A stretch of DNA of 64,000 bases, taken from contig CAMPDV010000102.1 of the NCBI GenBank assembly GCA_946699065.1, forward strand, positions 1 to 64,000, in the 5' to 3' direction. Shown here piece after piece: positions 1-64,000 of this stretch (positions within the stretch are counted from its first letter, which is position 1; the number at the start of each line of letters is the position of its first letter). A program made the position numbers and the translations under genes. A model generated the notes under the pieces. That model ran no database searches. It was not told the origin of the DNA and was given only the letters and a program-made list of their open reading frames with translations. Source of the DNA: Loxodes magnus (Eukaryota > Ciliophora > Karyorelictea > Loxodida > Loxodidae).

Positions 1-3000
1 ACTTACTCTTTATTACTCTAATCTTATCAAAGTTCAAAACTTAAAAACTGAAATAAACTCTTTCTTTCTTACTTTTCTTCTTCACTTTACTTTTAAAACT
101 AACTACTTACTCTTTATTACTCTAATCTTATCAAAGTTCAAAACTTAAAAACTGAAATAAACTCTTTCTTTCTTACTTTTCTTCTTCACTTTACTTTTAA
201 AACTAACTACTTACTCTCTATAACTTATTAAAGTTCAAAACATAAAAACTGAAATAAACTCTTTCTTTCTTAATTTTCTTCTTCACTTTACTTTTAAAAC
301 TAACTACTTACTCTTTATTACTTATCAAAGTTCAAAACTTAAAAACTGAAATAAACTCTTTCTTTCTTACTTTTCTTCTTCACTTTACTTTTAAAACTAA
401 CTACTTACTCTTTATTACTCTAATCTTATCAAAGTTCAAAACTTAAAAACTGAAATAAACTCTTTCTTTCTTACTTTTCTTCTTCACTTTACTTTTAAAA
501 CTAACTACTTACTCTTTATAACTTATCAAAGTTCAACACTTAAAAACTGAAATAAACTCTTTCTTTCTTACTTTTCTTCTTCACTTTACTTTTAAAACTA
601 ACTACTTACTCTTTATTACTTATCAAAGTTCAAAACTTAAAAACTGAAATAAACTCTTTCTTTCTTACTTTTCTTCTTCACTTTACTTTTAAAACTAACT
701 ACTTACTCTTTATTACTCTAATCGTATCAAAGTTCAAAACTTAAAAACTGAAATAAACTCTTTCTTTCTTACTTTTCTTCTTCACTTTACTTTTAAAACT
801 AACTACTTACTCTTTATTACTCTAATCGTATCAAAGTTCAAAACTTAAAAACTGAAATAAACTCTTTCTTTCTTACTTTTCTTCTTCACTTTACTTTTAA
901 AACTAACTACTTACTCTTTATTACTCTAATCGTATCAAAGTTCAAAACTTAAAAACTGAAATAAACTCTTTCTTTCTTAATTTTCTTCTTCACTTTACTT
1001 TTAAAACTAACTACTTACTCTTTATTATTATCAAAGTTCAAAACTTAAAAACTGAAATAAACTCTTTCTTTCTTACTTTTCTTCTTCACTTTACTTTTAA
1101 AACTAACTACTTACTCTTTATTACTTATCAAAGTTCAAAACTTAAAAACTGAAATAAACTCTTTCTTTCTTACTTTTCTTTTTCACTTTACTTTTAAAAC
1201 TAACTACTTACTCTTTATTACTCTAATCTTATCAAAGTTCAACACTTAAAAACTGAAATAAACTCTTTCTTTCTTACTTTTCTTCTTCACTTTACTTTTA
1301 AAACTAACTACTTACTCTTTATTACTCTAAGCGTATCACATTCAAAACTTAAAAACTGAAATAAACTCTTTCTTTCTTACTTTTCTTCTTCACTTTACTT
1401 TTAAAACTAACTACTTACTCTTTATTACTTATCAAAGTTCAAAACTTAAAAACTGAAATAAACTCTTTCTTTCTTACTTTTCTTCTTCACTTTACTTTTA
1501 AAACTAACTACTTACTCTTTATTATTATCAAAGTTCAAAACTTAAAAACTGAAATAAACTCTTTCTTTCTTACTTTTCTTCTTCACTTTACTTTTAAAAC
1601 TAACTACTTACTCTTTATTACTTATCAAAGTTCAAAACTTAAAAACTGAAATAAACTCTTTCTTTCTTACTTTTCTTCTTCACTTTACTTTTAAAACTAA
1701 CTACTTACTCTTTATTACTTATCAAAGTTCAAAACTTAAAAACTGAAATAAACTCTTTCTTTCTTACTTTTCTTCTTCACTTTACTTTTAAAACTAACTA
1801 CTTACTCTTTATAACTTATCAAAGTTCAAAACTTAAAAACTGAAATAAACTCTTTCTTTCTTACTTTTCTTCTTCACTTTACTTTTAAAACTAACTACTT
1901 ACTCTTTATTACTTATCAAAGTTCAAAACTTAAAAACTGAAATAAACTCTTTCTATCTTACTTTTCTTCTTCACTTTACTTTTAAAACTAACTACTTACT
2001 CTTTATTACTCTAATCTTATCAAAGTTCAACACTTAAAAACTGAAATAAACTCTTTCTTTCTTACTTTTCTTCTTCACTTTACTTTTAAAACTAACTACT
2101 TACTCTTTATTACTCTAATCTTATCAAAGTTCAAAACTTAAAAACTGAAATAAACTCTTTCTTTCTTACTTTTCTTCTTCACTTTACTTTTAAAACTAAC
2201 TACTTACTCTTTATTACTTATCAAAGTTCAAAACTTAAAAACTGAAATAAACTCTTTCTTTCTTACTTTTCTTCTTCACTTTACTTTTAAAACTAACTAC
2301 TTACTCTTTATTATTATCAAAGTTCAAAACTTAAAAACTGAAATAAACTCTTTCTTTCTTACTTTTCTTCTTCACTTTACTTTTAAAACTAACTACTTAC
2401 TCTTTATTACTTATCAAAGTTCAAAACTTAAAAACTGAAATAAACTCTTTCTTTCTTACTTTTCTTCTTCACTTTACTTTTAAAACTAACTACTTACTCT
2501 TTATTACTTATCAAAGTTCAAAACTTAAAAACTGAAATAAACTCTTTCTTTCTTACTTTTCTTCTTCACTTTACTTTTAAAACTAACTACTTACTCTTTA
2601 TAACTTATCAAAGTTCAAAACTTAAAAACTGAAATAAACTCTTTCTTTCTTACTTTTCTTCTTCACTTTACTTTTAAAACTAACTACTTACTCTTTATTA
2701 CTTATCAAAGTTCAAAACTTAAAAACTGAAATAAACTCTTTCTATCTTACTTTTCTTCTTCACTTTACTTTTAAAACTAACTACTTACTCTTTATTACTC
2801 TAATCTTATCAAAGTTCAACACTTAAAAACTGAAATAAACTCTTTCTTTCTTACTTTTCTTCTTCACTTTACTTTTAAAACTAACTACTTACTCTTTATT
2901 ACTCTAATCTTATCAAAGTTCAAAACTTAAAAACTGAAATAAACTCTTTCTTTCTTACTTTTCTTCTTCACTTTACTTTTAAAACTAACTACTTACTCTT

Positions 3001-6000
3001 TATTACTCTAATCTTATCAAAGTTCAAAACTTAAAAACTGAAATAAACTCTTTCTTTCTTACTTTTCTTCTTCACTTTACTTTTAAAACTAACTACTTAC
3101 TCTCTATAACTTATTAAAGTTCAAAACATAAAAACTGAAATAAACTCTTTCTTTCTTAATTTTCTTCTTCACTTTACTTTTAAAACTAACTACTTACTCT
3201 TTATTACTTATCAAAGTTCAAAACTTAAAAACTGAAATAAACTCTTTCTTTCTTACTTTTCTTCTTCACTTTACTTTTAAAACTAACTACTTACTCTTTA
3301 TTACTCTAATCTTATCAAAGTTCAAAACTTAAAAACTGAAATAAACTCTTTCTTTCTTACTTTTCTTCTTCACTTTACTTTTAAAACTAACTACTTACTC
3401 TTTATAACTTATCAAAGTTCAACACTTAAAAACTGAAATAAACTCTTTCTTTCTTACTTTTCTTCTTCACTTTACTTTTAAAACTAACTACTTACTCTTT
3501 ATTACTTATCAAAGTTCAAAACTTAAAAACTGAAATAAACTCTTTCTTTCTTACTTTTCTTCTTCACTTTACTTTTAAAACTAACTACTTACTCTTTATT
3601 ACTCTAATCGTATCAAAGTTCAAAACTTAAAAACTGAAATAAACTCTTTCTTTCTTACTTTTCTTCTTCACTTTACTTTTAAAACTAACTACTTACTCTT
3701 TATTACTCTAATCGTATCAAAGTTCAAAACTTAAAAACTGAAATAAACTCTTTCTTTCTTACTTTTCTTCTTCACTTTACTTTTAAAACTAACTACTTAC
3801 TCTTTATTACTCTAATCGTATCAAAGTTCAAAACTTAAAAACTGAAATAAACTCTTTCTTTCTTAATTTTCTTCTTCACTTTACTTTTAAAACTAACTAC
3901 TTACTCTTTATTATTATCAAAGTTCAAAACTTAAAAACTGAAATAAACTCTTTCTTTCTTACTTTTCTTCTTCACTTTACTTTTAAAACTAACTACTTAC
4001 TCTTTATTACTTATCAAAGTTCAAAACTTAAAAACTGAAATAAACTCTTTCTTTCTTACTTTTCTTTTTCACTTTACTTTTAAAACTAACTACTTACTCT
4101 TTATTACTCTAATCTTATCAAAGTTCAACACTTAAAAACTGAAATAAACTCTTTCTTTCTTACTTTTCTTCTTCACTTTACTTTTAAAACTAACTACTTA
4201 CTCTTTATTACTCTAAGCGTATCACATTCAAAACTTAAAAACTGAAATAAACTCTTTCTTTCTTACTTTTCTTCTTCACTTTACTTTTAAAACTAACTAC
4301 TTACTCTTTATTACTTATCAAAGTTCAAAACTTAAAAACTGAAATAAACTCTTTCTTTCTTACTTTTCTTCTTCACTTTACTTTTAAAACTAACTACTTA
4401 CTCTTTATTATTATCAAAGTTCAAAACTTAAAAACTGAAATAAACTCTTTCTTTCTTACTTTTCTTCTTCACTTTACTTTTAAAACTAACTACTTACTCT
4501 TTATTACTTATCAAAGTTCAAAACTTAAAAACTGAAATAAACTCTTTCTTTCTTACTTTTCTTCTTCACTTTACTTTTAAAACTAACTACTTACTCTTTA
4601 TTACTTATCAAAGTTCAAAACTTAAAAACTGAAATAAACTCTTTCTTTCTTACTTTTCTTCTTCACTTTACTTTTAAAACTAACTACTTACTCTTTATAA
4701 CTTATCAAAGTTCAAAACTTAAAAACTGAAATAAACTCTTTCTTTCTTACTTTTCTTCTTCACTTTACTTTTAAAACTAACTACTTACTCTTTATTACTT
4801 ATCAAAGTTCAAAACTTAAAAACTGAAATAAACTCTTTCTATCTTACTTTTCTTCTTCACTTTACTTTTAAAACTAACTACTTACTCTTTATTACTCTAA
4901 TCTTATCAAAGTTCAACACTTAAAAACTGAAATAAACTCTTTCTTTCTTACTTTTCTTCTTCACTTTACTTTTAAAACTAACTACTTACTCTTTATTACT
5001 CTAATCTTATCAAAGTTCAAAACTTAAAAACTGAAATAAACTCTTTCTTTCTTACTTTTCTTCTTCACTTTACTTTTAAAACTAACTACTTACTCTTTAT
5101 TACTCTAATCTTATCAAAGTTCAAAACTTAAAAACTGAAATAAACTCTTTCTTTCTTACTTTTCTTCTTCACTTTACTTTTAAAACTAACTACTTACTCT
5201 CTATAACTTATTAAAGTTCAAAACATAAAAACTGAAATAAACTCTTTCTTTCTTAATTTTCTTCTTCACTTTACTTTTAAAACTAACTACTTACTCTTTA
5301 TTACTTATCAAAGTTCAAAACTTAAAAACTGAAATAAACTCTTTCTTTCTTACTTTTCTTCTTCACTTTACTTTTAAAACTAACTACTTACTCTTTATTA
5401 CTCTAATCTTATCAAAGTTCAAAACTTAAAAACTGAAATAAACTCTTTCTTTCTTACTTTTCTTCTTCACTTTACTTTTAAAACTAACTACTTACTCTTT
5501 ATAACTTATCAAAGTTCAACACTTAAAAACTGAAATAAACTCTTTCTTTCTTACTTTTCTTCTTCACTTTACTTTTAAAACTAACTACTTACTCTTTATT
5601 ACTTATCAAAGTTCAAAACTTAAAAACTGAAATAAACTCTTTCTTTCTTACTTTTCTTCTTCACTTTACTTTTAAAACTAACTACTTACTCTTTATTACT
5701 CTAATCGTATCAAAGTTCAAAACTTAAAAACTGAAATAAACTCTTTCTTTCTTACTTTTCTTCTTCACTTTACTTTTAAAACTAACTACTTACTCTTTAT
5801 TACTCTAATCGTATCAAAGTTCAAAACTTAAAAACTGAAATAAACTCTTTCTTTCTTACTTTTCTTCTTCACTTTACTTTTAAAACTAACTACTTACTCT
5901 TTATTACTCTAATCTTGTCAAAGTTCAAAACTTAAAAACTGAAATAAACTCTTTCTTTCTTACTTTTCTTCTTCACTTTACTTTTAAAACTAACTACTTA

Positions 6001-9000
6001 CTCTTTATTACTCTAATCGTATCAAAGTTCAAAACTTAAAAACTGATATTACTCTTTCTTTCTTACTTTTCTTCTTCACTTTACTTTTAAAACTAACTAC
6101 TTACTCTTTATTACTTATCAAAGTTCAACACTTAAAAACTGAAATAAACTCTTTCTTTCTTACTTTTCTTCTTCACTTTACTTTTAAAACTAACTACTTA
6201 CTCTTTATAACTTATCAAAGTTCAACACTTAAAAACTGAAATAAACTCTTTCTTTCTTACTTTTCTTCTTCACTTTACTTTTAAAACTAACTACTTACTC
6301 TTTATTACTTATCAAAGTTCAAAACTTAAAAACTGAAATTACTCTTTCTTTCTTACTTTTCTTCTTCACTTTACTTTTAAAACTAACTACTTACTCTTTA
6401 TTACTTATCAAAGTTCAAAACTTAAAAACTGAAATAAACTCTTTCTTTCTTACTTTTCTTCTTCACTTTACTTTTAAAACTAACTACTTACTCTTTATTA
6501 TTATCAAAGTTCAAAACTTAAAAACTGAAATAAACTCTTTCTTTCTTACTTTTCTTCTTCACTTTACTTTTAAAACTAACTACTTACTCTTTATTACTTA
6601 TCAAAGTTCAAAACTTAAAAACTGAAATAAACTCTTTCTTTCTTACTTTTCTTCTTCACTTTACTTTTAAAACTAACTACTTACTCTTTATTACTTATCA
6701 AAGTTCAAAACTTAAAAACTGAAATAAACTCTTTCTTTCTTACTTTTCTTCTTCACTTTACTTTTAAAACTAACTACTTACTCTTTATTACTCTAATCTT
6801 ATCAAAGTTCAAAACTTAAAAACTGAAATAAACTCTTTCTTTCTTACTTTTCTTCTTCACTTTACTTTTAAAACTAACTACTTACTCTTTATTACTTATC
6901 AAAGTTCAAAACTTAAAAACTGAAATAAACTCTTTCTATCTTACTTTTCTTCTTCACTTTACTTTTAAAACTAACTACTTACTCTTTATTACTCTAATCT
7001 TGTCAAAGTTCAAAACTTAAAAACTGAAATAAACTCTTTCTTTCTTACTTTTCTTCTTCACTTTACTTTTAAAACTAACTACTTACTCTTTATTACTCTA
7101 ATCGTATCAAAGTTCAAAACTTAAAAACTGATATTACTCTTTCTTTCTTACTTTTCTTCTTCACTTTACTTTTAAAACTAACTACTTACTCTTTATAACT
7201 TATCAAAGTTCAAAACTTAAAAACTGAAATAAACTCTTTCTTTCTTAATTTTCTTCTTCACTTTACTTTTAAAACTAACTACTTACTCTTTATAACTTAT
7301 CAAAGTTCAAAACTTAAAAACTGAAATAAACTCTTTCTTTCTTACTTTTCTTCTTCACTTTAATTTTAAAACTAACTACTTACTCTTTATTACTCTAAGC
7401 GTATCACATTCAAAACTTAAAAACTGAAATAAACTCTTTCTTTCTTACTTTTCTTCTTCACTTTACTTTTAAAACTAACTACTTACTCTTTATTACTCTA
7501 ATCTTATCAAAGTTCAAAACTTAAAAACTGAAATTACTCTTTCTTTCTTACTTTTCTTCTTCACTTTACTTTTAAAACTAACTACTTACTCTTTATTACT
7601 CTAATCATATCAAAGTTCAACACTTAAAAACTGAAATAAACTCTTTCTTTCTTACTTTTCTTCTTCACTTTACTTTTAAAACTAACTACTTACTCTTTAT
7701 TACTCTAATCTTATCAAAGTTCAAAACTTAAAAACTGAAATAAACTCTTTCTTTCTTACTTTTCTTCTTCACTTTACTTTTAAAACTAACTACTTACTCT
7801 TTATAACTTATTAAAGTTCAAAACATAAAAACTGAAATAAACTCTTTCTTTCTTAATTTACTTCTTCACTTTAATTTTAAAACTAACTACTTACTCTTTA
7901 TTACTCTAAGCGTATCACATTCAAAACTTAAAAACTGAAATAAACTCTTTCTTTCTTACTTTTCTTCTTCACTTTACTTTTAAAACTAACTACTTACTCT
8001 TTATTACTTATCAAAGTTCAAAACTTAAAAACTGAAATAAACTCTTTCTTTCTTACTTTTCTTCTTCACTTTACTTTTAAAACTAACTACTTACTCTTTA
8101 TTACTCTAATCTTGTCAAAGTTCAAAACTTAAAAACTGAAATAAACTCTTTCTTTCTTACTTTTCTTCTTCACTTTACTTTTAAAACTAACTACTTACTC
8201 TTTATTACTTATCAAAGTTCAAAACTTAAAAACTGAAATAAACTCTTTCTTTCTTACTTTTCTTCTTCACTTTACTTTTAAAACTAACTACTTACTCTTT
8301 ATTACTCTAATCGTATCAAAGTTCAAAACTTAAAAACTGAAATAAACTCTTTCTTTCTTACTTTTCTTCTTCACTTTAATTTTAAAACTAACTACTTACT
8401 CTTTATTACTCTAAGCGTATCACATTCAAAACTTAAAAACTGAAATAAACTCTTTCTTTCTTACTTTTCTTCTTCACTTTACTTTTAAAACTAACTACTT
8501 ACTCTTTATTACTCTAATCTTATCAAAGTTCAAAACTTAAAAACTGAAATTACTCTTTCTTTCTTACTTTTCTTCTTCACTTTACTTTTAAAACTAACTA
8601 CTTACTCTTTATTACTCTAATCATATCAAAGTTCAACACTTAAAAACTGAAATAAACTCTTTCTTTCTTACTTTTCTTCTTCACTTTACTTTTAAAACTA
8701 ACTACTTACTCTTTATTACTCTAATCTTATCAAAGTTCAAAACTTAAAAACTGAAATAAACTCTTTCTTTCTTACTTTTCTTCTTCACTTTACTTTTAAA
8801 ACTAACTACTTACTCTTTATAACTTATTAAAGTTCAAAACATAAAAACTGAAATAAACTCTTTCTTTCTTAATTTACTTCTTCACTTTAATTTTAAAACT
8901 AACTACTTACTCTTTATTACTCTAAGCGTATCACATTCAAAACTTAAAAACTGAAATAAACTCTTTCTTTCTTACTTTTCTTCTTCACTTTACTTTTAAA

Positions 9001-10518
9001 ACTAACTACTTACTCTTTATTACTTATCAAAGTTCAAAACTTAAAAACTGAAATAAACTCTTTCTTTCTTACTTTTCTTCTTCACTTTACTTTTAAAACT
9101 AACTACTTACTCTTTATTACTCTAATCTTGTCAAAGTTCAAAACTTAAAAACTGAAATAAACTCTTTCTTTCTTACTTTTCTTCTTCACTTTACTTTTAA
9201 AACTAACTACTTACTCTTTATAACTTATCAAAGTTCAACACTTAAAAACTGAAATAAACTCTTTCTTTCTTACTTTTCTTCTTCACTTTACTTTTAAAAC
9301 TAACTACTTACTCTTTATTACTTATCAAAGTTCAAAACTTAAAAACTGAAATAAACTCTTTCTTTCTTACTTTTCTTCTTCACTTTACTTTTAAAACTAA
9401 CTACTTACTCTTTATTACTCTAATCGTATCAAAGTTCAAAACTTAAAAACTGAAATAAACTCTTTCTTTCTTACTTTTCTTCTTCACTTTACTTTTAAAA
9501 CTAACTACTTACTCTTTATTACTCTAATCTTATCAAAGTTCAACACTTAAAAACTGAAATAAACTCTTTCTTTCTTACTTTTCTTCTTCACTTTACTTTT
9601 AAAACTAACTACTTAATCTTTATTACTCTAATCTTATCAAAGTTCAAAACTTAAAAACTGAAATAAACTCTTTCTTTCTTACTTTTCTTCTTCACTTTAC
9701 TTTTAAAACTAACTACTTACTCTTTATTACTCTAATCGTATCAAAGTTCAAAACTTAAAAACTGAAATAAACTCTTTCTTTCTTACTTTTCTTCTTCACT
9801 TTACTTTTAAAACTAACTACTTTCTCTTTATTTCTCTAATCTTATCAAAGTTCAAAACTTAAAAACTGAAATTACTCTTTCTTTCTTACTTTTCTTCTTC
9901 ACTTTACTTTTAAAACTAACTACTTACTCTTTATAACTTATCAAAGTTCAACACTTAAAAACTGAAATAAACTCTTTCTTTCTTACTTTTCTTCTTCACT
10001 TTACTTTTAAAACTAACTACTTACTCTTTATTACTCTAATCTTATCAAAGTTCAAAACTTAAAAACTGAAATAAACTCTTTCTTTCTTACTTTTCTTCTT
10101 CACTTTACTTTTAAAACTAACTACTTACTCTTTATTACTCTAATCTTATCAAAGTTCAAAACTTAAAAACTGAAATTACTCTTTCTTTCTTACTTTTCTT
10201 CTTCACTTTACTTTTAAAACTAACTACTTACTCTTTATTACTCTAATCATATCAAAGTTCAACACTTAAAAACTGAAATTACCCTTTCTTTCTTACTTTT
10301 CTTCTTCACTTTACTTTTAAAACTAACTACTTACTCTTTATTACTCTAATCTTATCAAAGTTCAAAACTTAAAAACTGAAATAAACTCTTTCTTTCTTAC
10401 TTTTCTTCTTCACTTTACTTTTAAAACTAACTACTTACTCTTTATTACTCTTATCTTATCAAAGTTCAAAACTGAAAAACTGAAATTACTCTTTCTTTCT
10501 TACTTTTCTTCTTCACTT
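1..10518. repeat. Satellite array, about 97-104-nt units with higher-order duplications
   Basis: About 100 tandem units fill the first 10.5 kb. The full unit is 104 nt; shorter variants lose the CTAATC stretch or a neighbouring TA. Units share a pyrimidine tract (TTTCTTTCTTACTTTTC) and the block AAACTTAAAAACTGAAAT. The written strand is almost G-free (about two G per unit). Marker variants recur at fixed spacings, which reveals larger duplications: TTACTCTCTA at 211, 3097 and 5194; TTCTATCTTA at 1951, 2740 and 4838; CTAAGCGTATCAC at 7395, 7906, 8411 and 8922. No convincing gene lies inside. The left edge is open at the window boundary. A centromeric, telomere-adjacent or heterochromatic role is possible but not shown. 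Confidence 0.97.
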
Positions 10519-10529
10519 TTCCAAATACT

Positions 10530-10800
10530 TATTTTATCTCAAATCTTACTCCTTAAAACTCAAAATCTTTCTTTACTTCTTCACTTTTTAAACTATTTTT
10601 TTTATCTCAAATCTTACTCCTTAAAACGTAAAATCTTTCTTCTTTTCTTACTTTACTTCTTCACTTTTTAAACTATTTTTTTTATCTCAAATCTTACTCC
10701 TTAAAACTAAAAATCTTTCTTCTTTTCTTACTTTACTTCTTCACTTTTTAAACTATTTTTTTTATCTCAAATCTTACTCCTTAAAACTAAAATTCTTTTT
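10530..10800. repeat. Second tandem repeat, 80-nt unit
   Basis: TTTATCTCAAATCTTACTCC recurs at 10533, 10601, 10681 and 10761. The period is 80 nt after a shorter first unit of 68 nt. It follows the main satellite directly, shares its pyrimidine-rich G-poor style, and decays into T-rich low-complexity DNA after 10800. Confidence 0.9.
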
Positions 10801-12690
10801 TTTTTCAACTTCAATTCTCTTTGAAATCTTATTTCTCTTTTATTTTTTTATTATTTTATAACTTTCATTTTTCTAACTGATTTTCAGTATCTTTTACTTT
10901 TCTTTGTGCTTTTTTTTAATAATAAATTTTTTTCAAGTTTTAATTTTTTTTTTTTTATTCCTAATTTTATTTTTTATTACTACTATCAAATTTTTCAATT
11001 ATTCAACGTTTATTTTATATGTGAGTTTTTTATTTAATTGTATATTCTATCTTTATTGCACTTTTTTTACTTCTACTTTTATTTAATCATGCAGGTTTTT
11101 TTTTTTTTTTATTTTTTCAAAACTTTCTCTTATATTTTTTCTTTGTATTTGAAATTTATATTACTCGAAATTTATTATTTTCTTTATTGCTTTTTTTTTT
11201 TATTAACTGATAGATTTTATCACATTTTTTTATTTAAAACCTAATTTTTTGATGCATTGTTCCTTCTTAAAAATTTTTCTGTATTTTAAAGTTTCGAAAA
11301 AAAAGGCTTTTTATTTTTCACTTTGTTATAGCATATTTTTTTGCTTTGTATTAAAGTATATTTTTTTAATTTTCATTTCTTTAAAGCTTATTATTTTTTC
11401 ACATTTATTTATTCCGTCCCGAAAATCTCTTTGTTGGCAAAACTCTGAGCAAAAAAAACCTTTTTTTTGCTTCTGATTTCTAATATACATCAAAATGAAA
11501 TCTCGGTCCAAAATTCTAAGTTTATTCTTTCCAAAAAAACGTATTGCAGTGTAAAAAGCTGAGCAAAAAAACAAAATTATATTTTTCACGATTTATTGCT
11601 TAAAATACTCTTTTTCACCATTCTTTTAGCTTTAAAAATCAAAAAAAATGTTAAAACCAAATTCTTAAAATTTCGAACGACCAAAATCAACAATTTATAA
11701 AATCGAAATTTCAAATTTTCGAAAACCAATATTAAAAATTTTAAAATCCCAATTCAAAAATTTATAAATCCAAAACCAAAATCGAAAAAATTCAAATTCA
11801 AAACCAAAATCAAAAAAATATCTCAAATTTTTTTATTGACATTTTTTTCAAAAACCCTTTCTACTTTAAAACTTTTTCTAAAAAAAATTCCTTTATGACC
11901 TTCTACTAATCCCGAAATCTCCTTGTTTATTCCGTCCCAACTCAGCCCTTTGTTGTAAAACGCTTAGCAAAAAAAGACTTTTTTATTTTTTGCAATTTTC
12001 AGGCTTCTACTGATAGATAAAATCTGAAAAAAACTTATACGAAACTTTTTACTATTGAAAAATATAACAATAATATAAATTACAAAGAAATAGATTTAAA
12101 AAAACATCGCAATTGCTTAGAAAAAACCTTTGCGAAATTTCTTAGCACTTGAAATAATACAAATTAAAAAGAAGTAAGCTCGAATTAAAAAAAATTCTGT
12201 TTACCGCTCAGAAAAAAAAAACTTTATAAAGACTTATAGCTTAGAAAAATTTTCTAGCCCCTTTGAATTAAATACTTCTTTAAAAATCCTTAAATACTTC
12301 AAACTTTCTTTTAATAAATAAAATAAAAAATATAAAGTTATTATACTTAAATAATTAAACTACTCAATAATAAAATAAAGACTTAATATTATTTTAATGC
12401 TTTAAATATTCCTTCATACTTATACCTAAGTAATTTAAAAAGAAAATAACTACATAAATTAATTTTAACTACTCGTTTTTTTATTAGACTTGATTACCAA
12501 AAGACATTAAAAAATTTAAATAAATAACTTAATAAAACTTTAAAACTTAAGTACACTTGACAAAGAATATATACTCAACATAAAGAATTAAAGAAAAAAC
12601 TTAAAGAAAGACTTAAAGAAAGACTTAAAGAAATAACTTAAATATATTTTAATTTTTAAAACTTAATCAAAAAAATACTTAATACATACT
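10801..12690. other. Low-complexity AT-rich spacer
   Basis: T-tracts on one side and A-tracts on the other, with no protein-like frame on either strand. It holds two diverged copies of a short block: ATTCCGTCC near 11411 and 11930, each followed by TTTGTTG and then by a GAGCAAAAAA or TAGCAAAAAA run. From 11640 to 11830 there are short A-rich echoes of the type AAAACCAAAATC. The final 100 nt are the 3' flank of the kinase-WD40 gene. Confidence 0.6.
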
Positions 12691-12693
12691 TGC

Positions 12694-14611
12694 TCAGACC
12701 GCTATCCTCCATTTCCTCAACACCTTGTCCTCACCACCAGATAATAACCACTTGTTGTCCAAACTTAAAGCCAATGGATATACCCAGCCAACATGCCCAG
12801 TCAATGTCTAAATACACTCACCCGTAGTAAAATTCCAAATTTTAATTGTCACATCATGCGAAGCCGATATTATAAATCCATTATCCGAAGTTATTAAAGC
12901 ATTGTAAACATAGTTAGAATGACCAACCAAGGTCCGAATCAACTGTCCAGCCTGGAAATCCCAGACTTTGATCGTATTATCCACACTTGCAGAGACAATC
13001 CATTTCTGGTCCAGAGAGATCGCTATAGATCCAACTGAGTCCAAATGTCCAATACAAGTCCTCAAACAGCTTCCAGTCTGGAAATCCCAGACTTTGATCG
13101 TATCATCATCACTTGCAGAGACAATTCATTTCTGGTCCAGAGAGATCGCTATAGAGTTAACTGAGTTCGCATGTCCAGTACAAGTCCTCAAACAGCTTCC
13201 AGTCTGGAAATCCCAGACTTTGATCGTCTTATCAAAACTTGCAGAGACAATTCATTTCTGGTCCAGAGAGATCGCTATAGATCTAACTCTGTCCGCATGT
13301 CCAGTACAAGTCCTCAAACAGCTTCCAGTCTGGAAATCCCAGACTTTGATCGTCTTATCTGAACTTGCAGAGACAATCCATTTCTGGTCCAGAGAGATCG
13401 CAATAGATCCAACTGAGTCCGCATGTCCAGTACAAGTCCTCAAACAGCTTCCAGTCTGGAAATCCCAGACTTTGATCGTCTTATCTGAACTTGCAGAGAC
13501 AATCCATTTCTGGTCCAGAGAGATCACAATAGATCTAACGTAGCTCGCATGTCTGGTGAAAACTTAATCTAAAAAATGAAGAATTACCTTGAGATTTGTC
13601 ATACTGGAGTTTGAAATTGATTTATTCGAGTTTTTCAGTTTTGTTTATTTATTAAGTCTTTTTTTACTTATTACCAGGTTTTAAAATTTAGATATTTCGA
13701 GCTGATAAAACAAATTTGCTTTCTTCTTAAATTGGTTTTTACTCTTTCTTAGTTGCTAGATTTTAGTTAATTTGTAATGGGTTAACAGGTTACTTTTAAA
13801 ATGCTTTTTACATTTTCAATAACGCTTCGTATGTTTCTTATAAAGTTGCTCTGTTATCTGGATTCTGTAACCAGCAACCTGTTATTATTTACTGATATTC
13901 TTAAGGACAATCTTCTGGCATTTCTTCACGCTCGCCTGCTTTGATGTCATCTTTAACAAATTCAGGCTTAGCTCCTTCGAAAGGTACTTTACGCGCTGCT
14001 ATTTCCCAGAACGTGACTCCCAGTGCGAAAATGTCAGACTAAACGCTGTACTTTGGTTTAGCTCTCATTATCTCAGGCGCCATCCAACTAACAGTACCTA
14101 CTTCTGACTTAGTTTGTAAAGAAAATGATTCTGTTCTAATTCTTGACAAACCAAAATCAGTAATTTTAGCATTCGAATTATTGTCCAATAGAATGTTTAA
14201 ACTCTTTAGGTCTCTATGTATAATTTTCTTTTCGTGAATATATAAAAGACCTTATACAATGTCTAAACTTATGTTATATCTTAAATCCCAAGGCATTTCT
14301 TAGTTACTATGGAGTAAGTGAAATAAACTTCTTGGCATGAACTCCATTACTAAACTCAATGGAGATTGACAGTAACCATATACTGTAATTACATTTGGAT
14401 GCCTCATTCTGAATATTAGCACGATCTCATTTTAAAAATCTTCTAGCGCTTTTTAACTTAAATTTTGATTATATAGCTCTTTAATAGCTACCTCTGTTCT
14501 TCCTTGCATTAAACCTTTGTAAACCTTTCCAAAACCTCCCTTTGCTATCTTTCCAATCTTTTGTATTGTAGATTCTTTAATAATGTAATCCTAATCCATT
14601 GCCGAAACCAT
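12694..14611 (-). CDS. Protein kinase fused to a seven-repeat WD40 propeller
   Basis: A 632-residue protein with a 19-nt intron at 13569-13587; the spliced length is 633 codons. ATG at 14611 gives MVSAMDQ. Residues about 15-280 are a kinase domain of tyrosine-kinase-like type: glycine loop [14 protein letters not shown], lysine in VAIKEL, catalytic [14 protein letters not shown] in ITDFGLSR, then [10 protein letters not shown] Lys/Gln-rich linker (about 281-345) leads to seven WD40 repeats of 42 residues, enough for one closed propeller; repeats 1-4 are nearly identical at DNA level (126-nt period). The protein probably phosphorylates Ser/Thr, with the propeller as partner-binding platform. 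In-frame TAA/TAG occur where Gln fits. TGA sits at the conserved Trp of repeats 3 and 4 (13252-13254, 13126-13128) where other repeats have TGG, and the gene itself stops at TGA (12694-12696). Confidence 0.95.
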
Positions 14612-16660
14612 TTTTTATAATTTTACGTAAAATAATTTCTTAAATATTAAAAAAATTACCAGAAATGAATAATATTTTCATCTATCGTTAGTTACAACTA
14701 ATAATTGTTTAAATTAAATGAAGATAAATTTTAAGTGATTAAATATGCAGACTCTTTACGAAAAACTTAATCTTAGAAAATATTTAAACCAAATTTTAAT
14801 TAATACAGACAGAACATCCTGCCTCAATTAAGAAATCATTATGATAAAAACTCACAACCTTTAAAAAATTTTGAAATCTATTTAAAAATAAAGATTAAAT
14901 CATAAACTCATATAAATCAATAAACTTCATGAAAAAGAATTAAAATCTAGATATTAAAAAAAAACTAATGAAATTTGCCTTGTAAGAATTAGCTAATAAT
15001 AAAATAACTAAATCATAATGTTAAGAACTAAATTAATTAAAAAAATAAACAAATAGAATCTCATTAAATTCTATAATTTAGTACTATTAATAGCACACTT
15101 AAATAAAAGATTTGTCTAATTATTAAAATAAATAAAAAAATGAAAATAGCCACTAAAACATTTGTATAGCTGTAATTTAAAGTTTATCTAATATTTATTT
15201 TAATTATAATAAACTTTGTAAAAGTAAATCTTTATAACTAACAACTAAAATCATAAAACCATAGATACTTAAATTTTATTTATCTTTAACTAACTTAAAA
15301 TAACTTTATTTAAAAAAACATTTTTATTAAGCCTATCAATAAAATTTAGCAAAAGAACTAATAATAGCAAAATGGATAAATTAATAAAACTCTAAAAATT
15401 ATAAAATTTTAAACCATTATGTTTTTGACTTAAAACTTATATAACTCTTAGACGAATTAAAAAAAAAAAGATAATTAAAAAAATTAAAAGAAAAAGATAT
15501 AAAAAGTATTAATTAGATACTCTATTACTAAGAAAAAAAGACTGTAAAAAAAATATTTAAAAATAATAATTATAATCTTATAGACAATTATAGATAATTA
15601 TGAATAACTAAATAATAAAATGCTAAATATTGGTGTATTATAAAGAAGATATACTTTCAGTAAAAAATTATTAACTTCATATAAATAAAGTCTAATAAAA
15701 TCAAAGATCATTTGTATAGATATTAAATTGTTTTTTTTCAAACTGAACTCTATATAAAAATTTAAATATTACTATATGAAAAATAGAATGAATAAAAACT
15801 TTAAACTTTAAAAGTTCAACTAAGTCTAAGATTTAAAACCTTTTTGTCTTTAACAAATATCAAAAAATAAAAAGAACGTTAGTATTTCTTGAGAAATGTT
15901 TTAGATCTTATTAAATTTAATAGGAATAATTATTTAACTAAACTAATTAATTTATAATAATTAATTTTTTAGAATTCTTCATACATATTAAAACTTAATT
16001 ATACCTCCAAAGTGAATAATCAAGCTTATGAATTAAAAGCTAGAATATTTACATTAAAAGTTTAAACAAGCTAATTAAAAGATAAAAAAAAGAGATATTA
16101 AAATCAAAACAACTATTATTATAGATTTTAAAATCACAAAAATGCTTCTTAGACATACATAAAATAAAGAAAAGAATAAAATTCACTTTAAAAAAAATTA
16201 AGTTAATAAGATCATAAAATTAAAGTTAAATAATTAACTTTAATCTAATTTAACTAAAAATAAATTGACTATATTAAAATAGATCTTTTAATCATGTTTT
16301 CTTAAAACACTTAAAAAAAAACTATAATGATATGCTTAGGAAATTTACAACAATCATGAAATTATAAACTTTATTATTTAAAAAAAGTTGAAAATTTTTA
16401 ACATTTGACTTTAATTTAGTTAATTAAATAATTAATAAGCAAAATATAAAGAAATAATTCTTTAGAAATAAATTGATTTAATTTCTTTTTTGTCAATAAT
16501 TGAAGTTCAAAATTTTTGCTAACTTCGATTCTTAAAGGCGTTAATTAAATAAACATTAAATATAATATAAAAAGAGAAGAGAAAAAATAAAATTAAAATT
16601 AACTTTTTAATTAATAAAATCAAAAAAATAAAATTTGCTATGAGAATGATATCATTTATC
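14612..16660. other. AT-rich intergenic DNA
   Basis: Upstream of the kinase-WD40 gene. No frame on either strand gives a convincing protein, and I see no repeat or RNA-like GC island. The kinase promoter must lie just above 14611, but no motif can be named. Confidence 0.4.
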
Positions 16661-16699
16661 AAGAAGTAAATTGTTCTAAAAAAACATAAATAAATTAAA

Positions 16700-19250
16700 A
16701 GAACATGATGCTAATATTTTCAATGTTTTAGCTCCAACTAAATTATTTTTAACCTTTAGATCGTAATTTTTTTACGTTATACCAAGACTATCTGCAATAA
16801 ATTTAAAATAATTATTTTAAGTTATATTTGTAAAAGAAAGCTCCTTTTGAGTTCATTTATTAAGGACCTGTAAATTTTGAATAACTAATAAATTTAAAAG
16901 AATTGCTAAATATCTATAGGCTACTTGCTAACTTCTTGTCATTTAATATGAAACAATATAAATCTTTTATAAATAAGCCTGCAATAAGGTTGTATAAGCA
17001 AAGCTCTTTAGACTGATTTTAAGATAAAATGAATAAATTAGTAATAATAAAGATAATCTTTAAAGCATATCTATGAGATCATTTTGTAAGCTTAATAATA
17101 ATGTAAAGATATTAAAAAAAAAGAAAGAAGAGCTAAATAATTAATATTAGATACTAACTTTAGAGTTTCAAGATGCAATAAGAATTATATAAGAAATAGA
17201 CTAATGAAGCTGAACTACTAAGGGAAATCATTTAGAAATAATAACATAAGAAACTACTTAAAATGAAACCTTGTTTTATTTTAACTGTACTATGATTATT
17301 AGTAGTCACATCAATAATTGACTGATTAACTTTAAAAGTTGAACTCAAAGGTTAAGCAAGTATTTAATAACTATTTTAAACTAAAGATTAATTTATCCTA
17401 TTACTACTTATGTAAGTTATTAAAATCCATTATTTATGCATTAATTTAACTTTCACTTTATAAATAAAAATATCTTAAGATTGAGGGAAATTATATAAAA
17501 AAAGCCATAGAGTTACTTTACTTATTAATCAGCTAAGCTAATACGATAATGATACTTTACTAGACTTTTAGAAGCTTCTATCCCATAATATCAAAATAAG
17601 ATTAAGATAAAGAGATGAAGATATTTAGTAAGACAGTGTATACTAACCTCAGTAAGAGTGCTAAGAACCAATTTATAGCTAAAGATTGACTTAACATTTT
17701 AAGACTTAAATAGCCCTTTCATTATTCTAAAGCTTCAGTTCCTCTGGATATTTTTAAAGCTTTTTTGAGATAGGAAGTTCAGATTAAGTCTTATTTAGGA
17801 AATAAAGATTTTACCCAGTATATAACGGAAATTAATTACCTCAATCATTTTATTGAAGATAAACAGAAAAATAGTTAAAGCTAGAATTAAAAAATACTTG
17901 GCAGGATCCAAGACTTGAGATTGAAAAAAATTGATAAAATAGTTACTTTGAAATATCTAAGATAACTAAGCTCAAAAGAGCTAAAATTAAACAAAAAGAC
18001 TAAGCATCATAAAATTGATCTAAGAAAGAAAATTCTTATTAATTAGTACTAACTGGTAAGTATTTTACAAGGAAATTTGAGATCATTGCAAATTAGAATT
18101 TTTGAAGCATAGATTTATAGAAATTTAAGAAATCCAACTAGTTGTCCATTTTCATAAGTTAAGTAAAAAAAAATTTCGATGTTTGAAGATTAAAAGAAGA
18201 GAAAATTTCTGTTAAAAGGCATTAATATGTTGGTAGGCGTGAGGAAATTAAAAGTCTAATTAAGAGAAAATCTTACTTTTGGTATTGTGTCTTAACTAAC
18301 TATCCTTGATTTATAATTAATAATCTAACTTTTCAAGCAAAAAAAACAGTTATCCTCTGAAACGAGCAAACACCAAGAGAAGAAAGTCATTAAAGGTATA
18401 TATTTCCTGGATATAGGAGGACTACTTAAGAAGTTTATTTTTAAAGAGAATAGCCTTTCTTTGCAGATTTTTTTAGCTAATTGAGTAGATGACTGCCAAA
18501 AATTTGCCAAGCAAAATTTGAATAATCTCATCTTCTTAGAAGAATAGTTAAAGCAGAAAGCAAGTTAGCAGAGTATATAAATGCTTAGACAAATATTTCA
18601 TTCCAATAAGCCGTGAGAATAAAGACTAAGCTTAATAAGAATGTAAGCGTGCTTACTTAAAATGAATAGCTCAGGGCTAATAAATATAGAAACGAAAACT
18701 AAGATTGCTAAGCTATTCAAAGCTAGCAAGATAAGAATACGTTAAACTTAATGGAAATTTCTAGAACTTCAGTCAATAATCTAGGAAGAATAAATAGTTG
18801 AGTTGAAGAATCTATTGATTAGTAAATTCTTTAATAGAAACAATTTTTATTAACTAAATAACAGAACTAAAAAAGCGAAATTCAACTTAAATTATCGACT
18901 TAAGCTTTGAGATTATTACAGAATCTTCTTCTCTTTTTCTTCTTTAGTCAGTTTTAGAATACCAAACATTAGAAGAAAATTAAAACCTTAATAGTTGCTT
19001 AACCATATTATAGTAGCATACGCTTTTCAAGGGTGAGTGAGTCATAAAAAAGAGGTTTTGAGAGATAAATATTACGTCAAAATACCCTTGCTATGTAGTA
19101 TAAGGCTAGCTTAAGATTCCACATCAATAAACAAAATAGCAAATTTAAGAAAATATAGTTAATTCATTAACTAAAGTTTCAAATATATTACGCTTGATAA
19201 AGTTCTTAATCTTTAGATACCCCAATCAAGGCATCTTTAGTCCATTTTTA
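16700..19250 (+). CDS. Possible coding region, unknown protein, structure unresolved
   Basis: Read with TAR=Gln and TGA=Trp, long stretches of the plus strand give charged, non-repetitive protein-like text, with the apparent frame changing around 18400-18600. Examples are YFWYCVLTNYPWFIINN near 18270-18320 and FKGEWVIKKRFWEINITSKY near 19020-19080. I could not fix a start, a stop or the introns, and I recognise no domain. Opposite-strand frames are more hydrophobic, as shadows usually are. Function is unknown and even the coding status is uncertain. Confidence 0.3.
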
Positions 19251-21480
19251 CTTCTCTTTCTTTAGCTTTAATTTTCTCTTCCGTTTTTAATCATAATTAT
19301 TTGTTGTAGCTATTCATTAACGATTCAACCTCCCTTTATTCTTTAAATTTCACTCTATAATTTTAAATTTAATTTTATTATCAAAATATAGAACCTTAAA
19401 GAACCATAAAACATGTTTAAATCTAGCTTTTAAGTAAATTATTAAAATCTATAAGATTATAGTAATAAAGGAATTTCTCTGGGGTATCAAGAACAATATT
19501 AAGAGCTTTAATTTGCAATCATAAGACATTTACTTAAGTCCTATTAGCGTTGATGGTTCAATCTAAAGGGAATAGATATAAGATAAATTACATAATCAGT
19601 CAATCATGTCCTTGGAAAGAAAATCTTTAGGCTAAACTTGTAAAGGAGAAATCTTAAAACTTTCTAAGATATAGAGAAATAATAGAATGCTTTAGTAACC
19701 CAATAGAACATAAACCCTATTCTCCTAAATTTTAATTAAAAAAAATAAAATCAACATAATCTTAGAACATTCTTAAAATCTACTTAGTTCTACGAAACGC
19801 AATTAATTGAATCTTAGCTTAGACTTAACTTGCATAGAGAATCTATAATCACAACTATAAAGAATTTATCAATAAAATTAAAAAGTTTATCTGTTTAGTT
19901 AATGAGATATAATGTAACTCTTATAATCTAAGCTATAAATATAACAAGAATGTTAAATATTAAAGTTTTTTATTGAATTAGAACTAATTCTCTCTTCTCT
20001 AAAGCAATAAGCAATTCAAATTCGAGACATTAAGTTTTTAACTTACTGACATTAAAGATAAAACAGAAAAATAATTTTCTAAAATGATTCTTAAAAATAC
20101 AGAAGAGTCTGTATTTCTTAACAAATGTAGAACTTAAAATCAAAAGATGAAAAACCTAAACCAACAAAGAGAATTATTATTATTTTTAGACAGAAATGAG
20201 AAACAATTATTATTTTACCAAGGTAGAAAAAATTAAACCTAATTAAAAGACTACTTGTTGATAGAATTATATATAAGAGCCTTCATTAATTATGCTAATA
20301 TACTTATTTGTTTAGATTTATAGATAAAATAGTATAAAAATATCTTAATTAAACTGTAGAATTTTAAGTTTAATATTAATCTATCTCTAATGGTTATTAT
20401 CTATACTGCTAAATTTTTATTTCATATATTTTTGTCTTTTTTATAATGTTTTCCCAAATTTATCTAAAACTCTTGAACTAAAATCTAGTTAATATAAAAA
20501 AATAAGAGAGTAAATGTTTAAAGTGTATTTGCTTAAATAATTTATTATAAAAGTGAAATGAAGAATCGTTACTATATAAATATAATATCTTATATTAGTT
20601 AGACTTTTCTCTATTATTACATAGATTCCTATTATTTGTTTTTTTTTTGCTAAATATACTTCTAATATAATAGCTTTTTGAAAGTTTCAATAAATCATTA
20701 TTTTTAAATCTTTTACCACTTCATAAATTATATAATATATTTTTTCTTCTACTAAAGACTTTTGTAGGATAGATTATTCCCTTACAATCATGATTAATAA
20801 AAGAGCATACATTTATAAATAAATAATTTTAAGATTATTAGCTTCCAATCTAAATAGCCATAATAATAGGAGACTTTATGCATTATTAGTTTTTTCTTTT
20901 TAGATATAGTAATTTCTTGGTTAAGGCTTCATATCTCTAGCTTCTGTCAATTTCATTTGCATTTAAATTTTAAAGACGATTTCCTTTTATTTTAAGATTA
21001 AAGCTCTCCTTTACAAATATTCTTGCTTAAATTAAGCAGTATTATTAATTCAACCAAGGGAATTATTATTAGGTATTAATGAATATAATAATAGCAATAT
21101 GACTTACTAGAATCTTATTTGAAATGCTGTTAAGATAATTAGGCTAATTAAGATTATTAAAGATTCTAATTAAAATAGTGACTTTAATAATGAGATTAAC
21201 TAAAAGAATATTTTAGTTTTATAATCCTTCTTTAAGTTTAATTTAAATCTCTAATTTAGACTTTTAATTACTAAATAAAACTGGCTATTATTTATTTATG
21301 AGCCATCTATTTACATTTATTTACTTGAAGAATTGCAAATCTACCCACTATTATCAATTTCATTATGCCTTTTTAGTCTATTGGTAAATATTATTAAGAA
21401 TTTCACAATAAAATCAGTTTCTTTAAAATCTTCTTTTTTGGAAGGATAAAAGTTAATTTTTGGTGTTTTCATAGATTTAT
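19251..21480. other. Unresolved AT-rich stretch
   Basis: Both strands give equally plausible Lys/Asn/Gln-rich text. The minus strand may carry the 3' part of the gene that starts at 22954, for example text ending ALTKKLLYLKRKNQQ near 20900. I cannot decide boundaries. Confidence 0.3.
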
Positions 21481-21489
21481 TAAGAAATT

Positions 21490-22954
21490 TACTTTGATTC
21501 TATAATGTTTTTTTATACTTTTTGCATTTTTCCTAATAAATGCAAAATAGAAAATTGTTTTTGAAATCATTAGATTAATTATCTAATTTAGTTTTATATG
21601 AATCTGCGCTTTATTTGAATTTTTGCCCATATTTTTCTTGCTTCTTTCATAAATCACTTTTTTCTATTTTTTACAGTTAAAGGAAAAACTATTTTAATGT
21701 TTTGCAACTAATCTTTTATTTTTCTTAAATTTTCTATAGCATTTTAAAATTTTATTGAGCGAATCCTAAAGAATTTTCTTTAGTTTTTCGCTTTCGCTCG
21801 AATAATAATACGTACTGATAAAAGAACTATCTTTATTTATCCCTAACTGCTTAGTCTGCTTTTTTCTGAGTATTTTATATCTTTGATGTTCCGTCAAAGT
21901 TTATACATTATCCTATCAATCGATTTTAATTCTCTTTTAGTTTCAATAATTTCCAGTATTTTAAAAAAGTCTTGAAGAATAAATTGTTTATTTAGGGTTG
22001 AGTAGTTTTTTATGTTTATTATTTATCATTATCACTCTAATTTGTTAACTCTGATCTTTTATCTCTTTAATATCTTAAGCTTAATCATTAGTACTAAGTT
22101 GAGAAAAATTAAGCCCATTTCTCAATCAGCTTATGAATAGCTAAGAGTAAATAAGAATCTAAAGTTGATCTCTAAGTTTTCTATTTTTCAACTGTATCTT
22201 TTATTTTTTATTTAAAGTGAAATAAGTAAGCTTGGCTAATACAATTAGAGCATTATTTGATTAGTAATGACTATAGCATTATTTAAACATTACCTAATTT
22301 CTTTAATTAAATAACCTTCTACTATTTATTATTAAGCTTTAGTTCAAATTTTTTATTAGATCTCTTTTATTAATCTTAGTCTCATTATTTATGTTCTTAA
22401 TTACGTTTAACTATTATATTATTAAAGCGAGAAATTAGTTCTTTGCTTCTTAATTTAATATAATGCTATTATTAATTACTAAAAGAGAGATATAGAAGCA
22501 TATGATAATCTATTGAGTTAATTAAAAGGTTATAAATAGAGCTTATTATAAGAGTTTAAAGGAATAGATTTATTAATTTAACTAAATAGATACCTAACAC
22601 TGCTTCTTCTTTTATGTTTCCAAGCTTTTTATTTATCTCCCTCTATTCATAATTTCTTTTAGGTTCGATAGATCTGAGTTTTGACTTTTGAAGTTTCTGG
22701 TATTTAAATTTTTATTTCCAGTTATTGCCACAAACCATTTCAATGCTTTCAGATATTTCCTATCAATTAACTTGCAACTTTATTATAGTTTTCCTCTAAT
22801 TAATTTGTGGATACTAAACAATTTACTATCAAAGGAGTTAACTCGAGGCTTGCTATTAATAGACTCCTGTTTCTTATAACTTCAAAGGCTTAAAATTTTC
22901 AAGGGATTCTTTAGTTTCTTTCCAGATAATTTTTTCTACTTTCACTCTAACCAT
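21490..22954 (-). CDS. Unknown charged protein, 5' part resolved, 3' end open
   Basis: ATG at 22954 opens MVRVKVEKIIWKETKESLEN. The frame continues for about 115 residues of clearly protein-like, Gln/Lys/Glu-rich sequence to about 22607, and plausibly on to about 21930. A different frame, implying at least one intron, carries the next segment from about 21909 to 21493; it includes DSSFISTYYYSSESEKLKK and QRYKILRKKQTKQLG. No transmembrane helix or recognised motif is seen. The plus strand here reads as hydrophobic shadow. The protein may extend below 21490. Function is unknown. Confidence 0.5.
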
Positions 22955-23462
22955 TTAGCTACTAAAGCCTTTTTCTAGCAGTGAGATACTTTATCTTCTA
23001 TAAAGTTATTTAGAATTAAGGGTTTAACTAGATAGTATAATTCTCTTAAGACAACGACTTTAAGCTTTTATATTCCTATTCATATTTAACTAAAACTAAA
23101 TCAGATACTAAATAAAGTAGATAATAGGAAACCAACAAAATTAAACGAAGGAGGAGTATTTTAATTACAGTAAATACTTTACTCAAGAAGAGTATTTTTA
23201 GGAGATAGAGAACACTAGAAAGAAATAAAGAAGCATTAAAAGAATAAAATAGATAATTAGTTTTATGCGAAGCAATAAATAGCTAAGCTTTTGGAAATTA
23301 AAACTTTTAATTAAGATATTTTAAGGAATTTTTACTTTATGCTAAGATACTAAATTTCAGCGTTTTGTAATTGATGAAACTATAATAAAAAGATAAATAT
23401 TTCTATTTGATAAAGAAATCTTGGTTATAATGGATTGATAAAGGAGATAGAAAAAAGGTTAT
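22955..23462. other. Spacer between divergent genes
   Basis: About 500 nt between the minus-strand start at 22954 and the plus-strand start at 23463. It is AT-rich and should hold both promoters. No motif can be supported. Confidence 0.35.
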
Positions 23463-24554
23463 ATGGATAAGAAGATGAGAAGAGCAATACTCAAGAAACA
23501 GCCGAAGACTTTTATCAAAATAAAAAGCGCTTTTATGTGTTGATGGTTTAAAGAACAATATGAAGGTTCTGTGTAACCAATGATCAGATAGAGATATAAT
23601 GGCTCTACTACATTAGAATTAAAAGGTTGTATTAATGAAGGTTTCTTAAACTGTATTATAATAAAAAGTGATATTAAGATACCTAGCATGCTTAACTATA
23701 GTATTATTAAATGAAAGTATGTTCTATGAAGATCTATAAACACATGCATAAATAATTAAATTTTTCTATATAGAGAAAATCAAATTTTTGAGGTGAAATA
23801 ACAAAAAAACCATAAATAGTTTCTTAGTTAACTCCTAAAAAATATAGGAAAAACGATTTAAAATTTGAAATCATAATTTTTAAGATAGTTAGGAAATTAA
23901 TACTTTATAAATGAATAATCAAATTTAAATTAGTTAGAGAAATAACAAAAAGATGTAAAAGCTAAAAATTAAATCTTCTAAATAATAACTAGGTTTAAGA
24001 AGTAAAATCATAAGACTTTTTTATACATAAAGCTTGAATTAGTTATTATAAAATTTAATAGAGTCTATAGATATAAAAAGAGAAATCGCAATAAAAATAT
24101 ATTAGTAAAATGTAAGGTAAATATATAAATTTCTAGGTTTTCAATGCTAATAACTTAGTCACTCTTAATACGGAGAACATTTCTAAACAATGGAAATTTA
24201 AATATCACAAAGACTAATAATACTTAAAAAATTAGAAAATTACTTGCTTAAATTACAACCTTTTGCATTCAATTAGTTTCATTATCTAAAGGAATAGACA
24301 ATATTCCTTTGGTTTAAATGAAATATTTTCTTCGGATTTTAGATAAACTTGAGCAAATTCTTAAAGATAAAGTTAGATTGGCAATAATAAGAAATAATAT
24401 AAGAAGGCAAAAAATAAAGAAAAATGAAGATATTGATTTAAATATACCCTTTAAAAGTAAATTTGAAACAAGTCTATTATTTAAATAATAGCTATCTTGC
24501 AAGGATAAAGAAACTTTTTAAGTCTCTAGCTAGTAATTAAATAGTAAACGATGA
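23463..24554 (+). CDS. Unknown 363-residue basic protein
   Basis: ATG at 23463 (MDKKMRRAILKKQPKTFIKI) opens a frame that needs no intron and closes at TGA 24552-24554, exactly 364 codons. The text is basic and Gln/Asn-rich, for example YNGSTTLELKGCINEGFLN near residue 45 and YFLRILDKLEQILKDKVRLA near residue 290. A helical, coiled-coil-like C-terminal third is likely. I recognise no family. The opposite strand is Leu/Phe/Ile-rich, as expected of a shadow. One in-frame TGA (Trp) occurs early. Confidence 0.5.
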
Positions 24555-24599
24555 ATTTTAAAAATCTAAATTGGATAAAGATGATCCTTTTAGATCGAA

Positions 24600-25240
24600 A
24601 TAAAAAATCATAGACGTATTTATCAAGATTTAAGAAAAATCATCTAGTTTAATATTTAAATATATCTTGTAAGACTTATCATTAACTTTAAATATGCTAA
24701 AGTTTAATAAGTGAAGAAAAACTTATTAATTATGAATCAACTTATGAACAAGATAAAATAAGAAATGTTAAGAATCAAATTAATATTAATATTATCATTA
24801 AATTTCTATTAAAAAAAATTGAAATCTATAGATACAAAGTGATTTACTAAAATAAGCTAAAAGAAAGTAAAGAAAAAGTTATCATATTTATTTAAAAACA
24901 ATCTAAATATCAATAAAAAAGAAAAAGTAAATCAAAGTATTAAAAAAGAAATAAAGTATAAGAAAAGTTAATAAAATAGAGAAAGTATTTTAAAAAGTTT
25001 TTAAAATAAAAAATATGTAAAAAGCACTTTTACTAAATTTTTTGTTTTCTTAAAACGAAAAAGTCAAAGAAATGATAAAAACAAAAAGCAAACAATAAAA
25101 GAGAAAAAAATACATAAAATAAATTAAAAATAAAAAAAAAAAGTAAAAACTTTTTAGAAAATAAATAGTTAAAAATACTAGAAAAGAAGAAAAGCAAAAA
25201 AAGAAAAAAAAGAAAAAACTAGAAATTTAAAAAAAAATAC
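24600..25240. other. A-rich low-complexity spacer
   Basis: Long A-rich runs (AAAGTAAAAA, AAAAAGAAAAAA). No gene is seen. It abuts the orphan WD40 fragment. Confidence 0.6.
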
Positions 25241-25242
25241 GT

Positions 25243-25412
25243 ATGGAAATCCCAGACTTTGATCGTCTTATCTAAACTTGCAGAGACAATCCATTTCTGG
25301 TCCAGAGAGATCGCTATAGATCTAACTGAGTTCGCATATCTAGTACAAGTCCTCAAACAGCTTCCAGTCTGGAAATCCCAGACTTTGATCGTCTTATCTA
25401 AACTTGCAGAGA
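25243..25412 (-). pseudogene. Orphan fragment of the kinase-linked WD40 repeats
   Basis: About 170 nt nearly identical to the 126-nt repeats of the gene at 12694-14611. On the minus strand it reads parts of two repeats ([18 protein letters not shown], then [12 protein letters not shown]). It starts and ends inside repeats, lies in A-rich DNA, and has no kinase part, start or continuation. One position differs from the gene where the propeller usually has TGHA (here TRYA). It is best read as a recent dispersed copy, not a gene. Confidence 0.9.
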
Positions 25413-26680
25413 TATTCTATGATCAAATCCAGGTATCCAATGTAAGAATCTGAGCAAAAAACAAACTTATAAAAAAACTTTTTCTATTCCAATCCGAAAT
25501 TATTAAGTCCGATCCAACCCGGCATCCAGTCTAAGATTTTTTATTATAGTGAAGATTTTAAATTTTTCATTGATCACTTTTAAGTTTTTATTTTACTTCT
25601 AGAATGACTTTCCATATCTTTTGCTATTCATACCAAATTCCTCAGACAATTGACCTCATTTCACATTTTAATGCTTTAATCAAACTCTATACCCATAACC
25701 TGTTAAATTTTGTAGTTTTCTTCCTTTATTCATATTCCTCACCTTTTTCATTTGATCCTTATTCCGAAGACTGAAGTTCTCTTGCCACTTTTAAAGCTTC
25801 TGTCATTCTTTATCCCCATACTTTTTATATATCTTACTATTTCCAGTATGCAATTCCACATTTTTTTCGTTTCGTCCACTTTTTAAATTGTTTTTTTAAG
25901 TCATTTGTTTTTTTTAATTTTATTTTCGTTATTTATTTTTATTTATAAAATTTTTTCAGAAATCTTTAAGACTTTTTTCCTTCTTTCTGTCTATCATGTT
26001 TTTTTAGACTTTACAAAAATTGATTCATTTTTATTTCCAATTTTCGAGAATTTAGATGATTTTTTTCTTTCTCTTTTTAGTTTTTATAATAAGAGCCTCG
26101 ATAATTTTATTTTATAAAAATGATATGTCTTTTATTAACATCTTTTTTTAATATTTAAAAGATTTTGCTTTACTGTGTTTCAATAAAAGCACTTTAAGAA
26201 TTTTTCTTTTTTTCCGATCCAACTTAGCTTTTTTTAGTTATGATAATTTTTATTGCGAATCTTCTTTCCAAAAACAACTTTTAAAAAGAAAATTTCAAAT
26301 GCAATAAATTTTTAGATCTTGCACGAAAAGATTTTTTACTAGTGTTTTTAATATACTTTCGAACAAATCTCGGTTAATTTTAAAATTCCTTATTCTAATC
26401 CATACAAAAATTTTATTTTCAAATACGATAATTTTTTTATTAAACAAAACAAATTCCTTAACCGTAACAATGATTTCTTATCCTATCCTCACAAATTCTT
26501 TTTTTTAAAACTCTTAAAAAACGACTTTCGGAATTATCAATCTTTTGTCCATTCTAAATTTCTTGAGTCCGATCACATAAATTCTTTTTTATAAATAATT
26601 GAGCTATATCTTTTTTCACTTTATTTTAGATTTAATCGTATCAAATTTTTATAGAAATATTATATAAACTAATAGTCGAT
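25413..26680. other. AT-rich spacer
   Basis: T-rich DNA without a convincing gene. Near 25445 it has CTGAGCAAAAAACAAAC, resembling the block at 11440 and 11560. Confidence 0.4.
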
Positions 26681-26689
26681 GTAAATGTT

Positions 26690-27435
26690 TTCTTCTTCAT
26701 GGACTTCAATCTGATTCGGGCTGCCCGTTAAGTTTTACGTAGCAGAATTCCACGATCTTTTTGTTTGGAAGGTTAATTCAACTTGCTCTCTCTCTAAATT
26801 TTGCCATTGAAAAATTTTTTTTGTAAATTCCTTTTCTTATAATTCGAAGTCTAGAGATCTGTCTTAGCTTTTATATTTTTTCTCTTACTTGAAGTTTTTT
26901 AAGGTCTTTACAGTTTCTCATTAATAGTTTTGTTGATTTGCAATATCAACATCTTTTTCTGATTACTTGCTTTTTTGTCTCTTATAAAGATTCTTTCTAT
27001 TTCCTCTAATCTTTCAGAAATTCCTCTATTTTTGTCCTCTTTAGTTGAGTCAATATTTTATTATAATATTAAAGGAAGTGACTACTAGTATTCAGGGTTT
27101 TCTATCTTCATTTATACTACTTAACTAAATGGATGTTAGGACTGTAATCATATTTATTCTCTTGTTATGTGCTTATTTGAGACAAGTAAAGTCTTTAACT
27201 GGTCGAGTTCTTCGTTAAGCACTTCGTACTAAGTTAAAATGGATCTTAATTACTCTGAAAGGTTAAAGATTGTCTCTTTTTACTTAGATATTTTGAGTAA
27301 TAGATTTCCAACTTAATGAGATTCGTTTTTTTCTCCTACAAGGCGTTTCCCTTCATATGAGGATGACGAATCCTTGCTTTCAGTGGATTTCTCCTGCTTA
27401 CGAATTTATTGGTGAGTAAATCTCTTGGCTTTCAT
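26690..27435 (-). pseudogene. Coiled-coil/CCHC family member (copy vi), diverged
   Basis: From a possible ATG at 27435 (MKAKRFTHQQIRKQEKS) the minus strand gives an acidic/basic coiled coil (LNEELDQLKTLLVSNK) down to about 26990. A second frame then carries a zinc-knuckle-like motif at 26910-26951: C-x2-C-x4-L-x4-C, read CWYCKSTKLLMRNC, so the usual His is Leu. The layout, coiled coil then knuckle then basic tail, matches the copies at 47.6-59.2 kb. The frame change could be an intron or decay. The loss of a zinc ligand argues for decay or a changed role. Confidence 0.55.
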
Positions 27436-28333
27436 TAACTCCCTTTTCGTAAGTTTAGATCCTGCACATTTCTGATTTTTTTTCCCTGGTTAGAACATTT
27501 TTTTTTATTTTTTTTGTATCAACTTTTTAAATAACCTATTTTTTTGAAAATATCATTTCTAAAAACAAAGAACTTTCTCAATATTTGTATTTAAAAAAAA
27601 AAAATTTGACTTGATAATCATAAATCTTATTTTTCAAGCTTACTATATATGGCTTTATTTTCAGTTTTTACTGACAGTTTAATGTGGCATAATTTTTGCA
27701 CTTTTGTTAGTGATTATAGTTTTGAGCGTCTAAAATTAATCTTTACTTAAGATTCATAAGAACTTTATAGATTCCTTTTTTTATTTGCTTTAAAAAGATT
27801 AAATGTAAAGCAAGTAAAAATGTTTTTATTTATCTTCACAATGGTGAAGTTAGGGAATTTTTAAATTACTATTCGATGGTTTGTTGTTTGGAAGATTTGG
27901 GACAATAAGAAGATTTTTTCAGTTTCAACTTTCGAAAATCTTAGTAAATCATCTAGAAACCTTCGAGTAGTATTTTGCTTATAGGGTGTCATTACCACCT
28001 CTGCTAGGCAAGTATAAGTACATTATATCAGATTCGAAAATCCGTAAATTTACTATTTTTTGTATTGTTAGAATGCTTCTAAAGACAATCATAACTTCTG
28101 CTAGAGAGACATACTATCATGACGATTTATTCAAATATAAAATAAAAAACTGAGAAATGTTCTTATTTCAGATTTGAATAAAGAACCAGAGAAAGATAAG
28201 AACTTCTTGCAAAGTAATCTTTTTTTACGAGTAGATATTCAGTATTGGATTGTAACTTGCATTTGAAATAATCAAACATATTTAAGTGTGCATAGCTATT
28301 TATATTACTATGCTATTAATTTTGTCTGTCTTA
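27436..28333. other. AT-rich spacer upstream of the two-TM protein gene
   Basis: About 900 nt with T-rich tracts, between the minus-strand relic and the plus-strand start at 28334. It presumably includes the promoter of the gene at 28334. No motif supported. Confidence 0.35.
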
Positions 28334-30278
28334 ATGAAAAGGAAAATTCACGAAGCTAGGAAAGCATACATAACTCAATTTATGTAAACAGCTCAACAAA
28401 TGTTGTTTTAAGATGCACCTAAATATTAGTTTAGATTTTATTAGAAATTTTGCATTCAGAGGGTATTATTAATCACTTTATACGCTATAATTTAGTGAGT
28501 TTCTATCTTGATTTACTTTTATCTTGGAAATAAATTTGTATTACACTAAGAAAATGAGAAAAGACTTATTATGGGGTAAAAAATTGGACTGCTCGAATGG
28601 AATTTGTAGTATAAACTGTTGAACATATGATTAAACATTGTTAACCAACTGAAAAAACAGGCGAGCAATCTCTTGAAGTTCCAATTTTTGAAGGTATAGA
28701 TTTCATAAACTTCTTGATTAGAAATTTAAGGGCATATAAAGCGTTGAGATTTACGATAAAACTTTAAGAGAATCATAAGATGGTAATGCTTTGATGAATA
28801 TTGTTTCTCTTATAAGCTATGAATCATATAAATTTAGCAAAACGATAGTCGTCATTCTGTTAAAAGAACTTAATGAAATAGATTATAATGGAGTTAAGTC
28901 GTATTTTGAAACTCTATCTAAATTCTTACATTAAATGACTCTTTATAAAAGATCATATTTGGCTGGTTTTTCGTCTTTCCTGTTCTAAAAAGTGTGCAGA
29001 ATATTGGACAAAATATACCTCAGTTTGGAAAAGTTTAAATTTCCTATATTAAAGATGATTTTGTTGTGCATTCTACTCCTCTTTTCTTTTAGGCAGTTGG
29101 ATATTAAAAAACGGAAGGCTTACCCCTTTGCTATGGAATTCAAGAAAGAGATATGATAGGTCTTAAATTACATGCATAAAGCACGTATTCAAACATGTAA
29201 CGAGTGTCAAGACTTAGAGATATCAGAGAAAGTATTCCTCCATCAACTTATTAATATTGAAGATATACTGGTTGAATGGAGTAGATCCTAGAAAATTATT
29301 TGAGGAAAGTAAGTAAGCTTTACACAGTTAAAAATAAAGGCCTAAGTAAAGATGCTTTAGATATATTTTTGACTTATAAATATGACATAAAAGGGACACT
29401 TATCGTAGATTAATATTTTTATGGTAAAACGAAATCGGAAAAAGTTAAAACTAATCATGAAATTAAAGAAAATTCGCCCTTTATAATGATAGAATATACT
29501 GTTCCATTTAATTATCTGAGCTATAGCGCTATCTCTAATTATAAAAAAGGAATTTAAGCTTTTAGCTAAGCTGCTTAGTAATAGCATGCAAGGATTTTTA
29601 TTTCAGATTAGAAAAATTAAGTAGTTCTTCATGCACCTGATGAAAAAGTGCCTGATTGGAAAGAGTCAAAGAATCAACAAACTGAAGTGAGTAATCAAGA
29701 TTAAGAAACTTAATATCAAGTAGAGGAAGTTCAATAAGTATAAGACATAGAAGAAGATAATTTTTCACAATCCGATTCATGTATTTAAGTAGCTCACATT
29801 GTAAATGATACAAATTAGATGATTCAGTTTAAGCTTAATGTTACCAGTTCTGAAGACTCAAGCTTTATTTGGCAAATTAAAAAAGTTCGATTTAAGATTC
29901 CCCTAAAAAGGTAAGGTTTTATATGACCATTATTAAAAAGATTCCAGAATAGCCTTGGGGAATTTTTACCTTTGTATATAAGCATCATGTAGAATCAGCA
30001 AGATATCAGATGCTAGCTTTATAAGTTAAAATAAGATATTAGAACGTTGGAACTGATTAATTATATAGGTCCTATCTTACTCCTGATTTAGCTGCAGAAA
30101 TTTATATTAGTTGCCCAACGTGCCCACTTTACAACGATGCGAACAATTAGAAATGCGAAGTACGTTGAAGCTTGCTAAGATCCTGATTTTGCTTTTAATA
30201 ATTTTAATCATTCTCTATAATTTTTTTGGCATTAGTATTTTTTCAAAAAGCTTGACTAATCTTGAGAAAGGTATTTGA
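28334..30278 (+). CDS. Two-transmembrane protein with a large ectodomain
   Basis: Five exons with introns at 28694-28721 (28 nt), 28992-29023 (32), 29885-29910 (26) and 30160-30179 (20); the spliced length is 613 codons, ATG to TGA (30276-30278). A basic cytosolic segment (residues 1-42, MKRKIHEARK) precedes TM1 at about 44-66 (VLLITLYAIIQWVSILIYFY). An ectodomain of about 515 residues follows, with an acidic Gln-rich patch near 420-450 and two CxxC-like cysteines near its end (CPTC). TM2 at about 581-602 (ILILLLIILIILY) is followed by a 10-12-residue tail. Two TMs around a large outside domain is the layout of sensor or adhesion proteins; no Cache or other named domain can be proven. Several TGA codons encode Trp (YWRYTGW). 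Its 3' end overlaps PRPF4 tail to tail. Confidence 0.85.
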
Positions 30279-31503
30279 TGTTTACTTTTATGAATAAGTT
30301 TAAAATTTTGGAAATTAATAAAATTTGACTGAATAAGAGATGATTAAGCATTCAATTAAATATTCAAATAATTTCCAAGTACTGTCAAAGATTGAAACTA
30401 CCAACTGAATATAGAAACTCCTGTCAATTTTTTTGCTCCGATTTCTTTCTTAATTATTAAAGAATAATCAATTATGCCGTAATTATTTAAAGCAAAGTCA
30501 TATCCTACGCTTGCAAACTATCTCCAATGTATGGTTAGAATTAAACTCCTGAAGCATTATTTATTATGAGCAGGATACTCTTGGACTAGCTTTATTAGGA
30601 AAGCAGCCCAATCTTAAACCCCAAAGTTTTATAAGATACATTTTCCAGATCTTAATCTTATTCAAGAAGCATAACTGATAAATCCCATGTCATTAAAAAG
30701 AACCTTCAGGTTGATGAGCTTAACAATAAATTGGACGAGTGTACCCTTATTGCTCTAAAATACATTTCGAAGCATTCAAATCTCATAATAAAACTTTCAT
30801 ATCATGAGGGACTGAAGTTAAGTAATCTCCAGAAGGATGAAATTAAACAATTTTGGCTCTATCTTTATGCTATTTTAATTCATTTACTTTGCCCTTTTTT
30901 AAATTAATTACTTTGTTAATTTTGTTTGTAGATACAGACGAAATAAAATCAGAGGAAGGATTAACATTAACGTATTCAACTTTATCTTTATGCTAAGTTT
31001 ATTTAACTTCTTTTTAATTTCTTGCTCTCCAAAGTTTAACTTCTCCAGATCAACATGAAGCACTAAATTCTACTATTTCTCTTAAATTTTACTTAGAAAA
31101 GACACCTTTTATCGCCAACTTAACGCTTACCATATTAAGCATTGAAAGCTTATTTGTTTTCTTAATTTCTCTTATTAAATATTGATGCATAGTTGATAAC
31201 ATTTTGACTTATAACTTTCTACATATAAGCACGAAAAGCAGCTTATTTCGTTGAATATTACAAAATATTTCTCCTTGCTTATAACAAATCTTCCCTTCCT
31301 TTAATTTTTTGAAGTACTTAAGCTTCTTTCTTCCTCTTTTATACCCTCCTTAGTTACTTTTTACTTTTCTAACAGAAGCATCAAACGCCCCCTTCTATCT
31401 TCATATATTACTCCAAAATAAGCTACCTACTCCTTTAAAATTCTCAACGCTTTTTTAGTTTAACTTCATCTTTAGTATCTAATTTTATAGTTAAGAGTTC
31501 CAT
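30243..31503 (-). CDS. PRPF4: PRPF4-like U4/U6 snRNP protein (SFM motif plus WD40)
   Basis: PRPF4/Prp4 sits in the U4/U6 di-snRNP and is needed to assemble the U4/U6.U5 tri-snRNP. Near 31400 the minus strand reads the splicing-factor (SFM) motif: LRILKEQ then YFG then YEDRRGRLMLLL, matching the family pattern LGEP..FGE..DRR.RL..LL. Downstream come WD40 blades in the expected order: SASCWSGEVKLWRAR, IVQFHPSGDYLTSV with VLLWDLNASKCIL, a PAH block followed by IHWRQF and VGYD, and a last blade VVSIFDSTWKLF. At least two frame changes imply short introns I did not fix. The start (ATG at 31503, MELLTIKLDTKDE) and the stop (TGA 30243-30245) are best guesses. At about 400 residues it is shorter than the roughly 520-residue human protein. 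Confidence 0.75.
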
Positions 31504-31509
31504 TTTATT

Positions 31510-34500
31510 AAGGTTAGAATAGATCATCAAAAGATACAGTTTATTGAACTAACTAAAGTTTGCAAATAATAGAACCTTAACAACATTAAGCTCTTTTAAT
31601 TGAATAAATAGCTAAGAATATAATTCAAACTACTCATTAATCAGTCCTTTATTATTTTAATTTATCTCTAGCTCTTCATTAGGTTTCAAAGGGTTATTAA
31701 TAGCTCTTATTTATAAATCTTTCTTATCATTATCAAAATTTAGTATCTTTATTTAACTATTTCAGTCAATAAGCAATGCTATCTCTTAGTTCACCTCTTA
31801 AAATCGCTTTTATTATCTGTCTTTATTCAAACTATTATCCTCACTTTTTGGTTCTAGGTACTTATATCCTTTCAAAATCTGATTTTAATTTAGTACTAAA
31901 GTGCTGTTTAAAGATTGTGAGAAATCTAGTAGTAAAGAAATCGCATCCTTGCTATGTTGTATGAGCTTATATTTAGAATCTAGTGCTTATCTATAAAACG
32001 TATGAGAAACATACTGATACTTAAGCTTTTAGTTGTGATAGATAGTTCCTTATTTAAACTAACCCTACAAAGGCTTTTTCTTATCTATTTACTAATAGAA
32101 GCAGTTTTAACTATCTACCAAGTCAAAAGTTTGATTTTTTGCCAGAACTTAGATCCAGAAAATAAGAAGAAAGTAGTTTATAAAAACGCTACAGTAATAG
32201 AGTGAGTGTTAAGTGAAACTTTCTGATTGAGAATACCAGATAAACCCTTTGGGAAATAATTAGCTAGTTTAACTAGATTTTAAAGACTATTACCAAAAGT
32301 AACTAACGATAGAGTAACTCTACAGATTAGTATCTCCTAACTATAGATAGATTTATTAAAATCCAAATTTTGAAGGTTAATAGTTTACTTTAGCAAAGAG
32401 TAAAGATACTCCTTTATCTTTAATATAAAGATGCATTATGTATTACTTAGCTTATTAATCTTAACTTGATAACTTATTAAAGGGAAATTTATTATAAACT
32501 AGTAATATCTGAAGAGTCTTGTTATTATCGTGTATTTACTAAGAAGCTAAAATAAGATTAAGTGATAGTATTAATCAAAAGCAACCTGTTTTGTTCTCTT
32601 TTCTTTGAAAGTATTTAAACCCTTTTTTTAAATAAAGTGATATGTCTTTACTCTATATAGATACTTATACAAAGCTAAATAAAATAAAAGCTTATTGAAG
32701 CTAAGAAATCATAGTTGAAGATCTATAATTTCCAGATGCTTTATAAAAATCTGCTTCTAGTAGAATTATTTAAACAAGGAAACACTTTGAAATAGTTAAG
32801 CTATAAACTGAGCTCTTTACTTATCATTAAAGCAAACCTTATTTAAGTAACTGTATTTAAGATATCCACTCTCTTAGTATTAACTAGGATTGCTACTTTG
32901 GTATTTAGATACTTTAACTTTAAAGATTTAAGTATATTCAATGGTGATTACTTATATGGATAGTACTAGCTATTTAATTATAGAATGGTGATTGTGTTTC
33001 TTGAGATCTATACTTGCATTTTAGTCTAGAGAATCAAGTAGCTAATTATAGATAAAAGAGGCTACTGGAGTATAATGCTTATAATTAGACTTAGTTAGAA
33101 CTGAGCATTTATAACTAACTAATTCACTCTTTTGAAGCTTTATTTTTCTACCTAAAACACTAGAGAATATAGAAGCTAATGAAGATAAAAAGCTTTAGTA
33201 TGCTAAATAGTTAGTATAAGGAGAAAGCTTATTGGAGCAACTTCTGGGTAATTAGATAGAACTGTATTAGCATAATGAGCAAGATCTATTATATGCCAGC
33301 TATTATTTTTATAATATTGCTACTTATAGCTATTAGCCTTTGAAAGTAATAAAGAGCTTCTAGTCTGCTTAATTGAAGAATAAGTAAGGATATTTGTCTA
33401 TAAGTTTAAATCAGAGTCTTTCATCTTAGTTAATAGCAGCGGTTTCTTATAATAGGTCCTTTTTCCTTGCGTTTTGGCTATATCAAATAAAAACTAAATG
33501 GTTTAGTATCTTTCAAAGATAGAAATAGACTCTATTAGTGACTGGGACTAGAATGTAAATTTGAAAGAAGATTCAGCTAATTGAAGGTAAATAGTCACTT
33601 AGATACAAACTAACTTTATTAAAGCCGGTTGATGTAAAACTGGAATCTAAGTAGTCAAATAACTTAGATATAAGGAAGCTATTTTATGATTTCTAGAAAT
33701 GTTACCATAAAATTCTAAATAATGTTGATATCTTTGTAAAGCAATTAACTGAAAATTAAATCATAAAAGATAAGATATAAGTTTATCATCACCTTATCTT
33801 TAAGCTTTAGTTAATAACTCAACTTAAACAGATAAATTCTAACATATGAACTTCAGTTTTAAAGTGGAAATTAGCTTGAGAGATCTAGATATATAAAATC
33901 AGGTGAAAATACCTATTAAATTTACAAGAGATATCGAATAAGGAGCAATAAGTATTAATCTTCTGAACTGAATTAACTTAAAATGACTAGGTTCTCAAGC
34001 TTAGTCTTATTATTATTTCAAATGCTTAAACATTCTCAAATTCTTAGACTTATTTATTTAATTTAATCTTTCTAGTTTGTTTCTTGTATTAATTAGTTTT
34101 CACTTTTTTTGCTTATAACCAAACGAAGTTACTTTGTGCTTATTATTAGATCTAACTAAATCAAGCTATGAATAACTCTTATAACTAGATTTAAACCTAA
34201 ACGGTTTACTATATCTTCTATCATACTTATTTAGTCACTAGCTCGTCACTAAAATCCCTTATATTCACGATCCTTTTTTATTTTAATATTGCCTAACTGT
34301 TTAAAACTAGATCTGTGCTGGTTTTTTCTTAAAGAAGCTTTTTCAAAACCTAAAGGAAATAAAGCTTGAATAAGTGAATAATTATATCTTAACTATTTCT
34401 TTCAAAGCAGTGAAGATAAATAAAGGGTAGTAAAATAGAAATCTTAACTGTATCTATATATTTATATACTTCTCTCTATCTTTCGGCTTTAAATAACCCT

Positions 34501-34816
34501 AATAAATGATTATTGCTAACTTGCCTTTTTACAATTTAGACACTTTCTTTCTAAACATTATTTTCCTCTTTTTTACAGAAGATTTACAATAAAATTAAAA
34601 GGAAATACGAACTGAGCATTAGTTTAGCGATAAAGTAACTAGTGAATTAAACAAACAAATCCCTTTATAAAACTAAAATTAGATGCTAGTTAAATAGAAA
34701 AATGCTCATATCAATAAACTTGATTAGCTAAACTTAACTAGTAGTAAAAAAGAAGCTTCAATAAGAAAGTAAACCAGAGTAGATGAACATAGTTTAATCA
34801 AAACTGGTATAAACAT
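31510..34816 (-). CDS. Large unknown protein, partly resolved
   Basis: Minus-strand segments of several hundred nucleotides stay in one frame and read as protein. Examples are ISLLLDFSQSLNSTLVLNQN near 31930, KGYKYLEPKSEDNSLNKD near 31850, NDKKDLQIRAINNPLKPNEE near 31710, and RIVNIRDFSDELVTKQVWQK near 34260. The run from about 32450 to 31510 has no obligatory break. A possible start is ATG 34816 (MFIPVLIKLCSSTL), which would make the N-terminus hydrophobic and membrane-bound, but this part could be a shadow because the plus strand is also plausible there. It is unknown whether this is one gene or two, or whether it joins PRPF4. No domain is recognised. Confidence 0.4.
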
Positions 34817-34916
34817 GCTTTGCAGTGATAAATAAAGTAATTTAATTGATTAAGGGGATAGTAAATAAAGGGGGTTTATATTTATTAGTTTAACGATAAT
34901 AGCTGTTTATATAAAA

Positions 34917-37900
34917 ATGCGTCTTCTGATTCTCTTTTTTTATTTACTCGTACAATCTTTTGGAGTATATTTTAAAACTCTGAGTATCTTGATTTACCAC
35001 TCGAGGCTGAATTAAAAAATAGTGGAATTCTAGTTTTAGCAACTGCAAAAATTGGTGAAATAAGTGAAAGACTAAGCAAGTATATTAGTAGAAATGAAAA
35101 AGATACACCGTTATGAAGAAATAAAAGAGTAAGATCTAAAAATGTTTGATGTAGTACTTGATATTACCTACAAACCATAAATAAGCAGATTTTTAAGTAT
35201 TGAGAGTGTGGAATATAACTATATTCACTTCATATTCTATCGAACAAATGAAGGCTTCTAAAAATTTAACAGTCATCAACTACTTCCTTCTTTCTCTTAA
35301 GAAGGTAATGCCTTGTAGCTGTTTTTGGATAAATTGAAAATAGAAAACATTCTACTGATTCAGCAGAGTAGTAAAGATTTCTGAGCTCCTCTTGAGGAAA
35401 TTCAATTATAGAAGATTTCATAGAGCATTGTAGTTGAAAATCAGATTCCAGATAACTTAGTCCAAATCTTAAAAACATCCAGTGCTCCTTACTTCATTTT
35501 GTCTACAAATGAAAGTATAACACTACAAATACTCAAACTTGCTTAAAATGCAAGAGTTACTGAAAAGGGATTCGCGTGAATTTTGCCTATCTAAGCGAGC
35601 TTTATTTTCGATAAATTATCAGGAAACGATATTTTTGAAAATGGGTTAATCGGGTTGGGAGGATTTAAAGGTTCCAAACTAAGTTATGAAGAGTTTGCAT
35701 GGGACTATCTAAATGAAACAATTTAATAAATTTTGAGCTTCAATGAAAACTAACTGAACCTAATAAACTTTGAATAAATGAGTTTCTAAAAAGAGTTTTT
35801 TCTCTTGAATAGATAGTTAAATCAAACTTATGAAATTTATAAAGTAGAAAAGAATGAAGTTTCCTAAATTTATACCGTACTTTGACCTGGTAGCGTCGAA
35901 TTACAACCGAAAAATAAAATTACTATACAGTTTAGCTATACAGCAAATTCAAAAACTGTTGCAGGCATTTCGACATGATTTGATGAGTAACTATAATATT
36001 CAATTGTATGTGGAGTTCAAGAAATTAATGATAATAGACCCGAACTTTTAACTGGGTTTATTCTTCAAGCGAATAAAATGGATTACGGATAAGACATTTA
36101 TGATGAATAGGATTAACTTAAAAATCTAATTCCTTATACTGATGAACTAGGAGTAGTACATGTTGTAGAGTTTGTCAATCCTATTTATAATACTACTCGT
36201 CTGCTTTATTAATAAAAAGGAATTTAAATTCCATTCTTAACAGTTTCAAATGAAGATTCACTAGCAGCTAAACCGGATTTTAACTGAGACCTTAATAATT
36301 TGCCTCATTATTCACGGTATGGAGAAGTTTTCCTAGATTTTTTAGTTAAAAATAAATGAAGCAGAATTGCTATCTATTCTGAGCATTTATCAGATTACTA
36401 TACAATTGCTTAATATATTAGAAATAATTCAGAATCATACGGAATTTCCGTTCAAAGTGATGAAAATTTGTTTTTAATTCCTTGGTGACTTAACAGAACT
36501 CTAGAGGATCGAATTCCATTTTATGAAGCAATTGCAAAAGATATAATATCTAAGTAGATAAGAATAGTAGTACTTCATGCCTGACTATAAACTTTCGTCG
36601 AAATAGGTTATTAACTTCATTTGAAAGGAGCAAAGAAGGGAGATTTGATATTTCTTGGACATAATGTAGGAGGCTACATTGTTATGAGTGATTAAGCTTT
36701 TTAAAGAGGATAATAGGACTTGATTGATATTTATGTAGATGCTTTAATTTATATTCATCCAATTGCTTGAAGAAATGAAATAGGATAACGTCAATATGCC
36801 TGATTATCAATATGTGGAACCATTTTAATTCCAGACTTTTAATGCTATTTTTATGAAGAAGCATATATAGTTGCTTTTGCTCTAGATGATATAATAAAAA
36901 AAGCTCAGGATTATACAGATCCTGATTAAATGAGAGACGCTATGAAAAATGTAGATTTCATAGGATGTAGTGGAAGAGTAAAATTTAAAAATAAATTTAG
37001 AGCAGATGTTAATTTCCATTTCAAGACTTTATCAAAAACAAAACCCGAATTTTATGACTTAGTTTATAATGGTAAATATTGTCCAGGTTGCGCTATAATT
37101 TGAGATTTTGAAATTGAAACCTTTTATTTTGGAAAAACAAACGAAGTTCCCAAAGACCATTATGATAAATTTGAAGATTGTAGTTTCACAAAACGCTGAG
37201 TTTATACGTATGATTATGGCTATTATATGGTTATTACAATCAATGGTTTTTTCTTTTTATTGACTTTCCTTCTATTAGTGATTGGATTAAAGATTTGAAA
37301 AGGAGTTAAGTTCTAATTACTCGAAAAGAAAGAACTAAAATCTGATGAAGATGATTTTTTCTTAGTTGTTTTGATGATTCAAGCACTTCAATATGCAGCC
37401 TTAGGTTTGGACTTAAAATACATTCTTAAGTTTTTAAGTTTCATTCTCAATGTTGTTCTCATAGATTTAAATGGCATGATAACTTGACATTCTTAATCTT
37501 CCTTCTGGATTTTAAGTTAATCCTTAATTTTTCTTGCCTTTATAAGTTTAATGTTTCTTATGGTCTTTCTATTCAAAGTAGAAATCAGATTTAAAAGAAT
37601 GTTTTTTAAAGTACTTGGACAGATTTCCTTTATTACTTCTTAATGACTCATAGAAATAACTTTTATACCTATTTTATATAACTTATTCACCATATTTCAT
37701 TGCTTTTAAGGGAGAGATACAAATTAAGACGGAAAGCTTGAATTATCAGAAAGTTTTGTTAACTAAGATTGTGAAACAGAATGTTTAGGCTTAAAGCATA
37801 AGATTTTCTTCATTATATCTCTAATAATCCTATGCGCTTATATTCCCTTGATTCATTTATCTAGACCCCATTGGTAGTTTTTATTTGAAGAATAGCATAT

Positions 37901-38854
37901 AAGAGAGTAACCCTGATATATCATATGGAAATCCTTTCTGACTATTTTGATGATTTTAGCAAACAGAACTTTAAAAGACAAGCATCCTAAAATATTTGGA
38001 TATATCCATTCTTTCCTTATCTTATTTTTAGCCTTTTTACTGATCAAATGAATGCCTATTACTTACTAAAAGCTTGGTTTCATTTATTCGATCCTGCTTA
38101 TATGCGTATTCATTCTGTCACTTATAACCTCTATTTATAATACCATAAATCAGAATCACAAAACTATCTTATTAATACTGCTATGTGTACTAGTTTTAGT
38201 CAGTTGAGTTTATGGAGTTTGAAAAGCTAGCAGATATAAAAATCTGCTGGAAGAAATAGAGCCTGACACAGTGAAACTATTTAGATTTGCCTTTAAGTGT
38301 GGAGTAAAAGTAGAAATGCTGTAAGATAATATTAAGCTATAGGAGAAAAGAGTTTAGCTAGGAATGCAAAAAGTTAAATAAAACCTAAAGAGAAATTCCA
38401 TTTTCATTAACAATTAATAAGGCTTAAAGCATGAACTTAATAGATATTCCTCTAAATAACTAACTAGCATTGAATCTATTTTACATAAATCTGATAAACT
38501 AATTTTGCCATCCTGCTAAGGCAATCGATAGTTCGAATTAACTTAAGAATTAACCAACCAATATAATATCTCATCTGATAGAAATGATTAAATGATAAGT
38601 TCAGAGAGCAAACAAATTTAGTGAAGAGAAAATGAAATGATAGACTTCTAGAATATAAGCTAAGCAACAAATGGTAACATTTTTATTATATAGAAACATT
38701 CAATTTCAAGAAGATCTCTGATAGTCAAAATTAATTTTTCTAAAAAAGGGAATCAATTTTTTCACAAAAAGAAGAGGTTCAAAGTAGAGAGTTATAAGAT
38801 CCATTTTCTATAGAAAATATGGAAGAAATAAAGAAAAGGGGAGAAGATACTTGA
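34917..38854 (+). CDS. Receptor-like polytopic membrane protein with periplasmic-binding-type ectodomain and EF-hand loop
   Basis: Introns at 34965-34984 (20 nt), 35055-35076 (22) and 38674-38693 (20) give 1,292 codons from ATG 34917 to TGA 38852-38854. A signal peptide (MRLLILFFYLLVQSFG) leads to a roughly 730-residue ectodomain. It resembles ligand-binding domains of the ANF-receptor/periplasmic-binding class, e.g. RIAIYSEHLSDYY, GDLIFLGHNVGG and, near residue 665, FIGCSGRVKF before the membrane. From about residue 755 to 1085 there are nine or ten hydrophobic segments (first VITINGFFFLLTFLLLVIG, last VLVLVSWVYGVW). A canonical EF-hand loop, DTNQDGKLELSE (residues 920-931; 37716-37751), lies between membrane segments next to a Cys pair. 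A polar 200-residue tail ends EEIKKRGEDT. Family resemblance to class C-type receptors is inferred; ligand and signalling are unknown. Confidence 0.9.
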
Positions 38855-39023
38855 ATAGTAAAAAAAAGTTATTAATTATTATGTTTAATTATGGAAAATG
38901 AAACCAAGTAAAGAAATCAAGTTTCTTATTTAAATTATTTTAGATTATTGGTTTAATAGCTATTAATAGAGAGTTTACACTTCTATATTTAATAATAATA
39001 TTAAGAATTTATTTTAATGGTTA

Positions 39024-39345
39024 TCAACATGAAATGTAAGAAGGTTTTAGGTAAATAAATATAAAATTATTAAAGGTTTTTAAATGCAAATGGCACAATC
39101 TTGTGAGTTATAAATCAGCTAGTAAGCGATAAATATAATTGAGGTAGTGTCCTTCTAGATGTAAAAAAAGGAAAATTAAGTTGGGAGGTACATAATCTGG
39201 TCTAGGTGCCTCTGCTCGCTCTTCACATTCTATAATCAAACTAGGAATTAGATGTTCATTAAAAGTTCGTTAGCAAAAAGGAAAAAAAGGATTAAATTGC
39301 TATAAATCACGAAAAGTAAGAGCATTTATAAAAATAATTTATTAA
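39024..39345 (-). CDS. Possible short coding segment, unknown
   Basis: One minus-strand frame reads a protein-like stretch, RDLQQFNPFFPFCQRTFNEH then PSLIIECEERAEAPRPDYVP, and stops at TGA 39024-39026. No ATG is seen in this frame above it, so it would be the 3' part of something, or a chance frame. It abuts the plus-strand start at 39349 head to head. The sequence between the receptor stop (38854) and 39024 shows nothing else. Confidence 0.3.
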
Positions 39346-39348
39346 TTG

Positions 39349-40753
39349 ATGTTCTTTTTAAACTAATCTTGCTTTATTTCGTCTTACTCCTATAATAAAG
39401 TTACTTCACAATGCGAAGTATTACCATTGATTATTTCAGGTATATTGAATGAACATAAAAAGATAAAAAGCATCGTGAATCTTATGATTTGTCGAAAGAC
39501 GTAAAGATTTTCTTTGCAAGAAAGAAATAAAATAGGAAGATGTCAAAAGGTATTTTCTCAAATCCATTAGCCTATGATGCCAATTATCATATAGGCACTA
39601 AAGAAAATTTTCAGCTTCTATGCAAATGAAATAAGAGATTTATAGAAAGCTAAAGAACAGATTAGCTTTGAAATGATGAATATCGAAATACTAATTAAAA
39701 AAAATGTAATTTAAAGAAGAAAATAAAACTTTCATATAGATCTGTCAAAATTTTGAAGAAAGAATCGGGAACTAAAAATAAATAATTAATCTAATGAAAT
39801 AAATAAATATATTGATAGAATAAATGTAAAAAGGATATGAATTAGAACATTAGACTATCAAAAAACGCTGTTAGGAAGGCTAGGAGATAAGCTGTTAAAT
39901 AATCACGTAAAACTGAAAAGAAGCAAAATGTTCTAGTTCAGAATCAAAAGGTAAAATTATTACAACTATTGCGGAACCAGAGTAAGCCATTACAGAATTT
40001 TCCACAGAAATCAGAAAAATGATTGAGGACTTTAAAAGGGTAATTAAGCAACAAGAAGAGAAGATTTTCATCTAAATTTGTCAATACGCGAATTAGCCAC
40101 TAACATTAATGAGAACAATAAAGAGATGGATATACTTATAACGCAAACTCATCGAAAATAAGCTCGTGATCCATAAGCAATTATGGTCATAATTTCAATA
40201 ATATTCAAAAAGAAATTCCTTGATTGAAACTGAAAAAGCTTAAATTAAATTTTAGAAAGAATAGAAAGCAAAACCTTAAACTGGTAATCCAAAATTCAAA
40301 GATAGAGTAAAAAAATAGAAAACATATTATTTGTAACTAACCGTTTAACTACACCTATAGTAAAAAAATGCTGATACCACAATAATTTGTATTATCTACT
40401 TCGAAACTTCCGAAAATGAAGAAAATTAAATGAAAGAAAACAGCATAGAACTGGACACCAACTAAATCAATTTGAATAACGTAAAATGGTATCTACAAAT
40501 AAAAGCTTCCAGTGCACTTGATTGAAAATACAAAGTGATAGCCTGCCACTAATAAAAAAGTCGTGAAATACAACCACGTAAAAACTTGTCTGCAGGTACC
40601 TGGTTGAAAATTCTAGGATAGCAAGCCTTTAAACATTTTGTAACATACATATATAGATTACATGCAATAAGTAAAGGAGAATCAAACCTATATAGAGAAT
40701 AATCTTAAAAAAATTCTAATGTAGGACCAAAATAGGAAATTATATAAAAATGA
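39349..40753 (+). CDS. Unknown 456-residue protein, helical N-terminal half
   Basis: ATG 39349 (MFFLNQSCFISSYSYNKVTS), one 34-nt intron at 39706-39739, TGA 40751-40753; the spliced length is 457 codons. Residues about 40-120 are Lys/Gln-rich and helical (LKKIFSFYANEIRDLQKAKE); 120-260 continue as likely coiled coil (FSTEIRKMIEDFKRVIKQQE). The C-terminal third is mixed (TTIICIIYFETSENEENQ, SAGTWLKILGQQAFKHFVTY) and ends in a basic tail. No family is recognised. A different frame in exon 1 gives a bZIP-like string, which I rejected because only this frame splices cleanly to the downstream text. Confidence 0.8.
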
Positions 40754-41600
40754 AGATCGAAGAAAAGAAAAAATTAAATAAAAAAAACTAAAAAATGAAT
40801 AAATAATAAAAAGAAAGGAATTTACACAATAAGAACTGAAAAAAATTTATCAATCCAAATTATAAAAAATAAAAAAATAACCTTTAGAAGAAATCGAACT
40901 GCTTATAACATTTACTTATTGATTTTTGTCATTTACATATATTATTACAATTATATGTAAAACTAAATTATCTAAAATAAATTTAGAACTACTTTTCTCA
41001 TTTTTCTTATTCATTTTTCTCATTTAATAAAAGCTATAACATTATTATTATGTAAAGCTGAAAATATTTAAAACAAGATTGTTTTCTATTTACTATTCCC
41101 CCTTATTCATTTGGAATACTTAAATTACTATAAAAGTTAAGTTAGCTAGCAAAATATACAAATATTTAAAATTTTAATTTTTTTAATTTTTTTAGTTTCA
41201 AAACACCAAATCAAAGATAAATTTACTGAAATATATTTCTATAAATTTTATTAGAGTTAATATCTTTAGATACTTCATATAGTTTTAAGAAAGCTAAGTT
41301 ATACTAGAGCTTATTTATCTTCTCTTATTTTATTTAATGGACTTATTACTATAATTATTCATTTTTTTTGATGATTCTTTTGTTCAATTATGCTTTTCTG
41401 TGTCTAATGTTGTGTATTTTTTCTTCTTAGGAAAAAGCTTATTTGCTATTTTCCTTTTAGCTCATTTACTATTTGATGATTTCAATTATAAATTAGTTAC
41501 TTTACCTACCTCTTCTTTTATATAATTTCCTTTTAGAAATGACTAAGCAGTACAATTCAAAAAATTTTAGCATCATATCAATTTAGCTTATCTACCGAAA
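40754..41600. other. AT-rich spacer
   Basis: No convincing gene on either strand. Short AAAAAT and TTATTT runs dominate. Confidence 0.35.
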
Positions 41601-41639
41601 TTTTGGCTTTTAAAAATTTTTAACTAAAACCTTAGATCA

Positions 41640-42140
41640 AACTAGCTTCTCAATTTTTTCTCTTTGGCAGAAAGGATTAATTTATTAATCAAGGAGTTCG
41701 AAAGTCAATTAATATTTAGATATTTTAATTCTAGTCCAGTATTAATAGCAACGCGTTCATTTGGATAACAAATGCTTTATTTTCATATCAGGATTTATTT
41801 ATCGTATTCATTAAAATTAATTGATTTTATTTATCTAAAAGCTTTGAATCCTTTTTAGGATTAATCTCTATTGTTCTACTTCACTTTAGTATTTTAATTT
41901 TTTTCGTGGGTAAAATTTATCTTTAGACATTAGTTTAGCCCCAGTTCTAGCTCTTTTTATAGCCTCAATTATTAAACTTAACTCGATCAATTTCCTTATT
42001 GATATAGACAATCTCTTCATTATTACAATCTACTACCTCATTTCTTATTCCCATATTTTCGAACTCTCTTGTTAGCTATACTACATAATCTTAACTAATG
42101 AACTACATCTCTGTATTCTAACAATGCCAACCTTTTATTA
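41640..42140 (-). CDS. Unknown protein, internal segment
   Basis: A continuous minus-strand frame gives IKGWHCQNTEMQFISQDYVV, REFENMGIRNEVVDCNNEE and IVYINKEIDRVKFNNWGYKK, then a Lys/Asn-rich stretch to about 41640. A Met at 42054 is internal to the frame, so the true start is probably above 42140. Both ends are unresolved and no domain is recognised. The composition is strongly protein-like, and the plus strand here is less so. Confidence 0.4.
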
Positions 42141-42149
42141 ACTATAGCA

Positions 42150-45100
42150 CCTTAAAATTAATTTTTGATTTGAATGCTTTGATTAAAATAAAAGTTAGCA
42201 GTTAGATTATAGAAGCAAAGAGTTATTAGATTAGGTAGCATTATAGCGCTTCTACTACTCTCTTATTATACTAGACTATTAAACTTATTTAATCATTTAA
42301 ATATCTTTCCATATCTATTGAAATCCCTTTTTTACTATGCTTAGCTTATTTACTTTGTCTACTTAAAACTTGCTATAAGTATGATAGATTTAGTTCCTGC
42401 TATTATATTATTATATCATTCTTGGTTCTTGCTTTAAGAGTTTAGATAGCAAGTAAAGCAAGTTATATGGAAGTGGGTGGCAGTTTAGCAGGTAAGTTAA
42501 AAGTAAAAAAGAAGGTGTTGTTTAAGTATAAAGTGAGTTGTGATCAATAAAGGAAGAGATTGAAGCAAAATACTAGAAGCTGAAATGAGGAACTCTGTAT
42601 ACTTTAGATAGCTTAGATTGAATGCTAATCCTTTATCTCTTAGATAAGGATGGAAGAGCTCTAAACTTAAAGATTTAGATACAAATACAGGTTAAAATAT
42701 AGGCATTAACTATGTATAATGGAATGCAATACAGTCACAGAAGCAAATCTAATAAAGTTGGAAAAAGGAAAAATAATTAAGAATGAGTGTGAGATAAAAG
42801 CTGGGAAATTGATAAAACGTTAGTTAATTTCTAAAAACTAATTTAAAAGAAACAGCCAAACTTCATATCTTTGTATAAATATTAGTAATACCACTTTTAT
42901 AAGTAGCTAGCTTGAGTGTGATATTTTCAATTAAGAAGATATTAGGATGAAGTATAAAGTATAAGAAGTTAATGATAAGTAATATTAAATAGCCTTTAGT
43001 TAAAAGGAAACTTAGAAGAGTAAGATTAAGAGTATTTTAAGGAGCTAACATTAACGATATAGAACTAATAATAATTATAAAATATACCTAAGGCTATAGC
43101 TTATGAAGGTAGCTAAATACTAGTAACATATAATCTGAATGTTAAGTAATCTTAGCAGGTTTTGTTTACTATAAAGAGTGAGCAATGGTTACTTATAATT
43201 AGTCTAATGAAATAATATTTAAATAATTAAAGTAGGAAGAAGCTTAATAATTTAAATTGAGTATAATAGAACAAAAGATTTAGATATTTGCATAAATACA
43301 TATTTATAATAGAAGTATAGCTATTTAAAATTTACAAGCTTGTGACAGATTTATTATTTAAATAATAAACTTAAAAGGGCTTAAGTTAACAAATTATATA
43401 GATTGGGATGAGTTATAATAATAAAAGCCATAAAATTAGATTTAGCACTTAATTAATAATGCTTAATTATAAGAATAATCAAGATCGACTATGTTTAATA
43501 GCATCTATTTTATAGATCGTGTAATAAAAGGAAAAATTATTTAAGTCTATTCTAAGATATTAGATAAATGCTAAGAATAATAGAAAGACTTGTGAATTAA
43601 TAATAAAATAGAACTAAAGAGAATGATCTGTATCTTATTTCTATTTAAACTTTCCCTTCTAAAAAAATCTTGATGGTTACTTATATAATTGTAATCTTTT
43701 TTTGTTTCTCTGTACCAATTATGCTGTTAATATTTCCAAGTCTCGATTCTATCTTCTATATTTATGATTTAAATGAGTTTATTGTAATTCATTGGATAGT
43801 AAATTAGTCTCTGACTAAGTTAATCAGATTCTTTGCTAAAAGCTTTAAATTTCTTAGATATTTAATTTAGCTTAGAGTTTTTAACCTGCATAAGCTTAAC
43901 TGTGATACAGTTTCACGATAGTAGGAATATAGCGATTTTTATTTAATAAGAATAGCTTTTTTTGCTATATTTTAGTGATCTATCGTCTCAGCTCTTCTTT
44001 ATTGATTGTGAATATCTTTAGTGTAGCATTATGTTTAGTTAGGAGAATCGATTAGCATCATTTCTTTTCTATTCTATGCTAAAATTTAAAACTTAGTCAA
44101 GCAGACATTTCTTTCGCACTTCTAACAAGATGCTTTCGATTAAATTTTTACACACTATTATGTGATTCTCTTTCAAGCCTCAATATGGTTTCATATAGCT
44201 CTTTCTAATCAAATAAGCTTTATAGTTCTTTATAAATAAAGTTGACAAATTTATGAATTAAAAAAAGACAAAAAAAGCTAAAGATTTTAAAAGTAGAAAG
44301 CAAGCAAAATTAGAAAAAGCTAAATATAATAAGACACAATAAGGACTAAGTAGCTTTAATAACTCGTCATTATAGAATAGCAGTTAACCTATTAAACTAG
44401 ACGGATTAGTCATATTTAACGAACCTTTTAGAGACAGAAAGGAACTTTTATTTCGTATAATTCACTCTAGTTTTACTTCTAAATTATGCTAATAAAGATA
44501 GATACTAAAGCTAATTGAATCTAATAACTGATAGAAATTTAAAAATAAGAAATAAGCAAATAAGATTGAAATAGAGTTACTAAGACTTTCTGATATTTCA
44601 AGTATAATAAGATATACTCTACGAGGTTGAATCTTAAGCTAATTAGAATCTATATAAGTCTAATTATATTTAAGAACATAGAAAGATCATCAAATATAGG
44701 TACTACTGAGAATGTAATAAGCTGATTATCTTCTTGGTATTCAGTGCTTCTGATAATTTAGAATAAGATATATTAATCTAAATTTTGAATTACTTTGGCG
44801 AAAGTTTCTATCAATCTATTTAGACAGCAATTCAACAAAAGATCTCATGGACTAAAATGAACAACTCGAATTTAAAATTTTGAAACGATTTTGAATAAAT
44901 TAAAATATAGGTGATCGGCAAATAAATTCCTTAGTTAGTCTGTGAGTTAGCGCTTAATAAGAATGTAAATACCATCTTGCTCTGTAAATCTATAACTGTA
45001 TCTTAAATAAACTAAAATTAAATAATTGATACTCAGTTAAAATGAGAATCAAAAGGAACTTTTATCGTTTTAGAATTTAATGTCTATGTATTAATTATAA

Positions 45101-46109
45101 ATATCTTTAAAACTTAGTCCATTTATAAATTTGCTTTAGAGCTATTATTTTAATTTAAAATACCAAAGCTTATTTAAAACCAGGTAATTGTTAATAAATA
45201 GAATATTATATAATACTTAAAGCTAATATAAGTACAGCAAGGATTAAGTAGATATTATAAAACTAGAGATATGCTATTAATCTCTTATGCTATAATTTTA
45301 TGCTTACTTCTTATTATTATGATTTATAATAATATTTTAGATTTTTAAGATTATAAATATTTAATTGTCTTCATTGCTTTCGTCTAATTAACTCTAATTA
45401 GTACGAAAATATTTATAGTAAGGATATATCATCTTATACCTTTATTCATCCAAACACTATCATATCTTCTACAAATTCTTACAAAATTCTCATCTAAATT
45501 TACACTTTTTTCTCTTATCCTTAATTTTCTTTAAAGCTATCAAAACTTCTAAATAAAAAGGCTATTTTGGTATAATGTTTTAGTTAAGAATATAATGATT
45601 AATTAGCTATTCTTTTTACCAATAATTTAATATATCTAAATTAATAAATTTAAGTTATAGTCTATTATTATAATAATGCTTACTTTTAGTACTTATAACT
45701 ATAATTATAAGGAAATAGATTAAAAAGGAATTAATTATTAGATAGCATAAATTAATAAAAGCTTATTATTTACTTATTTAGTAACTTAATGTATTAAAAC
45801 GCTCTACTATTACCTTCTTTATTATATAATGAATATCTAAGCATTTCTTCTTATGATTTATATTTATTTCATATTAGATTATTGTTAGAAAGAGCTATGT
45901 AATCTTTACTCCTGTATGATTTTTATGGAATAGCTTTTGTAGTTTTTTATTAAAATTAGTTGCCTTTAAATGTAATTTATTTATTTAATTTGCTTAGCCA
46001 GTTTCTTATATTTTTAGTGAGGATTCTAATTTTATATATACAGTCGACTTCTCTTCTATATTATTTGTTGAACTTCATGTAAGATAAGATAATTAAAGGG
46101 AGATCAACA
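42150..46109. other. Unresolved AT-rich region
   Basis: About 4 kb in which I could not choose a strand or frame with confidence. It may contain a gene on either strand. I saw no tandem repeat, RNA-like GC island or recognisable motif. Confidence 0.35.
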
Positions 46110-46890
46110 TCATTAGGTTTACCACTAATAAGTTTATAAGTTGTTTTATGAGATCATAGAATCATTACTATCTTCTTCAGAGCTCGCTTCTTCTATTATG
46201 TAATGACTTGCGCAAATTTATCCTTTCTTGACCACAGAAATCCTGCTCCATTCTTATTTGGCCCAAACATTTATTTTGTTCTTCTTTGTTGAGCATTTAC
46301 TAGTTAATATATGTAACTACTATATTGAATTATATCGATTCTCTTTACTACATATTTTTATAGTTTCTAAATCTTGAACTTTTCATAAGTATATATTCGG
46401 TTGTTTATGCGATTTTTTTACTTGGAGTAGTTTCAACATGATTAACTACAATATTTATTGCTTCTTAAAATCTGCTTATATCTAATAATAAAAGTCCCCA
46501 CTGTAAATCTTTTTCTTGTAGATATTTCCTTTGGAGAGCAATAAAATATAGTCATATTATTTCATTCTTTTGGTATTTAGTTCTTGTTCTACTAAAAATA
46601 TGCCTAATCTTCTATCAGTAGAAGCATCTTATTTACAATTTTGAGTCATTACCTAATTTTATATATTTTTGGCATTTTTAAATTTATAGAATTTTTTCAA
46701 TTCGAAAGAATTTTGCATTCTGTTCTTCAATTACCATAGGATCGTTTTTAGGATTGTTAAAGGAAAGAAGTTATACATGATTGTTCGGTTTATTAATTTC
46801 TTCCAATTTTTACTCCATTTTTTCCAGTTATTAATTAACTTGCAGCTTGAAGTATTAGTGTTCATTTCCTTTTTAATCATTGTTTTTCAT
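46110..46890 (-). CDS. Unknown 251-residue protein
   Basis: ATG 46890 (MKNNDQKGNEHQYFKLQVNQ), a 25-nt intron at 46628-46652 (phase 1), TGA 46110-46112; 252 codons after splicing. An N-terminal coiled coil (QQLEKMEQKLEEINK) is followed by a basic middle (RRLGIFLVEQELNTKRMKQY; NVWAKQEWSRISVVKKGQI) and an acidic end (IIEEASSEEDSNDS). No domain is recognised. It lies just downstream of coiled-coil/CCHC copy i on the same strand, but I see no sequence link between them. Confidence 0.6.
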
Positions 46891-47570
46891 TTTATAGTTG
46901 TTGTACAGTAAAAGTTGCAGAATTGCTTCGTTAATTTAAGTCTTAGAATCAATGCTAAATTTTTTGTTGTTGCTTCAAGGGAGTAAATTTCAAAGAGCTA
47001 GTTTTATTAGTCGATCCTGCTAGTTCTTCCTGAGTTTTTTTTTATGAGCCATTTTTTTATATAAGTAATTAGAGGAAAATAAAATAGATTATCAAGTTAT
47101 TCAGTATAAATACTAACTGTTTTCATTTTAATTATCAATGCTATAGAAAAAATGCAATAATTAAATGTCTAAAAAGGTTCTTAAATTGATGTTGTTCTAG
47201 TAATCCTTTAGTTAGAAAACTAGCACGCGGAGGTGCGCATCCAATACTGAATACCAATACTGTTTTGAAATTTTCAACTTTGAGAGCGAAATCATTCCAT
47301 TCTGATCAACTCCTTTCTAGCGTTTCTTGAGGAAAGGTAAGTATTATACAGGTGGCATCATGGAGAGAAGCAAGAAATTTAATCTTTATTTGGATTCAAT
47401 AAAGCCAAAAAGGGAGCCTATTTCAATTTAATTTAATCTTATTTAGAATAATAGTCTAAAATACACTATTCTTATTCTTTTTAGCTAAAAGTCACTTCTA
47501 GTATTATCTATATATTTTATTTTATTAATTTATGCTCTACTTGTTAATAATATATGTAAACTTAAGTTTT
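46891..47570. other. Spacer with short repeat and hairpin
   Basis: Between the 251-residue gene and copy i. Near 47220-47270 it has GCAC-GCGGAG-GTGC, a small possible hairpin, and a direct repeat CCAATACTG / CCAATACTG. No gene is seen. Confidence 0.4.
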
Positions 47571-48363
47571 TCATTATGAGGTATTTCGACCCTTTTAGAA
47601 GAAAGCGGAATTGGGAACTCGGGTTTTTCTTCCTCTTTTTTTCTGTTCTTGTCCTATCGCATCCTTCTTGATTTTATAAATTTCTCCGCTCGGAATACAA
47701 TATATTCGGTTTAATCTTGTTTCTTCTTGATTCTTTCTTCGTTTTTCTTGAATCCAGTAGTTCATTTTTTTCTGCTAGGATTTCTTACATTTCCTATATA
47801 AATGCTATAGGCTTTAACAACAGAATCATTTTTCTCCTAATTTTTATTTATCCCTATTTTCTTTAAGGTTTTCTAATAACTTTTCTTTAATCAACATTAG
47901 GTCCCTTTTATGTTCTCTTTTCTCCATCTGAAGTTGTAATTTTTGCTAGCTTTCTTCTATTTTCTCTATTCTATTTCCAATTTCTGTCTGCTTCTATTGC
48001 TAGCTTTAAGATTGGTTTTTTTAATCTTATGAAAGGCTTCAGAAATCAATTAAATCTCTTTCTGGAACATGATTCTTGAATTGATTTCTTTTTGCTTGTT
48101 AAAATCCCTTCTAATTTTTGATTGTCAGTCTTTAATCTTTTCACCTCTTCCTGAAGGTTTAGCACAACTTTAACTAGCCTTTCATAGCTAATCATTTTTT
48201 CAGTGGTGAATTTCGTAATCTTTTGGTGTATTATGTTCTTAGCGTATTTCCTAAGTTTCTCTTCTGATGTAGGAGTTTCGACTTGGTGAGGCTCTTTTCT
48301 ATTATCTTTTTTATCTAGTCTATAGGAATTTAGTGTTAAGAATTTAGTTTTAAAAAACAACAT
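47571..48363 (-). pseudogene. Coiled-coil/CCHC family member (copy i)
   Basis: From ATG 48363 the minus strand reads the family N-terminal block (TSEEKLRKYAKNII) and coiled coil (LVKVVLNLQEEVKRLKTDNQ). Near 48070 the good frame shifts by one nucleotide (PERDLIDF, matching QERDLNAF in copy iv) and continues through a Gln/Lys-rich coil to the knuckle CCQSLQHLYRKC, a basic NYWIQEKRRKNQ block and TGA 47571-47573. The first knuckle Cys is TGA (Trp) here, where copy iv has TGT. The frameshift and lost ligand suggest a decaying copy, unless a very short intron restores the frame. The protein is not recognised beyond a Gag-like coiled-coil plus zinc-knuckle layout. Confidence 0.7.
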
Positions 48364-48399
48364 GGATGTAAGAATTGACGCTTCATGCTTCCTTTCTTA

Positions 48400-50690
48400 C
48401 TCTTAGTATGCTGTATAGAATTTCTTTCTGAAGTCGTCCGATTTGTATTTTTTTATACTCTACTATTTTAATCTAAATTGAAAGCAGAGATCTTTAATTA
48501 GGTCTATAAATAAAAGCTATTTATTACACATACTTTATATATAAACTAAGCTTATGAATAATTACAACTTAATGATAGTATTTTATACCTGCTAAGTCTA
48601 ATATTTATGAACTAAATACATGCTTTTAATAAATAAATATTGGCAATAAAGAGAATGATAAGAGCTCCAGAATAAAAGTCACTGATATATAAAAAAAGAA
48701 AGAGTGAGATATTAAACTATTTCCACTGATTCTAATGCAAGTAAGTATGCAGCTTATATAGATACTATGACATATAGAAAGGATAATAAATATTAAAAAT
48801 TTAACAATTAAAGGAATATGATTAAGAGAAAGAATGAAAAGATATACAAAAATGGGGTTTAAATGAGAATAATAAAGTAATCTAAAAATGATAATAAGAA
48901 AGGATAAACATGTGATTTTTCTTTATAGGATAAAGGAGTTTAGTAGAATAGAGAAGTTGATTAAAGTAAAATAAAGAAGATTTTATAATATTGAGAAGCA
49001 AAACGTTAATGGAGTAAATAAAAAGCTTATGAATAAGATTGAAAAATTAATCAATAACAACTTTGATCAAAAAAGTGAGTCCATAAAAATAAATAACATA
49101 AGAGAAAAAATAAAACTCATATATTTGATAGATAAGTGGACCGAGTAATTAACAGTATCCCTGCATCTAATGTAAATGACTAAATTTAACCGACAACAAA
49201 AAATATTATCTCTCGACTAATATATCGAATTGCTATAAATGTGGTAGAAAAATCAATTGGAAAAGTAAATTGAAATCTGCATCTAATTAATATAGTTTGC
49301 TTTAAATGTAATAGATAAAAGGCTCCATAATCTCAATCGTTCCACAAAATTCTAATATATATTATTAGTAACTAATACGATAGGAAAAACGCGACACAGA
49401 ATAACGAGTCTCCCATGTCTATATATGAATTAAAAAAGTAAATATGTCTCTCATTTATGCAAATTATTGAAAAAGCGAGCAAAAAAACTACAGATAAAAA
49501 TATTTAAAATATACTAAAAGTAGAAGCGTCAGATATAAAATAGTATCCCCAGCGACTAGAGTAAATAAAAATATAGCTTGTAAAATAATTAAGTGACAAG
49601 AAAGGAAAATAGATTGAAAAATTAAAAAAATTAAAATGCTTAAAAGCAAAATTAACAAAATATGGGAACTAATATCGAACGAGACCAATAATTTAAATTT
49701 AAAAATGCTAAGCAAAGAATAAACAGGATAAGCAAGTGACTTTTCTATATGGAATAAGGTAGTTTATAGGATAAAGAAGTTGAATAAAGAGAAATTAATA
49801 AAGATATTTTAGTATAAATAAGCAAATGGCAAATACAAAGATTTCAAGCTTTTACAAAAGAGATATAAAATTAATGAATAAATATTTAATTAAGAATAAA
49901 AAAGGCTGAGTCTAATAAACGTAAATTACAGAGAAGCTAAAATATTAACATATGTGCTATTTAAAATATAAAAGTGCATCGAATAATAAATCTGTATTTA
50001 AATTAGCTGACAATATAAAAACCATATAAATATGAGATCTTCGCGTCTAATATATGTGACTTAATTTAAGAGGGATATATAAATCAACTGCATAAAGAAA
50101 TGTTTCTCCCACATCTAATATATTGATTAGCCATAAATGTGATTGGTTAATGCTGCAGATATAAAGCAATGCCACATACTTCTTATCTTCTTTTAGTTAC
50201 AGATTAGATGTACGAAATAACGACAGAGAGCATCGGATCTTTTTGTCAATTCTTCGATTATGTCATAAGCATACTTGACTTGAATGTATAAAATTATACT
50301 TTCTAGTGTTTATAAATGTCCAATGATACAAAATTTTTAAGTAGAAGATAAGAAGCATTAGATGGTAAATCATATCAATCACGTTTTTTTAATTATTATT
50401 TTTAATGGAAAATTCTCATCAAAATTTTTTTCGCTACATTCGTCAGATATTTCAGAATTATTGCAATAAAGATAGGTAATCTAGTACTTTATTTCGGTTT
50501 TTTATCGTTATATTAGACCCCATTATATAAGTAATTTTTTTATAATAAAAATCACTATATTTTTATTCTACGGAATCTCGAATATGAAAATAACTAGATA
50601 TGTAGAAATCTTAAGTAGTTATAGCAAGAAACTCACAAAGAAAAACTTTTCATACTACTTTTTTTGAAATTAAAGTTTACATATCTAAGA
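48400..50690. other. AT-rich region with degenerate short repeats
   Basis: No confident gene. Diverged blocks with a core like CATCTAATATA recur: 49160, 49215 (GACTAATATA), 49279, 50043 (GTCTAATATA) and 50111. Several are followed at 10-15 nt by a variant of GCTATAAATGTGG or GACTTAATTTAA. They look like relics of a tandem or dispersed repeat. Confidence 0.45.
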
Positions 50691-51101
50691 AAAATGCCTA
50701 GTTAGCCATTTTGAGATTTAAAGTATCCTGTAATCCATGTTGGATCTACTGTGATAGCTTCTCGTTCTCCTTCCTGAGCTTTCTGACCTCTTCCTAGAGG
50801 TTAGGACCACTTTGATGAGCCACTCCATGTTCATCTAACCAGGGATTGAAATCAGAGGCCTCCTGGTGAAGTGCAGACTTCATCTACTTCATTGACTACT
50901 CCTCCGACGTTGGCGTTTCAGTACGTGTCGCTTTCTTAGGCTGTTTCCATTCTTCTTGCTATATTCCAGGTTATTAAGAAGAAAAAGATTTGGGTTAGGT
51001 GCAAGAAGACTGATGAAAGTGGTTTCTGGATTTCTCTCCTTTTTTGTGGAGGTGGCATAAAATCCTTTTTTGAAACCTTCAACCATTTTTTTATTATTCA
51101 A
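50690..51101 (-). pseudogene. Coiled-coil/CCHC family member (copy ii), 3'-truncated
   Basis: ATG at 51101 or 51086 gives MVEGFKKGFYATSTKK, the family N-terminus. Then comes PTSEEQSMKQMKSALHQ, close to copy iii, and the start of the coiled coil (LQEEVRKLRKENEKLSQQ) in a frame offset from MEWLIKVVL just before it, implying an indel. Family similarity ends near 50700. No knuckle is present, so this copy is broken and truncated. Confidence 0.75.
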
Positions 51102-51630
51102 TTTATTAAAATTTATTTATTTAAAAACATTTATAAAGAATATAATTTTTATAAGCTTTTCTTATGTAATATTATACTTTTTTTAATTAATTTATTATTC
51201 ATTTTTTTATCATATAATATTAGTTTCAAATTTGTTTTAATGCGAAATTTCTGAAGCAAGAGGACCAATATTTTATTAATCCCATAATTTATTTCCTATA
51301 CATTCTTTTATCTGAAAACTATTACAAAAAGATGATTATTTAAAATTATATATGTTTTTTATTATATTATTTTAATTACTTTTATACTCTCAAAGATAGT
51401 TACAATTCGTATAAGTATTTTTTCCAAATTAAAAAAATCTAATCTCAATTCTTATTTCTTTAATTTTTTGATTTCCTTAGGATAAGTTCAATTGGAATAG
51501 ACTAGTTGTCTCATTGTATTTTATTTTAATCTATCTATTATTAAAAGTTGTTTCTATTTTTTTAGCCTTTTTTTTAAATTTTTTGCTCTTATGTAATAGT
51601 CTTTTTTCACTTTATTAAGATATAAATAAA
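51102..51630. other. AT-rich spacer
   Basis: T-rich DNA between copy ii and the 108-residue family copy. No gene seen. Confidence 0.4.
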
Positions 51631-51960
51631 ATGAATATAGGCTGTGGTCAGGAAACCTATTAGGTAATCTGGTGCACTGTATACTACATTGCGAGTAATC
51701 TCGCACTAAATACCACTACAGGTAAGGATGGACAAGCTCGGAAGAGAAAAGCCCAACTAGCCTGAGGAATCTCGCTAGTAGTATGAAAGTTTGACTGACG
51801 AGCCTTCTAATTAATGACTTAAATAATTAATTCTTATTTGGACCTTATTCAAGAAGGCTGGAGCATTTGATTCCAGATTTTAGAATAATCTTTAATAAGT
51901 AGATTCCCCATTTGGTGAAGCTGACATGACTCATTGGACTACTAGTATTTTAACAAGAAG
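51631..51960 (+). pseudogene. 108-residue family, broken copy
   Basis: ATG 51631 opens MNIGCGQETYQVIW, then YIASNLALNTTTGK, clearly homologous to the intact gene at 63507-63833 (SNLALNATTGK). After the RKRK block it has a 1-nt insertion relative to that gene, so the middle (YESLTDEPS) is in another frame. A further 5-nt excess restores the frame at INSYLDL. The C-terminal part (QEGWSI) stays similar, then diverges. No clear stop. Most likely a pseudogene. Confidence 0.7.
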
Positions 51961-51999
51961 TATGAGAACATTTTTCTTAATATTAAATATTAATATTGA

Positions 52000-53210
52000 A
52001 AGAGATGCGTCCCAATGAGGTGCTATGCGTTCTATAATCATTTTTATTTATTTAAGCAATTAATCATATTTTTATTTTTTGCTCTTCAAATTTTTTAAAA
52101 TACCTTCTAATGAGTTAAAACAAAGTTGGACATCTTTCTTATCTAGTATGAATTTAGATATCATTCTATTGTTAAACTATTATATAAACCAATGACAGCT
52201 CTTTTTGGAGTATAGTTTTGTACGCTTTTTAGTTTATTCCATAGATTCGTTCTTTAATCAGCTATGAAAGGGAAAAAGTTGTAGTAAATCTTCCGAAATT
52301 TCTTTCATCCGTTATTTTCGAAATTTTTTTAATTATTTCTATCTCGGTTATAGAGTTTTATCGATGTTTGCTTGATTGTGTATTTTAGATAAGTTTAAAC
52401 AAGATATCATCAAAGAAATCACTCTTTAATTTCTAATTTTCTTCCCTTTTAGTCAGTTGAAGGTTTTAAGCAAACTGATATTTCTAAATTTTTTATGGTT
52501 TAAAGAAAATAAGTTTTTTTTTCTTATTTAGAATGATATTTTAAAATTTTTCTCGTAGTTTTCTTTAAATTAAAAAAGCAGAAATACTTAAAGAAGTTTT
52601 TCTCCATTTTTAAGATTTTTTATATTTTCCCATTTTTTTTCTTTTTTAATATTCCTTTTTATATTAGATTTTTTATAAACAAAATTAAGCCATTTTAGTT
52701 TTTTTTATTTTTTCTTGTGTTTTAGCGTTTATTTTTAATTTTGTAAAACTCAATTCTTAATAAAAAGGATATAATTTTAGCTATAACTTCAGTATTATTT
52801 CATTTATGTTTTTATTAAAAAAGTTTTTTTATTTATTTTGTAATTTTTAAATTTTGATTTTTATATTTGCATATTTTTGTAAAATTTCATTTGTAAGTTA
52901 AATTAATAATTAAGTTTATATTATGTGGTTATGCTTAACTATGATTTAGAAATTATTATTTAAATTAAATTCTTTTTTCTTCTAATTTTTTTAATTAAAA
53001 TTTAATTAATGAAGACTTATTGAATTTGAGAAATTGGATTTGATTAACTGGATATTTATAATTATAACCTTGTGACTCTTAACTCTTAAAAAAGAGTTCT
53101 TAAGCTTTTTCTTTTTCTTGTACTTTTGCTTTTTCTTTATATTCAAAGAATATTTAGTTTGTCTAAAACTTATCAAGCAAGTTGTTGCTAAGTCATGATT
53201 AAGTTTTTTT
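52000..53210. other. T-rich low-complexity spacer
   Basis: Long T-rich stretches around 52500-52900. No gene or clear repeat seen. Confidence 0.45.
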
Positions 53211-53409
53211 AAGATTACTCGATTGATTTGAATGACGCTATACAAACTGGAAATTATGAGAAAAATTTGCCAGTTTATTATGAGTAATCTAAATTATAAA
53301 AATCTTTGAAATTTTCTAGTTTATTTACTGAGCATCAGTTATAACATCATATTTTCGAAAAAGCAAACTTAGTAACTTAGAACTTTTTCAAAAATATTTT
53401 TTAGCAAAT

Positions 53410-54610
53410 CTGTCTAAAAATACACAATAATTGAGAATAAATTTAGAGTAAAATATCAAAAACAGGGATTTTGTAGCAAATTTGAGAGAAATAATATGGT
53501 GATTTGAAGCAATGTTGCAAAAACAATCTGAAAAAGTGAAAAAATAAAAGAAAAATATAAGAATTATTGAATTTATTAGCAATTTGCACAAATAAATTCA
53601 AAAATTTATAATTATTATTAGTAAAGTCCAGAAACTATTGATTTAAAGGAAAGGTTTCTTTAAAAAATTATATGAGGATAGAACTAGTTAAATAATAGTA
53701 CAGAAGGAAAAATATAAAAAAGTGAGAGTATCGTTAAATTTGTTCAACAATTTTTGGATGAATAAACATTAGAAGAAAGATTAAAAATTCCTTAAAGCAA
53801 TATAAAATTAAGCAAAAAGATCGAAGTTTAATAGCAACTTATTTAGTTTAAAGATAAAAATTTCAATTAAAATTGATAGATGTAATAATGCTATTCAAAA
53901 CACGATAATAAATGGAATCAGCAGCAGTAAGTGTAATGTCAATACTAAGCTTTATAAATTTCGAATTAAAATAAAAGAAATTATGAGGAAATAAGAATAA
54001 AAGGCGCCAAATTAACAGCATCATCTTTTTTAGACTATAGTTTGAAAAATACTCAGATTTAAGAAGCTTAAAAATGCTAGCCTCAAGAACACTAATTTTG
54101 AATATAACGTAAACTTATGAACTCCTGATATTTTTAAAGTCATTCAGATTATATACGGTCTATAGCAATCTCAAATGATAACCAGTGAATTTAGATAAGA
54201 AATAATTTAAAAATTATGAGACTTGAAGAGCAGTTAAATAAAAACACTTTTGATAGCCATATAAAATGAGTTTATTCATTAACTGTCTCAAATGGCATTA
54301 ATTGAATTGAATCAAGTAATATAGACAAAATAATAAAAGTTTAGGATTTAATAAACAGTTTATCAGAGGCAATTTAGAGGACATACTTAATGTTACCTTA
54401 TCAAATGGCAATACATTTATATATTCAGGAGGTAACGATAAAAATATTATAATATGAAAGTTTAAGAATGACAGTTATATTGTATTTAAGTTGGACACAC
54501 AGAATGAATAGGTTCAGTGAAAATAAATAAGCATAATGAGTGAAAAATATCAAATATTAATGAAAATGTTTAAAAAAATTGAAATTATAAAAGTGGAAAG
54601 CTGTAAGAAC
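53410..54610 (+). pseudogene. Degenerate WD40-repeat gene
   Basis: At 54138-54603 the plus strand reads four WD40-like blades: SHSDYIRSIAISNDNQWI; SHIKWVYSLTVSNGINWIES then DKIIKVQDL; LEDILNVTLSNGNTFIYSG then DKNIIIWKF; GHTEWIGSVKINKHNEW. They sit in at least two frames, and in blade 2 the Trp of the usual WD pair is TAG (Gln). Upstream, 53410-54130 gives charged text (NLREIIWWFEAMLQKQSEK) that could be its N-terminal part. Short introns could explain the shifts, but weak blades and the lost Trp favour decay. It is not close to the kinase-linked repeats at DNA level. Confidence 0.5.
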
Positions 54611-54619
54611 ACTAGAAGA

Positions 54620-55590
54620 ACATATAGATTGTAAGTAATGCGGCAATAAACAATTAAAAAAAAGGATATATCTAGTAGTTACATAGAAGATTTCAAAATT
54701 TGAGAATCAGAAACAGGTTAAAATAAAAATACTTTAACAATTATTGAAAAAAATTCTCAGTAGTAATAAATAATAAAATAAAAGAGTCAATTCATGAGGA
54801 TTGTGACAAAATCATGAGAAAATATCTTTATAAATTTTTAATATCATGTCCCTAAAATATTAAGTGTAGAAAGAATTATTAGTAAAAATCAAGGAATTAA
54901 GTTAAAACTATCTAACAGAGCTTATGGATTATTCATATAAAATTGCAGTTTTAGCAATATAGTGCTAAAGAGCAAGACAAAAATTTACTTGCAGTCGAAT
55001 GATTTGAAATTTAAATTTAAACACTTTTTAAATTTAAAAAAGATTAAAGCAAAAATTAAGTAGTAAAAAATTGAAAATTAAAACTAAAAATTCTAATACC
55101 AAAAGTTTAAAAAAGTTGTAAAATAGATTAAATCTTTTAAAAGGAAATTAAAAAATTGAAAGAAAAAAAAATCAAAATTTATTTAATAGAAAAGATTAAA
55201 AACTGTAAAATAATAAATAAAATGTATATTTAAATAAAAAAAATCAAGGTGAAAAATTAAATTTTAAAAATATTAGCAATTTAGAAGAAACAGTCTAAAA
55301 AATTTTAGAAAAAATAAAATAAAATAGATAATGCTAAAATAGAAAAGAACTCTATATAATTAAAACAAAGTTTTTTTCAATTTTTTAAGGGATTTTTTCC
55401 TATTTTTCAGCAAAAAAATTATATATTAAGATTTTTCAATAAAAATTAATTTTGCTTTTTTTTAATTTTGCTTAATTTTTTATGATAAATATCTTTTTTT
55501 AAAGTATATTTTTATGAAGTGTTATTTCTTTTAATTGAAATCTTAATTTTGAAGTAATAGTTGCTTAAGATTTTTTTAATTCTTGAATTA
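54620..55590. other. A-rich then T-rich spacer
   Basis: Lys/Asn-rich frames without motifs, then low-complexity T-runs to the start of copy iii. No supported gene. Confidence 0.35.
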
Positions 55591-55594
55591 AAAA

Positions 55595-56488
55595 ATGGAA
55601 GGATTCAAAAGAGGTTTCTACACCACCTCCAAAAAGTTGGAGAGGATACCTGAATCCAATGTTGGCCAATCTTCTTTTTATTAACCTTAATCTTCTTCTT
55701 AATCTTAACAACCTGGAATTCAAATAGGATATGACGAGCAGAAGAAATCCAAGAAAGTGACTCACGTAATAAGTCCTAGATCGGAGGAAAAGTCAAGAAA
55801 GCAGATGAAGTCTGCTCTTCACCAGGATATCAGAATTTAATCCTTCTGGCCAGATGAACATGGAGTAGCTCATCAAAATGGTACTGAACCTCCAGGAAGA
55901 GGTTAGGGAACTGAGGAAAGATAGTGAGAAGCTTATGGAACAACTCAGCCTAACAGGAAGGAATAGAATCCAGACTTATGCCTAAGAAAGAGAACTAAGC
56001 GCTTTCTGAAACATATCCTAAGACCAGATAAACTAATTCTAAAATTAGCTTCAGAAACAATCTGATTTTATTTACAGACTGAAAAAATTAGAAAAGTAGC
56101 TAGACGAACAAAGGGGAGATTAATGATGATTGAAGAGATCTACATGAAGACTAGGGTTAAACCACAAAAAGTAGTAAAGAATTGTTACTACTGCAATTCG
56201 ACAAAACACTTGTGAAGATGCTGGATGAAATTCCAAAATTTCAAGACGTAGTATTGGAATAAATAAAGGAGAATACAAGCAAAGCAGAGGAAGAAAAAAC
56301 AAATGAAATAGAAACAAATCAGAGAGAGATTATACCTAATTGAATTAGGTTCCATCTACAAGAGAAAATCCGATTAGAATGAAGATAGAATTGGAAATGA
56401 CATTATCAATGGGAGAAGAGAGGAAGAAAGATCTTTAAAACTTTATTTTTAACACCGGAGCAATCTGGTGTCCAGCATGAAGAGGTGA
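55595..56488 (+). pseudogene. Coiled-coil/CCHC family member (copy iii)
   Basis: ATG 55595 gives MEGFKRGFYTTSKKLERIPE, the clearest family N-terminus, followed by SPRSEEKSRKQMKSALHQ. The coiled coil MEQLIKMVLNLQEEVRELRK and the block AQERELSAFWNIS lie in the +1 frame. The knuckle returns in the first frame as CYYCNSTKHLWRC, one residue short between His and the last Cys compared with copy iv. A basic tail ends at TGA 56486-56488 inside a conserved 3' hairpin region. At least two frame breaks and the shortened knuckle mark it as probably inactive. Confidence 0.75.
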
Positions 56489-56496
56489 AAATCCTC
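56452..56496 (+). other. 3' hairpin pair of copy iii
   Basis: ACACCGGA-GCAA-TCTGGTGT forms an 8-bp stem (one G.U) with a GCAA tetraloop. It is followed by GAGG...CCTC. The same layout occurs in copy iv with a different stem sequence. Confidence 0.65.
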
Positions 56497-56684
56497 AATA
56501 ATTATTAAAGTTAATTTATCCTATTATTATTTTTTTTGTTTATTTTGGGATCTTAAATTCTCGCTATATTTTTGATTTTTGATTTAATAAAAAAAGTCAA
56601 GTACCTTAAATTTTATTTGAATTCTTTAAATTAATGATTAATTTTAAATAAATTAGATTATTTTTATTTTAGTAAGAAGAATAA

Positions 56685-57797
56685 ATGATTTAAAGGAATT
56701 AAAATCTTTATATTCTGTTTTTGAGAAAGAAGATTAGAAACTCTAAGTAATTAGAAGGAATATATTCTATTGGGAGACTAGGAATTGGCGTGATTAAATA
56801 CGAAATTTGTGCAAACTTGTTTATAAAAAAGTTTAAAACCATAACTACAATAATTAGAAATTCAGTCTAAAAAAAGGATTATCTAATAGCTAAAGATAAT
56901 TTTAAAAGTCAACAAATTAACATTAAAAAAACTAATAACTGCTTTACTTAAATAGCCTAATTATCAGATGAAAGCATTTTATCTTCAGGAGGTTTAAATT
57001 TAAGTTAAAATTGTTTTACAATTTATTCTCAACATTTAGAAGCATTACAGATGCAAATGCTTTTTGAAAGATTTGGACATAGATCTGTTTTTAACAAAAA
57101 GGATTAAATTTACATAATTTCAGGATTAAGCTTATGTGATAATTCTATCGAAGATGTTTAATAGTGTGAAACTTTCAGTATGAAATTTAATAAATTCAAA
57201 AAGATAAAGTCAATTTTGTTGCCTAGTCGCACATTTGGAAGCGATTATGTCGAATAAAAAATATGCGTATTTGGTGGATACTGCAGTAAATAAGATCAGG
57301 TCATAGATAAAATTTAGCTATATTGTAGTAATAGAAACGACTGAATTTTATGTGATGCGAAACTATAAAATGCTTCTTAAACTTCAGCCCTTTTAATTTC
57401 CTTTTTAAAATCCTTTCTTATTTATGGAAATTCCTCAGAAACAGAAACATAATTATTCGACTTTAAAACTGTATAAATTTAAGGAGAAAAATATCCTGCT
57501 CAATACAATCTATATGACTATACTTAACCAACTCAAAGTGGATTTTATGTTTTTTAATATAATTTTGAAAGTTAATTATTTAGGTATGATTTGAAAGGAA
57601 GAAAGTGGAAATTGATTTTAGAATCAAATTTTATACTTTAAACTTTAATCTACATTAAGTAATTTTTATTTAATTTCATTAGAAAAATCTTAAAATTTTA
57701 GATGATGAAAATATAAAAAAAGGAATTTTTGCTAATTATTATTTTTAATAAAAAGTATCAAATAAATATGGATGTAAAATTTTCTATAAAACTATGA
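56685..57797 (+). CDS. Kelch-repeat protein
   Basis: One frame from ATG 56685 to TGA 57795-57797 (371 codons) reads a Kelch-type beta-propeller protein, probably a protein-interaction scaffold. Visible blades include SDESILSSGGLNLSQNCFTI, FERFGHRSVF then IYIISGLSLC, SRTFGSDYV then KICVFGGYCS with LYCSNRNDWILC, LIYGNSSETETQLFDF, and SQLFRYDLKGRKWKL. These show the repeating R..H/FGS...V....I..FGG..........Y....ndW pattern. The first about 20 residues and the last about 40 are less protein-like, so the true ends may differ through a short intron. Four to five blades are recognisable. The Kelch partner is unknown. Confidence 0.75.
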
Positions 57798-57965
57798 AAA
57801 TTAATATTTTCAAATTATTTAAAAAGAGGTAAAATTAAAAAATTTTTAATTAATTATCAAAAATAGAACTAAACATTATAAAACAAATTATATAAAACAA
57901 AGCTTTTTAATATTTTTAATTACAAATGAGATAGAAGTATAAATTGAAAAATAAATAATTAAAAA

Positions 57966-58250
57966 GATGGTGGGAGCTGAGATTGATCTTCTGAATCATA
58001 CTTTCTGGCTTTATGGCTAGGAACAAGTTCCTTTCCTGTCGCCGAGAAAGTTCCTGGTCAAAGTCAACCTTTGCAAGGGAACGCCTTCCTCTTGATTATC
58101 CACTCCTGGTAGGGGCTTGAAGCCTGGCTGCACATAGCGATGGAGCTCCCTGGCAGCTGCTTTTCGAAAGCAACAGGATATCCCCGTTATCCCATGAAGG
58201 GAGTGTTGGGGTCGTTAAACTGCAAGAAGTTGCAGTCCAAAAGCTCTTTT
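57966..58250 (+). ncRNA. GC-rich island, candidate structured RNA gene
   Basis: A sharply bounded block of about 285 nt near 50% GC in DNA of about 20% GC. It contains several self-complementary pieces: CTGCAA-GAAG-TTGCAG (about 58221-58236), GCTTT-TCG-AAAGC (about 58159), and GGAGCTCC (about 58142). It ends just before a T-run, as a pol III transcript would. Size and composition fit an RNase P/MRP or SRP-class RNA, but I could not match a diagnostic core. Protein readings exist in all frames, as always with this code, and none is clearly better. Strand is inferred from the terminal T-run. Confidence 0.4.
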
Positions 58251-58294
58251 AGTTTAAAATTAATTAAATTAAATTAAATTAAAAAATAAAAAAA

Positions 58295-59180
58295 GTGTCA
58301 GGATTCAAACCAGGATTCTTCACGGTTCCTAAAAAGTAGGAGTTAACGACATCCTAGAAAGGCTAGGACCAGGAAAATGGTAACAAAAAGGTCACCCATC
58401 AGGATGAATCTCCCATCTCTGAAGAAAAGTCTAGAAAATATGCTAAGAATATTATGCGCTCGGAAGTCTCGAATCTCACCACATAATAGTAAATAAACTT
58501 TGATTAGCTGATTAAACTAGTGCTAGACTTCCAGAAAGTGGTCAAAAAGTTGAAGAAAGACAATAAGAAGTTAATGGAAAAACTTGAACATGCAGAGGAA
58601 ATGGAATCGAGACTCATAACCTAAGAAAGAGACCTTAACGCATTTAGAAATATATCAAAAGACTGGAGCAGTTAATCTCAAAACTAGCAATAGAAGCAGA
58701 AAGAACTAATCAGCAAATTAGAAAAAATAGAAGAAAATCAGTACAAATTGCAGCTTTAAATGGAATTGAAAGAATAAAGAAATTATCCAATGATAATTGA
58801 AGGTGAAAATAACTCAAGATTTAAACCTAAACGACAAACGAAAAGATGTTACTATTGTAACTCTCAAAAGCATCTGTGGAAAAGATGCTAGAAATTTCTT
58901 AATTTCAAGTAAGAATATTGAAACCATTAGAAGTAGTTGGAGAACAAAAGGAAGAAACAATAACAAATAAAGCTATCAAGAGAAAGAGAAAGATTATACT
59001 GTAACAAATTTGGGAAATTTACAAGAAAAAAAACATCTATCATCTAGGAGAAAGAAAAATTAAAGGACAACATGCATGGCAAGGAGAAGAGTTTTAGAGA
59101 TTTTCAGATTTTTATATTAAGCCTCTAGAGCAATCTAGAGGCTGGCGGGAAAGAGGTTGAAATACCTCAAAGAGCGCCAA
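58295..59180 (+). CDS. Coiled-coil/CCHC family member (copy iv), most complete
   Basis: One frame runs from GTG 58295 (SGFKPGFFTVPKKQ; the ATG of copy iii is GTG here) through SPISEEKSRKYAKNIM, the coiled coil (FDQLIKLVLDFQKVVKKLKK), TQERDLNAFRNISKDW, a long Gln/Lys coil, and a complete zinc knuckle C-x2-C-x4-H-x4-C (CYYCNSQKHLWKRC, about 58851-58892). A block NFKQEYWNHQKQLENKRKKQ and a basic tail follow. No stop is seen in this frame before the conserved 3' hairpins. Coiled coil plus CCHC knuckle is the layout of retroelement Gag-like nucleic-acid-binding proteins; no polymerase, integrase or transposase is seen next to any copy. Loss of the ATG may mean it is inactive. Confidence 0.7.
59122..59179 (+). 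other. 3' hairpin pair of copy iv
   Basis: CCTCTAGA-GCAA-TCTAGAGG is a perfect 8-bp stem with a GCAA tetraloop. Next, TGGCG (59143-59147) can pair with CGCCA (59175-59179) around the inner hairpin GAGGT-TGAAAT-ACCTC (59153-59168). It occupies the place of the hairpins at the end of copy iii. Confidence 0.65.
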
Positions 59181-59199
59181 ACATTTAATTTTGTATTTG

Positions 59200-59445
59200 T
59201 ATTAATATTTATATAATAAAAAGAAAAATTTATAATATAAAAAATATAAATATAAAAAAAGAGAAAAATAAACTGAGAAATAGAAGTTATATAATTTTTT
59301 TTAAATTTAATGAAAAAAGATAATCGAATCTAAAAATAAAAATTATTATAAATTTAAAAGGATCAAATGAAAAGCAAAAAATAAAAAAATAAAATTATCT
59401 TTTTACGAAAATAATAATTAATAAAAAAATGTTATTATAAAATTT
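59200..59445. other. A-rich spacer
   Basis: Low-complexity A-rich DNA. Nothing seen. Confidence 0.5.
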
Positions 59446-59449
59446 GTAG

Positions 59450-59725
59450 CCCTTCAATTGTTCGAATCTCTTTAAAAAGTTAATTTTTAAGTCTCTTTAA
59501 ATCCCAATATTCCCATAGTATTTTCTTTTCTATTTGTGGGCGAGGTTTCAATTCCAATTCTCCAAAGCACAGGACGCCAACAGTCGATTATATGTAGATT
59601 TCCAATCCATGATGAGGAGATTAGTCTGGTCCAACATTTAGAAAGCTTGCTTCTCAGTCAGTTCATCTTTGGGAAATTCTTCTTGTAATCTTTCGAGGGA
59701 AGATTCACCCCATTTAAATTAAATT
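59450..59725 (-). CDS. Possible small gene, unknown, start unresolved
   Basis: A minus-strand frame reads WGESSLERLQEEFPKDELTE, FQMLDQTNLLIMDWKSTYNR and LLASCALENWNWNLAHKQKR, clearly protein-like and GC-richer than the flanks. A plausible first exon, MLENTYLK, starts at ATG 59790, but I found no intron of normal length that joins them. The 3' end is also open: no in-frame TGA close below 59450. Function unknown. Confidence 0.4.
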
Positions 59726-59900
59726 TTATATAATAATAATATATTTAAATAAATTGTTTGCTTTACTTACTTTCAGATAGGTATTTTCTAACATTTTATT
59801 TATATAAATTATCACCATAACCTTTTTTATATGTAAGAGTACCATTGATGATTATCTTTAAACTTGAATTTTTTCTATTTAGAAACTTCAGCTTCAGTTA

Positions 59901-60371
59901 TCAAGAGTTTATCTTCATTCTTCTTTTCTTTGATGTTCTCTTATCTAGAGTTTTTTTAATCAACATTGTCATAAAATGTGGTAATTTATTTGCAGTATCA
60001 TTAGCTTTTGGTCTATTTTTCTTTTATTTTTTAATGAAGAAATTTTTTTTTAGTAATAAAATTGCTTTCTTAATTTATATCAATTTTTTTATCTCTTTTT
60101 TATTTTTTGATCGATTAATTAATCTTTTTCGTTTTCTATAATCATGCTTTATTCTTGATTAAATATCGATTGCGAATTTAATGTAGTTACTATTCTATTT
60201 ATTAAGTTATTTTATATTAACTACCAATGAAGTCTTATTAATTTATTATTTTGATTGTCAATATCGTTCATTGGTTCTCAGATTTTTTCTCCTTAGTTTA
60301 AACTGTTTCTTCATTCTTTATGATTATTTTTCATTGGATCTAGAAGTTGTAGAGTTTTTTATCAGCTTCAT
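59901..60371 (-). CDS. Unknown 156-residue highly basic protein
   Basis: ATG 60371 to TGA 59901-59903, 157 codons without intron. Very Lys/Arg/Asn-rich (MKLIKNSTTSRSNEK, KKQFKLRRKNLRTNERYW, YRKRKRLINRSKNKKEIKK). Composition suggests a nucleic-acid-binding or ribosome-associated protein, but no family is recognised. Two long plus-strand frames across the same DNA are Phe/Leu-rich shadows. Confidence 0.55.
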
Positions 60372-60663
60372 TCTTAGGTCCTCTTATCTTTATAAATACG
60401 ATCATAACTTTACCTCAGATAAAAACTTGATTCCTCTTGTTGATATTGTTTTTTCTACATTAATTTAGATGCTTTTCCTTAATTTACTAAGTTAGTTCTA
60501 TGAGAGATAAACATATAAATATTTTAATTTAAAAATTAAAAATCAAAATTAAAATTAAAATTTGTATTAACTTCTGCATAAAGATTAATTTTAACAATCT
60601 TCAGAAATTTTTACTTTAATTTTGAATTTAATTTTAATAGTTTTTTTAACTTATTTTTATTAA

Positions 60664-61463
60664 TCATTATTATTAAAAATGTTTTCGTCTTGGCTTAGTC
60701 TAAATATTTTTAGTTTCTGTTGATAGCAACACCTCAAGCCCTTTGTATTGCTCTTATATATTAGGTGTAATTCATATTTTAGTTAATTATCTTCATGCTT
60801 TCTCGATTTTCCTCCTTGTTAACTTCATGAATTAAATATTATTAGTAAAAAATACATCTAAGAGTTAAATATAAGCATCTCTTTCTAAATTCATTCATCC
60901 TTTTTCTTCCGTTTTTACACGTCTCGGTAATTCGATTTTCATCATTTCTAGTGCTTTTTCTTGTTTCTTTTCAATTTTTGTGTTTGCACTATTGCTTCTT
61001 CCAATAAAATAGTTTCTTTCTCTTGTTTTTCTTACAAGATTTCAATATTTCCTTCGAATTCTCAAAATTTTTCGATTTTTTTAACGAATCTGTAAAGGGA
61101 CAATCATATTTAATATGTTTCATGTAGTTCTTACTTCAATTTTAGCAACTCATTTTCCTGAGAATCCAATCATACTGTTAAATCATTTATTATTCTGATT
61201 AGATCTTTTTTGCTAAGAATTAACTGTTTTCGTTCTATTGAAACTCAGTTATTTCTCTACTCTACTTCTTATTGAACAGTCTCAAAATCTAGAAATTCTT
61301 AAATTGGAAGTTCTTAGATGATGTCAATTTTTATTTTTTATTTGCTTTTAGTCTCTCTTGAGTTTTTCTATGTTTCTCTGATTGCTTGTGAAGCGTTATC
61401 TCGTGAACCTCTTCGATTTTTTTCTTTGCTCTAATTTCTAAGAATTAAACCTTTCCGTGTCAT
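60664..61463 (-). CDS. Coiled-coil protein, 258 residues, unknown
   Basis: ATG 61463 (MTRKGLILRNQSKEKNRRGS), a 23-nt intron at 60967-60989, TGA 60664-60666; the spliced length is 259 codons. A basic N-terminus (residues 1-45) is followed by a long acidic/basic helix with coiled-coil spacing (ENELLKLKQELHETY; QEKQEKETILLEEAI, joined by splicing to KQEKALEMMKIELPRR) and a C-terminal helical part ending QTKPRRKHFQQQ. In-frame TGA encodes Trp several times. Possibly cytoskeletal or centriolar, but that is only inference from composition. Confidence 0.85.
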
Positions 61464-61976
61464 ACTTATTTTTTACATTTTCAAATCTAAATGAAATTTT
61501 ATTGATTAGTCTCTTATTCAATATTTTTAAATATTTTAACTCACATTTATAAATATGCTTTTAAATTTGTTCCTATATTTTTTTTATTTTACGAAAAAAA
61601 ATTACTTTGATAATTTTTTGCTTTATAATTACATTGACATTTTAATTATTCTAACTTATTCTTAAATTATTTTATAAATTAAGATTTTTGAATTTTTTTC
61701 TTTAAGTTTACATGTTAAATTTTTCAAGATTATTTTTATTTTTTATTTTATAAACTAAATTATTTTTGATATTCCCTTATTAAATTACTTCATGATTTAA
61801 CATATTAAAATTTTTTTTGGAAAATCTTTGTAAAGCTTAGAATTGTTATTGACTTATAAATATCTAATTTTTCTATAAGATATTATTAAAATTTTAGTTC
61901 TAAAGATAATTATATTATGTAATTATATTTCTTTAGCAAAGTGAAATGAAAAATTAAATTGCTTAAATATAAAACT

Positions 61977-62965
61977 TCATTTTTCATCATTTATGATAAT
62001 TTTCTTTTTCATTACTTAATTTAGCTTATTTTTTTATATTTTTTCATCTATTTCTATTGAATTTTCTAGACGGAACTAATAAAATTTAATCAATTTTTTT
62101 TACTTTGATTAATTTATTTAAATTATTAATATAAAAGGATAAAAGGATAAAATTAAGTTTATAGTCTTAGAAAAGAGCTCCAGGGTTCACTTGTTTTTGT
62201 TCCTGCTCTTTCCTAAACTAAAGGACTGCGTAGGACTACATTAGTCCGCCATCCTTGTCTCTCCCTCATCCACTAATTATCGTTATAGTTTCTTCTTCCA
62301 TTTTTATAAAACTCGTTGTTTCTTGAGTTGTAGAATTTCTTTCTGTATACTTATCCTGTTCTTGTTGGTCATATTCTGAAAAGTTAGTCTAATATTTATT
62401 ACTTGTTAATTTTTTCAATTTCTTGCTTCTTCCAGCATAAATAGCACCGAATCTTTTTGCGATAATAATTTATCTTATTTATTTCTTATTATTAGAATTC
62501 CGATTCGATTTCCATTGGGATATTTGATTATTAATCTTATTAATCTTATAATTTTTAAATTATTACTTGTTATTATTCTTGTTTTTCTTAAAGTTGCTTT
62601 ATTTGATATTCAATTTAAGAAAAATGAAATTGGAACATTTGAGGGACTTCGTTAAATTATTTATCAATTTATTCCAATTTAATTACTATTTACGATTAGA
62701 TTTTATTTAATAATTCATCTATGAATGGGAATTATAGGTTTAATTATTCCATTAATTTTTCTAGTAAGTTTTCTAAATTTTCTATTTTTTATCTTTGCTT
62801 TTTCAAGTCATATTGGATATTTGATATCCTTTGCTGAACTGATTATGCAAAGGATTCCTTAGATTATTAATCTTTATCTTATTAAAGCTATTCTTCAATT
62901 AAATTGGGTTATTCTTATTTTTTCAAGTATTCGTTAATAGATGTCTATTATTTCTTAGGTGCCAT
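61977..62965 (-). CDS. Coiled-coil protein, 313 residues, unknown
   Basis: ATG 62965, introns at 62429-62447 (19 nt) and 62076-62103 (28 nt), TGA 61977-61979; the spliced length is 314 codons. The N-terminus MAPKKQQTSINEYLKKQE is basic and resembles a PIP box (Q-x-x-I-x-x-Y-L), a weak hint of PCNA binding. Residues about 50-165 are a long coiled coil (LENLLEKLMEQLNLQ; QIEYQIKQLQEKQEQQQ). After the first intron come a polar stretch, the motif IISGWGRDKDGGLMQSYAVL (the first Trp is TGA) and a basic C-terminus ending INDEK. Without the 19-nt intron a false C-x2-C would appear. The plus strand reads as a polytopic membrane protein, which is the shadow of Lys/Asn codons. Confidence 0.85.
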
Positions 62966-62999
62966 TTTATTATTATAATAAATATAATATTTAAGATTT

Positions 63000-63500
63000 A
63001 ATATTTATAATTTCATTAATCTTTTTAATAATTCTTTGCTAGCATTCTTTAAATTAATTAAATTTAATTTTAAGAATTTTTTATTTTATTGAAAATTAAA
63101 AAAATTTTGTATAGGAATATTTTATTTATTAAATAGGAATAGCACTAGCTTGGTGAAACGCGCTCTTAAATCAAATTTATTTATTTACTTTTTTTAAACT
63201 TTTTTGTTTGAAGTTACTTTAATTTATTTTTTATTTTATAAAGAATTAAATATTTTTATAGAGATTTTGAGATTTTAATAATAAGATATTTTATTTATTT
63301 AATAAAAAAATTCACAACAACTTTGCTGCATTTAAAATGCATGAGCTTTATGTTATATTTCGATAGCTTCTTAGATATATTCTATTATTTATGTCGTTTC
63401 ATCTGTTTCAAAATTTAATATGATAAATGAATAAAAAATAAGTTTATAGAGCATATAACATATTGTTGGCATGCAGTTCTTTTAATACTATATTTAAAAA
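63000..63500. other. AT-rich spacer
   Basis: Between two minus-strand genes. T-rich, no gene seen. It should contain the promoter for the gene starting at 62965. Confidence 0.45.
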
Positions 63501-63506
63501 ATATTA

Positions 63507-63833
63507 TCATCTTATTTTTTTCATTCTGTTCTTCCAATGAATCTTGTCAGTTCTCCAAATGGTGAAACTGCTTATCAAAAATTATTCTCGAATCTTTAAT
63601 CTAATACTCCAATCTTCTTGATAAAGATCCAAATAAGAATTAATAATTAAGTCGATAGAAGGTCCGTCAGTTGAACGTTCATACTGCTAACGAGAACTTT
63701 CGTCAAGTTAAGTTTGTTTCTTCCGAGTTTGTTCACCTTTCCCAGTGGTAGCATTTAGTGCAAGATTACTCATAATACAGTATACACTACTTTAAATTAC
63801 CTACTCGTTCTCCTGACTATAACTGACATCCAT
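63507..63833 (-). CDS. 108-residue family, intact copy
   Basis: ATG 63833 (MDVSYSQENEQVIQSSVYCI) to TGA 63507-63509, 109 codons, no intron. Features are SNLALNATTGKGEQTRKKQ, then YERSTDGPSIDLIINSYLDL, QEDWSIRLKIREQFLISSF and a basic end. It is homologous to the broken copy at 51631-51960 in the opposite orientation; conserved cores are SNLALN-TTGK, INSYLDL and EDWSI. No known family is recognised. GC is higher than the surroundings. The presence of a second, damaged copy suggests an amplified gene or part of a mobile element. Confidence 0.85.
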
Positions 63834-64000
63834 ATTATATTTTTTAATATAGCAATTAAATAATATAGTGAAGCTCTTTATTATATTAACTTAAAAATAT
63901 ATTTTACATTTAAAAATGTAAAATTGTGTGAAAAATTCTTATTTAAACCTTTTAGAATCATTTTTTATTTATTTCATATTTAAATAACTACTTACTGGAG
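63834..64000. other. AT-rich right edge
   Basis: Upstream of the 108-residue gene, probably its promoter. The window ends here. Confidence 0.4.

Follow-up and report, generated by a model that had tools for sequence, protein, structure and literature searches.

Four stretches of the window (the whole 64-kb stretch of Loxodes magnus DNA analysed here) are old copies of a short mobile element. With a probability of about 85%, the family to which they belong is a non-autonomous non-LTR retroposon of ~930 bp, that is, a solo-ORF1 element mobilised in trans. Its single ORF is ORF1-like and comes without endonuclease (EN) or reverse transcriptase (RT), as seen from the alignment of the unit and from a Pfam scan of ten members; since the element has no copying enzyme of its own, it most likely borrows the machinery of larger elements. 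The first-pass annotation had proposed a non-autonomous family encoding a Gag-like protein (coiled coil plus knuckle) with no polymerase of its own, which agrees with this composition; its mobile or amplified character is borne out by hundreds of copies of one subfamily and by flanking target-site repeats. The genome searched comprises 705.7 Mb and was read with genetic code table 27 (TAA and TAG encode Gln, TGA encodes Trp); pseudogene calls made here without table 27 misread Trp codons as stops.

A profile built from young copies detects the four stretches with best-domain iE values of 1.9e-19 (48.4 kb), 3.4e-18 (51.1 kb), 1.9e-41 (55.6 kb) and 1.1e-53 (58.3 kb). With a broader profile the corresponding values are 8.9e-47 (48.4 kb), 3.3e-21 (51.1 kb) and 1.2e-36 (55.6 kb), and its value of 1.1e-86 for the 58.3-kb copy is not independent because this copy is included in the profile. 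Both orientations are represented, with two copies on each strand, and the copies display a DNA similarity of 67-73% among themselves over 171-362 bp. The layout first read from the window alone is found across the four copies: a start block, a SEEK..RK block, a coiled coil containing LVLNLQEEV and a QERxLxAF block, followed on the C-terminal side by a CX2CX4HX4C knuckle, the motif NFK..YW and a basic tail.

The copy at 48.4 kb (copy 2; 47542..48451, minus strand) is, from its profile matches, a complete but frameshifted solo-ORF1 element in which the first knuckle Cys is altered. It shares 77-79% DNA identity over ~850 bp with the genomic loci L002 and L006 and lies between direct repeats of 13 nt that differ at one position: the target-site duplication on its 5' side (48452..48464, minus strand) is identical at 12 of 13 nt to that on its 3' side (47529..47541, minus strand). 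The copy at 51.1 kb (copy 3; 50740..51095, minus strand) is represented by its N-terminal half only, which matches the profile in two frames, at positions 1-95 and 14-114; the homology ends past the coiled coil, after ~123 profile positions, and the DNA identity with copy 4 is 73%. Copy 4, at 55.6 kb (55590..56531, plus strand), is a frameshifted full-length member of the young subfamily, with an exact match to the 5' 45-mer of this subfamily and 82-83% DNA identity over ~950 bp with L031, L035 and L049. Its last knuckle Cys is altered (displaced), and inspection of its ends and flanks revealed no clear target repeat. Under table 27, copy 5 (58.3 kb; 58288..59205, plus strand) is a single open frame running through the coiled coil, the knuckle and the basic tail, and matches profile positions 24-284 in one frame. 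It has GTG in place of ATG and a partly deleted N-terminal block, and its flanks show no clear target repeat. Its TGA at 58919 falls in a conserved Trp column, where TGG is present in 16 of 26 rows and TGA in four.

The first-pass annotation had counted five copies, four of them damaged by frameshifts, truncation and lost zinc ligands. These lesions are all present: copies 2 and 4 are frameshifted and have an altered knuckle Cys, and copy 3 is truncated. Three copies are thus clearly damaged, while the one at 58.3 kb is open and merely lacks an ATG. The fifth claimed copy, at 27.4 kb (26690..27600, minus strand), contains no recognisable family member and was rejected for want of a significant profile match or a meaningful DNA match. 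The young-copy profile at domE 0.01 reported nothing at 26.7-27.6 kb, the broader profile gave an iE of 1.8 (score -3.3), comparable to chance matches at other places in the window, and blastn against the fetched loci returned short matches only (best E 6.9e-4).

Genome-wide, the repeat unit measures ~930 bp and has sharp ends: an A-run, an ATG, one ORF of ~290 aa and a (TTA)n tail. An alignment of 24 young copies displays common borders for a single unit ending in the (TTA)n tail, with 5' and 3' ends that are unlike and no terminal repeats; these copies were chosen as high protein matches, so the 13 of 24 with a single frame do not represent a rate. Counting the ends of this one young subfamily (at most 3 mismatches) gave 591 3' ends and 681 5' ends, against 0 for the reversed-pattern controls. 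We also examined 20 copies picked by their exact 3' end, namely those among the first 100 listed minus the ones seen in the long-ORF list. Nineteen align along almost all of the ~930 bp with 94-97% identity, one as two separate segments, and the remaining copy is 5'-truncated. The six test motifs never occur together in a single frame among these 20; two copies contain five of them. Many copies are broken or frameshifted, and the ORF is not intact in the young copies L031 and L032. At least 131 long single-frame ORF matches are present in the genome (18,569 candidates), with identities that score reassigned codons as mismatches, so that the query's own locus stands at 91%; of 100 exact 5' ends listed, at least 26 fall in such matches.

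LINEs with EN and RT, which the first-pass annotation had advised looking for, are present elsewhere in the genome. One of ~5.5 kb was found via its RT (150 of 3403 candidate loci were scored), and its endonuclease domains match PF14529 (3.4e-8) and PF03372 (8.4e-8). In the window itself, blastn with the RT parts of the fetched LINEs gives no match at E 1e-8, in agreement with the earlier remark that no polymerase lies nearby. The first ~90 bp of the short element match the 5' end of this LINE (78% over 93 bp with copy 3, E 2.6e-12), whose N-terminal protein likewise has a CX2CX4HX4C knuckle. These two resemblances would be expected if the copies were truncation products of an autonomous two-ORF LINE carrying the same ORF1. 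We consider this unlikely, since the unit possesses a 3' end of its own, is present whole in 19 of the 20 copies picked by that end, and encodes a protein without profile similarity to the LINE protein in the three LINE types inspected. Comparison of the ORF with the N-terminal proteins of three LINEs by hhalign detected no relationship (probability 0.1, E 0.49; the misframed row L043 was left out of the short-element profile used here), and neither this ORF nor this exact 3' end was met on any LINE of the three types. The tails also differ, being (TTTA)n in the LINE and (TTA)n in the short element; that of the mammalian HAL1 elements is poly(A). A 3' end common with the LINE is not claimed, as the likeness is merely a short A+T-rich motif, and the label "RRM-like" for the LINE N-terminal protein, an impression only, is withdrawn.

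The ~290-aa ORF comprises, in order, the N-terminus, the coiled coil, the CX2CX4HX4C knuckle and the basic tail. An AlphaFold2 model displays one helix over residues 85-168 and a low-confidence N-terminus, which is disordered; the heptad score was equalled in 5 of 300 shuffles. The Pfam scan of ten members found a sub-threshold knuckle in six (PF00098, best E 0.028, 14.7 bits for a cut-off of 20.8) plus weak chance-level matches, and a search of PDB profiles with the family returned nothing meaningful. In frame, the pN/pS ratio of six diverged rows is 0.29 (L059), 0.41 (L069), 0.43 (copy 5), 0.43 (L025), 0.49 (L054) and 0.52 (L062), against 0.80-1.17 for the same rows in shifted frames; this control covers 6 of 13 diverged rows, the seven others having ratios of 0.47-0.71 without frame control. 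The close pair L069/L025 has a ratio of 0.73. Judging from these substitution ratios, the ORF frame is conserved between subfamilies. Within the young subfamily the ratios do not demonstrate selection (0.40 in frame, 0.50 and 0.84 shifted, in copies picked for long ORFs).

One explanation for this conservation would be a split system, in which endonuclease and reverse transcriptase come from the LINE, an RNA-coating coiled-coil protein for both comes from the solo-ORF1 element, and the shared 5' module keeps both RNAs under one control. We regard it as improbable; if true, it would constitute a mutually dependent split non-LTR retrotransposon, with an ORF conserved because both partners need the protein.

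At 24 of 33 insertions, a direct repeat at least 9 nt long flanks the element, compared with 4.5% of 2000 mismatched flank pairs, and the repeat length varies from 9 to 16 nt. This analysis left out seven of 44 copies for which no borders could be found, and among the 33 insertions counted as distinct, several seem to duplicate a single site (L037, L038, L042 and L046; L039 and L053). A target repeat of variable length together with a 3' simple-repeat tail corresponds to target-primed reverse transcription (TPRT), and the flanking repeats therefore indicate LINE-type retrotransposition. In LTR elements, target repeats are short and of fixed length. The coiled coil, the CX2CX4HX4C knuckle and the basic tail do recall the Gag gene of an LTR retrotransposon deprived of its pol and moved by LTR-element machinery. 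This very improbable origin is largely refuted because the 5' and 3' ends differ in the 24 aligned copies, which lack terminal repeats, because the repeats at the flanks range in length up to 16 nt and because the tail is a simple repeat. Despite the ORF conservation between subfamilies, host genes or domesticated Gag relics are refuted at the level of the whole family by hundreds of near-identical copies (many 94-97% alike, with common ends) with target repeats at unrelated sites, many of them frameshifted, so that neither the relic suggested earlier nor a set of single-copy host genes intact once spliced is supported; a single domesticated member is possible.

For the preferred trans-mobilised solo-ORF1 element, each copy would be an RNA-derived insertion. 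The RNA may be transcribed like that of the LINE, because the 5' module is shared. The protein would multimerise via its coiled coil and coat its own RNA, which would explain the conservation of the ORF. A resident LINE would lend its endonuclease and reverse transcriptase to insert the RNA by target-primed reverse transcription. Mobilisation in trans is consistent, at the level of sequence, with the target repeats and with the resident EN+RT LINEs. The available text on the L. magnus LINEs rnd-1_family-27 and -19 describes them as autonomous, 5-6 kb long and with EN+RT (PMC11441545), and LINEs of this type are the likely source of the machinery; ORF1-only elements are not mentioned in that text.

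The 5' leader was also inspected for RNA structure. An HDV-like ribozyme was considered because GAAN'CC could pair with a GGNTTC close to the start; diverged ribozymes of this kind can escape Rfam. The candidate found no support: the A-run and the ATG precede the stem, an Rfam scan of the window at gathering thresholds found no HDV family, and cmscan on four short copies up to E 2 gave three matches, none to an HDV family and all far below gathering scores (best MIR1887, E 0.0073). RNAalifold predicted zero pairs on 27 leaders. A 5' stem named by us pairs in 82.6% of cells and scores 0.142 for covariation (each value reached in 0 of 500 shuffles), and two other measures of it were equalled in 105 and 132 of 500 shuffles. 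This signal comes mainly from one pair (columns 12-74) in related sequences, and a conserved 5' stem is only suggested. A 3' stem ahead of the tail was dropped (one copy folded, z -0.9).

Compared by description, the element resembles the solo-ORF1 elements A-G of Paramecium tetraurelia, which the available account presents as non-autonomous, thought to be mobilised in trans and ending in a 3' simple repeat, (TAAA)n, in three of seven (PMC5405496). Both types have only an ORF1-like ORF and a 3' simple repeat. The Paramecium type, as described there, carries a LINE-ORF1-like zinc finger towards the C-terminus of its ORF; in Loxodes, the ORF and the LINE both have the CX2CX4HX4C spacing. Unlike the Paramecium elements as described, the Loxodes element has an ORF without detectable relation to the N-terminal proteins of three examined LINEs and with a basic tail after the knuckle; it ends in (TTA)n, shares its 5' end with a resident LINE and numbers several hundred copies in one subfamily. 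The mammalian HAL1 (half-L1) is, in the sources consulted, likewise a non-autonomous LINE relative with ORF1p only (PMC5753468, PMC4859970), and L1 ORF1p is described as trimerising through its coiled coil (PMC5940361). HAL1 is an L1 derivative with the ORF1p of L1, whereas the Loxodes element has only the 5' end in common with a LINE. A short 5' sequence common to an autonomous LINE and short partners recalls the trypanosomatid Pr77 hallmark, described for L1Tc/ingi and NARTc/RIME/SIDER (PMC4748587); the short partners are there reported as non-coding, unlike the Loxodes element, and Pr77 as carrying an HDV-like ribozyme, for which Rfam gave nothing in the four Loxodes copies.

The repeats of the 706-Mb Loxodes assembly are mostly unclassified in the published account as available (PMC11441545), and the present analysis provides a described element family for them. 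ORF1-only retroposons, already known in Paramecium, would by this comparison be extended to a karyorelict. As karyorelicts represent a deep split among ciliates, such retroposons may be old and widespread in this group. A non-autonomous element with an ORF conserved between subfamilies also offers a handle on why a polymerase-less parasite keeps a protein.

A neighbouring repeat of ~440 bp (51611..52071, plus strand) terminates in the 3'-terminal sequence of the 5.5-kb LINE and is either SINE-like or a truncated LINE. It aligns over 430-460 bp with 63411-63839 of the window, with L007 (166-598) and with L032 (2239-2682), and its positions 51981-52052 are 82% identical to the final ~70 bp of the LINE (E 8.7e-12).

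The short element is a non-autonomous retroposon of the LINE type that carries ORF1 only, a kind already known elsewhere; the Gag-like non-autonomous class proposed by the first-pass annotation was nearly right. The alignment of 24 young copies (recent and near-identical) reveals shared borders: on the 5' side the unit opens with an A-run and an ATG, and on the 3' side it closes with ...AATTTATCCTATTATTA(TTA)n. The genome searches covered the assembly of 705,730,643 bases (7843 contigs), in which the window makes up the initial 64 kb of contig C102. With the copy at 48.4 kb of the window (reverse strand; copy 2) as tblastn query, the best 150 of 8259 candidates were scored, the last with an E-value of 1.5e-13. 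The ORF of a young copy, used without its first ~15 residues, gave at least 132 matches (131 of 18,569 candidates scored) with 78-91% identity, reassigned codons being counted as mismatches; most of the listed matches contain three in-frame TGAs. The young 3' end (43-mer) and 5' end (45-mer) occur 591 and 681 times, respectively, in the genome with at most three mismatches, and the reversed-pattern controls gave 0 occurrences. For the resident LINE, an EN+RT non-LTR retrotransposon, 1732 3' ends were found versus 395 5' ends. The LINE is therefore short of 5' ends, as is usual, whereas the short element is not, with the caution that these patterns differ in conservation. Twenty further copies were sampled by exact 3' end, outside the long-ORF list: 19 are near-full-length units, one of which aligns in two pieces, and the remaining copy begins at position 795. 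In none of the 20 do the six test motifs all fall in one frame, and in two copies five of them do, so that broken copies are common.

The flanks of 44 copies were analyzed; borders were located in 37, and 33 of these were taken as separate insertions. In 24 of the 33, the two flanks have a string of at least 9 nt in common (median 12), versus 4.5% of 2000 mismatched pairs of control flanks (median 6). With these repeats and hundreds of 5' and 3' ends, the mobile family previously claimed is real. Target-primed reverse transcription is marked by duplications of variable length and by a tail of simple repeats. The insertions of the short element are RNA-type.

The genetic code is NCBI table 27. 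Beyond 10.5 kb, the window contains 6 frames of at least 100 amino acids with the standard code versus 343 with TAA and TAG as Gln, many of which arise by chance. In-frame TGAs are also numerous in the RT genes of the genome, and TGA and TGG are exchanged at conserved Trp columns of the short-element family (17/1, 14/2 and 4/16; 26 rows in each column). The published MAC assembly of Loxodes magnus (PMC11441545; 706 Mbp, thousands of RVT_1 copies) uses the same code, in which a TGA sufficiently distant from the downstream poly(A) tail is Trp. In the short-element ORF of locus L035 (66-935), no further in-frame TGA follows the third one before the element end; the stop may be this third TGA, depending on its context, or may lie outside the element.

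In the window, BLASTN connects the regions at 58.4, 55.9, 51.1 and 48.3 kb with 67-73% identity. The profile built on young genome copies detects these four copies, as does a broader profile which itself includes copy 5 (58.3 kb). Of the five copies initially described, four are thus retained, and the one at 27.4 kb was detected in the window by neither profile. Under table 27, copy 5 has a single frame across profile positions 24-284 and its apparent stop is a Trp codon; GTG replaces ATG and the N-terminal block is partly missing. Copies 2 and 4 (55.6 kb) each contain frameshifts and one altered knuckle Cys, and copy 3 (51.1 kb) retains the N-terminal part alone. Copy 2 is bordered by a 13-nt target duplication with one mismatch, and inspection of the flanks of copies 4 and 5 showed no clear duplication. 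A G+C-richer repeat (57953-58288) adjoins copy 5, and its relatives also adjoin truncated copies in three fetched loci (L003-L005).

The reading frame is kept between subfamilies. Compared with young copies, the in-frame pN/pS is 0.29 (L059), 0.41 (L069), 0.43 (copy 5 and L025), 0.49 (L054) and 0.52 (L062), versus 0.80-1.17 in the two shifted frames. This frame control covers 6 of the 13 diverged rows; the other seven, several of them frameshifted, have in-frame values of 0.47-0.71 without frame control. Pairs among diverged rows gave 0.38, 0.40 and 0.53, and the close pair L069/L025 gave 0.73. Within the young set, the in-frame value of 0.40 is not distinctive (0.50 and 0.84 in the shifted frames), so that this set does not demonstrate recent selection.

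The EN+RT LINE is the likely helper of the short element. LINEs of ~5.5 kb were located through their RT (PF00078; best 150 of 3403 candidates scored), and an endonuclease is detected in one frame of L022 (PF14529, 3.4e-8; PF03372, 8.4e-8). Four fetched copies align across ~5.5 kb, L019, L020 and L022 with 96-97% identity and L027 with 87-88%. The first ~90 bp of the LINE match the start of copy 3 (78% over 93 bp, E 2.6e-12) and of copy 4 (75% over 69 bp, E 6.7e-5), so that a 5' module is common to both elements. This stretch reads as coding in the short elements, where its indels are 9 nt long. Of the four LINE copies, two have no ATG there, and the main frame of the LINE begins further downstream. 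The CX2CX4HX4C knuckle is also present in the N-terminal protein of the LINE. The starts match, but the profile comparison reveals no similarity between this protein and the short ORF, and the 3' end of the short element was met on no LINE among those encountered; a derivation of the short ORF from the LINE is thus unsupported. On the reverse strand of L019 (~3110-4789) and in L022 (from ~4755), the N-terminal CCHC region and the endonuclease start share a frame with no clear break, and possibly form one long ORF rather than two. RT matches exactly 2532 bp apart on contigs C20 (2028-7877) and C5131 (12904-26349) are tandem arrays of a LINE fragment; the LINE 3' ends on C20 repeat this spacing.

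The short-element protein contains ~290 residues. Its predicted structure displays a low-confidence N-terminus and a single helix over residues 85-168, and the overall predicted fold is unreliable because of a mean pLDDT of 66.1 and a pTM of 0.23. The heptad score was matched by 5 of 300 shuffled sequences. The CX2CX4HX4C knuckle gives a sub-threshold PF00098 match in 6 of 10 members, and the basic tail has 14 K/R versus 2 D/E over the 52 residues taken. No convincing relative was found in the PDB (one match at E 0.96).

The module common to both elements would drive transcription, the short-element protein would coat its own RNA, and EN/RT would come in trans. Seven solo-ORF1 elements with a zinc finger at the end, likely trans-mobilised and three of them with a (TAAA)n tail, are described in the Paramecium germline (PMC5405496), and ORF1p is the sole product of mammalian HAL1 (PMC5753468); the Loxodes family would work like both. 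Trypanosomatid LINEs and their short partners have a common 77-nt 5' module (PMC4748587), a sharing also seen in the Loxodes family. Among the papers retrieved on ciliate non-LTR ORF1 and solo-ORF1 elements, and in passages of the Loxodes paper, we found no report from Loxodes. Two features of the family deserve further attention: the 5' module in common with the LINE and the conservation of the ORF over long periods.

Other repeats are present in the window. Positions 1-10500, at the contig end, are a ~10 kb tandem satellite (97/104 bp) with a strong C-over-G skew. Direct repeats of 126 bp (12778-13553, with a displaced copy at 25195-25446) resemble, by eye, WD40 repeats. A ~440-bp repeat, perhaps a SINE whose tail comes from a LINE, has similar aligned lengths in four places (window 51611-52071 and 63411-63839, L007 166-598, L032 2239-2682); the last ~70 bp of the copy at 51611-52071 match the LINE 3' end, and positions 63124-63185 give another, separate match to a LINE end. 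Finally, the 860 bp at 62128-62987, with 94% identity to L032 3953-4832, are another young dispersed repeat.
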